Source: Ectocarpus siliculosus
Lineage: Eukaryota > Sar > Phaeophyceae > Ectocarpales > Ectocarpaceae
Length of the DNA: 64,000 bases
Assembly: GCA_000310025.1 (NCBI GenBank)
Contig: FN648545.1
Location: 92,553 to 156,552, forward strand
Direction of reading: 5' to 3'
Positions 1 to 64,000 of this stretch are shown here, piece after piece (position 1 is the first letter of the stretch; every line of letters begins with the position of its first letter). Both the position numbers and the translations under genes were made by a program. A model generated the notes under the pieces. That model was not told the origin of the DNA. It did not search any database and worked only from the letters and a program-made list of their open reading frames with translations.

Positions 1-44
1 GCGCACAAAAACAAATCTGACAGTCCAGCCTAGACCCAAAGGGG

Positions 45-1330
45 TTAAGCGACGATGGCAAGCGCAACGGCAAAACTGCACAAGAAGAAAAATGCATACA
101 CAAAAAGAAAAGGCCGGATGCCGACGTATGGCTCTCTCGGAATGGAGGGATTCCCAGAATTTCCAACAGGTAATCACAAGTATCGAGGAGGCCGACGACG
201 ATCAAGGACACACATTACATGTGGTACGCCAAGAAGGATAGGGGAAGGAAACGCAAGGGTAAAAATTCGTACTTTAACGCAATCCTTCCTTAAAACGCAG
301 GTACCTAGAAATGCAAGACACGGAGGTAAAATACCCATCGTGAAAGTCAAAGCGCAGGTCATAACTGGACATGATTCACGCGCGAAGAAGCTAACACGGA
401 GTCTTATCAGGAAGAAGTTTGAAGGCCGGCTAAGAAGGTTTGAAGACATAAGCGCTTAAGCGACGATGGCAATCGCAACGGCAAACATGACTAGAAGAAA
501 GATGCATATAAAAATGAAAAGGTCGGATGCCGACCTAAGGCTCTCTCGGAATGAAGGGAAGGGATTCCCACAATCTCCAACAAGTAATGCACAAGTATCG
601 AGGAGGCCGACGACGAGGACTCACCCAGATGTGACACGCAAAGAAGGATAGGGGAAGGAAACGCAAGGGGGGAAAAAGTCGGACTTGAACGCAATCTTTC
701 CAAATAACGCACGTACTTACCAATGCAACCCGGGGTAAAATACCCATCGTGAAAGTCAAAGCGCAGGTCACAACTACATGTAATGTGACTCATGCGCGGA
801 AAATGCAACACGGACACTCATCAGGAAGAAGTTTGAAGGCCGGTCGAGAAGGTTTGGGACACAAACGCTCAAACGACGATGGAAATCGCAACGGCAAACC
901 TTGACAAGGAGAAGAATGCATATAAAACATGAAAAGGCCGGATCCCAGAATTTACAACAGGTATTCCACAAGTATCGAGTAGTCCGACGACGATGAAATG
1001 ACACACATGTAGTACGTAATGAAAGATAGGGAAAGGCAGCGAAGGGGGGAAAGAAGTCGGACTTGAACGCAATCCTTCTTGATAACGCAGGTCCGCAGAA
1101 ATGCAAGACGGGGTGATAAAAGACCCATCGTGGAAGCCAAAGAAAAGGTAATAACCGCATATTACTCATGCGCGGATAAGGACACACGGAGACTTATCAA
1201 CGAAAAGTTTAGGCCGGCGAAGATGGTTGAATACACCACGACGCAAGTGACGATGGAGGTCTCAACGGCAAAAGTGCAACAGAGGGAAAGAGGCCGAAAA
1301 ACAATTCCCACCGTGGATTGTGACCGGTAG
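45..1330. repeat. Degenerate tandem array, about 411-bp unit, four copies
   Basis: Units begin at about 45, 456, 867 and 1243, each opening with a version of CGACGATGGCAAGCGCAACGG. Spacings are 411, 411 and about 376 bp. Later landmarks recur in the same order in each unit: a GAAAAGGCCGGAT block, a GGGGAAGGAAACGC block, and a CGTGAAAGTCAAAGCGCAGGT block. The last unit diverges and loses its 3' half. The array may extend left of the window, because the first unit starts within the first 50 bases. Confidence 0.85.
55..459 (+). CDS. Small, very basic ORF covering one repeat unit
   Basis: This 134-codon ATG-initiated frame fills exactly one unit of the 411-bp array. Its stop overlaps the start of the next unit. 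The product would be rich in Lys and Arg, with no recognised domain, signal peptide or membrane segment. The second unit starts with the same N-terminal residues but stops after 61 codons, and the third and fourth units are frameshifted. So either the first unit is a surviving gene in a decaying array, or the frame is chance. I do not recognise a family. The basic composition would suit nucleic-acid binding, but nothing more specific is supported. Confidence 0.3.
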   Translation: MASATAKLHKKKNAYTKRKGRMPTYGSLGMEGFPEFPTGNHKYRGGRRRSRTHITCGTPRRIGEGNARVKIRTLTQSFLKTQVPRNARHGGKIPIVKVKAQVITGHDSRAKKLTRSLIRKKFEGRLRRFEDISA

Positions 1331-1564
1331 GGTCAAAACGAAAGAGACAGAATGGTAGAAAAGAATGCCGGCTCTGGGAAGACATACAACCAGGTCCCGA
1401 GATGCTCGACCAAGGAAAACGCTCTTTGAGAAAGAGGGGAATGGTGCATGCAAGAGCGCAACATGGAATGCAGGCCATGTACCTCTCGCAAGGCAGCTGG
1501 TGTAATCCTCAAGCACGAAAACGCCCGCCGCGGCCCGCGAAAGGGGAAAGTCAGGGTCGCAGAT

Positions 1565-2931
1565 TCAGTTGTCGTCTTCGCCGCTGCTGTCGTTGCTGTC
1601 GTCGCTGTTGTCGCTGTCGTCGTCGTCGTCGACATTGTCGCTGCTGACAAGGGCATCCTCGTTGCTGGCGTCGTCGCTGCTACTGTCATTGCTCGCGGTG
1701 TCGTCGTCGACAGGCAGGCGACGACGACACTTCGGGAATCGCCCGGAAGACGAGGGGGAAGAGGCGTTGGTGTTGGGTTTGGTCGGTCCGGACGAAGAAG
1801 AACCCGACGGGTCAGTGGTGTCGGATGCAGCCGGCTGAAGCTGTTGTGCACGTGTGACGATGTCCATGTTTTCCGTAAGGGCGACCACATACATGGTACC
1901 CCCACCTGGTCTGGTTAGACCACCGTTTCTATTCAACGGCGGCGAGAAACGTAGTGTCAGTATGTACGAAGCTCTGGTCTTCTGGTAGTCAGCGTCGAAA
2001 CCGACGAATCTGTCTCCGTTACACATGAGTACTTCTTCAAGCACCTGTGGTGGCGATTGAACAAAGAAGGGAAGGAACAATGCGGTAAGTATGATGTGAA
2101 ATAACGCTGTGGCGAAAGGTAAGGCAGAGGGAGGAACCCGGATGGCATGATGCACACGAAGAAGATTATGTGCGGATCGTTTGGTGGGAGAGAAAAAATG
2201 GGTATGGTAAGAGATGCGCCGCCACACAGCCAGAAACCGAAACACGTGAAGTGGGAAAAATATAACACCGCGGTCGTTAGTTGCAGGCAGGCTTCTTCAA
2301 CGACATGAGGACCACTTGGCTGTATGTGGACCAACAAGACTCCAATCGACACCCAAGGACCGGTAGGAGTGTGTGGAAATTGTCCATACCGCACAAGTCG
2401 TCACTCCCATCACTCCAATGTATTGCAGTACAGCAGTAGTACGATGCGGGGGATGTTCCGAGGAGTCCTTTACTTCGCGCGGCAACCACAACATGGCAAG
2501 AACGTGGAGAAATGAACTCACCGGGGTACCGATAGACATTGCAGAAGTAATAAGAACGCCGTCCGGGGTGTGCGGTCAAACGTCCTCCGCGCCGTGCACA
2601 GGAACGACCGTAAACAACGTCGGCACGACGTCGTGGTGGGTGTGGGGGTTGAGCCTGCTGTTGCAAGTGAAGGGCACGCCCAACCCAAGGTTGCATGTCG
2701 AACTACATGGCGGAGTGCCGTACCCGCATTTCATGCGGATGACAGGGCCTGTGTTGGTGAACCTCAGTAGTATCGGGTAAACCCCCGCGAGTGTCTGTTG
2801 GGCGGAAACGACGTTGAAGGATAAGACCTTGTTCCCCGTAAGCAAGGATTTATAAATAGTGGTCGGCGGAAGGTTCGGGCCGGAGTTGGTCGGGCGAGGG
2901 CCGCCAAGAGCTGGTCCCGGCGGTCGTTGTT
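1565..2931 (-). CDS. Spliced hypothetical gene with in-frame TGA and acidic tail
   Basis: Two exons are visible: 2931-2522 (preceded by TTGCAG, followed by GTGAGT) and 2044-1565 (preceded by a pyrimidine-rich tract and CCACAG). The intron is phase 0 and the frame continues across it, ending at 1565. The first exon contains a Cys-containing stretch. The last 60 residues are Asp/Ser-rich and come from a GAC/GTC microsatellite near 1570-1650. One TGA (2578-2576) interrupts the first exon in the same frame, so the copy is either a pseudogene or carries a base error. The 5' end was not found, and the LTR element at 3375 may interrupt it. No family is recognised. Confidence 0.4.
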
Positions 2932-3374
2932 CTGCAAGAGGCACATAGGGCATGGGGCAGTTGTACGGTCGGAAGGGGAAGGAGGGATAACGTTGGCATG
3001 TGTGAGTGGGAGAAAGGATAGGTACGCTGTAAGCATTCCCGGCGTCCGCGTGTATAGAGATGAGGAGGTCAAGGTGGGTATGAATGCAGGTGACGAGATA
3101 TTGGACGTTGGCGGACAGGATGAGAGTCGAAGGGGGGGGATGAACGAACCATTGAAAGGTCGAGGATAGGGCATGTATGAAAACGGGAGGAGAGACAGGT
3201 GGAGCGGGTGGGCGGATGGAAATTTGACGAATAGCAATAGTAAATGGGCGAGTTGTGCAGTGGAGCAAGTACACCGGTCGGTATAGGACATGTGCGGGTC
3301 ATCAGAATTGAAAAGGGTTGGGCCGTGAGAAATGGTGCATGGAAGCGGAATGTTCGGCCCGTTCGGAAGGATGG

Positions 3375-3797
3375 TGTTAGTGCACTGCCGCCCTCAGCGG
3401 TCTGTGGTGCTGAGACTGGGGTATATGTTATCCCAGGAACCACCGATGAAAAAGGACCATGTATTATATATATATATATCCGTCACGCAAGCCCCTCAGG
3501 CAAGCTGGTATTCAACACGCAAGCCTCTCAGGCAAGTGCCAGGAGCACACCGCCGTGTGCTCCCGGGGGGCCCGCACTTGGACCACAACCGCATACATAC
3601 CCTCACACCCATACTTCCCATACGCGTATCCCCCACAGAGGATGCACAGATCGGACTCATATCCAAGTACCACAAACAGCCCCCCTACTTGATACGATGT
3701 ACGATCTTGCAACCCTTCACGCGCAATCAGCCAACACAGGAAAGCACCCCTTTGAGAAAACTTGTTCAACAAAACTGGCTACGCATCCAACACAAAG
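3375..3797 (-). repeat. 3' LTR of the copia-type element
   Basis: It matches 8150-8573 base for base over most of its length, including CTGCCGCCCTCAGCGGTCTG, a TA dinucleotide run and a doubled CAAGCC(C/T)CTCAGGCAAG motif. It starts with TG. The inner end differs from the other LTR in the last two or three bases. Relative to the coding strand this is the 3' LTR. Confidence 0.9.
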
Positions 3798-4867
3798 CGG
3801 CTCCATCAGTTTATTCACGAATCCAACGCGTTCGTCTCTGGAAATAATCTCAAACCGTTGACACAAAAGAATCATCCTCAGAAAGGTACCCAACAATTAT
3901 TTGTGCTACATCAGAAAGGTGTCGGAACGAAAACGGATATTTCTGGAAAAAACAACTTCAAAAGAGTTAGCACCAAATCCATCCTCAAACAAAACAAAAA
4001 CTCAACTTCTTGACCAATCAAAAGGGGAATTCGGAAAGCACAAACTCCCCAACTATTAATCGTCAAAAGATGTCAAATCCTTCCTCCAATATATTGTCCA
4101 AGGACCAGATCCTAAACAGCGCGCACCCGCTAATCGGTACCGTCGCGTTTGTCCAAGAAACGATAGAAAATATAAGCAAGCATCCACGCAAACAGCCCCC
4201 CTTCTGTCAGCTCCCAAAATTCACCCCGAGCTAATATCTCAATGTCAACAGTCCCCCCTACTTTGCCGTTCACGTAACACACAAATAGACAAGACCAGAA
4301 AACGAACCAATTCGATTGCTGCTCATGCCCTCTAGAATCATGGTCATACATGACATCCCCCCCCATGATTTTCGATGCAAAAGCAGCAAAACATGCGATA
4401 CAAACCAAAAACATGAAAACACGTTACACACATGGCATCAAACTCGGGAAAAAGTTCGTACCGTATGAAAACTGTCTTGGCAACTGGAACTTCAAAAGCC
4501 ACCCTGCTCCCTGAGCGGAATGCCTACACGTACGTCGAACAACGCGCTATCATCCCATTTCTTGCGCGCGGCCATAAACACACCGCAGAGAGCGACCACT
4601 TAACTCAGGACTTGACATGAAAAAAGCTAACATGAGTATCGAAACACCTTAAGTGCAAAACGCGACTGAACGTACTCCCTCCAAAGACACGTGTGTTCTG
4701 CATCAAAGTGAACGGTGCGCTTGCAAGGGAAAAACAGAACAAAAAAATAAAAAAGCGAAGCCAAAATGGCGAACCTAAAACGTCCATGCCTGCTCAGAAA
4801 ACCGAACAAACTCGTAAACGTCTCACATGTTCTCCCACTTGGCTGTAACAAGGTGCGGTCGTCGCTG
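3798..4867. other. Non-coding 3' interior of the copia element
   Basis: About 1.07 kb lie between the end of the pol remnant and the 3' LTR. The frames here are short and show no reverse transcriptase motif (no YVDD-type core on either strand). The plus strand is A/C-rich. I see no gene. Confidence 0.6.
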
Positions 4868-7800
4868 TCACCGTGTCCTCCCCGTTCCCGATCGACTCGA
4901 GGGCGCCACCGCTGCGGCCGCCGCTGCCATCGCCGCCTTTGCCGTTCGCCCGCCGCCAAGACCGTCATGAGTTCCAGGGCCAACACGGCTGCCGGTGACG
5001 TCGCTGCGGCCGCCTCTACCACCGCCGCCGTTGTCGCCGCTGCCGCCGACGGGACTCTGGCCAAAGCCGCCGCTGCCGTCTTCTGCTGCCGTCGGAGCTC
5101 TGGCCGAAGCCACCACTCCCGTCGCTGCTCCTGCTGCCGCCGGTGTGGCCGCCAGAGCTCTGGCCGATGTCGCCAGTTCCGTCGCGGCTGCCGCCTTTGC
5201 CGCCGTTGCCGCTGTCACTCCCGTTCCTGCCCCTATCGAAGGCCCTGGGACCGCCCCCCGTCTCCTCGCGCCACGCGAAGATGTCTTACCGGGATCGAAG
5301 GGGTGCGTCGGGGCTCCACTCCAGGTTTCATCTAACCCCTCACCCCCGTTCCCACCACCGCCGCTTTCCTCGCTGCTGCTGCTGCTGCTGCTGCTGCAGC
5401 TCACTTCCTCTTCAGTCTTCCCGGGATCAAAAGGGTGCGTCGGGGCTCCACTCCAGTTTTCATGCAACCCCTCCTCCCCGCCCCCGTCGCCGCCACTGTC
5501 CTCGCCGCTGTTGCTGCAGCTGCCGCTGCTGCTGCTGCTGCTCACGTCCCCCTCAGCCTTCCTGGGGTCGAAAGGGTGCGTCGGGGCTCCACTCCAGATT
5601 TCATCTAACCCCTCGTCGCCACCCTTGCGGCCGTCTGGACACCCGACGCCAACGCGGCGACCGGGGACGCCGCTGCTGCTTCTGCCGCTGCCGTTCCCCC
5701 CGTCACCGATGTCGCTACCGCCGCCGCTGCGGCCACTGCTGCTCACATCCCCTTCAGCCTTCCCGGGGTCGAAAGGGTGCGTCGGGGCTCCACTCCAGAT
5801 TTCATCCAACCCCTCGTCCCCGCCCCCATTGCCGCTCACGTCCCCCCCAGCACATTGGCTATCAAGATCCTCTAGGACTGGCAATGGCATGGTTGTCGCA
5901 CCAACCGCTTCCTCCAACTCTTCGTCACATACTTCCGTCACCGGTGCGGCCGCTGCCTCCCGTGCCGCCGTCTGGACACCCGACGCCAACGCGGCGACCG
6001 GGGACGCCGCAGCAGCTGTCGCCGCTGCCGTTACCTTCGTCACCGATGTCGACGCCGCCGCCGCTGCGGCCGTCTGGACACCCAACGCCAACGCGGCGAC
6101 CGGGGACGCCGCAGCTGCTGCTGCCGCTGCTGTCCCCCCCGTCACCGATGCCGCCACCGCCGATGCTGCTGTCGGGGACGGCGCTCTGGCCGAAGCAATC
6201 CGCGCCGCCGCCGCTCCTGCCGATGCCAGCACGGCGACCGGGGACGACGCTGCTGCTCCCGCTGCTGCCGTTCCCCCCGCCGCCGCCGCCGCCGCTAACC
6301 CGCTGCGTCCGTCTGAGCGCCCAGCGCCAACGCGGCGACCGTGGACGACGCTGCTCCTGCCGCCGCTGCCGTTCCCCCCGTCATCGATACCGCCGCCGCC
6401 GCCACTGCTTCCGGTGGCGTTGCTGCCGTTGACGGGGTTCTGGCCGAAGCCGTCCGCACTTCCGCTGGCGCTCCTGCAGCTGTCGTCGTCGCCGCCGCCG
6501 GTGCTCTGACTTCTGCCGCTGCCGTGAGGGTCGAAGGCGCCGGTGCCGCTATCGCCGCCGCCGCCGCCACCACCGGTGCCACTGCCGGTGCAGAAACGGC
6601 CCCTGTTGTACGTGGGCACGAGGCCGACGCACGGCTGGCGGCGGTAACCCCAAACAACGTCCGTGGTGTACCCCGCGGCGCCGGAGGGGAAAATTACCTT
6701 GTAGCAGTCGTGGGAGAGGAAGTCGCCAGAGTTGAGGCACAAAAAACCGAGCGCCCTTCGGCCCGATCTTGGCGGAGACACGCGCGTAGTCGATACCCGG
6801 CATGAAGAAGGGCAGAGGATGACATAGAAGGCGCTTCCCGTGGAGCATCTCGTACGGGCACAGCATGTCGGCCTTCTTGTCAAGTCGCGGCTGTGTGTTA
6901 ATGCAGGCCGACATCCAGCTCCATGCCTCCGGCCATATGCGGTTGTAGTCGCAGGCCGGCCAAGGAAACTGAACGTCGGGGAAGAGCAAGAAAGCATCCG
7001 TGAACGCCGCCCTGCCGCCCTCCCGCACGAGCCCAATCCAACGCTCCACCCTGCAGTTACGCGTCTGCCCTCCGTCCGGGGATGTCAGCTCGCGAGTGAT
7101 GCTGAACTCCAGAAGTAAGTCGCTCACCGACGCGTTGGCCAGCCATTCCGTCAGAAGGAACTGAAAGTCGCCGTGGGCGGCCCGCAGAGGGTGAAGCGAA
7201 ATGAATACCTCGCGAAGTGCTTTCGTCACGGTGCTGGCGTGCTTGTCCGGCAGATATTTGATGATGCCGTAGTTGCTGTATTCATCGACCAAGACGAGGC
7301 AGTAGGTGTTACCACCGGCGGATGGCGGAAGCGGGCCCATGAGGTCGGCGAAGAGGCGCTGAAGAGGTCGCGAGGCCGTGGAGGGCGTCGTCATGGAGAT
7401 CGCCTTGCGGGTGGCGGCGCTGCATCCTCCGATACCGCCACCGCTGCTGTCACCACCGCCTCCACCGTTGCCCCCGTCGGTCCTCCCCTGCTGCTGAAGT
7501 GGTCCTCGGGCGAAAGCTGGAGCTGTAGTACCCGGAGCGCCATTGCAGAACTGTATAGGTTGCTGTTGTTGACGAAGTTGCTGCGGTAGAGGCTGTTGGC
7601 GACGTTGCTGGGGCACGGGGTGCTGCTGGACCGGTTGCGGTGGCATGTACGTCTGCTGCACGCACTGCTCCTGCTGCCAATGGGGGGTGTACTGGCAACG
7701 TGCTGCAACAATAGTAATACGCTGCTGCTGCGGCTGCGCAGCCGGAGGAGGAGCAGCGGGAGGGCGTGCGTTGGTCACCAGCTGCTGCTGATGCTGGTAC

Positions 7801-8108
7801 TGGCAGTGCCCTCTGAGGACGTGGTCGTGGCAGCTGCTCTGCTGCACACCGCTCGTCACATGTTGCTGGTATCCGCCGTACACGCGGGGTGTCTTCCCCT
7901 CTCTCTCCGAAAAAAAAAATCGTTGGGGCGGGCTACTCTCGCCACCCCCATAAAAACCAGCCGCATACCCGGTATCGCCCGCTCTCCCTCTCGCGGCTTC
8001 CTCCGCTGAACTCCTCTCCTCTACTTCACCCACTCTCCTCCGTAACTCCGGATTCTCGGCTGCCGCTTTTTTCGCTTCTTCTTCCAACTCTCTCTCTCTT
8101 TCCGTCAT
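4868..8108 (-). pseudogene. Copia gag-pol remnant: coiled N-terminus, Gln-rich linker, integrase, repeat tail
   Basis: The frame starts at ATG 8108 with a charged, Glu/Arg-rich stretch, then a Gln/Pro-rich stretch. A copia-type integrase core follows from about 7360 to 6780, with the blocks RLFADLMGPLP, YCLVLVDEYSNY and YEMLHGKRL. Near 6760 the similarity shifts by one base into the frame that carries LGFLCLNSGDF and YKVIFPSG, the usual segment after the integrase, so there is a frameshift. Downstream are four copies of an SGAPTHPFDPGK module (near 5298, 5431, 5573 and 5775) within Ala/Gly/Ser-rich sequence, and the frame ends at 4868. Protease, reverse transcriptase and RNase H are missing. 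The long Ala/Pro-rich frames on the other strand here are shadows of this GC-rich repeat. Confidence 0.75.
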
Positions 8109-8149
8109 CGCTGAGGCAACACCCGGCCTAGCTAGGCTCCACGATATCG

Positions 8150-8573
8150 TGTTAGTGCACTGCCGCCCTCAGCGGTCTGTGGTGTTGAGACTGGGGACTA
8201 TGTTATCCCAGGAACAGCCGATGAAAAGGGACCATGTATTATATATATATCCGTCACGCAAGCCCCTCAGGCAAGCTGGTATTCAACACGCAAGCCCCTC
8301 AGGCAAGTGCCAGGAGCACATCTCCGTGTGCTCCCGGGGGGCCCGCACTTGGACCACAACCGCATACATACCCTCACACCCATACTTCCCATACGCGTAT
8401 CCCCCACAGAGGATGCACAGATCGGACTCATATCCAAGTACCACAAACAGCCCCCCTACTCGATACGATGTACGATCTTGCAACCCTTCACGCGCAATCA
8501 GCCAAGCAACACAGAAAAGCACCCCTTTGAGAAAACTTGTTCAACAAAACTGGCTACGCATCCAACACAAACA
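8150..8573 (-). repeat. 5' LTR of the copia-type element
   Basis: Partner of 3375-3797. It is followed immediately by the target duplication GATGG at 8574. The TA run is shorter than in the other LTR, a normal microsatellite difference. The promoter of the element would lie here and fire leftwards. Confidence 0.9.
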
Positions 8574-8578
8574 GATGG

Positions 8579-9335
8579 CGTAGCTATGTTTGGGTGTAAA
8601 CGTTTGGTACGATGACATTGACGTAGCGGTGATGATGTGGACTGAATGTACAGCCGACCCCGTTTGAAAGTCACACTTTGTTCCGATTTTGTTTTGCGTC
8701 TTCAACGCGGGTATTTTGTTGAAGGTGTCCGGGGACGGCATGGTACGATCCCCGAGGTAAATGGAGGCGTGCTATGCGATCAAATATGCGCCTTGACAAG
8801 CAATATCACTGCATTTGAAGAACGGCCGGCAAGAGTCGTGGAAGCGTCCCGGAATTTGTTCCCATGCTGATTTCACCCAGTAGTTTACGTCGATCAAACA
8901 TCTAACGGTTAACGAAATATTAAAAATATTAACGGCCGGTCGACGGAGGTACGCTTTGAAATTTGGCGCCCCTGTGCGGTATTCCAGGAGTGAGTGCACA
9001 TCAATACTACTACTTTTTGAACAAGAAATCGCGGATCATGGTTTTCATCTCCGCTCGCCCCTTAAAGTGCGTTTCACGTGAGATTCATAAGTGAACGAAT
9101 TCACAACTACCTCTCGGAAGAAAGTGGTACAGAACGGGCCGGCATTCAAGAAACATCAAGGTCGGGTCAGGTTCAATTTCTGATTTGAGGCCAAGAAAAC
9201 GGCCGAGTCCCCCCTTCTTTGCCATAATATGTAAAGAATGGTTTGCATTTCTTTTCTGGGGACCCGTGGAGTATATATGGTACCCCCCACCATCATTTCC
9301 ATCCATTGGGCACGACGTCCCCGGAAAATGTTGTG
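8579..9335. other. Intergenic stretch without a recognisable gene
   Basis: Only short frames occur here, on both strands, with no motif. It flanks the copia insertion and should be contiguous with the sequence left of 3370 in an allele lacking the element. Confidence 0.5.
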
Positions 9336-9570
9336 TCTATGATAACGCGGGGAGTTTCCTTAAGCGGAGTGCCTTGAAAGCGGAGTCGACTGTTATGGAA
9401 GCATGTAGGGCGAACGCAATATGGACAGGATTGTATCCGTGAAAGGACGGAAAAGAAGGCAAGAAGCTTACCGGTTTTTTGGAGGGCTTCTTCTTGCTGT
9501 TGCTGCCTTTGGTGGCTGTAGCACGTGAACCACCCGCTGGGGAAGTCGTGTTGGGGCGATCGAAATGCAC
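9336..9570 (-). CDS. 3' exons of an unrecognised gene with a Lys-rich tail
   Basis: An exon-like block, 9570-9472, is preceded by TTTCATCAG and followed by GTAAGC. It encodes 33 residues ending in a Ser/Lys-rich basic stretch. A second acceptor (CATAACAG, exon from 9389) could add a short terminal exon. More of the gene probably lies upstream on the minus strand between 9.6 and 10.2 kb, where Pro/Ser/His-rich open frames occur, but I could not fix the exons. No domain is recognised. Confidence 0.3.
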
Positions 9571-10169
9571 CTGATGAAATGGCAGGCGTAGAGATTAAGT
9601 AGAGAGATGGAGGCAAAGATATCTTGACAGTAAAGGAGGGGACATGTTTTGAAATCCCGTCATGAGCACCTTGTACCGTACGAATATGATACCCCTCGGA
9701 GGGTGTGAGGTGATGCGGTCGGGATGAGGGGGTGGTGTTAGAAGAAGGCAAAGTGAGTGGACTACAAAGGTGAATATTTTGCAGGGTCTGAACAAAAGTC
9801 GTGTTGGGTGGGGATTGGTACGAGGGGAGTATACCGGAGACTAAACGAATATGTGATGATGATGTGGTTGGGGGGGAAACTTTGAATGGGAGAATTGACG
9901 TCCCATTGTTTTGGTGAATGAAGTGCATTTCATGATGAATGGCATGTGAAGGCAAGTCAGGTACACCGACGGGTTGGGGGAGCCCGAAGGAAGTGACCTC
10001 TTTGTTGGGGGTTGTTCTTCCCGACATGGTGCATGTCCTGCTTTGTTACGTGTGGGGTGCATTGTGGACGTACCGGGGCCATGCAGACGAACAACAGGGA
10101 CACCGAGAAAACAACGTGCTTCGTACGCAGAGGAAAGGGCAACCGGAGAGCATGGCACTCGTGGTAGCG

Positions 10170-13100
10170 AAATAGCACGGGAGTAGATTGCGAGGCAGTG
10201 GCAGAAATGACGCGGGGCACAACCGGGAACTCACGTTTCTCTTGTTCGCTGTCGCGCTCCGTTCCCCCTTCGTCGAAGGCGTGGAAGTCGGTGAAGGTTG
10301 GTGAACGGATGCATCCTATCGATGGAGAGGAATGTGCGGGCATTTTTGGAAGGTGCGGCAATAGAAGTGAGTGCAGGGCCCGGTCATATTGCAGTTGCGT
10401 CAAGCGTAACGAACGATGGAAAGCGGGAAGTGAGGGATATTCCAAGAACGATGTCATGCTGCACGTGTCATAGTGGGTAGGGGGATGTGCGTGCACACAG
10501 GGGTCGATGCAGGAGGAAGGGAAACGTGGTGGACCATATATTGTTGTACGTGGACAATAATTTGATGTAGGGCAACAACATACGCATGGGCGGAGGTTGT
10601 GGTTATGATAAGAATAACCTGGGGACGAAAACAGGATAACAACATTGCAAAGAATGAACGAGTAAATATTGGGAGCGGAAGGCTGCTGTCCGTTGTGCGT
10701 GCATGTACGAAATATTCCTACCGGTGCTTGGTGTCGATTGAAGTCATTTAGGGCGACATGCAGTTGGAGGGGTATCGAAAGCTTGTACCCCACCACCAAT
10801 GCGGCAGGGGTTGGGGCGGCACGTGATTCGTTATAATTCCACGACAAATTTATATGCAACGCATGTATGCAGATAGTTCACCATGCTTGCTTGTGTTTGG
10901 TCACCTCGTCCTCGGCGATTGTTTATCTCGTGCCTGTTGGGCTTTGCGAACATGTCGACGTCTTCATTCCGTCCCCATGCACCGCCTGTTGTTGCCACCC
11001 CTAACGTGTCGTCTTTGTTCTTCAGTAAGGAAATTATTGCCGGTGGAGATACCACGCGCACACTTTACCCACAAGATAGTGTGTTGTTTTTGTTGTTTGT
11101 TGTTGTTTTTCTTCACCTTAAACTCGTGTCAGTTGCTAATCCCAAAATCTAGCAAAGACTCGGCCCGTGGTCACAAAAATGCTAAAGCCATCAGAAGATC
11201 TAAAGAACACGCACACTATTTGCAAGACAAGGGTACACAAGCCCAAGGAGGTACACCTACAATCCCTGCAGCACGTTTGCGTGCTCACAACTGAACTACA
11301 CGCCCACACACTACAATTCGACTACAGCAGGCGGCATCACCCCAAAATGAATGTTTGTCGACTACAGCGTACTGCTGTCTGAAGTGCTGTCTGCACAAAT
11401 ATCACCATGGTGTATGGTGCACAACAAGCTCGGGGCATGCAGCTGCTGTCTGAAGTGCTGTCAGAATGGATCCGTGGACATACAATGAAGAAGAACAACC
11501 AACCAAAGCCATCATCATTGCACTTGACAATCGCCCGAATGTGTGGAACCTTCCAATGCATGCACCCCATGCCATTCGACTCTATCCTCTAATGTGAACC
11601 GCGCTGAACCACCACCGGTCGAGACGACCCGCACTTTATGAACCGTATTTTTCACACTCCAACAGATCGATCCCACAACCTACCTGCTGTAATGTAGAGC
11701 CAGTTTTTCAACGTCATGACGCACGTGACTTCGAGGTAAGAGGTAAATTATTTCCCTTTTCGCGTTCCATCCTTCCCAAAGATCCACTTACTTTCCTTTG
11801 GTCATGACATTTAGCTCCAGTCTCCACATATCCACACCACCAACCTCCCTTTCCCGTATCTTCCTCGAATGTTCAAAGAATAGTCCACAATTTTTTGTCG
11901 GGATTCTTACCTCTTCATATCTGGTGGGCTGGTGCATATTTTGAAATCCGTCGACTCCTGCCTCCGTTCCCCCCGACCCACCTCCCCACAACAACACAAC
12001 GACATTCTTCCCGACGTCCCTCCCACAAGTCTCCCCGACACCCGTCCACGACATCGACATGGCTCCTACGACGCGAGGCAAGCGCACTCCCAGCGCCAAT
12101 GCAAAAGTACTCTCGCCGTTTCCTCTCAACGTTTTTACACAATACCGGCGCCCGCCGAACCATATGTGCGGCTTGCCTTCGCACGACCACGTAGACGCCC
12201 ATGATCGCGCCTTCCCCCAGGACACGGCACAAACACGACTCATACGTTGACCACGTCCATACCTTCTACACCCACCTTCCCTCGCCTCTTCTTGCGAAGC
12301 GGTCACCGCTAATCGATTTTGTGAAAACCTCTTCCAACGAAAGTGTCTACTTCGCACCCCTACTCAAGAACACCCGTCAACGTTTTCTCACCCTGCCTCC
12401 GTCCCTTCTTCCCTTCTTCGTTCACGCCTCGACGTCCCGTTACACTTTCATAGGCCGCCTTCGCCACCGCCAGCACGGGAGCGACTCCAACCAAGAACAC
12501 ACCCTCCCCCAGGAAGGGGAAGGGCAAGGTCCGCGATCCTCATGTGAGTACGTTCAGCACGTAGATACCGTCCAAAAAGCAACTTACGGCGTTCCGCAAG
12601 ATTTTGTTTTTTTCCAAATCTTTCCTTTGTCGCGCGCATGCGTGTGTAGTCCTCCGTTTTTCCAGCAGCCTCAACCTTGCCCATGGCGCGTCCGCGAACC
12701 TCGACCACCATGACATTTCTCGGCCCCCGTCTCCAACTGAACATTGCTAGCTCTAATCGATCTGCTCGTCCTGTGCTTCCCATGCGACAACAACAGCGAA
12801 CCTCGAACGGGTATGATGTTCTATGACTCGGTCGCATTCTTCATCCCTGACTCCGGAGATACTGCCATGTGCACCATCGCCCCGTCATCCCGACAACAAA
12901 ACACATGAACGACGTGCGTGCCATGCCTACAAATCCAACCATCATCCAACTTTTTACTACTCCTCATGCCAGCAGCTTCCGGCGTTCACCACCGCATGGT
13001 ACCATGAAAACACCGTGCGCACGCCACCTGCCCTACGTCGTCTTGGGCGATCAGTACCGATGTACGCATGTCGCGCCTGCAGGGATCAGGTGTACGTGTG

Positions 13101-14620
13101 TTCCCCAAATACCACACCTGTCGCCCGACATCCATTTCCAAAACGTGTTAACCTTTCTGACCGTCGAACGTCGGAATCTACCATTGCTGCAAGAAGCTCT
13201 ATGACCGACCGCGCACATGTATTCGTAGGATGAAGTGTGTACCAGCATCCTGTCGTGGTGTTCACAAGATCAACATGGACCTCTATCGGTTCAAAAACCC
13301 TTCACAACTTCTCAACTTCAACAATCGTCAGCCAGCTGCTCCGAATATCTTTGTAGAGTCGAAAACGTACAATAATCTATATTACATTCGTAATACCGCT
13401 ACAATACCATTCATTATTGAACTCAGGCCAGGTAAAAGACAATAATAGCTGCTGATCGGTATTGGTGACGTGGTTGGGACTTTCCGTATTCCTTATGGGC
13501 ACAGAACCTGCTATACCTGCACCGCACACCTCGACGATCGGATACATAATGTTGAAAGATCCACTCTGTCTACGGTACACGGAACGAATCATACATCCGT
13601 GATCTCGGAGATTCAAGTCAGATATTCGAACACGTGCGCGAAGTGTGTGTGTCATCGCACCTCTTAGGGATGGTGAATACAGCGGTAATCCTCGGGCACA
13701 CATTGGCATGAGACGGCCGTTCTGCTCGTTCTGTGTGCCAAACGCGTTTCTCCTCGTTGACTCTCTGTTGATGGTATGGGAAACAGGTGACGGCGTAGGT
13801 CAAAGTACATGTGAATGCGGAAGATTTGTGATGTATGTGTATCGCGGATCTGTAGATGATACATGGGGAAATTGAAGGGGGAGAGTCGGTGGTCGAGACA
13901 GAGGGGTGATGCAATCGACATTCCGTGTGTGTGTATGGAAGCATGCTTGCAATCGTAATCCGGCGCCTGATGTTGTATTTCGCGTTTGCTGAATGCAGGT
14001 GGCGTGGCGGTCTCACGTATGAACACTGAACCGTTGCACGTGCTGGGGACGTGGGTCGAAGTTCCCATGACGGTCGTGGAAGGTTGCAGACTGGCGGAAG
14101 AAGAGGCTATGAACGATTCGAGAGAAATCGGGTGAGAAATGTCTGCATGTGTATGCATACGCGTAGGCATAGGTGTTGTGTTGAACGTACAGAAGAGGAG
14201 TAGAAGCGTTGATGACGCGGTTGGTTCATTTCGATCCTTTTTAGTTATGGGAGGATTATATGTGGACGGGCATGTCCATTGTTGGGCTTTATTTTAATTG
14301 TGGTCGATGCGGCGATGGCGATGAACGGCGTTCAGGTAAATACGTTTAGACGCATGGCAGACCCGTTGTCGCCATGGTGCATTCCGGCATTGTATTACGG
14401 TGGTACTGCATCGCGTGTAAGAGTCTTGTGTCACTCGTCATGGGTGTGTAATGTTTGTGTCACAATCGATGGACACTTATTATTCATATTATTGAACTTG
14501 TCCCATTTGCAGTGGTTCGATACCGAAAAACGTAAAAAAGGCGGTAGAACCACGTTGATATGCGCACAGCAACATATGCATACCATAGTTGTATCCCTCC
14601 GCCAGCACTCGTACGACGTG
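10170..14620. other. Gene-poor stretch, unrecognised short frames
   Basis: Both strands carry open frames of up to about 300 codons, but they are His/Pro/Ser/Thr-rich and match no family I know. An ATG-initiated plus-strand frame at 12059-12250 starts with a basic MAPTTRGKR segment and might be a first exon. Frames at 12684-12920 and 13275-13445 look mildly protein-like. None has enough support to call. No repeats above 50 bp were noticed. Confidence 0.4.
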
Positions 14621-14693
14621 GCGGTAGATGTATATTCGACGCATGGTGTGTTTTGTCGACGTTCTCCGTCATGGCAGGGAAGTGATCGGCTCG

Positions 14694-15448
14694 ATGGCTT
14701 CCTTCGAGGGGGAGTTGGAGGCGGCAACGACGCCATTGCATAATGTGGTAAATGCAAACGTTGCCGCAAGGCTAATCATGGACGGAATGAAGCCGACGTC
14801 GAGGGATGGTACAGGGGACCATCCGTTACATCTTGTGGAGGATCCCGTAGTCGCGGTGATGTTCATTGCTGGTGGTGGTAATGTAAACGCGAAGAACGGA
14901 ATGGGTTTGAAACCCCTTCACATGGCATCAAATGTCAGTGTCGCGTCTGTATTGGTCGCTAATGGAGCGTTCCTTTTTCCCGCACAAATACTGGACGGAG
15001 TAGTATCTATTGGGCGAGGAACGATTCAATTGCGCGGGTATTGCTGGCACGTGGTGTGGACGCGAATGATCGAAGATATGGGGTTGGGGACACACCTTTG
15101 ATGCACGCTCTCACATTGGAAATGTGTAAGGTGCTGATTGAAGGTGGTGCAGTGGTTGATGCGGTCGATGCACAGGGGAGGACAGCGTTGTTGAAAATGT
15201 GTGAAATATTGGGGAAGGCACACAAACGTGACAAAGACAGATATGTACAAACTATTGAGTATTTGGCAAGAGAGGGCGCGTCTTTCGAGATTATGTATAC
15301 TGCAGGTGATGGCGTTCAAGGGTTGTCAGGGGAACAGTTTGAGCCAGTCGTGCTGCCCATTTGGAAGAGGACCATGGTGGGAAAAATGCAGAAGGTAATC
15401 GAAAAGCAGGGTCTCAGTCACAATGGCGATGGATGGACATGTCCGTGA
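14694..15448 (+). pseudogene. Ankyrin-repeat gene with one frameshift
   Basis: From ATG 14694 the frame shows ankyrin-like repeats: TPLH, DHPLHL and KPLHMA cores at spacings of about 30 residues, each followed by a helix pair ending in a G-G-x-V-N/D type loop. Similarity leaves this frame near the T-rich run at 14970-14980. It resumes in another frame from about 14978, giving RVLLARGVDAND, DTPLMHA, VLIEGGAVVDA and RTALLKM, and runs to the stop at 15448. One indel in the homopolymer would explain the break. Ankyrin repeats are protein-binding scaffolds. They are common in algal genomes and in large DNA viruses of brown algae, so a viral origin is possible but unproven. The ATG choice is the first in frame before the repeats. 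Confidence 0.6.
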
Positions 15449-16285
15449 CGGTATAATGGCGTATGTGTAAAGGGCCCAGTGGGCACAGGTGATCTAAATA
15501 AGAGCATGTCGATACGGTGCAGGTGATTGTTTCGTATTTGACGATATACGAATCGGTCTTTCGCACGAACCCGAATGATGGTAACGATGTTGTGTACGGT
15601 ACAATTCGTTGTCATTAGGCGAATGATGGTAAAGATGTTGTCGGCGGTACAATACGTTGTCGTTAAGAGGTTGAACATGGGAAATGCGTTCGGTGTGTCG
15701 GAGGTGGCGCAATGGTTGTCGAATTCAACGGTATCCACAACGGGATATGAAAGTGGGAGGGGTACGATACAATTGCGTAAATGGCATTGTTCCGACGACA
15801 AGAACGAGCACGGTGGGAATCGCTTTTTTTCTTTCTTAACTGTTGTTTTTGTCGTCACCGCCGTTGACCTGAAACCGAAAGTGTTCTGGGGTCGGTCGAA
15901 CACCGCGGATGTTGATTCTGGTCGAACGTCACGGTTCCCCTATGGTGGGATGACTGGACCTCCGAAACGGGATCATTCCTGTCGAGATAATTATATTTGC
16001 TGGAAAGTCTATGCCGAAGGGTTGTCTCCGTCGGTTAACAATACCCGGAAACTACGGTGTGCGCTTTGGGGAAGGCATGTATCATGGTGAGTATGATCAT
16101 GTCGGCGGGCTTGTGTACACGAAAAACGGCGACATATGAAGCCCGTGTAAGAAGGGGTGACAGGGCGCTATGAAGTCGACGTTATTATGGCCTCCTCTCC
16201 ATACGTCGTAATTTCGGAACTGGTCGACCATTGAGGTCGACTTACGTTGTAATAAAATTTGGTCACGCATGAAAAGGGAGTACCG
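15449..16285. other. Intergenic stretch with a short tandem duplication
   Basis: A 48-bp unit containing GAATGATGGTAA and GTACAATTCGTTGTC occurs twice (from about 15572 and 15620). A plus-strand frame runs from here to 16090, without a recognised domain. Confidence 0.4.
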
Positions 16286-16349
16286 CTATGAAGGAAATAT
16301 AAAAAAAACGTTGAGGACAACATCGCAAAATTCAACAGATGACGCAATG

Positions 16350-16915
16350 AATGGGAGGAGAAAGGAACGGGGGTCTTTACCGACGCTGGTACAATAGAAT
16401 GAATTTCTAAAAAAAAGGCAGAAAAAACGTGGAAAGAAACAAGAAACGATCGTAGGCGGGTCCCCCCAATTCTCCATCGGGCCTACGAAAAACGAAAAAT
16501 GTACGTACCGGACACCGTCCACAGGGCCTACGAAATACATACCGGATACGACAGTAAACGAATGGATCACCTACGCCGACAATACGGACATGGGAAGGTG
16601 GTCAAACCTAGTCCGCGTCGCGTACCAGCAATTGAAAACAACGTCGTGCACGCCGTGAAGCGCTGTAAAGGGGAGGACTACGCCAAAAAGGGGTGTTCCC
16701 TTTTGAAGAAGAAATTATAGGAACTCCAGGAAATACGGCAGGTGGGGTAATTGGATCTGAAACGAACGGGAGTCATTACCGACGCTGGCATAAAAGAAAT
16801 GAAAAAAAAAAAGAGAGAAAGAGCGTGAAAACAAGAAACAAACGACTGTAGCCAGGTCCCCCCAAGTCTTCAGTGGACGTACTAAAAAGGAAAAATGTAC
16901 CCCACTGGAGAGTAA
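16350..16915. repeat. Two diverged copies of a 150-bp segment, about 395 bp apart
   Basis: Copy one (about 16355-16510) and copy two (about 16750-16905) share GAACGGG, TTACCGACGCTGG, an A-rich stretch, AACAAGAAACRAACGA, GGTCCCCCCAA and GAAAAATGTAC in the same order. Copy one is followed by a plus-strand basic frame (16499-16720) ending in a Lys cluster. In copy two the equivalent frame is broken. Confidence 0.6.
16499..16720 (+). CDS. Small basic frame, possibly a terminal exon
   Basis: The 73 codons are rich in Lys, Arg and His and end in a KKKL tail. The frame starts inside the duplicated segment, and its upstream continuation has the phrase PPILHRAYEKRK in frame, so the true exon could begin earlier. 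No family is recognised. The presence of a broken second copy nearby argues for a duplicated, partly decayed gene. Confidence 0.25.
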   Translation: MYVPDTVHRAYEIHTGYDSKRMDHLRRQYGHGKVVKPSPRRVPAIENNVVHAVKRCKGEDYAKKGCSLLKKKL

Positions 16916-17014
16916 ACGATTGAAATATCGACGACCACAGCAACCACATGGCAAGGTGCCCCTCCCTGGCAAGTGTAAGACGGGCGGCGCCAAGAAGCGG
17001 AAGACGGGCAAGAG

Positions 17015-18980
17015 TTAGTTTTTTTTTGTTTGCCCTTTAGCCTAAGCCTAGCGATATCGTCGGCATAGTCGTTGTGACTTGGAGAATTGTAGCGGCATGT
17101 TCGTGTTGTAGGCTGGCCTCCTCTAGACTCGGCGCCAATCAACGGCGCGGGAGGGGGGCGGAAGGAAACAGCGAGGGAAGAGAGCAAACGAGAAGAGGCC
17201 GACCGTGTCGCACGGCATGTTGCGGATTGAAGCTGACTAGTATTTTTCTTTTGTTATTTTCTCCCCCCCCCCCCCCCCCCTTGCCGTCCCGTTTAAACTG
17301 GCTTCGTGGATATTCTGGCCCCTGGGCGAGTTGGTGTTCTCGTCTTTTATTTTATTTTTATTTTTATTAATGTTTTTTTTTACACTTTTATTTTCTTTGA
17401 TTTTTCCTCACATACATAACGTGTAGAGGGGAGCGGAGGGCTAAAAAACATTTTTGCTTCTGATTCTATTTTGCTGTTGTATTTTACCGCTCTGCTGACC
17501 CTTGGGGTCCATTTCATTTTGGTATATATTTTCCAGGTATGTTAACCTGTGACCACGGAAATTGACCGAGTCAAGTGTTGGATTAGTACGGAGAGATTCA
17601 GACCGAAAGAGGTCCTGGATAGAGAGAACGGGATGTTTTTTTTTATGTGAAGAAAATAACAACAACAACAACAACAACAACAACATTCGTGTCCACTTGG
17701 AGGTTTTTGGTAGCAGCGTGTGTGTGATGCGCATTCGCGATGAGAGTATCACGTGAGGCTTAGGAGATCTAAGGGCTCAGTGGTTGGGCTTTCGTAGTGA
17801 TGTCTTGTGCAGGTGTGTGGGGAACAGGTGCTACATCTTCGATTGTGCCCAAATCGTTGCGAGCTTGCTTTTATGCGCAACAGCAGGGGGGCGGGCTGTT
17901 TGCATATTTTTGTTTTTCTATTTGATTCTTCACCAACGGCAGAAACTTGTCCAACGGTAGAAATACGGATGTCGTGTAGGCGAGTGCGCTCTCTATCGTT
18001 TAGTGGATGTTGGATAATTTATTTGGAGACAGGATACGACGTGTCGTAGTGACTGTACTCGTGGTTGGTGCCCTCGTGCTTCCGAATGGTGATTTCGGCT
18101 GGCTGGTCGGTTGTGGGGATTGTATTTTTTCCGCTTGATTTCGGCTAACTTTCTTGTCATGTGTGGATTGTTTTTTTTCGAGGGAACGTAACATGTCGTA
18201 TCGTGCGCGATGATGATCAAGCGACGTTCAGAATGGAGATGCCTGAAGTCGTTAGTCGGCTATCGTAGCGATGTGATACTATCGTGTTTCATGCACTTAT
18301 ATTTGGAGGTTTGTGTTACTTGTATTTTGGGACATTGAAAGAACACCGTGTGTCATGCGATCTGCGGTTAAAGTCAGTGAGGCTCAGAATGGAGGTGCAC
18401 GAGATCATTGACTGGCTGTCGTAGATTGTGTGTTATCATTATGTTCACAAGGAAGGGCGGTTTCTTCTGTGTTGGCGTACTGCATACAAGTATCATATGC
18501 CATACCCCTTGTAGCAGTACGATCTTTTCATGTTTTGCGTTGACAAGGTGTTGAATTGCCTTAGGATAACGGCAGATGTCTGCACTATATATTGTCTGTT
18601 CCCGTTTTCTAGTGGCTTTATTTAAATCCCACGGAGCGGGGGGGGCGATGGAATGAGAATTATTGATGTAAATGCAACGACAGTTGCAAGCGTCATTTAT
18701 GTGTTGGGTTTTTGGACGTTATTCTGTCTTTGCAGTCCTGGGTATTTCTGGATGTTGTATTGAAGGAAGGATTTGGTATGTGCTGATTAGTAAATGGTTG
18801 GGGCCTACGTGCTTTCCGAATAATGATTACGTGCTGACCAAGATTTTGAAAGGTACGGTGTTGTTTGAGGTTGTTGATTCTGATTTGATGACGCGTTTCC
18901 GGTATTGTCCGTTGTTCTGCAAGACGCAACGCTGATGTAATGATGAATCTTGTTGGTTATTTTTCCAAGAATATTTCTGG
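17015..18980. other. Gene-poor, low-complexity stretch
   Basis: It contains a C-run (about 17264-17280), T-rich sequence (17340-17410) and an (AAC)n run of about ten units near 17656-17686. Frames are short and uncorroborated. No gene is called. Confidence 0.5.
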
Positions 18981-19029
18981 ATTTTTTTACGGATTGAGTT
19001 CTCTCAAGGGGGTAAGGTAAGTAGGGTCT

Positions 19030-19290
19030 TGACGTATGAGGTATATCTTTAATGGTATATTTTTGTATGTTTCAAGTTGCCGTTCCTGGAACGGTACATG
19101 CATGTAATTCGCTTGGACGACAGTACCTTTATCCAAGCAGGGGGCTGTTTGTGGTACTTGGGTAAAGATACTGGTCTGAGATGGATTTCGGGGATACGCA
19201 GTTGGGGTTGTGGTTTGACCATCTGGTATTGCGAGGACCTTTTCACCCTCGCAGAGACCACAACCTAATAACACAAGAGCAAAAACAACT
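19030..19290 (-). repeat. Diverged LTR fragment related to the 3375/8150 LTRs
   Basis: Read on the minus strand, the segment contains GCGTATCCCC, a spacer, then CCAAGTACCACAAACAGCC. The copia LTRs at 3640-3690 and 8395-8455 have the same blocks in the same order and spacing. It is probably an old solo LTR or fragment of a related family. Its ends were not found. Confidence 0.5.
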
Positions 19291-19394
19291 TCAAGGGGCG
19301 CCTTCGGAGATTGTCGGCAGCGAGCTAAGCATTAGCCCTAGCGCCAGCACACAAGCAAAACTTTCATCAAAGGACACACAGTCAACCCTATGTT

Positions 19395-19985
19395 CATATG
19401 ACGTCACTTGCGTAAAGGTGGAGAAAGTCACGCACGTGATATGTACCGTGCACTGATCATGCACTTTAATGAAAGTGACGAAATCGTTCGTCACTTGTCT
19501 TCACTTTCGTAAAAGTGACGAAAGTCACGCACGTGATATGTACCGTGCACTGATCATGCACTTTAATGAAAGTGAAGAAATCGTTCGTCACTTGTCTTCA
19601 CTTTCGTACATGTGACGAAAGTCACGCACGTGATAGTATCGTGGACTAGTTCTGCACTCTTATGAAAGTGACGTGCAAGTCACTTTCATAAAAGTATCAT
19701 TCACTTTCACCGTGAAATGACTCTCGTAATAGTGATTTGACTGTTGTAGGAGTGTCTGTGAAAGTGAGTGTGGCTTTCACTTTCATTGTGGGAGGGAGTG
19801 ACGTTTATAACAGTCAGTATCACTTTTGTGAGAGTGACTATCACTTATATACAAGTGACGTCACTCTTATGAAAGTGTCTATCGCTATTACAAGAGTGCT
19901 CCTCACTATCATTAGAGTGCTTCTCACCGTTGTAAGAGTGACAGTTCACTATTATAACAGTGAATCCATTTTCACGATAATGTGG
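19395..19985. repeat. Array of AAAGTGA/TCACTTT palindromes with 97-bp tandem units
   Basis: Three tandem units start at GTCACGCACGTGAT (19427, 19524 and 19621). They contain paired TCACTTT and AAAGTGA words that form short palindromes. From 19680 to 19980 the tandem order is lost, but CACT(T/C)-AAGTG pairs continue every 15-30 bp. A perfect TGACGTCA lies at about 19399 and CACGTG recurs in each unit. These are classic bZIP/bHLH core sites, so the array could be a regulatory cluster or a hairpin-rich satellite. Confidence 0.75.
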
Positions 19986-20584
19986 GATGCCCGGGGGGGA
20001 ACAAGTCAACAAATCCCTCCGCGCAGGGAAATCTTGCCTTCCTCACTTATGTACCGTAGAATATCCACTGTTGTTTGAGGTATACACATGTATGTATGCA
20101 TTCCGTATCCGTTCCGTATATTGTTGCTGTTCCTTGCATGCACCATGCATTGGAAACGCCATGCCCGTTAGTCGGCGCTCTCTTTTATGTGTGACGACGT
20201 GATATATTCTTAGTGTACTGAAGCCGCTATGCACACTAGACTACATCAAGTACGTAAATACGTCCATCATCGCCGCGCTGCAAGTACGATGCAAAAGTAG
20301 ACGGAGCGCAAGCAGTAAGGTTGTCGCCGACAGGTTAAACCCGTTGGAACCTCCAGTTGCGGTCATGAGCGTTCGGTTGTGTCTCGCCACACGAAACAAG
20401 TAGTTCATGACGGATTGTAGCCAGCCGCAGCCAAGGCATGGCTCCCTGCTGTCCCCGATTTTTGGTGTCTCGTATATTCCAGGAACCCTCTTTCGATACG
20501 CCGATTTCGTTACCCCCCGGGACACGCGGGGAATACCGTGGAAATCGTGTGGATCAAATTCCAGTGCCGTTCTGCTCCGCGTGT

Positions 20585-23500
20585 TTACTCCTCTTCGTCG
20601 ACCGGCGCCCGTTGTTGAAATCCGTTTATCCTCTTGGTCTGACGAGACTTTCCTTGCTGCCCCTCCGGGTTTCCGGGTTCCTCTTTGGCCCCCGATCGAT
20701 GCTGAAGAGGTTGCCTTCTACCGTCCTTTTTCGGCCTCCCCTTCTTGGGCGCCTCTCCAGGATTTTGGACGCCTGTGCCTCCCGCGGACGAGTTGAGAAG
20801 ATACCGCAGAAAGTCCCCAACCTTGTCCTGGACGGACAGCGCTTGATCCAGGGGCACGGACCTCATTATATCTCCTACAAGCTCCTTGCTCTTCGCCATC
20901 AGATGGGCGTAGACTCGACGCTTGTCGGAAGCGCTTCTATCCTGCGCGGCGCGCCCCGGTTCAGCAGGATGTATGCCATCCACCGCCTCATCGCATGTCG
21001 GTCCCCAGTAGTTCTTGTCGCTGCGTTCGTCATGGCCGTCCCACCCTACGCCGTGGCCTGACGACGACAGCACCGATGAGATGCTCCACGGCGAATCTTT
21101 GCCATCTTCTCTTCGACGCCAACGGTTGTGGACACATGCGCCGTTGAAGGTATGGGTGAAGGACATCTCGTCGCTTTCGCCAGTTCTCCCCATGAGGTTG
21201 ACAAGCACCGCAATAGCTGTAAACAGGAACATAGGTGGAAGGTGTCAGGTCCGAACACCACGAGGTGGCCAGGTCTGTTCGCCGTCCACTTGTATCGAAC
21301 GGCCACGACCAGTTGGATAGGTACATCCGCGATTAAATCCCAAGAAGGCTGACAGCGACGTACGCGCCCACATAGTGTTGTCCACCGCAGCTTCGCCGGC
21401 TAACTGGTCTCCCTCGAGATCGGTATCAGGTGGTGCGACCTGAAGAATGTTGAGCTTGAGGCGCAATGAGCGAATCTTGGCGAGGTTGTGCTCATGGAGA
21501 GGCAGCGGGTCCCCATTCTCGTCCTCACGACCTGAATTCACCAACTCGGCGTCATACGACTGGGCTTCGGCAACCTTCGCTCTGACCTCCTGCGACAGAA
21601 TGAGGTTCGACAGTACGAAGATGTGTTGGATGGGGTTTCAGTTCGACTGGATGGTGTCTGCTTGTGCTTAAGCTTGGTAAACCACGGACACACCATCGCA
21701 CGAATTCAACAGCGGCACTTGCTGGCAGTACTGGCTAGCACCACAGGCTAGGAGCTCCTGCTTCACGGGTCTGAAGAAATTCTCCACGTGGATATCCCGG
21801 AAGGCCACGCCAGCGGCAAGGGGGGGTGTCGCTAACCTGCATGCATGGCATGAAACGCAGTCTTACATAATGTTTAAAGGAGGGAGAAATCCGCACACGA
21901 TGTCGATCCGCCACCAGTGTGTGTAGCTGTAGCTGCAGGTAGAGACAAATTCGCGTGTTGTGGAGCACATCGGAATACCGCATAAATCGAAGCACGCGGA
22001 TACCACCTGCTGCCATGGGTGACGAAAACAACAGACAAACTCACCTCGCAGTCGCTATGGCAATCATCTTGCTGAGACGTTGCAGGCGATCCCAAAGAGC
22101 GCACAGAGATAGCTTCTTGCCGACGCCAGAGTGTTTCGCCACCCCGAATAATCCTTCCGTGCGCTGAGTAGCAACCATGCCTAGCATGAGGACAGTGGGC
22201 CGGCAGCAGAACGCCCACTTGGTCTTGTTCCTACGACGGTTTACGACGCGGGTACCAGAGTGAATTAGTGAATATCGAGTGTAAAGACGCGGCATCGATG
22301 GCTCAAGCCAGGGCATAATGACAGCATTACGGCGCTTCCTCGAAATGTACGGAGGGAAGTTACTCACTTGATCAAGTCCGCTATGTATCCTTCGCACTTC
22401 TTGGCGGCCAGAAGTTGCTCCAACCGGGCCACTTGGTCGCAAACACCTGCCACCGGAGACAGTGGTAGACACAAGACACGCCAAAGGTTATGTTTCCGCT
22501 CGTTGTGGCGGGGCGAACGGGTGGGATAGACCAATGCATTCTCGCGGGGCCGTCATGTGGCGGCAACCTACGAGTGAATGCCATCGTACCTCCGGGGTAG
22601 CTGCATACGCTGCGTTTCTGAAGCAACGCATCATGTCGGTCTTGTCGTCATTGTTAGCAAATGATGACGAGCAGTTCTTGAGGACGTTCTTGAAGACATG
22701 CCACAAGCAGTGCAAATGCAGCGTCCCTGGCCAGCAAGAGGCTATTGCAGCCGTCATTGATCAGCGTCGCTCAAGATCACCTGTGGAAAAGGGAAAAAGT
22801 GATATGTCAACGGATGGGATAGGCCATGGACGGCGCGGTTATGTCGACAGCCACTAGATGCGTCTGCAGTACATGCCTCAACAAATATAGACGTCTATTT
22901 GTTCCTATCGCGAAGCGACTTTTTATTGTACATCATCCTGACCTCGTTCTACATGGACGCCATGAATGAGTGTTGTGAACATCGTAAGAGGGTCACCTTC
23001 GGCTTCCGCCCACCGGTAGCGGCCTCATATCTGTTCAGGATCCATTCGAACGTCTCCGTACACTCAGACCGCAGAAAGCCCTGCCCAAAATGCAGCTGCG
23101 ATTCTCGTCGCCGACGCCCACGACGAACAGAAGAGGGCACCGGTACCTACAGACAAACAATCAGCCCGAGTTACATGACGCATTGATACTTGTCCTTGCA
23201 GCACCAAATACCCCCACCATAAACGACGAGCGTGGATTTAAAAAGGGCAACCATGAGCAGCTTAGCGTATCGAACGGTCCCACATTTGCTGTGGAGACAT
23301 GCAACCTGTCGAAGGGGGTATTGTGTGCACCTGTTCGTGAACACCGTTGTATCCAGCTGTATGCAGCCCCCAAATCTTGCAATATGTTCTTGCTGTTGGA
23401 CGATAGCCCAAAACACATCCACCACTCGTCCCTGGGCATCCAGCGTGTGATCGCAGTACATGCCAGGTTCGCTTATCAGAGTCGCGAGGAAGTTGGTTGC

Positions 23501-23677
23501 GTCCTCGGGTTTCGCGTTCAACCCGTCGTTTACCTTCTGCATTTCGTTGTACACCTTTAGCACGAAAACGGCGTTACGAAACGAAATGCAAGGGAACGAG
23601 AGGGTAAATTCCTCCCGCCACCTAACACAATGACGGGGAAGAACTGCAAGAAGACTTGCCTGCCTCAACGGTGCCAT
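20585..23677 (-). pseudogene. MULE transposase, catalytic and C-terminal exons
   Basis: Exon-like blocks run from 23677 to 20585. The catalytic core follows the MULE pattern: Asp in the QLDTT strand, Asp in the LSDAD strand, and a C-terminal region where the Glu is expected before TQRTEG. A Cys/His-containing segment near 21230-21170 lies where MULEs carry a SWIM zinc finger, but I could not confirm the full CxCxnCxH spacing. The tail is basic and Pro/Gly-rich. The enzyme would cut and paste its own element. Frameshifts near 23090 (between YRCPLLFVVGVGDEN-type and GFLRSECTETF-type reading) and after LSDAD argue that it is inactive. Confidence 0.7.
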
Positions 23678-24850
23678 TTTATGAGAAACGCCGAGAATGC
23701 AACAACTCCGCTATTTCACTGCTATTTCCCGCGAATTGACGTCTATACTGAACGTTGTTGGTCGTTGGACTCCCAACTGTAGCCACCCACTTTTCGTCTT
23801 CCGTGTTTGCACAAGAGGAGACCGTCCTGGTCCAGTTCCAGCAGTTTGATATTTTGCTGTGCTGATACGCCCCCCACAGTCCATGTCCGGACATCGTCTA
23901 TCCTCTCGTCGACAGTATTTGGCGACAGGATGTGCTTGGCTGCACTTGACACCGTTCCCCGTGGGTCGTGGTTGTGTTGGCAGCGAGACTGGAGGGGTCG
24001 ACAAAAGGACGGAGCCACTCAGTTCCAGACTCAGTACTACCAGATGTCTCAAGCATGTCAGAATCAGTACGATAAGATGTCCCAAGCATGTAGACTGCAC
24101 GTACATCTCGAGTAGTTCAAAACAACAGCACGAGTAGATGCCGATACTATGTGCGTGGATGTTGGTCAAGATGCCGTAATAGAAGGAAGGCCCAAACTCG
24201 CAGGGGATATGGATGGGTTACTCCCCCGCAGAGGCCAATTGATGGTGATCTTAAAAGGGCACCCCACCTATTCCGTGCCAGAGTAAAAAGCGGAGACGGC
24301 GGGGGGTAAAGAGTGAAACGGTCATCAACCCCAAGGCAAATGCACAACCCAGAACACGATGCGATACCAGTACTTCGCACCAGGTGCGCGGTCAGCAGGT
24401 TTTACGTCGTCGAGCATGTCGAGCAACTGGAGGTCAGGCTGCCATTATGATAGTTCAACACAGCTCACCTTCTGCGACGTTCTCTTCCTGGGGTTGGCCT
24501 CTTGTTTTGTCGGATCTTTCTTGCGTACGCTTCCCGAATGCGCACAACTGACTTCACAGAGATTGTGTCGCGATTTGTCGGCCGTCTGCATCAAGAGACA
24601 AACAAAACGAGCGCCCTTTATTTGCTACGGGCCGGTGCGAGGTTATCGTGCGGATACATCTATGTTGGGCACGAAGGGAGACCAGAAATACCAATGCGCA
24701 AGGGTGCACAGAGCTCTCACCTATTTTTTTCGGTTAATACAGAGAGTTTGGTGCCCCTCAGCCCCGAGGTCTTCGAGTAGTGTGTCGAACACAGCATCCC
24801 AAGTCTCTTGAGGAGAACCGAGCACGTCAAAGGAACGGCCCACTTTGGCA
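20585..24850 (-). mobile_element. Mutator-like (MULE) transposon remnant with spliced transposase
   Basis: The minus strand encodes MULE transposase blocks in the expected order. The N-terminal segment has QETWDAVFDTLLEDLG (about 24830-24760). The core has VVDVFWA and CIQLDTTVFTNR (about 23400-23350), the first catalytic Asp region. TETFEWILNRYEAATGGRKP follows near 23040-22980, then LSDAD and HLHCLWHVFKNV (about 22780-22690), the second Asp region. TQRTEGLFGVAKHSG (about 22150-22100) and FFRPVKQELLACGASQYCQQ (about 21780-21720) come next, and a tail with the AT-hook-like KKGRPKK near 20750. GT-AG junctions separate some blocks. At least two frame changes are not explained by introns (near 23090 and 22760), so the copy is probably dead. 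Terminal inverted repeats were not located. Confidence 0.8.
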
Positions 24851-25036
24851 ATTCTTCCCGCTTCCCCCCGGCCCACTCGATTCGCGCCGCCTCCCTTTTT
24901 CGCGTCCTAAATCGCGGCGACAAAGACAGGGAGGGGGTAAACGGACTGTCGATGGTGACAATTGCTCCAACGACTTATTAATTCCAACACAGGCCATCTA
25001 CCCCAGCCCTGCTTAAGACTTCTTCCCGCCTACCTT

Positions 25037-26071
25037 TCATCGCCGTCTGTTGCGCTTCCGTTGTTTTGCCCGCCTTTCTCTCATCTCCTGCGAGGCGTCA
25101 CTGTTGTCACTGTCCGAACCATCCCCACTTCCTTCGCTGTACTCCCTCCCGGAGTCATTGCCCCCATCTGAACCGCTGTCGCTTCCCTCATCATCACTCT
25201 TTCCCCTGGATCGCCCTCCGGCTCCGGCTTTAGAACCCTGCCTACCCTTATTATCCGATTGAATCTCCGCGTCTGTACTGCTGTCGCTTTCCTCATCATC
25301 ACCCGTGTCCTTGTATCGCCCTCCGACTCCGGCTTTGGATCGCTGCCCACCCTTCTTGTCCGATCCCATCTCGACATCTGTGCTGCTGTCGCTTTCCTCA
25401 TCATCACTATTTCCCTTCTTTTTGCCTTTATCTCCGTTTTTGCGACTCTGACCCCCTTCTTTCTTCACGGATACCATCCCCCTTGTCCCGCATAGCTTGT
25501 CGTCTTGTCCATTTTTTCTACTCCTGTCGACACCCTCTCCTGTACACGTACCGCCATTGTTTGTTGCCACGGGTATCTGGGTATCTTCCTCCTCCTTCGA
25601 ACTGTTCTCAGGTGAGACCAATTCATTGTCGGATCTCCTTCTCTCTCCTGCAGGTGACCCTTTCCCCGATGCAACATGCGTTCGGGCATACTTGACGTCT
25701 ACCTCCACATACCGCGCCACCATCGTAACGATGCTCTCGGCGTCGTCCATTAGCACGTCGTGCGACTCAACTTCTTTTTGGTCGACACCCATGTTAACCT
25801 TCATCACAGTTCCGTACCCTGGCTGCTTCACATTCCAACGACCATTGTGAAGGCGATTGCCGAGTACGAAGTCCAAGCACCCCTGCACGAACGCATGGGA
25901 AGCGCGAAAGGTACACTTTATAGCAACGGGTGTGGGTAGCAACGGGTGTGGGTTCTTTCGACAAGTACTGGTGGCGAAACGCGACAAGGCTGTAGCTACT
26001 CGAGCCGTCTTCAGAATCAAGGCGATTTCGTTTTCGTTCCGGTTATGCTGGTCCCCATACCACCGTCTGTG
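25037..26071 (-). CDS. Acidic Ser/Asp-rich protein with three 40-residue repeats
   Basis: The frame is open from an acceptor-like TAG at 26072 to the stop at 25037. The N-terminal third is globular-looking, with KCTFRASHAFVQGC and a GRWNVKQPGYGTV segment. After that come three tandem repeats of about 40 residues with a (N/G)DDEESDSSTD(V/A)E core, separated by Gly/Lys linkers, and a basic KQRKRNRRR terminus. No ATG opens the frame, so a 5' exon is needed. The neighbouring frame upstream (26120-26797) may be that exon or a separate gene. Acidic repeats plus a basic tail are common in chromatin or nucleolar proteins, but no family is recognised. Confidence 0.45.
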   Translation of the reverse strand, partial: HRRWYGDQHNRNENEIALILKTARVATALSRFATSTCRKNPHPLLPTPVAIKCTFRASHAFVQGCLDFVLGNRLHNGRWNVKQPGYGTVMKVNMGVDQKEVESHDVLMDDAESIVTMVARYVEVDVKYARTHVASGKGSPAGERRRSDNELVSPENSSKEEEDTQIPVATNNGGTCTGEGVDRSRKNGQDDKLCGTRGMVSVKKEGGQSRKNGDKGKKKGNSDDEESDSSTDVEMGSDKKGGQRSKAGVGGRYKDTGDDEESDSSTDAEIQSDNKGRQGSKAGAGGRSRGKSDDEGSDSGSDGGNDSGREYSEGSGDGSDSDNSDASQEMRERRAKQRKRNRRR

Positions 26072-26119
26072 CTACGTCTGTTGGACATGATAAATCATGG
26101 CTCATCAAAGAAACCCGCA

Positions 26120-26797
26120 TTATAACCTACGCATGCCTTTCCTTCTCTTCTTGAAGCCGCGCTTTCTTCGACATTTTATGTGCCCTCCGTCGCAGCTTGG
26201 TAACGCCCTGTCTCCATTCATATCCTTGCCCACCTTGGGGGCGGTGCTGCCGTCAAACCCGTTGCCCTGCTTTCCCTCCGCCTCCTGCCCGTTCGCGGAA
26301 TTGACACCCGCCGTGCCATCCCCTTTGCCACCACTCTTTCCTCCGTCCCCACCCTTTTTCTTCCCTCCCCTTCCCTTGCCCTGCTTTCCCTCCGCCTTGC
26401 GCCCGTTCGCGGGATCGACGCGCGCCTTCTTATCCTCTTTGCCACCACTCTTTCCTCCGTCCCCACCCTTTTTCATCCCTCCCCTTCCCTCGCCCTGCGG
26501 ACCCTCTGCCTCCTTCCCGTTCGCGGAATCGACACCCGCCTTGGCATCCCCTTTACCTCCAGTCTTTCCTCCGTCCCCGCCCTTTTTCTTCCCTCCCCTT
26601 CCCTGGTCTTGTTTTCCTTCCGACTCTTGTCCGTTCGCGGGCTTCGTTTCCTTGCTCGCGCTGTCCTCGCCTCCGTCCACGTTACTGGTGCTCCCGTTTT
26701 TTCGTTGCTCGTCACGGGACCTGGCCTCCTCGGCAGCGGCGGCCGCTTTCCGCTGTGCTTCTTCTCTCGCCTCATTCTGATGTACACGACAAGACAT
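26120..26797 (-). CDS. Lys/Gly-rich protein with four 38-residue repeats
   Basis: From ATG 26797 the product has a Glu/Ala/Arg helix-prone N-terminus (about 30 residues). Four tandem repeats of about 38 residues follow, with the cores GRGGKKKGGDGGKSGGK and VDSANG. The tail is Cys- and Lys-rich and ends RRKGMRRL. The 114-bp repeat is obvious in the DNA (CCACTCTTTCCTCCGTCCCC recurs). The stop at 26120 lies 49 bp before the next open frame on the same strand and in the same phase register, so the two could be one gene split by a very short intron or by mutation. Function is unknown. The high charge suggests an RNA- or chromatin-associated protein. Confidence 0.45.
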   Translation of the reverse strand: MSCRVHQNEAREEAQRKAAAAAEEARSRDEQRKNGSTSNVDGGEDSASKETKPANGQESEGKQDQGRGGKKKGGDGGKTGGKGDAKAGVDSANGKEAEGPQGEGRGGMKKGGDGGKSGGKEDKKARVDPANGRKAEGKQGKGRGGKKKGGDGGKSGGKGDGTAGVNSANGQEAEGKQGNGFDGSTAPKVGKDMNGDRALPSCDGGHIKCRRKRGFKKRRKGMRRL

Positions 26798-26889
26798 TGG
26801 TCGCACAAGAGCACGATATACTTGGAGCTTCAATCACTCAACGAGCCTGGGTTGACAAGGTCTAAGAGTTTGCTAGTCTTAGTGGTTTG

Positions 26890-27642
26890 ATCGTGGCTTC
26901 TAGACGGTCGACGTTTTGAAGCAGATGCAGATACGCCGATATGCGTCACGAGGATGCGTGCTGCGCGCACCAAGTAATGCGCATACTTGCGAAAACGAAA
27001 ATGTTGCGAAACCGCTCTGCAAGTGTTGGGGAGGTCTACTTCAGATTTTATTCACCACACCGCATTTCGACGTGCTCACCACGCGGATATCGAACGCCTC
27101 CTCGTTTGCTTCTGCGGCATGCTCCGCACACTCAAACGGTCTCTGTCAACACACGCATATACATCGGATGACGATGAGGTGAGGCGAGGGCAAAGATGTC
27201 ACAATGTCCAACGCACCAGAACACGCGTCTGGGGTTCCCTGCGAACGCTTGGGGTGGGGCAACGTAACGAGGGTTGTGATGAGCTTCTCTTACTCAAATA
27301 TTCGAACGTACTAGACGCTAACGGAGAGTCCCCCAATGGCCCGACCAGCAACCAGTGTACCCTCGCACATTAACCGGAATTCTTGCAACCACTTACCACA
27401 TGATAGCCCATGATGCGTTTCAAGTCAGCATCGCACCTCTCGAAGTGGGATTCAGCCTGTCGGTTCGCATGGAACACAGGCAAAGCAAATCGGTGGACGT
27501 CAACCACGTTACGTCTCGGCACATATATCGTTTTGAATCGTACGGAATATCATCGTGTACGGGGTCCTACAGCTCAGGGAGGTAGGGAGGTGGTCAAATA
27601 TGCGTGGCCCCAACGAAGGTAAAACCTCATCACTAACCCTAT
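26890..27642. other. Intergenic stretch, no gene called
   Basis: Overlapping short frames occur on the plus strand (26916-27373), but they are compositionally odd and show no motif. Confidence 0.4.
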
Positions 27643-27649
27643 TTACAAG

Positions 27650-28101
27650 CTCCGAACCCTTACCCTTGTATGGGCGTCCGTCAGCCTGCGGTGGACGTCC
27701 TCCTCCTCGTCCGCCGTCAATTCGTTCAGTTCTGGGCCAAGCATAGCGTCGTGTACCTGCCGCTTTGAGGCCGTGACCGCCTCCTTGGCTTTACTCTTCA
27801 ACGTCCTGAATTTCGTTAAAACGCGGTCCTTCGCGACGATGGCGGTGTCACTAGACACGGTAAAAAAGTGGTTTAGCTCGGGAAGCTGGTTTTCCACGTA
27901 CTCGAGGTATCCAGTCGCATTGTCGAAGGGCGGGAGATAACTGGAGCTGTAACCCATGGTCATGGCCGCGTGGAGCGTGGGGTGGCGCCCCGTTTCCCAC
28001 GCCGGCAGAAAAAGCGTGTGCTTCCAAGGTCCTCCCTGAGCATTGTTGAGGGTGTTGACTGCAACAGACCGAGCGCGAGTGGGGACGGCCACAAAATTCA
28101 T
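27650..28101 (-). CDS. Exon of an unrecognised gene, possibly the OTU gene 3' part
   Basis: The block is open from about 28101 to a strong donor (AAG/GTAAGG near 27660). It encodes about 145 residues with LFLPAWETGRHPTLHAAM followed by a Lys-rich helical segment. The region just before it in transcription order is the OTU-like gene at 28481-29556. The LPAW-PTLH-GYSSSYLPPF layout loosely resembles the C-terminal half of OTU domains (LPLLW-PL-AY-GHF), with Tyr where the catalytic His should be. That match is weak. No splice link to the upstream exons was found. Confidence 0.3.
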
Positions 28102-28480
28102 TCCGAAAACGACATCACGGAATTGTCGTTAGCGTGTCCCCCACCCGTTTTCCTTCGTTTTCCTTTCCCTTTCGGGTATTGCGCAGCTCATCCAATTCGT
28201 ACGTGAAAACTGGGCGGGTCATCGGCAGGCACCCAACGCACGGACAACGATCCTACTGTACTACGATCATGTTTATACTGCCTGAGCTGACCAGTGTTGC
28301 TGCGTGCTGCGGGGAAGCGATGAGCTGTTGCCTCGGATGGACTTACTTCGATACCAAACCGGTGAAAATAAGTGCTAAATAACTCTATACGCGCCTAGCC
28401 TTCCAGCTAACACACTCACAAGGCAGAAACACTCGCTGAGGAGATTGGACGACTGTGGCGAGTATCGGAAAGACAAACTG

Positions 28481-29556
28481 TTAGAGCCATGCCCCAGGCT
28501 TTGCTATGCTCCGCAGCTGCGCAAGGAACATCAGCCGCGCGCAGTTTGACGACCCGACGTGCCAGTTGTTGTCGACGTCGGGCACCACATGCCACCCGTT
28601 CTTCTCCAGCCTTTCCCGCACATCCGACGTGTAGTTGTACCATGCCCCAAAATGGTCATCCTGCTCCAGCAGAAATATCTCCATGTACTTCAGCCCGTAC
28701 AGCACGACGCTGAGTCGAAGCTTCACCGCCATTGTCTTGACAGCACTTCTGACTCCTCGACCTCCCTCCTTGGCAAATAATGCCGCCACTGAATTCAACA
28801 AGCAGTCGCCGTTGCCCTCGCTCTCGAACGGAGTGCCCACGCCCCCACCATCTTCGGGTTCAATCCCGTTAAGGAGAGCCGCGGTGAAGTTGTCCTTAAA
28901 CAGGCCCTTCGCCAGAAGCTCCTTTGCGGTCTGGACGGGAATCGAGGAGGATACATTGCGGCCATAAATGATCAAGTTTATCGTCAATGTTGAAAAGATT
29001 ATGATAATGAAGCTGATAATGAATTAATTATGAAACGGAGAGCGTACATTTAAGTTCACCATGCCTACATTTACCCTGTCTACTCTCCGCATGAAACCAG
29101 CGACACATATGTATGGAGCACGAATGGCACAACAGAGCAAAAAAATATATACCTACCAGATGGAATTAACCATGCTGCTACGAGCAGATCATAGTTCAAT
29201 CTTTCCGATACGAGGCTGCTACCCCATCTCCATACAACAACGTCGTGCAGATGTTTTGCAGTGCGGTTTTGCAGTCCGTTTGCGGTCCGTTTGCAGTCTG
29301 GTGAAAAAAACAAAAACCTTCGTCGATCATTGCGCCTGGAGCATCAATCATGGACCCGACCTTAAGCACACACCTGGGATGCATCTGGCAGCAGTTCGCC
29401 GTCAATGGGATCTTCCTGCTTGGACACCCACTCCATCACCTTCTGCAGCCTCTCATCTTCGACAGGTATGCCACTCGTGTCAGGAGAAGACGGGTGGAGG
29501 ACAAAGTCTAGCATCCCACGGACCTTTGCCAGCGCCTGAAGCTGAGAGTTCGCCAT
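28481..29556 (-). CDS. OTU-type cysteine protease-like protein, two exons
   Basis: Exon 1 (29556-29374) opens with ATG and ends CCCAG/GTGTGT. Exon 2 (28930-28481) follows TCCCGTCCAG. The intron is phase 0 and the joined frame encodes 210 residues. Around residue 100 is EGNGDCLLNSVA, which matches the OTU signature (DG-D/N-C-L-F/x) with the candidate nucleophile Cys104. A downstream segment with DDHFGAWYNYTSDVRERL and WHVGSSNCARLMFLAQ matches the layout of OTU proteins found in mobile elements. No catalytic His is clear before the stop, so the protein may be truncated or continue in another exon. OTU proteases cleave ubiquitin chains. In transposons they are often carried as accessory genes. 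The gene lies 2.3 kb outside the 30-kb element. Confidence 0.6.
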
Positions 29557-29839
29557 GGATGTTGCCGGTGATATGCGCTAATAGATACATACGCTGGCGT
29601 ATTGAATGGGCCCGGGTTCGGTGTTGATACGCTGGAGTGGTCGCCCCACAGAAAACGATCCCAGCGACCGCAGGTTCGCAGGTTTTCAACCATGCGGCCA
29701 AGCGGCGGGATTTTTGTACAGTCCCCCCCCTCCCCCTTGTGACGTGTGTCTAGCCTGCTGTGCTGCAGTGGTGCAGTGGTGCAGAGCTGCTGTGTGCGGT
29801 GTGCTGTGTACTGTGTGATGTACGCGGTGTGTGCATGAA

Positions 29840-30370
29840 CAGCACGCTCTAACCATGGCGCTTGTGCTTCGATTAGAGTCTTGTACGGCGAGATACCGCT
29901 GGTGGGGTGTTTAGCCTTATCCACCCAACCGGTGGGGCATACACTATGCATTGCGTTGTTTACCCCACCAGCCGTGGCACCACCAAACCTTTAGAATTCG
30001 ACCTCACCATGGATCCCACGATAGCCCTGCAAAGCAGCAATACATTCGTACATGTCTTGTGTTAATTGGAGTCTTATAGGGCTACATACGGCAGTGGGGA
30101 AGTCTGCCTGCAAGAGAATAGAAGGCAGTGTTCGCTACCCACTTCGGGTGTTTGGCGTCATGCGGCGGGATTTCTTGACCTGTTCGGCGCCCCAGGTGCT
30201 GCCCGCTGCTGTGCGCTGTGCGTGCATCGACCACACACTCCTACAGGTGGTTGTGTGTCGATTGGAGCCTTGTAGCGGGAGATCCAGCTGGTGGGGTCAA
30301 TATCGTTATCGACCCCACCAGTGGGGTAGCGGCGGTATATGCCCCACCAACCGTGCTGCTCGGCGTAATA
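29840..30370. repeat. Dispersed GTGGGGT-rich repeat, two main copies
   Basis: Two related blocks, about 29868-29950 and 30250-30355, share CGATT(A/G)GAG(T/C)CTTGTA, a spacer with GCTGGTGGGGT, and an inverted CCACC...GGTGGGGCATA segment. Partial copies occur near 30062 and, inverted, near 2330-2360. Each block can fold on its GGTGGGG/CCCCACC arms. It is probably a small non-autonomous repeat family. Confidence 0.5.
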
Positions 30371-30419
30371 CAGGTCTAACAACTGTGTTCACGCTTGAGG
30401 AAGACCTGAAGCAGCGGGT

Positions 30420-31158
30420 ACCGGACGGGCATTGAGGGCACTCACCCCGTGACCGGTAAGTCGTAGGCCAGCGGGAGCGTGATCACTTGACCCCGTGTAC
30501 GACGGACGTCAGGAAAGTCCTGGCGTGAGTATCTACTCTGTGTAGTGACAACGTCTCCGCTGACAAAAATTATATTGTTGCGCCGAGATAAGGTCACGCG
30601 GCAGGCAGGTACGCCACCAAACCGAGTCTATAGCCTGTATACTATACACTCGGGTGAGCGGTAAGCCCTACGGGCAGTTATGTGGCGGGGGTGGAGCGAG
30701 AGCGATTCCCAACCCGTGTAATCGAGAACTGCGGTAGGTGAAATTTTAGTCCTGATCCGGCTAAATTCACACGAAATCTCGGTGGAATTGGTGACGCTAA
30801 TCCCGTCACAACCACGCGAGAACCCCACCGGTAGAAGAAGATCTCCAATCGGCGCAGGTCTACGTCCTGACAGAGTAGACAGCGCGGCTGCAGACCACCC
30901 TACATAAAGGAGCTAGGAGCTGGGCAACTAATTTCCTTCATCGAGAGCAGCAGGAGTCGCTGCATCTGAAGAGAAAGGAGGAGCTGCATCATCAGCAGCA
31001 GAAACAAATTCAGCCAAGACTAGAAATAAGTGTTATCATCAACCATCAAGGTCTCACCGAGTGGATTGCCGGCACACATACGCATCTCAGGAAGTAACCC
31101 ATGAAGCCGAAGAACTCAGCAGTCACACTGCGCACTAGTCTGACACGGAAAGCTGCAG
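30420..31158. other. Non-coding stretch left of the giant element
   Basis: No frame above about 65 codons and no recognised motif. The GTGACCGGTAAG and CCTACATAAAGGAGCTAGGAG context near 30900 could be the leader of a retroelement, but no LTR partner was found. Confidence 0.4.
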
Positions 31159-31159
31159 T

Positions 31160-31575
31160 TGGAATTCCCCCCCGCACCCTGAAGTTTAAGCTGATGGATT
31201 GGTCAGCGCTTCACAAAAGGGTTGCGCGGGAAAGAAGGGGCTGTACGACATTTCCCCGGACGCTGAAGAGAGCTGGTAACTTGTGCAGCACATCACAATA
31301 GGGTCGCGGTGGAAGACAAGAACTGTTCGAGGCAAGAAAGGAGCAGTTCGACGTCATAGGAATTTCCCCGAACCCTGAAGGCAAGCTGGTAACGTGGACA
31401 GCACTCCGACAAATAGGGTGTCGCTGGAAAATATCGAGAGAGCTGTTCGAAAAGAGTTTTCCCCGAACCCTGAAGGAAGCTGGTAACTTGGACAGCACTT
31501 CGACAAATAGGGTGTCGCTGGAATACGAACCGAGCTCGAACGACGACAAGTCCGCCACTCTGAAGACCGGAGGTC
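31160..31575. repeat. Four-copy tandem repeat, about 90-113 bp
   Basis: The word CCCCG(A/C)ACCCTGAAG recurs near 31166, 31255 (variant), 31368 and 31462. Each is followed by GCTGGTAAC(T/G)TG, CAGCAC(T/A)TC, ACAAATAGGG and CGCTGGAA. The first copy is the most diverged. The array ends about 330 bp left of the giant element. Confidence 0.7.
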
Positions 31576-31900
31576 GCGCGGAAACAAAAATTGTGCCAGG
31601 TTTGGCCACCTGCATCAGCAATTCAAGTCGACATTACAACGAATAGTACAGTTCTGGAAAAGGAAGCCTCAACATCTGAGCAAGGAGCCTCAACATTTGA
31701 GCAAGGAATTCTTACCGAGGAATAATTCAAGGGAATTGGAAAAGGACAAACTACTGGATCGAGAGCCTCGGAATCAGCACCTGGCACCAGTACCAGTACC
31801 AACAAGGATCGACCATGGCCCACGACAGCAAACAACAGAGAAATCTTAGACTTCCGGCTGAACACTGACTTCCTGCTCGTTTTTGGTTCGGAACCGGACC

Positions 31901-32348
31901 GAAAAACGCCTTTTAACTCTGAAATCGGAATCAAAACGCGCGTTTTCAACCACGCCTAAAGACTTTGCGCTCGCAAAAGCAGCTCATCGGTGAAAGCTCC
32001 AAACGTCCACAGGTGAGGCCTTGCGCTCGTGTCGGCATGCGTTGGAAGTGTTTAGACACAGCAGCTTTCTTCTGGCAGCCCCCACGGGTCCACGCCAGAA
32101 GAAAGCGTGCTCCCTTGCATTTGAATGGTGATTCATCTTCAACAAAAAAAGACAGGAGAGCAGCAGCAGCATGTCTCTCCTCTCCGCAGCCGCGCCGCAC
32201 GACAACACCACAATGTTACCGGCCACAGGTCAGACCCTGGGCCTGGTGCGCATGCTTCGTCAGTGTATATGCATAGCAAGGTGGCGTTTGACTGCCTGTA
32301 GGTGTCCCGGTCACTCATTTCATGGCATGGCGAGACATACATGTGTAG
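31901..32348 (+). repeat. Left TIR, outer piece
   Basis: It matches the reverse complement of 61680-62127 almost base for base. It contains a perfect 14-bp palindrome AAAACGCGCGTTTT (31933-31946) and a perfect 13-bp stem hairpin (32064-32106). The match stops after CATGTGTAG at 32348, where the retroelement insertion begins. Confidence 0.9.
32064..32106. other. Subterminal hairpin in the left TIR
   Basis: GCTTTCTTCTGGC (32064-32076) and GCCAGAAGAAAGC (32094-32106) are perfect complements around a 17-nt loop. The right arm keeps the structure with small changes. It could be a transposase binding or processing site; this is inference. Confidence 0.7.
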
Positions 32349-32838
32349 CCGCAGATTGTTTGCGTTGTGTTGGCTGGTACACGCCGTTCGATCGTTCATG
32401 TCGGACAATGCTGTAGAACCACACGCTGGCGTGGTTTCCTTGGTTACAGTCCCCCCTTGGTGGCTGTTACACACGGTTATGCATCTATTGCACAGACAGT
32501 TGCACTGACGAGGTTACTGCTGCATTTCCCCGCGCTGATGTGGTTATTCATCGTCTCACTGCTGTTGTCGCTGTGATGAATTGGTGTCGTCGCGGCGCGC
32601 CGCTGCCGGTGCCCTGCCACTACGTCTCATTGGCTGTACACGCCGTTGTACCCCTAAGCCATTATAATTACGTCATCCGATTGCCGTAATGGCGGCTAAT
32701 TTACATATCACCTCACCTCACCCGCATCGCATGCGACCGCGTTGGACGTATCCCTCCCAACTAGGGAATATCTGGGCGCCCGTCACGAGCTGTCTTGTAT
32801 CTCATGTAGCTTGTGCCTTATACATTGGCCACATATTG

Positions 32839-32966
32839 CCGTTTGGTGGTGCCTTTTTCCTTTGGGATTGCGTGTCCAACGTGCACACCACATAAATACA
32901 TGCCGTTCGGTGGTGCCTTTTTCCCTTGGGGTTGCGCGTCCAACGCGCACACCACACAACCACATA
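32839..32966. repeat. 64-bp tandem pair
   Basis: GCCGTT(T/C)GGTGGTGCCTT is followed by TTTCC(T/C)TTGGG(A/G)TTGCG and CACACCACA in both copies (about 32839-32902 and 32903-32966). It lies inside the retroelement insertion. Confidence 0.75.
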
Positions 32967-33789
32967 ATAGTAAGTAGTGACCGTCCGGGTTGTTTTATGT
33001 AAACACCACATGGTCACATGCCGAATTAGTTCCCTTGCCTCTCGCGTACTGACGTACCTCGTGGCGCACGCCCAACTAACACCAACAACCCATATGCACA
33101 CCAACTCCGCCGTAGCTAGCAATCCCGTCTGTGAGTAGGTAGACTTACACTTGGATAAGCCCGGCGAGACGTTGTGTTAGTTGGTCCGTGCGCTGTCATG
33201 TTTTCTCGACGGTACGCCTGGATACACAGCATCGAATCGACGTTTGCTTCGTAACGTAATTTCACACGCGGCCATACAAATTGGGCCCCGAAAAGGAAAT
33301 ATATATATATGCTGTGTCCCTTTTTATGTGGACGGGAACCCGTGCTGTCAGTTTTCAGCGCACAGGTTTCCTCTTCAAAAAAAAAAAAAAAAAGGGAGGG
33401 GGGGGGGGTGATCTCGACAGTTCCTGTCGTTCAAGAAGTGCGAGTTTTGGGCCAGTCACGGCCTTTCAATGCTTCGATATCATCTGCGATTCGGACACGA
33501 TGACGTTCCGGATTCTCTAGAAAAAAGCTGGACAAGCCACGTGCCATACTACGAACAGCTCTCGCCGATGGATGCTTGTCGAACGCCGCAACGCGTTGCG
33601 GGCAAGTGAATGACCATGACTGTGGTGATCCGACCGGCGTTACTTTGGACGCATGCGACGTTGCCGTCCTTCCCAGATGGTCAAAACCATCCAAAGTCGG
33701 GTCGATCTAGCATGTAACGCTAACAACGCATCTGCGGGAAAAGTTCCAAAAGCGGCTTTCTCTGACGGTTTCCTCGCACGAAAGGCCCT

Positions 33790-34905
33790 GACAGCGAGCA
33801 AGCCACCCTCATCGTCAAACTTGACGCATCATCGGACGCGTCTTCCCTAGGCTGGGGTGGCGTTTTGTCAACATCGGGGGAGCCCAGTACCGCGCTGGTG
33901 GTGTGATCCCAACTGATTGGCTGCACAAGCACATCAACAAGGAGATGTTTGCGTTGTACCAGTTGTCGCGACTCTTTCCGTGTGCGCTTTCCGACTGACT
34001 TGCAGCGGGCTCAAGGGTTCATCGACGTCGCGTTTGTTGGAGCTACAGATCGAGTACCCAGTGGCTGCAAATGCCGTCGCTGATGGTATCTCTCTGCCCT
34101 GGCGCGAAAGCATCGTTCGTCTAAACCCCGAGGGTTTTCCGTATTCTCTGGGAGAATGTGCGGCTGGTCGCCGTTGTTCTCATGGCTTCGGCGACCGAAC
34201 AACGTTGTTGCTGAACGCAGGCCTCGGACCAAGACGCGTTCGAATGCCTCAGATTCTTGGGCACATAACGTAGAGGCACCAAGTGGGTGTACGACAGAGC
34301 CATGCTTTGGCGCATAGACTAGGTATGATACAATTTCGCGCATGCCTTCTAGTTTCGCAATGCGCTAACAGTACACAGCCGCGTCGATGCAGAAAGGGAT
34401 CGTGTCCAAGTTGAAGATGGCGATCCAAAAGTAGTTGGGGCAAGACGGCAGCTGGGACCCTGTTACGCGGTCGGGCGACCCGTGTCGTAGTCCTCTCGTA
34501 GAACCCTACGTCATCTTTACGAGGAAGGAACAGAAGCTTTGTCAACCACCAGAGGCTATGTTGCCGCATGTTCTCTTCGATTTGTTGAGGGACATGCGCT
34601 TCCGGGCACAAACTGCATCGCCTTTGGTGGTACGCATTGAGCATACCAGGGATGTCGCTTTGTTCTCGCTGGCGTTCGCGGCCACGACGACTTCTCCTTC
34701 ACGATGGGATCGCAGATTCTGCGGCTGCCAGCGGGGGAGGATCTTATCTTCAATTTCCAGTTTGGTAAGACCCCCCATGACTCCGTAGACGCCGTGGTGG
34801 CGGGCGCGGACGTTACGGGCTGCCACACTGCTACACGATGCCTTCCTCTCGGGACGGGGGATGTGTGGCACAGTTGCTGGATGGACCTGCAATCGCTGTT
34901 ATCAT
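33790..34905 (+). pseudogene. DIRS/Ngaro-like RNase H and tyrosine recombinase remnant
   Basis: The first block has LDASSDASSLGWGGVL, the RNase H opening of tyrosine-recombinase retroelements. The similarity then changes frame to IPTDWLHKHINKEMFALYQL. Next comes VANAVADGISLPWRESIVRL (about 34065-34130). The recombinase region follows: HVLFDLLRDMRFRAQ (34570-34615), RDVALFSLAFA (34650-34682) and, in another frame, MGSQILRLPAGEDLIF and QFGKTPHDS (34704-34780). At least three frame changes make it a pseudogene. The order RNase H then recombinase fits DIRS/Ngaro elements rather than Cryptons. Confidence 0.65.
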
Positions 34906-35261
34906 GAAAAATTGCCGGGCGGCGTACCGATAGCGTCGCACTTGGCGCCTACTAGTGTAGGAACGGCGGGTTCCAAGACGAGGCGTAGCGAGTACTACCC
35001 TGACTAAAACACGTTGCCGATTGTCGGCCGGCCACGCATACATTCGATTTTCTACGTGTGCGTGCCGCGGAAATAAGAAAGTTTGGGTGGGGAGAGACCT
35101 ACCTTAGAGGCTTGTGTGGTCAAAAGCAATATACCAATATATGGCAGATCAGACAATCAACAGGAAAGTAATGGGCAGGACCACAGGCCGGTGCAGGAGG
35201 CCTCACCCAACCCAATCCAATACTTACATTGAATGATCTAGGTAAGGGACAAGAATACAAC

Positions 35262-35670
35262 AGTATTCACGGAAAACATTTGTTGCGAACAGGCAGCTAG
35301 GGTAAAGCAGCAAGCTGCTGGCCCCATCTATCCTCCTGGTCAGATCAGCTGACACCATGACGACCAGCGCATTAATGTGTTGCGTAGGGTATGGTCGCCC
35401 TCAGCGTGCGTGTGTGTGTGTAGGTTTCGTCTGCTGATCTGTGGCCGCTGAATGAAGAAGAGGGAAGAGGGCACCAGTCTACTGCTGCTGTAAAAAGAGT
35501 TTTTTCTCTGTTTTTTGCCGGCGCTCCTCACTCGAAAAAAAAAATCAGCAGCAAGCAGCAGCCAAAATCAGCAGCAATCAGCAGCCATAACTCTGTATCC
35601 ACAGCCCGCCTTGATATAGATACGGAATAACGCCTGCCAGGCAGCGTGGCAGGGTTTCGCCCGTCCGCGT
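35262..35670 (+). repeat. Left TIR, inner piece
   Basis: Similarity to the right arm resumes at TATTCACGG and continues through GCAGCAAGCTGCTGGCC, GATCAGCTGACACCATGACG and CAGGGTTTCGCCCGT. It then fades near 35670. Divergence is higher than in the outer piece, with small indels in CAG-rich parts. Confidence 0.85.
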
Positions 35671-38467
35671 TTGGTATAGGGTTGATTGGGAGTTTGGTTT
35701 GTCGTGAGTAAAAAGTGGAATGAAAAGAGAAGATCTGGCGAGGAGGCATGCCACATTTTTGGAAATTTGTTTGCCGGCAACTTTTGGTATTTTATTGATG
35801 TATGCATGTCATCATGGACCAGAGACCTCACGCTAGCAGACCTGTGCCCCCCTCTTTTTTTGTTGGCTGTGCCACGGTGCGTAGACGGGGGACGTGGGCT
35901 GCCTGTGCAAGGTCCAAAAACTAGTGTTATATTATTAATCATCTAGGGCGTCCTTGATATCTACCTCGGCCTCTTTTTTCAATGTTTCGTCGATTACACG
36001 GTATGATGTTCCCTGCTCGCCCAACACCGTGCACCCGACGAGGAGACAAAGCGACCCATCCACTACATAGCAGATACGATTATGTGTTCAGGTAACATAG
36101 GCATCGTAGTAGATGACGGCAGGACATGCCCTGAGTAAGGAACAATTCTATTATAGTAAATCACCATATGAAAAATATCATATCTGGCCTTTTACCCTTT
36201 CTTTACCGTTTCTCTCTCTCTCACCTAACCTTGCGGACGGTCTCTTTCCGGCCCTCTCTGCGGCTGTCTCTCTCTCACCACTGTTGTTGCTCTCTCTCTC
36301 TCTCTGTTTCCTCTCTCTGTCTCTCACTCGGACTCGGTACATGTAGCCTTGTCGGACAGCATAATAGGGAGCTCGAGGCCACATTCGAATATGGCGTCCC
36401 GCGGCGAAGCGTTTCCTGAGGCGAACATGGCATTGGCCGTGGCCGTGGACAGCGCGGACCAGAGTAGGTTCGCACTCCCGAACATCGGTATCCGGCAATC
36501 TCGAGGTGCGAATTTGCGCTCATCTTTTAGGAAAGCACTTGATTGATGTATGCATATCAAATTTTGTAGCGGTGCTTGCATGTCTCGTCGTCGTTATCTC
36601 CCAACCTCCAAAGACTGCAGACTGACAACACGTACAATTCGATTCGTTAAGCATCCGCACACGGAGTACATAGCACCGTCCCTGTAAACACGTGATCATA
36701 TCCTAGGCTTCGTGTGGATAAATATGTGCACGATATTTGCAGGTTGACGTTACGGATTGATTGGTCGACTATAATCAACTGATGATGATGTTGCCGTAGC
36801 CGATGAGTATGAAAAAACATCTCGTTCCTGACGATATCTCGTTGCGATTTGCCATGACACTGCATGATGCTGCCGGCAGATTTCTTGGATTTGCTGCTAT
36901 GCTTGCAGCTACATGTCGGGCCTGGCGGCGGGCTATTTATAACATGGACGGCATCCACCTAAAAGGTATTTTGTAAGGGGCTGCGTTGTAGTCGATTTAT
37001 TTGGTTAGTATTTTTTTACAATACATACAACATGAGCCAACAGTCAGTTGAGGTGGTGTGTAGCTGAGCAACTCTCTTCTGTTCATCACCATGGTCCAAC
37101 AACGGTAGGTTTAGTTGTTGGTGTAAAGCAGAGCAAATAGCTTCTGTTCAAGTACACCAAACGCTTTAACTTACCCAAGAAGACTATGTAGTAGCAAGAT
37201 GCACGTCGTCTGGATGGGCCCCTCTCTGTATGGTATCTGTCTAGGGCTCTCACAGTGCCTCTCTTAGAACGATAAATCCAGACTACCTGGGCACACGTTG
37301 TTTGCGTCTCAACGCCTTGCGTATCTACCTCTCGTCGGTCAATTGGTCGTGTGGGGTAGTGTTATTATCCCACGCGCCCTCATCTATCCGTCCCTCTAAA
37401 CAGAACAATATCTGGACGAAGGGTTTCCTTTGTTCGTGTGTACACGAGCGTGATGTTTTTCCGGGGTAATAGGTGCAGTTAAGTAATGTGAGGTAGGTCC
37501 CTGGTCGCTGGTCTCACCGAACAAAATCGTAGTATTGTTCAGGGGAGTTATGTTGGCGACATCGGGTGAATCACTGTTTCGTCCCCCCCACTTCCCAACA
37601 AGCCTGTTTCCCGATGGCCCACCCGCCGCCGCTAAACAGCAAGCCCGGCATATTGTAGATTTGTGGACTACAACCTTTATTTCTCCAACACCGTGCACGC
37701 CATCTCGCCCATGTTCATTTTTTGCATGTGCATTTTTTCTGGCCAGGTTCTTCGCCGAGGGTGCTGCGCTCGCCAGGAAGGAAACAAAGTAGCAGTATGG
37801 GGTATGTTTGGCTCACCCAAGTCTGTGGAGAGTATTTACTGTAGACGGGGTTCCCGGGACGCATAAAGTTGGTAGTAGCCGGTTGTATATTGGCGTGGGA
37901 TATATACTGAGGATTGTAAGAAGATGCATATGTCTATTCTCGGGAAAAAGTGCGGAGCCGTGCACGAAGTAGTTTGTAATAAACTGCACGGTTCTCGTGC
38001 GTCACACGCGGCCACACGATCGCACTCGGTGTGGACCATATCGTAAGTGGTTTGTTGTGTGGGGTGCAGGGCTCGTAGTGTTTTCGGAGTCGGGTGTTGG
38101 GTAAGGTGTTAACTTCAATTTAGTATTTTTGGGGAACTCCGGAGCTGGCAGTGTAATGCATGCACGTTGGAGCGAGCTCGATCGGACAAGAAAAATGGCA
38201 GGGAGGAGGGCGGGGGTGTGGATAGAGGAGGGTGAGATGGTCCCTCCTTCTAGCGCGCGAGTAAAAACTTTGCATCGCTGAATAACAACGTGCCTGGCGC
38301 CATGATTTGAACGTGTGTGTGTCCGTGACATGGGGGACCCGGGGTGGCCGTTACTAGCTGAATCCCCCGCCACACCCTTTCTGCCAGGGGGACAACCCGC
38401 GTAGACATACTCTGACAGTCAAGTAGAAGCTTCAATAATTCGAGACATCCATCTCGCATTAATTTTT

Positions 38468-38498
38468 ATTGCTTCGGGCTACGACATCCCGAAGCAAT
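38468..38498. terminator. Perfect 11-bp stem hairpin
   Basis: ATTGCTTCGGG (38468-38478) pairs with CCCGAAGCAAT (38488-38498) across a 9-nt loop, with AT-rich flanks. No gene ends just upstream, so the terminator label is only one option. It could be a structural or regulatory hairpin. Confidence 0.4.
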
Positions 38499-38660
38499 TA
38501 CAACTAGGTTAAAATTAGAGTTGTTCTGTGCAACAAGCCTAGCCTCTTAAGCGACCCCGCAAAGACCCCGCTGGGCCTTCCATAATCCCCTGTTGTGGTA
38601 TGTATGCACGCTCCCTGAAGTCTGGTTGACCCGTGAAGAAGGACTCACTTGTTATTATCA

Positions 38661-38861
38661 TGTTGTAGGATAACAGCAGCAGTAGCTGTGGCCTTGGGTT
38701 TTGAGAGAACCGAGGCTATGTGGCTCCGATTGAGCTGCGTCTAGAGGGGACAGCCCTCTTTTATCCTTCCGCATAGATTTACAATCCCGCAGACGGGGAA
38801 TCAATAATGTTTCCCCGAGAATGGATCTCTCAATTCCTCCTACACTTCTAATCCTATGACA
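38661..38861. repeat. Possible 201-bp solo LTR or small TIR element
   Basis: It begins TGTTGTAGGAT and ends ATCCTATGACA, imperfect inverted termini with TG...CA ends. No 5-bp flanking duplication is evident (TATCA against GTAGC), so this stays tentative. Confidence 0.3.
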
Positions 38862-39999
38862 GTAGCCCACCCTCGAGGTTCTCACACGCAGCAGGTAGGT
38901 CGATGCTATACACCTCGGGGCTTGAAAGACGATTATCGAGTCCCAACATCAAAAAAAGAATCAAGGATGGGGAGCTCCAATAAAACAACACAACTGACCC
39001 TCCCACACCTCTCCCTCGATGGCATCGTTTGACCTCTTCAAGAAAATAAGGCAACAAACGGAACAAAATAACGAGCAACGCAAAGGCTAAACAGGGTCAG
39101 ATAAAAAAATAATAACGCGAGAAGAAAGAGAAGAACAAGCAACCGAAAGGAAAGATAGACAGAAAGATGCGTCGCCTAAACAACGAAAAAGCACATCGTC
39201 GGAACGACAAAAGAACGAGAAAGTTCGGCTAAACGGCGAAGAGCAAGGAAGAGACTTGGTCGAAAGAATCAGAAAGGTACGTCGTCGGAACGATACAAAA
39301 GGAAAGCCACAGCCTACCAAACAAATTGCAAACAATGACCATGACAGCGCGCGGAAGCTAACCTAGGCTTCAAAACACCGATAGACCGCAAACAAACAAA
39401 CGCAAAAAAAGAGAAAGACCAAACGTTCCGTAAAGAAAGACAAGCGCTCACGTGCGAAAAAAAAACAAGCATTCCGTCAGGGAAGAAAGAGGAAAGAAAG
39501 ATAGATAGATGTACGACATCTGATGTCGTACTTGTATCACAAAAACGAAGGCCTACAGAACCTACGGCAAAAACACAGAAAATCGAAAGCAACCAAGCAT
39601 GCTTTGCCAATGAGAGCGCGCGAAGTCATCGGTCGACGAATCGTCCGCTACGCCGCTACGCGACATGTCGATGTTGCGAAGGATACATACCCTTTACACC
39701 CTTGAGTAGTGTCAACCTCCCGCGAGCTTCATTGATAACTCGCGACAGAATTATTACTTCTTTGTTTCTGCCAGATCTAACCGGATGTCAATCCACGCAG
39801 GAGGAGACGCAAGAGCACCAGGAGAAGTAGAAAGACGGATTTCGGCTGCCCCCGTGATTGAATCCCTTCTAGCGTGAAGGAAGCGCCTGTAGCAGGCGTT
39901 GGCCGTACCCTATCCTAGGACCACAGAAAAAAAAACGGCCACCACTCTGAGCAATCATGGTTTGACACACGAAACCTTTGCAAAACCGTGACGAAGGAT

Positions 40000-42900
40000 T
40001 TAGTCAACATGCGCATGGACGTCACTTCCCACATATTCTTCTCCTCCTCCTGCGTCCGACCCTTCCGGCGACCCCTGGCCTGACAAACTACTTGGGCCAG
40101 ACGTCTGGGGACAGATGACACTCACACCAGGGTCAACGCAAACGGCAACTCCCGGGTTGGATGCGGCGATTCGTCCGGTTACAACGAGCCTTACTGGCGC
40201 GTGGTATCCGGGGACGCCGTCATTGAAGGCGCCAATCAGCGTCTCGCGGTTGTCCGTCCGTTGAAGGTAGCTGGAGATCTCGTGGTGCGCGCTGCTCTTG
40301 TCCTTGCCTTGTTCGCAGCAGGCGTAATACGCTGGGCACGACTCCGCGACGCGCAGGTAGAGCGCGGCCTCCGAGTGCTTTACAATCTGGTTCTTGGGGC
40401 ACATTTTCTTGAGTAGTCCGTTGTCCGCCACGCGGACGAGGCGCACGAACTGAAGGTCTGTGCTGTGGTCTTCAATGTTGAGGGAGTCGAGCGCCTGCCC
40501 GTGGGAATCGTACACGACTGGATTTCCCGAAACGGGAATGTCGTTATGGGTTGTCTGGTACGATGTCTTGTTCCTAGCGCACAAGTAGGGCAAGTCGTCG
40601 TCGGAGTTAACCTGAATCCACCCGGGGCAGGGAACGTGATCACAGGGGGGGATATTGGGGACCGGAGCACAGGGGGTTTGTGAGGAGCCACGAATGGTCT
40701 CGAACCAACACTTAGTGCTTGAACAATCACAGCAGCAGTGTCTAAAGACACAGAACGGGGGGCGCCCTTGCCTTCACCGTGTAGTAAGGGTAGAAAATAT
40801 GGTGCTTCGCCGAATATCGTAGTAGTAGTACAAGTAGGTCTATTGGCTGCGAGGTCGGCCACGTCGACTGTATAAATAATAAGTTGAAAGACACCTGAAG
40901 GTGGCAGACACAGAGAGAATCTCAGGATCGTAGAAGGTACATATACATATACATACCTACCTGCTAATCACATAAAGAACAAACGCAGGTATCTCACCTT
41001 GATGACCCACCCCATTTGTTCTGCAATTGCTTGGGCAGCTCCCAGAAGAGCCCGCTCGTCAGGAGTAGCACCATCTACGCTGCCGCCTTCACGCAAGTTG
41101 TTGGTCCTGGTGTTGACGTCTGCGAGAATGCGATTAGGCGTGGTGGTCTCGGGGATGCCATCCGGTAGAGAGCCGTGTGAGATGTACGTGATCTCCGACG
41201 CGGAGCCGTCGTCCTGCATGTTGGAGGAAGGCGGTGCGACTGAGAGTTATACGGGAGGTGAACCGGAAGAACTATAATAATGGCTCTCGTCCAAATAACA
41301 AGTACAAACTTGTGGGCATCGTGCGTTCGTAAATTCAGGTAGTAGGGCGACAAGCATGCCTGACCGACGAGATTGACTTACAGTAAACAGTCCCTTCCTC
41401 CATGCGCCCTCCCATGCTTCCTCGACGCGGGTGGTGACGGCACCATGATGCTCCGACGCGACGAGAAAGGCCTCTACCTTCCTCCCCAAGTTTAGCGCAC
41501 ATTCGACTACGCCATCCGACTCCGCGTGCATGGACACCACTGTGTCTCCCGCCTTCGTCCAACTTCAATTCGATGGGGCATCGAAGAGAATGGCACGGAG
41601 AGGACGGGGGGGGAAGGGGGAGGTCGCAGATCACGATACATGGATGATTGGCGTAGCAATCAATTATATTCTCCTTGAAATCTTGATGCATTTGACAGCC
41701 ACAGAACCTCCACGTACATCATTAACGTCAGGGATCAGCTGAGCACCTCCACCTCCCCACCGCTACTGCCCCGTCTGGCGTACCAAACATGCACGCGCTT
41801 AACTACAACACGAAGAAACGTCGAGTCCCACCCAACCTCACCGCTGTATTGCGAACTGTACGACATTGTCATGGTATCCCCGGGTAACCCCCTTGCGAGG
41901 TACGTCACCCATGAGTGGCGAAGGGATACGCCTGCCGCTGGCGGTACTCCACGTACTTCCATCGCTCGATCCTGCCGAACGTCTGCCAGTAAAGCTCTGC
42001 GGCGTTACGGTGTCGTTGCAGGTGAAGTTCATTCCACCACCGTCACCGCAGCCGTTGTGGTGAGCCACGATGTAGTGGTCGAGTGCGCCGCCGATGAACT
42101 TCTTCTTGCTTTCAGCGGTCAGCCCGCCTCCCCGGGAGCCGTATTCGACAACCAACCCGTGGTCCTCGACGACCATCCCTAGTCCGGGCTGCTGTAGGTG
42201 TTCTGATTTACCCCGGTGCACAGCAAGAAAGCGCGACCAGTTCAGGAAGTATGGGTAGAACAACAACACCTTCATCAAGAATCCGATTGAGACCATGCCC
42301 GTGCGGCCAACAACAACCCAGAATTCCTCCCGAAACCTACTACTCGTGACGTCAGACATCTTCCAACCAATCAAACACTCAATATTACTCACCCACGATG
42401 CAGCGTTGGTGCTTGTAGATGGGGACAGGCAAGGACACCAGAACTGTTCCCTCCGGGTGCAACAGTTCTTTGCAGACGTGATACAGGAGCCCTTTCATGT
42501 GCACCTGGGCTGACGGGTTTTCCTGGAGCAGATGGTCGTGGAGACCAAGGGGGACAAAGACCAGCTTCGCTAGACCGTTCTCTAGCTTCAGCACCCCGAC
42601 GTCTAGGTCACCGAAGCCAGAACTCAGTGGAGTCGACTCGTGGATGCAGGTGCTCGCAATCCTGTCGAAATGCACGAATAAGGGGGAACACGAACAACGC
42701 AGCACCAGCAAATCGACGCGAATAGGACAGGAACGGGAACGTAAGTAGAAAAAAAATTAAGCACACGCTGTAAGAGGCGACAGTTGGAAGATCTGGCATA
42801 CGTCGAGAACACTGAAATGTACCAGCGCGCGGAAGTCACCTGCGCGCGACCTTAACGTCATACTCTGCGCCTGGCGAAGAAGGTAGCGGGTTGACGGCGT

Positions 42901-43588
42901 TCTTCTTCGGAGAGCCACCCGCCTTGCCCTTTTTTTTCGCTCTCCCCTGCCCGGTGCGAGATTCCGCGCCGTCATCGTCGTCGTCGTCGTCTTGGGATTG
43001 CCGACGCTTGGAAGCCGCCTGCTTGCCGCCCGCAGCCGCCGTTGCCCGGCAGTCCTTGCAAGGGCGCGTCTTCTGCATCTCGTTTTCCGTCGGAAGAATG
43101 GTCAATGAACAGTCCCCGCAATATACAATCTTGCACTTCGGGCAGTAATACCTGTTGGGAGCCATCGACGACGGAGTACACACAGAACACACAGAGGGCG
43201 CGCCAAAACGAGGATTAATTGTAGGTCAGAACAGATCGGCCGAATTTCGCCTTGTGCTGAGGGCGCGCATGTATGTGGGGATGGTGTGGTTTACGGAATA
43301 TGAGGGTGGTTTACTTAGAAGCGCCTCCTTGGTTTATCTGCATGGTGAATGAGGTTGATTGGGTCCGCATAATCACAAGTCCGAAAAAAAACGCCGCCGG
43401 TCAGGAGCGCCCTATTGCGCATTTGTCATGAAGGCCACCTACCCTGATGTTGCCGGTGGTTTGCAATGACCACACAAGACGAGGGTGTCCTTTCCCACAC
43501 TGTCGTCCCTCTTCCGTCGGCGCTGTTTGCCGCGTTGCTCCTCGTCGTCGTCGTCGTCGCCCTCCCGTCGGCGTTCCTTGCCGGGTTG

Positions 43589-43648
<60 letters not shown>

Positions 43649-46600
43649 CCCGCCGCCTTTGTTTCCCTCCGAGCCCTTGTCACGAGGAGGAACCATCTGT
43701 AGATGGCGGAGGTTGACGTCGTTCAGCACAGCACCGTGTTTCTTGTCGTACTCCACAAGAAACTCCCTCAGGTCGGGGTCTTTGCTCAGAACCTGACACA
43801 AACAACAAGCGAAACATGCATGAAGGAGGTTATTGTCATCGACAATCAGACGAAACGAGAGTTGTGCACAAGATATGTGTCGGCACGGAAATCATACGGG
43901 GCGATCATCCGAATTGCACACCATGGACATGAAGTTCAAATCTCCCTTGTACGTTAGTGATGACGTATATAGGATTGTTTGGGAGGCTGACCAAGGCACG
44001 GGTTTACACAACCACCATTGGCATGCGAGACACAATACACAGTTCGGTCAGGGTCAGAGGGCGATCGGTATGTTTCCGTCAAATGGAGAAAGGACCCTCC
44101 CTTTCTTTGTTGCCTCGATGATTTAGCAAGGCTTCACGCGGACTACTGGACATAACAATACGTGAGAGGAACGAGTGTGATGGTGTACAACCTAGTAGTA
44201 ACAGATAGACTTGCGTCCCGTTAGGTCGTTCGTGATCGAGAGGACGGGTGCTTGGGGTTTTGCAGGCACTGGTGTCCTTGCACACCTAACACACATACGG
44301 CTCATGGGGCCCACAACCTACATACATGGCAGGAAAATGTGTTCTGCCTGTTGTACGCACAGAAGAGCAGCCAATATTTCGTGTCAAGGAACTAGAGCGT
44401 AGTACTCTAGGTCTTCTGTTGGAGGCGGTCGAGGTTATAATATAACTCCTACCCATGCTTACGCCGGACGTTGACTCACTGTTCGAAGCTGCTTCCCTGG
44501 ATTGGCCAGGAGCACCTCTCTCTCGGTAGCGGACAGGGCGGGAGCGTGCGCAGGAAGTTTTGATTCCAGCGCCTTGATATCCCTCTCAAGTTGCGCCAAG
44601 TGGGGCTTGAGGTAGTTGGCGTAGTGTCCGGGCTTTGCAAAAGCTAGATTGTTAACCAGCCTGCAAAAGACCAACAAGTGTAATACGCGAGCACGTCAAC
44701 CAACACCGTGGATCTGTACATATACCGTATATGACACAAGATAACACACCCCCTGGACCGATTTTCAAAGCTCGATTACTCCACGACGAAGAGGATGCAT
44801 AAATGAAACAATACGTTTTCGAACAGCTCTCGACGAGACGGTTCCAACGCCGCCGTTTTCGGCGCTGTGACTCTTCCTGCTGTTGAGAAATCGAGCTTTG
44901 AAAATCGGCCAAGGGGGTGTGTTATCTTGTGTCATATACGGTACACATATATATATATTATGGTGAGTACATCAGCGGTATATATATGCACGAAAAAAAG
45001 GTGCTTTAATGGAAGATTTATGAAATTGCCAAAAGTGCAGCCCGACACTATTACCCATTCTATTGTGAGGGAAACCACTGCAAAAAAAAACGAATTGTCG
45101 GCCGTCGAGTTTGGCAGTAATGTCATCAAACTATGACCGGAACCCCACCCACAACAAATTAAAACAGTCCTCCCGTTATGATACAACTCCATCCTTGTGT
45201 AACCCATGCCTCATGAACTAAAACCTATATATACGAAGGAATCACACTCACTCCTTGAGCGGTACCGTCCACAGATGCCCAGGCACGATGGTCTCGACGG
45301 CCGCGATCCAAGACGTCGACGCACTTGCTTGAGCTAAGGCGGCGGCCTTGTCTATCTTGCCGTCGTTACCTTTCGGGCACCTACCGCATACAAACGACAA
45401 AAAAAAACGAAAAAAAAGTTAGAAGCCGGAATACAATGGTCGTTGGTCTCCCCTGTACTGACAGATACACACAACGTACGGTGTCTAGCAATTTGTCTGG
45501 CCGGACAAGAAGTGTTGCTATTGTTGTGACGAAGTGATGTACACATGACTAGCTAGTGTCGTGCAGGTCACGGCAAGACGAGCGTGTCGAGGCAGGTTCA
45601 TCGGGGCAGTTAACGTTGCGGGGATTGAATCGGGTGGATGTCATGGACAGCGATGACGGTGATATGCGCCGGGGTCAAATGTTTGTCATCGACAGCTGCA
45701 GTGTAAATCGTACCGGGCGAAGACCTCAATGTACATTGCTTGTTCGACGGGCTTCTCGGAGAGGCCGGTGAACTCCTTGGTCTTGAGGAAGGTCTGCGTG
45801 ATGCGTTCATGACCCGCCAGCTTTTGCTCGGTTATGGCCTTCAAAGACGCCATAGCTTGAGTGCTGAAATTGGCGGAGATCAAGAGGTGGTTGCGTAGCG
45901 TCTGGGTGCTCGGCGTAACGCCTGGTACCTGCAGCGACGAACGAACATTTCATTGCAGTTGCAGTCCGTCCGGCAAGCATTGTTAAGTATTTTTATTGCA
46001 CTCCACGATCGACGCAGGATCCGCATACAATTGACAAGAAAACATTACCGCGCAGGAAGGGTCTCGCCACGATGGTTACCCGACCTGAACTCATTCATTG
46101 AACGTTTACACTACTTTGGGGATCGTCGCTGCCTGTTTGTAAATCATGTAGTTGTAGTATTTATGATGCCGGCCGCGTTTGTCAGGGTCAGGTAGCCCCA
46201 CCTTGGCCCAGCACGCCTTCAGTTCCTTTGCAGTGACTGTTTTCTTCATCTTGTGTCTGGGTCGTGACCTGTTCTGCTCGTCGAGAACATCCTGTATCAT
46301 GGTGCCGAAGAAGAATACCTGGTCATACGTCGTGCGCTTGGCGTGCGTTTCGGAGCATTGGTTGCAGGCTGCCGCGCATCCGGCAAAAAGACAAAAAAAA
46401 AACGCAAGAAAAGGGGCGAATTTGCGCAGGGCGCGTTAACGGCACCACCAGTAAACACGCCAGGTTCGATCACATGACACAAATAAGTGGTGGCCATGAA
46501 GGGTCGCGTTAGTAGGCCCAAATGCAGGTTGAAAGCGAACGGGACGGGGTACCGTGAGGTTAGATGCAAAGTGTTGTTTCTTTGCCATTGTATGTCGTGA

Positions 46601-47529
46601 ACAATACGCAGGGGTAGAGTAGCAAAAAGCACGAACAATAATATAAACAAACGTGAAAATGAGCGGTGAGACAACAACCAACCGCATAGAAGAACCACAT
46701 GTACTGAACATCGGACAGAAGAAGGAGCAGCCGAGCACAGCAGCGACAGCAGCAGCAGCAGCAACTACCATACTACAGGTTAGACCAGCCAGTGTACGTA
46801 TTTAACCCCATATCTGTGTGATCACGGGTTCGAGTAAACGGCACTAACTATTGCTATTAGCGCTGATTGAAGGTAAGACAATAAAAAAAATACAATGTAC
46901 TATATATACATAGAGTAGTACTTGTATAGAGTATAAATGAACGCGTACACCTATTACTGCTATGCAAACACTGAGCGTATACTCGGAGCAGTACGTCAGC
47001 AAACAGAGAGACTACCCATTTTAGATACTTCAGCAGCAGTCTTACCGTCCGAGACTATCTTCTTCGTGTAAGGGCACGTTATGTCACGGTAGCATGCGCA
47101 TTTGATGGTCTTCTTCAGGTCACCACCGTACACTTCCTTCGCCGCCAAGAGTCGGTGGTTACCGTCCAACACATAGGCAGTCGTCGTGGCGGCCATTTCC
47201 GCGGTCATAACCTGACCCTTCTCGACTTCGGGCAACGTCAACTGCGGCACAGCTGTAGGCATCCAACCCATTTCCGTTATGCTTGCCACGATCGCGGTCA
47301 CAGCAGCAGGGCTACGCTGCCTACAGTGTTCCGTAAATCGTATGTTCGCCAGCGGAATTTCCCACACACCCAACTCCAGGTCTTTCAACACGGACGAGAC
47401 ATGTAGAACGTCAGAACTCGCCGAGGAAGAGCCCCTTCCACCACCACCACCACCACCACGCTCAGAGCCCGCCCCTTCAGCTGCTATCGCTGCTGCTGCT
47501 CCTCCTCCTTCATCGTTGTTCCCGCTCAT
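40000..47529 (-). CDS. Gene A: ParB-like / zinc-ribbon / methyltransferase-like protein, 12 exons, 1187 aa
   Basis: Exons: 47529-47046, 46368-46115, 45928-45714, 45380-45252, 44660-44480, 43792-43443, 43151-42840, 42661-42393, 42202-41842, 41562-41382, 41213-40998 and 40611-40000. All junctions are GT-AG with matching phases, and the sum is 3564 nt. Residues 55-140 form a ParB/Srx-like domain (WEIPLANIRF, then LDGNHRLLAAK with DGNHR at 122-126). Cys pairs follow near 160-165. An acidic Asp run (exon 6) leads into CGHC, CPKC, CGDC and CKDC, likely two zinc sites. Exons 8-10 (about 642-912) hold GTVLVSLP, then SDGVVECALNLGRKVEAFL, which resembles the second half of a permuted N4/N6 DNA methyltransferase, though no clear DPPY is visible. 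The tail is unrecognised. Exon 11-12 assignment rests on splice sites only. A role in element DNA binding or modification is inferred. Confidence 0.75.
43588..43650. repeat. GTC/GAC microsatellite coding an Asp run in gene A
   Basis: About twenty GTC units on the plus strand encode a poly-Asp run in exon 6 of the minus-strand gene A. Long open frames on the plus strand here are artefacts of the repeat. Confidence 0.85.
44720..44945. mobile_element. MITE-like foldback element in intron 4 of gene A
   Basis: Arms of about 57 bp (44721-44777 and 44889-44945) are inverted copies, sharing ATACCGTATATGACACAAG, ATAACACACCCCC and GATTTTCAAAGCTCGATT with a few mismatches. The 110-bp centre is unrelated. 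It sits inside the intron between 45251 and 44661, so it is spliced out. Flanking TA-rich sequence obscures any target duplication. Confidence 0.75.
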
Positions 47530-47830
47530 CCTCCTCCTCCTTCCTCCTCCTCCCTCCTCCTCCTCCTCCTCGTCCTCCTTCCTGTAGCTCGCTGCTCGTC
47601 GTGTTCGAGCCCCCGCTTACTTCGTTCGTTCGTATCCAATCACGGACTCTCGTCTCACTCCCCAAGCTCCTCCTCCTCCTGTCGTTCGAGTACTTAGGCA
47701 CCACGACCGTGGGCAATACGTCGACAGCAGTGTGCTTCGAACAGCGGCAGCGGAGCAGCAGCAGCAACAACAGGTACAACACCTGGCAGCACCTACGCAC
47801 CAAACCCACCCACAAACCACCACCAGCAGC

Positions 47831-47861
<31 letters not shown>

Positions 47862-48726
47862 ATAAATCACACGCAGCAGAAGCACCAGGCAGCACAGGTC
47901 CAGCACACTCAAACAAACGCGGCAAAGCTCCCCCAGCACCACCGTCTGTAGCTGCGACTGATGATGATGATGATTGATGATGATGATGATGATGATGATC
48001 AAGAGATAGATATTGATCCGTACATACATACATACATATTATGTACGTACGTCAACTGTTTTTCTGCCATCTGCCCCAGCACCACAACGCGGGTCCAACC
48101 TGGGGGCTAATCACCTTCGTAGCCCGAGAGACGCCGTCCTGATTCCCTCTGGAAGCATACTGGATAGAGGAATCGTCCTTTTTACACCCTAGGCTGAAGT
48201 CCGTAATCTCGCAGCATGGAAATAAAGTCCAGTTTGATTCAAACGCACAACGACGTGCACTCTAGTTGAAATCAAGCCGGGAGAAGCCCGTTTAGACTTT
48301 TTCCCGTCAAACGGAGTTCCGAAAAGTCGATTTTGACTTATACGAATCTTTTCGGGGGTCATGAAGCACGCAAAACATTATGCTGGGTCCGGAATAAAAG
48401 AAGGTCGCCGAAAAGGTTCTCTTGATTCATATAAGTCAAAATCGACTTTTTGAAGTCGTCCGAACTGTGTTTTAATCATTCGGGGGGTTGTATAACCTCA
48501 TCTTAACTCGGATGCACAACGATGTGCGCCCGAATCAAATCACGCCCGTCAGACAGGCTTTTAGATCTTGACGGCGATCCGGCATATCCACCTCCCATCG
48601 AATTGCTCCCGCGGGCACGCGCCCGCGATGTAACATATCCCAGCAGGATGATTCTCACGCCACACGAACGCGCGTCGCCCGCCCCTGTGCTTGTTCAAGC
48701 GCACACCCTGCCGCGGCGTACCTGGC

Positions 48727-48759
<33 letters not shown>

Positions 48760-48831
48760 ACAACAAGAACAACCAACCCTCGTCCTGCTCCTTCTACTCC
48801 CCCGCCTAGTACTACTACTACTGGTAGGCGC
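47530..48831. promoter_or_regulatory. Shared 1.3-kb divergent promoter region of genes A and C
   Basis: Genes A (minus) and C (plus) start at either side, so this region should hold both promoters. It contains a CAG run (47824-47861), a GAT run (47959-48000), short CATA repeats near 48025, the 48233-48539 foldback and a CTG run (48726-48759). No TATA box or initiator could be assigned with confidence. Confidence 0.55.
48233..48539. repeat. 300-bp foldback (nested inverted repeat) between genes A and C
   Basis: Outer arms start TTTGATTC (48233) and end GAATCAAA (48539) and carry the CGCACAACGACGTGCA/TGCACAACGATGTGCG pair. Inner arms AAAAGTCGATTTTGACTTAT (about 48322) and its inverse (about 48432-48452) are nearly perfect, followed by TTTTCGG/CCGAAAA. 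The middle, around 48370-48400, is the loop. It could be a MITE, a bidirectional regulatory hairpin or an element-specific site. Confidence 0.75.
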
Positions 48832-51800
48832 ATGGTGCTCGCAGCGGGGGCGGCTTCGTTGTTCGGTGCAGCTACCCCTGTAAAGGACGCTGCAGAGGCG
48901 AAGAAGCAGCTGCTACGTACCAAAAGAGCTGGTCGGAAGGGAAAGCGACCGCTTTTTGTCGCCCCGGGGAACGACGCGGCGGGTGCCGGCGAAGAAGGGG
49001 GGGATGGGCACACCCAAACTCTCAAAGCTTCCAAGAGGAAGTGGCCAGAACCCTGGTCCCCGGAAAAGCTGAACGGGTGGCTCCATAACGAAGCGTCGAA
49101 GAAGAATGGGGGCGTTGAGGGGGCAGGCGGCAAGGGGAAACACAAGATCGCCCGTTGCTGCGGCCTAGATTGCGCTTTGCGGTTTTGCAAGCCAGATTAC
49201 GAAGCCGGGGACGATGGTTACTACTACGGAGGAGGAGGTGATGATGATGATGACGACGATGGAATGACTACTGCTGCTGCTGTTGCTACTGGTGCTGCTG
49301 GTCAGCACAATTGGGAGTACCTGCGAGCGGAGCAGGACCGCTTCGCGAAGCTAACTCGAGAACCGGACCGGAAAGCCTTCGTGGTCGCCCAGGTCCCCCC
49401 TCAAAAGCTGGCAAAGGGTAGCATGATCGCGGCGAACACTGTCGTCTGCAACACTGCATTTACGAGATTTTTCGGCGTTTTCGAGACCCTCGTCAGTTCG
49501 TGCAAGAAGACCCCGAAGGCCCAGGCATCGAGCAGCGTACACAGGTACGACTTCTTCATCGTGCTGTTGAATGGTGATCATGAAGTACGTAATTAATGTA
49601 TGTATGTATGTATGTATGTATGTATGTATGTTGGTGTATGTTCATACCTCAATACATACATACATGTACTACAATTAATTTCGCTAGGCCGACCGACGGT
49701 GTACGTACGTACGTACATACATACGTATGTATCGTCGACTATATACATACATACATAATAATGGAGGGATATATACTGCTGTAGAGGGCAATACGCCTCA
49801 CAGCTCTCTCTCTTTTTTTAACTTGGTTGGTTGTACTTAAAGGCCAAACTACTACTACTACTACTACTGTATACTGCTGCCTTAACGATGTAACATTCAT
49901 CTAATGTATGATTTCATATCTGTGTGTACAGTACCCCCTACTTAACAACCTACAACGAGCACGTACTTTATGTTTCACGCTGGATAGTTTGATTCACCAA
50001 CTAACTGTTGCCTGTCCCTCTGCTCTGTCTGGGCCTTGCTGCGCTGTCTGTCGTTGTTTTGGTGCTTTCTCTTTACTAACTGGATGTAAGGGCTTCAATC
50101 GCGTCGACGCGAGACCGTCCAAAGTTGGAGAGAGTGGTTGCCTTCCTGCACCGTCACGAAGACATGTATGGGCAGAAGACGCCGAATTCCGATCAGAGCT
50201 ACCTCTACCTGAAGAGCAAACTCGTGAGCAACCCCAGGCAGGCGTGTTTGATGTATTACCTAAACTGCACCACGTACGTACGTACGTTAGATGCCCTGTA
50301 CGGCCTGTATGGATGAATCTCTGTGCGTGGTTGAACAAACGAACCATCATCATCAATGATCATCACCACCGTACGACCAATTAGTAGAGACCAAAGACAC
50401 CCACTGCTAACAACGCGATAAAAACTCTAAACAAATTATATATCATGAAGTGTTGGACGGTGGTAACGTTCCGACTAATACAGTGGAGTTTACAGTGGAG
50501 TACTTTTTTACGACTAGACTTTATTTACTACATACAAACAGTTGACACCCGTAGTGAGAACTACACACATACCAATACATACATACATGCATAATTTACA
50601 GCCTATATTTCGTGTAGTTCGTTGGAATAATACAGCAATTAGATACACACACACGACTGACTCTGTCGCACTCACCACCACTCTACCGCCGACTCAACAA
50701 GGAGCTGTACGAAGAATACTCCATGACCACGCGGGAATTGTATGGCCAAGACCCAGCGAGTCTTGCCGAGCGTTTATGCTCGAAGAACTACTTCAACCAG
50801 GTGTGGAACGCCCACTTCGGGAACCTGAAGTTGAAACCGAACGGGGATTTCATGTTGTGCGAGATCTGCACTCTTCTAAAGGAAAAGATTCATGGGCAGG
50901 CCGGTTCGAGAGGCGTTCAAGACGACGCAGAGCGGGAGAGGCATGAGTCGGTATACAGAGAGCACCTCAAGGTAGGAATTCACCCCGAAACAAACGGGTT
51001 GTTATTGTGTGTGTATAATAGTTTGCACTGCTCGCTGCTGTGCTGCTGCGGGAAGCTGCTGCTGCTGCTGCAGCTGTGGTTTCATGTATGTATGTATGTA
51101 TGTATGTATGTATGTAGTAATAGGTCGGCACACAACAAATTAATTGATTGTTAATGCATCCATCCTTAGACATTTGCATCCAATCGCCCACGATAGATAG
51201 GGTCTACATATATATTATGATGAGGTCGCCGTCCGTCGTCGTCGCCGATCGCCCACGGTTGATACTACATAATACATACAACAAGTGGTCAACCCTCGTC
51301 CTCGCCGTCATTGTCCGTTGCGTATCTTGTCCAGGATGTGGAGAGAGATCGCATGTATGGTGCAAGACTTGAGAACCAAGCTGCCGTGGCCAAGAGCAAC
51401 GGCACACCGTGGGAAACGGTGTACCTCCAGGTGGACGCTGCCAACCAGAGCAACTTCGCTACTCCGATCGGCGCTTCGCAGGCTCATGGAGTCGACGACA
51501 GGTAGGTGCGGGTGGATATGATACGAACCTACCGGCCGACAGTAACCAGGGTCCGGCCAACTAATAGTCCTACATGTATGATACAGCTAAAAAAATATAA
51601 TCAATATGGATCTAATCCCGCATATTGCCCCGATTCGTTGCAGGGGTTACGCTGAACGCCAGAAGATCTATGGTGCGCTGGTGTCAGGCATAATGATGCA
51701 GGTTTTCATGATCCCGCAGATCCTCGGCACAGGTATTTTTACTTGACGTCTCTCTGTCAAGTAGTGACACTCTTTCTATCTCAACACAGGAACAACATCT

Positions 51801-54055
51801 GCGAACCACGTACGTACGTACCTGCGCACGTTACCGCCAGTGTTCCATTTCACGTATAATATGTTCGTTCACTGCTTGTTGCTTCAGAAGTTCGGCATTA
51901 ATTTTTGTGCATGTTCAAAGGTTGGCGTGTGTGTTGCGTTGTTAACAACGTCCTCACATCATTAATTTGATTTCTTGGTTTCACCACTTGATGCACATCA
52001 GGCAGCAACACGGTGTGTACGACGCTGTTCACATTGTTCATGGAACTCACCCTCCAGTGGAAGCATTCGTTGGGGGATGTCTTCATTCAGATGGACAACA
52101 CGGTGTCCGAGAACAAGAACAACTTCATCATGGGGTTTCTAGCGGCATTGGTTGGGAGAGGGGTGGTGAGATCCGTGACTCTGTGCTTCATGATGGTCGG
52201 GCATACCCACATCCAGATCGACCAGGTCTTCTCGTGGTAAGGGCGGCGTTCCTCTGCTGAAACTAACACCAACCCGTGTGACGTCGCGCGATGGGCCCAA
52301 GGCGTGGTTTGCACGTTACCCACCACGTAGTGACTACCTTAGACTACGTCGAACTCTCACTCCCGCTGTCGTCCTGTGTTCTTTTACAATACTACCACAT
52401 GATAATATAATCCGTGATAATGTGTGGATGCATGCATTCCCAAGAAAGTATTAGACAGTGGACGACTCGCTCCGTGCTCCTTGTTTCAGCATGCTAAATG
52501 TACATTGTCTCTCTGTCTGTCCGTCTGTGTTGCCGTGCGATCGAACAGTTTCGCCCGTAGCGTGAAAGGCTGCGCGGTGTTCACACGAGAGCACCTAGCA
52601 GAATTCTTCGAATCAGCCTACAAGACGCTCCCGGTTCAGTGCCGTACTCTCGAGAATCTCGCTAATTTTAAGGATCTAGTTCAGCCCGTCACGAGGCGAA
52701 TACCCAACATCACGAAGTTCCAGGCCTTTAACATCTCCAAGGAAGGAACAGCGATCGTCGCGAAGGTGAAGACAAAGTTACACCACGATGACTGGCTAGG
52801 CTTCAGCGCTGACGGCAAGACGGTGGGGACAGGTGCCGGTTTCAGGGGCTGGCGCCTAATGCGCGAGCGAGATGTGCGATTGGAGGAGACGCCGTCGTAT
52901 CTACTCAAGACTGTGGACGAGGAGATTATTCGTAAGATCCAGACACGCCAAGAGGCATCCTGGAAAAGGCTACCCGCGTTCGTTAGTCTCGGTGAGCGTA
53001 GTATACTCATCATACATAAAATGTAGGTGCCGTTGTCCCAGGTGGAATGATAGGAGAAGATAAGTGTGTATACCTGTATATAGACTAACAACATGCTTCC
53101 TATGGACGTGATGATGGCCGTTCGGTTACCTCGACACGACGCGTTGGTGGTTTGACAGACCCGGAACTTGTGAAGGCACAACACTTGGACAGTCTGCGGG
53201 TGCTGAGAATGCACGGCCGCAGAAAAATTCGACCTAGAAACCAATTAGCTGCCGGATTCTTTCCCCGCCGATGAAGACGACGACTCAGAAGAGAGAGAGG
53301 AGGATGATGGCGACATCCCCGGAGGGGAGGACTTCGGCAGTGGCGTTGTTGGTGGTGGCGACGTCAACTCCGATGACGACGACGATGGCGACGACCCTTT
53401 CGATAGCTCTGACGACGATGCTGAAATGTTGACGTCGTCGTATGTGGATAACCGCGAGCGATCCCTGAACCACGAGAGTGGTGTCAGAAGACGTCAACAA
53501 CGGAAAGAGGGGGAGGAGGTATCGCATGGAGCGGTCGGTTCTTTCAGCTTTTTCTTGGGTTCAGCCGCCCCTCTGTTGGTGGGGAAAGTGCAGGACACGC
53601 GCCAAGAATCGGGAAAAGAGGAAGAGGTTCTGCTTCACTGGTATACCCCTAGGAAAACGTTGGTCGCCAACGCGTCGAGCACCGCCTTTGACACCTATGC
53701 TGGAGCGATTTTCAACGCGGCTTATTGCCGGGTGGAAGTGGTGGGCCAGAGAAAGAAGTCCTACGTGGAGGACATGTCGTGGGAGCCCAAGAGCGGTATA
53801 GTCGCAACGTGCCCTAACCTCATATCGGGCGGGAAGAAGATACCGTCTACAGTTAAGAAGGCACTCAAAAGCGCCGCGCGCAGCCAAGGCCAGCCAACAG
53901 CCGAGCAGAAAGATGGGGAGGAGGGTGGAGACGACGATGTCGCTCATGGTAGTCACCCTACAGTCGAGAGCAGCAGCAGCAGTTGTAGTGGTATTAGTGC
54001 TAGGGGGGCTAACGTTCGCAGGTCTCCGAGCGGCGGGGGGGGGGGGGCGTGGTGA
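48832..54055 (+). CDS. Gene C: DUF7869-like protein, candidate DDE/D transposase, 8 exons, 956 aa
   Basis: Exons: 48832-49544, 50091-50277, 50702-50971, 51335-51501, 51644-51732, 52002-52236, 52549-52991 and 53289-54055. GT-AG junctions and phases agree, and the sum is 2871 nt with no internal stop. Residues 109-119 carry four Cys (CCGLDCALRFC), and 353-356 are CEIC after a WNAHFGNL segment, the usual zinc-binding lead-in. The core has LQVDAANQSNF (Asp424), IQMDNTVSENKN (Asp507) and VGHTHIQIDQVFS (Asp549, His543/545), as in the family I know as DUF7869. Their spacing would fit an RNase H-fold catalytic triad. An acidic linker (about 703-760) and a C-terminal domain with HWYTPRKT and GKKIPSTVKKAL follow. 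Catalytic activity and transposase function are inferred. ATG 48832 is the first in-frame ATG after the CTG run. Confidence 0.75.
49597..49760. repeat. TATG/CATA microsatellites in gene C intron 1
   Basis: Runs of TATG (49597-49630), CATA and GTAC occur just after exon 1 of gene C. Similar TATG runs recur in intron 3 (about 51087-51115). They produce Tyr/Val/Cys-rich false frames. Confidence 0.8.
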
Positions 54056-54958
54056 CGGTCGTTTGTCGACGCAGTCGGGGGAGGGAACAAACTCGGAGGT
54101 GGAGGTAGAACGGGGGCTTCAAAACATCCATACGGGGGGCGCGGGCGTAGACGCTGCCCCCCCCCGTTTAGACGAAGTTCTGCCAAAACGAACAAGCACT
54201 CGGGGCCTAATGCCAAGAAGATCTTGGGCTGAGGAAGGGTAGAGCGTATCCTTTAGACAGTGTCATTGTTGTCCTGTTGGCGTCGAGTTGATTGAGAGTC
54301 CTGCCTGTCGCCCACGTCGTTTTTGTCATGGAAGTACGGTCTCGTTGGTGGCGTAGTTTTGCCGTGGTTGTCAATAATACGTGACATGGTTTCAATTCTT
54401 GCCGATGGGGGTGCTGCCGGCCCGATACTGTGTTTGCTGCCCGCCTTTGAGTCTCATCTTTTTTCACGTCCAACACAACAGATTTAAGCAACTGGGGCCT
54501 CCATTGTGACGGAAGAAGGCATCCGAAATGAGGTTCTTGTGCAGTTGTTGATCATGGATGGGCATGCACAAACTTCCATTCGATGGAAGATACCTTGACG
54601 GGATCGAGCCAGATCACAGCTGCTGTGCACCCGACAAAAGTAAGCTTACTTTAGCGAGCGTCAAAACGTTTCCGTCCTTCGTCGTGTAATAAATTCAGCT
54701 GCAGTAGGCAGAATGTTCCATCGCCGCCCATGCGCACAAAAAGGAGTCGGTAGGGCACATAAAACTGGCCTAAAACGTTCCAACATGTCCGTCCTTGTTG
54801 TTCATCACCACGTTTAGAGATTGAAGTTAGGTTCGTTACCACACCAAGCGCATCCCGCAGAATCGAAAGCCAAGTAATGCCGAACTTTGTATTCTACGAA
54901 TTGTCACCGAATAAATAGGTTCTACCGCCAAAGCACGTTCACTATACTGTTACCCTGC
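54056..54958. other. Convergent intergenic region between gene C and block B
   Basis: About 0.9 kb lie between the stop of gene C and the stop of the SET-like frame. It holds only short frames and should contain both 3' ends. No hairpin or repeat was noticed. Confidence 0.5.
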
Positions 54959-55590
54959 TTAGACGCTACCCAAACTACCCTTAGACTCCGCCACATGGTA
55001 GTCGTACAAACGTTCTTCTCCAGCCTTGACATCTCTAGAAAGTCTGAACACCAGTACTTTAGATGGCACGAGCAGCTCCTCAAAGGCCGGGTTTTGCACG
55101 TGTCGAATCTCTGTACCGCCCCGGCCCTGCCTCCCGAGGCTGAGAAGTTCAGCATCAATTTGTTCGTGTGCCTCCACGTTAGCATCTCCGCCGTCCGAGC
55201 CGCTTGAGTTCATGTACCACAAGAAGCAAGACCGGTGAGGCACCATGTACAGCGCGGCCTGTGGACGACTGTTCTCATACTCTGTGCACAGCAGCCACAC
55301 TTTAGAAGTCACGTGGTGGCGAGGGACACCGTCCTTGTTCATGGCAGACACGACCTCTTCTACAGAATCATGCACTACGAAAGACCCGAAACAAGCCATA
55401 GGCATGGCGTCTCCTGCAGCCATGTCCTCCTGAGCAAACAAACCGAGTCCGTGACGATTGGATGCCTGCCGGGTGCACGCAAACAAGGCAACGGAGGGGT
55501 CGGCAGTTGTAGAGACATCAAGATAACCAATTGTGGATGCGTTTTTTTCAACGTCGTTCGGCGACCCACTCGAAAAATCCAACTTTGCAC
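54959..55590 (-). CDS. SET-like domain, C-terminal part of block B
   Basis: About 208 codons are open. Residues 44-53 read HGLGLFAQED, the start of a SET domain (G-x-G-x-x-A). Mid-way is CFLWYMNSSG, where SET domains have the N/F-M-N-H segment. Near the end, VFRLSRDVKAGEERLYDY matches the closing A-x-R-D-I-x-x-GEEL-x-x-DY motif. The Asn-His pair is not conserved, so methyltransferase activity is uncertain. There is no ATG near the start. The frame either joins the upstream methyltransferase-like block by an intron or is separated from it by a frameshift near 55600. SET domains methylate lysines, often on histones. Confidence 0.6.
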
Positions 55591-58500
55591 CTTTATTTCG
55601 AGTCCCTGGTCCTTCGCGGCCATGGCGGCGACCTGCTGCTCCGGGGAGATCACATGCGGTGCGTGTTGAGGTTGCCTCCAGGCCACTTCAACCGCCACCT
55701 CCCGTGGCACGTTGCTGTGAGGGATGTTCACGGGATGTGTGTCCCTCGAAGCCCAGACCCGAGGCGCCACCGACCGTGGCACGTTGCTGTGAGGGATGTT
55801 GGGGCGTGTCTCCCGAACCCAGGGTCGAGGCTCTCCCGACCTAAACTCCTCCTCCCATTTCCTCACTTTCTGCCTCACCGAGTCCACCGTACCGAAGTTA
55901 GGGACTAATGCCACCAGCGTACGTCCGTGCTTGAGCGCCTGTTCGCAAACTGTGGTGTCTACGGCTGCATCAGTTGTGAGCACCGCATCGTCTCGGTCGG
56001 TATATCTGGCGATGGGTTCGGCATGGTGACACATCGAAGCGGTAAATAAAGGTGTGCATGTTCGGTGTGTCATGTCAGAGCGGGGAAAATGCGACTCAGA
56101 TGCGGGTGCGTACCAAGCAAGAGACGACCGTCGCACACGAAACAAAATACAGAGCCATATACATTTAGGTTACATTAGGATGACGTTTCGAGCGGGAGCT
56201 CTATTTAATGGTATGCGCAAGACACCCTAACTCTCCGTACAAAGGAGGATTTACAGCAGCTCAGGTTACGGAAAAGGCACATCATTTGCACCCCCTTTTT
56301 ACGAAACTACAAGAATAAAACAGAACCATCACTATCTTACCGTTTAATGAAGAACGTGGTCAGGGGGCTGCTGATGAAAGACCCCTCGGCGGGTCTTCGC
56401 GTTGACCACTTCCCTACTTGCGGGTCTAACGCGGCGTCTACAGGCGGCTGGACACAGGTTGGCCTGGATGCCCGAGGTGTGTGTGTCGTCTCGCCCCCCT
56501 CATCGCTCTCCCGACCCCCCGGGTTGCAAATGAACCTCTCCCCATCCTTGTGCGCGACGAAGGTGATGGAGCTCTTGCCTGCGTGGTCAGAAGACCCAGC
56601 GTACGTTGATATGAGTGGCACCCGCTCTACCCGAAGACCCGCTTTCTCGAACATGTCTTGCGGGAAACATCGTGTGCGTGAGAGGGAAGAAAAAGGACGA
56701 GGGTGTTAACGTCAGTCGCACGGTATTCTTCATAGTTTTAGGAAGCCGACAACACAACAGCGTGGCATGGAAGGACAACACAGAATCCCCTAGCTATACG
56801 GAATTTTTCGACAATAGAATCACGTTGCAGGACATGGATCCACGCGGTACCTGTCAGAAGTAAGGTTTCCTGCACCTCGCCAGGTACAGACAGCAACACG
56901 GTGCCGTGGTTTTCCAAGTTCTTCGCGAGAGAGAGTCGAGGGCGGTCTGTAGACGTTGGTTCAGGGGAGACGACGAACAGCTGATGGAAGTCCCGGCCGG
57001 AATGCTGACAAACTGGGAGAGGTTGAGGAACGCCAGCGTGTACCTGATGCCCGCCGGATGCAATCCATCCAGATCCCCAACTGAATGTGGGCAGAATACG
57101 TCGATCGCAACGAGCCTCGACAAAAGCCGCCTGTGGATGTTGGTCAAGGAATATGGCGTCGTGTGCGTAGACCATGGTTGCTATCATCGTTGTGTTCGGG
57201 AAGGAACGGGGCCATCACGTCGGCCAGCCTGTCGCTGTTATCGCCCTTAACCCAAAATAGCTGCCAACACTTCGCACACGGCACATCGCACAACACTTCG
57301 CACACGGCACATCGCACGTACGAGGGCATACACTTTTTGGCTCACCTCCTGACAGCCATGTTGTCGGTCGCCACCTCGTTGGCTGCCGTTGCCGGCGCAC
57401 AAGCAGCGGAAGCAGCGGAAGCAGCGGCAGCTTCTGATGCCTTGGTCGTGGCTGCAAGTTGACCCTTGCCAGTCTTCAGCTTGGATTGTCCGACCTCCGA
57501 CGCGGAATCATCTTTAGCCGCGCGTTGACGCTTGTGAAGCTTCTGGTTGAACTGTTCGACCTCCGACGCGGCTTTCTCTTTTCACTCCTTCTCCTTTCTG
57601 ATGTGGATCTCGTGGAACGGTTTCATTGACTCGCACTTTTTCATCTCCTGATCTAATCCAAAAAAATAATTGTTGCCGCGGGGTGAAAGGCGTCGTTCTT
57701 GAGGTTACCAACATGAAGCCCGCGAAACAAGCGTGGAGTTTCCGGCGGATCGACCAGTTCGGTTAATCGTGCACGACAGCCTTCGGTGCGGGTTTCGTAA
57801 TTTTTGGCTGATCGAGGGCAAAAATGTATTCTCTTGTGAAGCAGTCTACCGGATGCCGGTAACCTACCTGTAATATCGGTTGCCACGGTCGACTAAGCTG
57901 GAACTCGTTGAGAGGCGTGTGCGGTAGCATCCCATCCGGGAAGCTCCTCGCGTGGATCGCACACGCTTCGTCAAGTGCGTGGTGGTGTAAGATGAACTGT
58001 GAGTACGGCTCGTACGCCATCACCCTGCGGACGAAACTGTGACGACGCGGAAAGGGACAATCGGCAGATATCAGTGGTTTGTTGAAGAACATTAACAAGC
58101 CTCTATCGACAAGTGCGTTTCTTCGTCCCAACTCCGTTGCGGCATCTGCATGAAGAACCTCACTCACTCATGGAATCCTGGAGTCCAGTTCCGTTGTGCG
58201 ACGAGTGCGGAAACGCTACGAACGGCGCGACCAGTGGCGCTCGCCGCCACGTCGAGTTCCCTGAAGTCATCCTCGGTTAGCTTTCCAATCTTGAACCCAC
58301 TACAAAAACAAGTGGGTGTTTCGACAAAAACAAAATTGTTGGGTGTCCCGCATAAAATGGATGGGTAGCGCGAAGGCGGACGTTTGGTGCGGTACGCTGC
58401 AAAAAAACTTCGAAATTGTCTGCAGAACTGCACGCAACGCAAGTAAACTTCAACGTAGGAATTTATCAAAGCAACACGACTAAGGAGATAAATATTACGC

Positions 58501-60734
58501 GGTGGACTAAAATAAGCACGCGGGTTTTCAACCTCTTAAAGTAATCAACAACAATGTTATTGTAACGAACAATGTGTTTAACGTCTTACGAAACACGCTT
58601 CCAGCGCCTGCAAAACTAAACACGCAACAGCTTACGAGGTCATGCGGTAAATGTACGCTGCTTGATCTTCCCCCGGCATTGCCGCGAACTCGGGCCGAAG
58701 CAAGGCTTCCAGTGTGACGCGTTCAGTATGCAGGCCGTACGGTGAGGGTTTGAGGTCGCGATGTCCGGCTGGGCGTCCCCGAAGCACCGTGACGTCCTCT
58801 AGAGCGTCGAGTCCTTCCTTCTTGAGGGCTTCAGTCGCATTGGCAATCGACTTCTTGGCCTGCACATACGCGGAAGTGAGTGTGGTTCCGAAGATGGGAT
58901 TATTGCATTCTCTGACAACAGCAACATGCATGCATGGAATGGCGCAACTATTTCAACATTGAGTTGCTTCCTGTATGACCCGCCAAATTTTGTACAGTGA
59001 TCTTGCAACATTATCCAAGTTTTCAAGTACTGTTAAGTTGGTGGAGGGTTTTCAGTGTGCAGGTAGGTGCGTGAGTCGACCTAACAAGAGGGATGACTGC
59101 GGCAGGTTACGACGACATGTGATGATATCCAACTCTCGTCTCACGTTTTCGCGCGAACCACCGCAACCAGAGGCCAAGCCCTCCACCGCGACAGGCTTGG
59201 ACGTGGTGTAACTGCACCCCTGCAGAGCGGCCTTGGTTGACACTATCCGATCGAACAACGTGGTCTTGACAACTGCTTCGGTGACATCCTGCGCACCTGG
59301 GTGTGGAGTACGATAGCCGTACGTTTGTTTATCTTTATGCTGTAAAATGCATCCCCTACATACAGCAGTGCAAGGCTGTCTTGTGCGTTCTGGGTAGAAT
59401 AAAAATAAACGCCATCGCTGGACTCCTCGGCACAACTAAAGAACCTGGACTACCGGACATGCCAAATCCTAAGGGTGGGGCTAACTCTAGGGTTGTACGT
59501 TGATGTCATTTGGTCCATTGAGTTTCAGTCTCCTCGTGTTATTTTTTGACGCACACACACAGCAGACTTTTGTACTCTCGCGCTCCTTTGTGATAAATCT
59601 TGTTTGCAAGACAAAGGCCGCCTCTTTCTGTGCCTGGCATCGGCGGCCCTAATCTAAATACATACATAGTGAGGTGCAAACCAAACCCAGCATGTCGAAA
59701 AAAAAACAACGGTTTCTGCAGTTAGTTCACGCTGCCGGCGTACCAGCCGCCATGGAAAAATGTAAGGCTGAAACAACCAACCCATCCGCACTACTTCTCC
59801 GTATCCACGTCCACTGCACGATGAACATCAACGAGCGGGCAGATGTCTTCTCCTGACTCCTCGTTGAGTGCAAGAAGAGCTGCACATCTGTTGCAGTACA
59901 AAAAAAAAACACGGCCAGTGGGGGCGTTTGCTTGTCCTGGCAGGAACGCGTGGAACACGTTGTCCTGTGTTGTTCCATCATGACATGGGGACCATTCCTA
60001 GCCACGAGCGAGCGCGAACACCGCTTTCTTCCCGGCCCTCTCTCGTTACTGCTGTAACGAGTCGACTCAACTGTGACTCGCCGATATACTTGCTACAAAT
60101 TGATACCCGAATAAAATAAATACCTTCGAAGAATACACCTTCGAAATCATGCGAGTGTACTCCCGCTTCGAGGTCGACGACCGATCGATAGGGACGGCGC
60201 AATCCTTGTCGCGAAGAAAAAAACGACAGCGACTGCCGCAGGCACGTGGGGTATACCAACAACATAACTTCGTTTTTTTTTGCTGTGGCTACCATACCTT
60301 CCTTTTGTGGGACCCCGAACTTTGAGCCAAGCACAAACCCGTGGTAAACGCACTGGTTGGTAGGCTGGCGCCAAGTACAACATGGGGCGAATACACTCAA
60401 AAACCCCTAACCCATATTCCACCTAATGTATGCACCATACATAGTACCTGTGGCGTCCATCTATGATTTCCAGGGGCCTTGTCTTCGCCGTCGCCTCGTC
60501 CAACACCCCACTGTCACAAGCACGTCGGCAGGCGATGATACGTGTGTCAACCCAGCCGTTGGACATGATGCTCTGCCTTAATCGTGCCACGCCGTCAGGA
60601 CGCAATGGTCTCCCGCTTAACGACAGGTCCAGGTTACACACCGGAACCTTCCAACGGCCTTCAAACGATTCGTCAAGTAGCGACTCCATGCCTGCGAGGA
60701 GGGGGGCGCTAAGCAGCACACAGGCAACGAACAT
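54959..60734 (-). pseudogene. Block B: decayed paralogue of gene A with a SET-like end
   Basis: Exon-like blocks occur in the same order as gene A. A ParB-like start (ATG 60734, donor near 60448) carries WKVPVCNLDLSL and IIDGRHR. A YCNRC pair lies near 59915. Helical exons with good splice sites are at 58911-58636, 58299-58165 and 58143-57868, and a Lys/Ala linker at 57652-57346. A GDLDG...GTVLLSVPGE region (57150-56880) matches GDLDV...GTVLVSLP of gene A. KAGLRVERVPL (about 56645) and ALKHGRTLVALV (about 55965) follow. Lesions: TGA at 57584-57582, a 2-nt slip in a CT run near 56937, a block join near 58165 that does not fit, and a frame change near 55600. Several introns could not be joined, so part of this may be mis-splicing on my side. 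Confidence 0.55.
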
Positions 60735-61264
60735 TGCAGGAGCCGGGGGCACAATAAGCGGTACGGACTTGTAACTGGTCGTAAAGCGTCAACGGGAGTG
60801 CCCGCAATATTTATACGCCCTCAATAGAGCTATTGCAAGAGCAGAGGGATGAGGTGGTCCAAGCACAATAGTAGTCGGGAACAAAGGCGGTAGAGATGCG
60901 CACGGCTATCTCCTCGTAGTTGTGGTGAACACTGAATCATGATGGTAGTAAGATGCCACAAACACTTGCACTAGACTACAGACTCTCGCACTAAAAAAAA
61001 ATCGTATTCGCCGCGCCCATCTATTATTATTGCTGAATCTGGCATTACACCAACCAAAACTACTACTGCTGTGTTCCCTCCCTGCATCACCTGTTTGATG
61101 GATGCAGAAGCACTACTACTGCTGCTTGCTGCTGCTGGTTGGTGCTGGTTGGTGCTTGCTGGTGCTGCTGGAAATATTTGAGAGTTTCTACCAGCCTGAG
61201 GCAGCGCGGACAAAAATTTAAAACAGCCCTTTACTGCTGCTGCCCTCTTATTTCCCCCTCGGCG
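60735..61264. other. Right subterminal non-coding region of the giant element
   Basis: It holds no supported gene. CTG/TGG-rich runs lie near 61100-61170. Promoter sequences of block B should lie here. Confidence 0.4.
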
Positions 61265-62127
61265 CCCAAGACGTACGGGCGAAACCCTGTATCTTTAGAA
61301 AGGTGGGCTGTGGATACAGTGATGACTCCTGTTTGCTGCCGCTCCTGCTGTTGCTTGCTGCTGCTGCTGCTGCTGAATGTTTTTCGAGGTGTGAGCAGCT
61401 GGGTGAGGAGCGCCCGGCGGCAAAAAAAAGAGAAACAACTTTTACAGCAGTAGTACACGGCTGTCCTCTTCCCTCTTCTTCATTCAGCGGCCACAGATCG
61501 CAGACGAAACCTACACACACACACATACGCTGAGGGCGACCATACCCTACGCAACACGTTAATGCGCTGGTCGTCATGGTGTCAGCTGATCTGACCACGA
61601 GGATAGATAGGGCCAGCAGCTTGCTGCTTCACCCTCGCTGCCTGTTCGCAACAATTTTTTCCCGTGAATACAACGACAACTACACATGTATGTCTCGCCA
61701 TGCCATGAAATGAGCCCCCGGGACACCTACAGGCAGTCAAACGCCACCTTGCTATGCATATACACTGACGAAGCATGCGCACCAGGCCCAGGGTCTGACC
61801 TGTGGCCGGTAACATTGTGGTGTTGTCGTGCGGCGCGGCTGCGGAGAGGAGAGACATGCTGCTGCTGCTCTCTTGTCTTTTTTTGTTGAAGATGAATCAT
61901 CATTCAAATGCAAGGGAGCACGCTTTCTTCTGGCGTGGACCCGTGGGGGCTCCCAGAAGAACGCTGCTGTGTCTAAACACTTCCAACGCATGCCTACACG
62001 AGCGCAGGGCCTCACCTGTGGACGTTTGGAGCTTTCACCGATGAGCTGCTTTTGCGAGCGCAAAGTCTTTCGGCGTGGTTGAAAACGCGCGTTTTGATTC
62101 CGATTTCAGAGTTAAAAGGCGTTTTTC
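61265..62127 (-). repeat. Right TIR, uninterrupted
   Basis: This is the reverse-complement partner of both left pieces. Continuity across the left insertion point shows the ancestral arm: TACATGTGTAG is followed directly by a TTGTCGTT spacer and then TATTCACGG. Its outer palindrome is at 62082-62095, and the hairpin-forming pair is at about 61922-61964 with two stem mismatches. Confidence 0.9.
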
Positions 62128-63030
62128 CAGACTATAACATTATTGTGTAACAAATAAAAAACGATATTATACCGCCTCATGGGGGCCCATGAGGCACTAT
62201 GAGGAACCATGAGGTCGCATGAGCTACTATGAGAACAGGGTCATGGGGTCCCATGTAGTCCCACGAGATAGGCCATGGGGCACCACGAGAGCATTTCCGT
62301 GTCAGCCCATGGCATGCCATGGCCGATCTCATGGGAGCCCATGGCATGCCATGGCCGATCTTGGGAATAGTGAACCCATGGTGCACCATGAGGAGACATG
62401 GGGATATAAAACTGAAAACAAAAATAATTATGAAAATAATGGTGAGGTATCGGACCTCATGGTGTACCATGGGCGACCATGGCGCACCACGGTTAAAAAA
62501 ATACAGAAAAACAAAAAAAATGAAAAGTTTTTTTTTTTTAAACAATCTCATGGGGTACCACGAACGCCCATGAGTCTACCAAACCTCCCATAGTGCACCA
62601 CGAGGACCCATGGTCACTCACGGCGGATCATAAGATATTGGAAAATAATCTTGAATATACAAAATATATTTATGCCAAATATCCTTGAGTAAAATGGCCA
62701 TGGTGCCCCATGAGATTTCTCATGAGATTCTCATGAGATCCATGGAAAATGTGTGTCAAGGGGACTCATGGTGCGCCGTGGTGAACCATGGTGATTCATG
62801 GTGGGTCATGGTGGGTCATGAGATCCACAACAACTACAAAAGATATATTTTAGCGTCCCCATGGGCGCCCATGAGAATGGATGTAGTGGTGTCTCATGTC
62901 CTCCCATGGCACCCCCTGGAGTATTATGAGACAGCCATCTCATGGTATCCCATGGCACCCCATGGTGTGTGATGGGGTAAGTCTCATTGTATGTCATGAG
63001 ACCCCATGGTGTCCCATGGGGCACCACGAG
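62128..63030. repeat. CATG-rich irregular repeat region
   Basis: Dozens of CCCATGG, CATGGGG and CATGAG words occur without fixed spacing, broken by A/T-rich spacers (62135-62165, 62410-62440, 62490-62545). It appears to be a degenerate edge of the satellite that follows. Confidence 0.75.
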
Positions 63031-64000
63031 ACACCACATTGATTCTCATGGGCGCCCATGAGATAACGGCGTGTTGGCGATAAGTTTTTTTTGTTATCTC
63101 ACGAGACACCATGGTGTCCCATGGGGCACCACGAGACCCCATACATATTGATTCTCATGGGCGCCCATGAGATAACGGCATTTTGACAATAAGTTTTTTT
63201 TGTTATCTCACGAGACCCCATGGTGTCCCATGGGGCACCACGAGAGACCACATTGATTGAATCTCATGGGCGCCCATGAGATAACAGCATGTTGGCAAGA
63301 ATATATTTTTTGTTATCTCACGAGACCCCATGGTGTCCCATGGGGCACCACGAGACACCACATTGATTCTCATGAGCGCCCATGAGATAGCGGCATGTTG
63401 GCGATAATATATTTTTTGTTATCTCACGAGACCCCATGGTGTCCCATGGGGCACCACGAGACACCACATTGAATCTCATGGGCGCCCATGAGATACCGGC
63501 ATTTTGGCAATAAGTTTTTTTTGTTATCTCACGAGACCCCATGGTGTCCCATGGGGCACCACGAGAGACCACATTGATTGAATCTCATGGGCGCCCATGA
63601 GATAACGGCATTTTGGCGATAAATTGTGTTTTGTTATCTCACGAGACCCCATGGTGTCCCATGGGGCACCACGAGACACCACATTGATGCTCATGGGCGC
63701 CGATGAGATAACGGCGTGTTGGCGATAATATATTTTATGTTATCTCACGAGACACCATGGTGTCCCATGGGGCACCACGAGACACCATACATATTGATTC
63801 TCATGGGCGCCCATGAGATAACGGCATGTTGGCGATAATTTATTTTTTGTTATCTCACGAGACCCCATGGTGTCCCATGGGGCACCACGAGACACCACAT
63901 TGAATCTCATGGGCGCCCATGAGATACCGGCATTTTGGCAATAAGTTTTTTTTGTTATCTCACGAGACCCCATGGTGTCCCATGGGGCACCACGAGACAC
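63031..64000. repeat. Satellite array of 105-110 bp units with perfect palindromes
   Basis: TGTTATCTCACGAGAC recurs at 63092, 63201, 63311, 63417, 63522, 63632, 63738, 63848 and 63953. Each unit contains CTCATGGGCGCCCATGAG (a perfect 18-bp palindrome in most copies), GATAAC...GTTATC arms and CCATGGTGTCCCATGG. Alternate units show GGCATTTT or GGC(A/G)TGTT variants, hinting at a higher-order pattern. The array leaves the window at 64000. Confidence 0.95.

Follow-up and report, generated by a model that had tools for sequence, protein, structure and literature searches.

A giant transposon, probably of Sola-1 type, in a brown alga, with a passenger gene that may have moved between transposon families

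In the window, the 64,000-nucleotide stretch of DNA analysed here, two inverted arms enclose about 30 kb with three large spliced genes. What kind of mobile element is this, has it been described before, and is it likely to have moved recently? The first-pass annotation regarded it as an undescribed giant transposon carrying intact genes. Our reading, in which we have good confidence, is that an Ectocarpus-like brown alga carries here a giant DNA transposon of Sola-1 type that moves by cut and paste.

Inverted arms and borders

The borders and their surroundings comprise the following features:
31834..32348, plus strand: outer part of the left terminal inverted repeat (TIR), with the true terminus, AACAGAG, at 31834
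32349..35262, no strand assigned: unrelated multi-copy element, nested in the left TIR and dividing it (its right edge is known to within a few bases)
35263..35670, plus strand: inner part of the left TIR, beyond the nested element; its match to the right arm is gapped past 35531
61265..62127, minus strand: right TIR, lacking its outermost 67 bp
62990..64000, plus strand: array of a 106-bp satellite, outside the element and running to the contig end

Alignment bears out the earlier observation of inverted arms of about 860 bp with nearly identical outer parts: 31901-32348 and the reverse complement of 61680-62127 agree at 438 of 448 bases by direct count (97.8% identity, which we do not read as a clock). 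The inner arms are 90.8% identical (35263-35531 versus 61403-61671). Six compared copies of the nested element, taken among its best matches, share its start base and are 94.9-97.7% identical in the main alignment.

The left border, initially placed at 31901, has to be moved outward, as homology with the TIRs of relatives puts the true terminus at 31834. The left TIR aligns to that of a relative on contig C94 with a local score of 123 (maximum 55 in 200 shuffles), and its outermost part alone scores 47, against 33 in 1000 shuffles; two of the C94 alignments begin exactly at 31834 and a third 21 bases further out. The TIR of another relative, on C125, itself begins AACAGAG and aligns to the left TIR with a score of 95, against at most 64 in 200 shuffles. 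The last 1.87 kb of the contig yielded nothing similar to the 67 bp lacking from the right arm. Because the right terminus is missing, the window copy has no readable target duplication. A candidate pair at the initially proposed borders, GACC/CAGA, was rejected. Outside the window, the right TIR matched one lone piece of outer TIR (75% identical, at C9:4109741), and tblastn detected none of the three genes in the surrounding 60 kb; its CAG-repeat part gave 44 other short matches, each of at most 53 bases.

The conserved gene pair and its relatives

Two of the genes, A and B, are divergent:
40000..47529, minus strand: gene A, 12 modelled exons, 1138 aa (gene model)
47046-47529, minus strand: ParB/DGQHR-like exon of gene A
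42840-43151, minus strand: Cys-rich exon of gene A
42393-42661 and 41382-41562, minus strand: methyltransferase-like exons of gene A, named by eye
48832..54055, plus strand: gene B, encoding a DUF7869 protein that is probably a DDD transposase (gene model and Pfam)

Gene B matches Pfam family PF25273 (DUF7869, listed there as of unknown function) with an E-value of 4.3e-37, and its exons are 46-72% identical to the transposase exons of the C94 relative. Of eight comparisons seven gave a computable dS, and in these dN/dS lies between 0.09 and 0.56; as far as a dS near saturation can tell, these ratios show transposase exons under purifying selection. Sola transposases are of the DDD type. A DUF7869 protein, P0001, has three conserved acidic residues, of which D333 and D375 are invariant in all four alignment rows and D249 in three of four, those being the rows that cover it; they lie after the first strand (D249), at the end of a later strand (D333) and in the following helix (D375), the order of an RNase H-like fold. 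The AlphaFold model of P0001 is too poor for fold claims (mean pLDDT 34.6), and Foldseek returned no match to it at E 0.001. The weak ranks of that search held Argonaute (RNase H-like) chains and BAH domains, on which we do not rely. A PDB sequence search with DUF7869 gave nothing useful, and no paper was found by that name. The DUF7869 protein is probably the element's transposase, with an inferred catalytic activity.

In the window, gene B carries a frame change and a stop between about 53220 and 53250, where its relatives are open. With this interruption and a right arm shortened by 67 bp, the description of the window copy as intact and recently active is unsupported. Recent activity is plausible for the relatives, among which mutual identities of 94-99% occur.

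DUF7869 occurs at at least 12 places in the genome, the window included. The ParB-like exon of gene A lies on the same contig at 5 of the 11 others, always upstream and on the opposite strand, and has no match on the contig at the remaining six; at four of the nine other gene A places (C50, C246, C378 and C413) a DUF7869 match is absent. Of the 11 TIR loci surveyed one, C143, did not match the search pattern and is left out. Perfect 4-bp target duplications flank all three relatives whose two ends could be read: CAGA for the C94 element (48036-69449, 21,414 bp), CAAG for C106:46847-89119 and AAGT for C95:91474-124678. Related TIRs thus bracket homologous genes elsewhere, and the core of the first proposal, a giant TIR transposon, holds. 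The C94 element resembles the window copy in its homologous TIRs, divergent A-B pair and DUF7869 transposase, and differs from it in its length of 21.4 kb and its clean target duplication.

Gene A is also conserved. Ectocarpus proteins P0003-P0006 match parts of it lying within residues 490-1138 at 64-98% identity, and the C94 relative matches it in seven stretches between residues 56 and 1103. Its domain names, carried over from the earlier annotation, are weak by profile: "ParB-like" draws on motif, context and weak matches (DGQHR, E 0.015), the ParB profile PF02195 having no match in the genome, and the methyltransferase-like part has no Pfam match. PDB sequence searches with the ParB-like exons and with the methyltransferase half of gene A gave nothing useful, and the AlphaFold model of P0003 (mean pLDDT 29.5) is too poor for fold claims. 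N6A/N4C DNA methyltransferases are marked by [DNS]PP[YFW] and a glycine-rich SAM motif. The former occurs in none of six proteins (A, C and P0003-P0006), and a narrow pattern for the latter found nothing in them except a chance match at gene A residue 17. Since these textbook catalytic motifs were not found, the gene A protein may act by binding and not by methylation.

Gene C and its cassette

The third gene, C, is convergent with gene B and lies in a cassette common to the window and C125 elements:
54702..60924, no strand assigned: gene C cassette, which has 84.7% DNA identity with its C125 counterpart (6,428 alignment columns)
54959..60734, minus strand: gene C, inner exon borders uncertain
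60441-60734, minus strand: ParB-like exon of gene C
within 55591-56005, minus strand: methyltransferase-like exon of gene C, named by eye
54959-55600, minus strand: SET-like last exon of gene C

All three large spliced genes reported at first could be modelled. The SET-like exon of gene C covers the whole PF00856 profile at E 4.7e-4; its 21.0 bits fall slightly short of the 22.4-bit cut-off. Of its 16 weak PDB matches 11 are KMT5A/SETD8, none of them better than E 0.25, and the best-ranked match is unrelated. The catalytic motif of SET domains is NHS; it is absent from the SET-like domain of gene C, where the stretch reads MNSS. In C94 (50001-74000 less 777 bases) gene C has no match except to the ParB-like stretch of that element's gene A.

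The transposases and TIRs of the window and C125 elements are far more diverged than the cassette of about 6 kb that they share. This disparity, a new observation like the position of gene C inside TIRs given below, suggests that the cassette was exchanged between transposon families. It is also in keeping with gene C as an independent nested mobile element, or a host gene, that landed twice near DUF7869 genes, and of the six C125-type TIRs with identities of 95% or more, two (C24 and C57) had no gene C match. We consider this rather unlikely: the only inverted repeat found at the borders of the cassette is an unconvincing 15-bp pair (E 8.7), the gap between the DUF7869 core exon and the SET exon is similar in the window and C125 elements (2.7 and 3.0 kb) with the same orientation, and at all four other loci where the first exon of gene C was found, a C125-type TIR lies 2.2-2.65 kb outside it.

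Classification and proposed mechanism

Sola elements duplicate 4 bp of target, as do the relatives described above. This rule was not found stated in passages of PMC4455052, PMC11071193, PMC6431247 and PMC5199201. A giant Sola-1 element of 21.5 kb, Sola1-1_Ec32 of Ectocarpus sp. 7, was published in 2025; its ParB-like plus DNA-methyltransferase gene and its transposase gene lie on opposite strands (PMC12477816). The C94 element fits it in size, gene pair and orientation. The window copy also has such a gene opposite its transposase, under domain names that are weakly supported, but its TIRs measure about 860 bp against 282 bp, and its third gene has a SET-like domain unmentioned in the main text of that paper, from which the term "SET domain" is absent. 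"Undescribed", like the earlier statement that no known superfamily has this gene set, therefore holds only for the third gene. Nested insertions and pseudogenised transposases are, according to the same source, common in giant Ectocarpus elements. Because the C94 element, which fits the published one, shares with the window copy its divergent A-B pair and has homologous TIRs as well as a 4-bp duplication, the window copy probably represents a diverged family of the Sola-1-type group and not a new superfamily. The name, given on gene pair, length and 4-bp duplications, is probably right.

A superfamily not yet described, and merely convergent with Sola-1 in 4-bp duplications and ParB-methyltransferase genes, would agree with the fruitless literature search on DUF7869 and with its listing in Pfam as of unknown function. 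We judge it unlikely, given the agreement of the C94 element with Sola1-1_Ec32 and the single Sola-1 family tabulated for Ectocarpus, with one such gene in the text (PMC12477816). A false inverted join in the assembly might be suggested by the shortened right arm and by the satellite array in which the contig ends 1.9 kb further on. It is very improbable, as the arms are not identical (10 differences in 448 outer bases, and many at inner positions) and the gene order recurs in independent relatives.

Giant KDZ and EnSpm transposons of algae and fungi resemble the window copy in size, accessory genes and TIRs. No match was found to the Pfam families that we take to mark their transposases; PF25273 alone passed its cut-off, in six-frame scans of reduced sensitivity. 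These scans, run on 5,000-residue read-throughs of 31901-61699, returned DUF7869 as sole match, and their silence on weak domains means little, since the SET exon, detected in a separate scan, escaped them. A Polinton-like, self-synthesising element or an endogenous virus, its TIRs framing viral genes, is hardly credible despite the long TIRs, the 30-kb length and the reported endogenous giant-virus elements of Ectocarpus, as the scans, at that reduced sensitivity, matched no DNA polymerase (including the protein-primed polymerase B of Polintons/Mavericks), retroviral-type integrase, capsid or ATPase, and the relatives' 4-bp duplications are transposon-like.

For a Sola-1-type transposon, we propose that the DUF7869 transposase would bind the long TIRs, which begin AAC(C/A)G(G/A)G, excise the element and reinsert it elsewhere, duplicating 4 bp of target. 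The gene A protein, of the published accessory class, would probably bind element DNA and mark or shield it. Gene C combines a SET-like domain with an N-terminus similar to that of gene A, and its cassette seems to have been exchanged between families. More tentatively still, and less likely than not, brown-algal Sola-1 elements may carry an exchangeable chromatin cassette for a DNA-binding protein (ParB-like, methyltransferase-like and SET-like), swapped among families independently of the transposase and serving each of them for histone-based self-marking or evasion of host silencing.

DUF7869 hereby gains a probable function, that of a transposase. With several families, 4-bp duplications and elements of 21-42 kb, this genome is suited to dissecting the Sola-1 group. 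A passenger gene with a histone-methyltransferase-like domain has apparently moved between transposon families, which makes it testable whether giant transposons bring along chromatin modifiers of their own.

Termini of the element

The 30-kb element with terminal inverted repeats (TIRs) is genuine: it is a giant transposon whose type was partly described in 2025. The copy in the window appears to be damaged in the transposase gene and at one end. The inverted arms proposed by the first-pass annotation, at 31901..62127, were borne out when aligned with each other: in a self-comparison of the window, 31901-32348 matches 62127-61680 at 97.8% identity and 35263-35531 matches 61671-61403 at 90.8%. 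A nested element interrupts the left arm for 2.9 kb; the six copies of it that were compared are 94.9-97.7% identical and all begin at window base 32349. Once it is taken out, the arms are about 860 bp long. The proposed borders are those of the arm-to-arm match and not of the element, because the TIRs of relatives, found by searching the genome (189.5 Mb, 492 contigs), place the left terminus at 31834, and the right arm, ending at 62127, is 67 bp short.

The TIR of the relative on contig C94 aligns with window 31813-32100 with a local score of 123 (maximum of 55 in 200 shuffles), and its outermost part alone scores 47 (at most 33 in 1000 shuffles). Its terminus, AACCGGG, lands on 31834, where the window reads AACAGAG, exactly as the TIR on contig C125 begins. 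The latter scores 95, compared with at most 64 for 200 shuffled queries and at most 58 in six unrelated control loci; in the same control, two further loci with C94-type TIRs scored 112 and 98. The missing 67-bp piece had no match in the remaining 1.87 kb of the contig, whose end is that of the window (its highest score there, 22, was lower than the mean of 24 for shuffles), and a target duplication is not readable at this copy.

Window 62990-64000 holds about nine copies of a 106-bp, CATGGG/CATGAG-rich satellite, up to the contig end. A lone outer-TIR piece (G000:C9:4109741-4110175, 75% identical) abuts with its outer end TTAGGGTTA, a telomere-like sequence. The window also has a 426-bp direct repeat (3371-3796 and 8146-8571); its copies are separated by 4.8 kb and share 95% identity, a pattern that LTRs would give.

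The DUF7869 gene and its relatives

The genes discussed below are:
47529 to 40000, minus strand: gene A, ParB-like and methyltransferase-like, open through a 12-exon model (1138 aa)
48832-54055, plus strand: gene B, PF25273 DUF7869 (E 4.3e-37)
60734 to 54959, minus strand: gene C, with a ParB-like first exon, a methyltransferase-like exon (by eye) and a SET-like last exon; inner exon borders uncertain

Gene B matches an Ectocarpus sp. 12 protein (P0008) at 84% over 485 aa, P0001, whose label Undpi1 we take for Undaria pinnatifida, at 72% over residues 356-697, P0007 at 62% over 204 aa and P0002, from Ectocarpus CCAP 1310/34, at 36%. A stretch open in P0001, P0002 and P0007 shows a frame change and a stop codon in the window (~53160-53260), which argues that gene B is probably broken in this copy, unless splicing is unusual or the assembly in error. 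The first-pass annotation spoke of two intact multi-exon genes; gene A is open through its model, and gene B does not look intact. In a low-confidence model of P0001, the conserved D249, D333 and D375 lie after strand 1, at the end of a later strand and in the following helix, an order that would be expected of an RNase H-like transposase and lends weak support to that assignment. Foldseek matched this poor model to BAH domains over ~40 columns (probability 0.75-0.87, E >0.5), in a part of the protein that its output does not give and that we guess to be C-terminal; these matches raise the idea of a chromatin-reading tail on a DUF7869 transposase.

DUF7869 was found at no fewer than 12 places in the genome and a 50-residue ParB-like piece of gene A at ten, both including the window, copy numbers that are uncertain since contigs C362 and C365 may be one locus assembled twice. 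The two occur together in five regions (C94, C206, C296, C460 and C106:53841-79411). In each of these, as in the window, the gene A piece lies upstream of DUF7869 and is encoded by the other strand. No gene A piece accompanied DUF7869 at six places, among them G000:C362 and C365, short contigs whose DUF7869 regions share 100% identity over 3,140 bases, and DUF7869 was not matched at four of the gene A places. Perfect 4-bp target duplications flank 3/3 elements read at both ends:
C94, 48036-69449: 21,414 bp, TIRs of 282 bp, 89% identical, CAGA on both sides
C106:46847-89119: 42.3 kb between C94-type TIRs, left of the window on the same contig, CAAG on both sides
C95:91474-124678: 33.2 kb, known here from its ends alone, TIRs 86% like those of C125, AAGT on both sides

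Contig C106, whose bases 92553-156552 are the window, thus carries two giant relatives, the window element and 46847-89119. A 4-bp target duplication and DDD residues are Sola traits. Giant KDZ, EnSpm and Sola-1 elements were described in Ectocarpus in 2025, including one 21.5-kb family, Sola1-1_Ec32, that carries a 1104-aa ParB-like and DNA-methyltransferase gene running in the opposite direction to the transposase gene (PMC12477816). The C94 element resembles Sola1-1_Ec32, as described there, in length, gene pair and orientation, which argues that DUF7869 is probably the Sola-1-type transposase of these algae; the window element is probably a diverged member of this type. No paper on DUF7869 turned up in a literature search. 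The "Undescribed 30-kb giant transposon-like element" of the first-pass annotation is a giant transposon, but its kind is partly in print; compared with the main text of that study, the new part is the SET-bearing, apparently exchangeable gene C cassette (PMC12477816).

The methyltransferase-like gene A

By BLASTP over residues 490-1138, gene A shares 98.5% identity with an Ectocarpus sp. 6 protein, 86% with those of Ectocarpus sp. 8 and E. fasciculatus, and 64% with one of Ectocarpus sp. 4; a second comparison gave 99, 89, 90 and 68% over the part it aligned. These matches point to Ectocarpus or a close relative as the host. The methyltransferase-like half is conserved among four Ectocarpus proteins (66-88% identical to the first of them), and the C94 relative still has a recognisable, altered motif I region. 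Among the motifs that mark methyltransferase and SET domains ([DNS]PP[YFW], glycine-rich and NHS), [DNS]PP[YFW] occurred in 0/6 proteins checked, and their methyltransferase-like part yielded no glycine-rich motif. Such motifs were not found, yet this half is well conserved, which suggests that gene A may bind and mark the DNA of the element without methylating it. Gene A is only weakly similar to gene C: their ParB-like parts are 26% identical over 84 columns (E 0.001).

Proposed exchange of the gene C cassette

The SET-like exon of gene C (PF00856, E 4.7e-4, just below the cut-off; no NHS motif in the SET-like part) was also found at C125, C367 and C169, and the ParB-like exon at these loci and at C360. 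At 4/4 loci the latter lies 2.2-2.65 kb inside a C125-type TIR, pointing inward; gene C was not matched at C24 and C57, which have C125-type TIRs at least 95% identical. In the C125 element, gene C is followed by a convergent DUF7869 gene, the same arrangement as in the window.

Window 54702-60924 is 84.7% identical to C125 at the DNA level, in exons and introns alike (in 400-bp steps, a fraction of 0.83-0.93 of the aligned bases agrees), with a dS of 0.11-0.12 for the gene C coding sequence. The transposase exons, in contrast, have a dS of 1.5-2.5, saturated in one of four, their proteins are 41-63% identical, and the TIRs are likewise diverged. The best explanation for a similar cassette between such diverged transposases and TIRs would be its recent exchange between two old transposon families. 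Constraint on gene C appears weak or mixed, given a dN/dS of 0.5-0.9, compared with 0.11-0.35 for the three transposase exons computable against C125 (near saturation). Of three relatives fetched, C125 and C367 extend to the end of the last exon, and their stop comes four residues earlier than in the window; in the third, C169, a frame change falls inside this exon, which is then cut by the contig end.

Gene C may have a role on histones. To our knowledge, brown algae have little or no 5-methylcytosine; if so, a histone-directed passenger would be more useful to the element than a cytosine methyltransferase.
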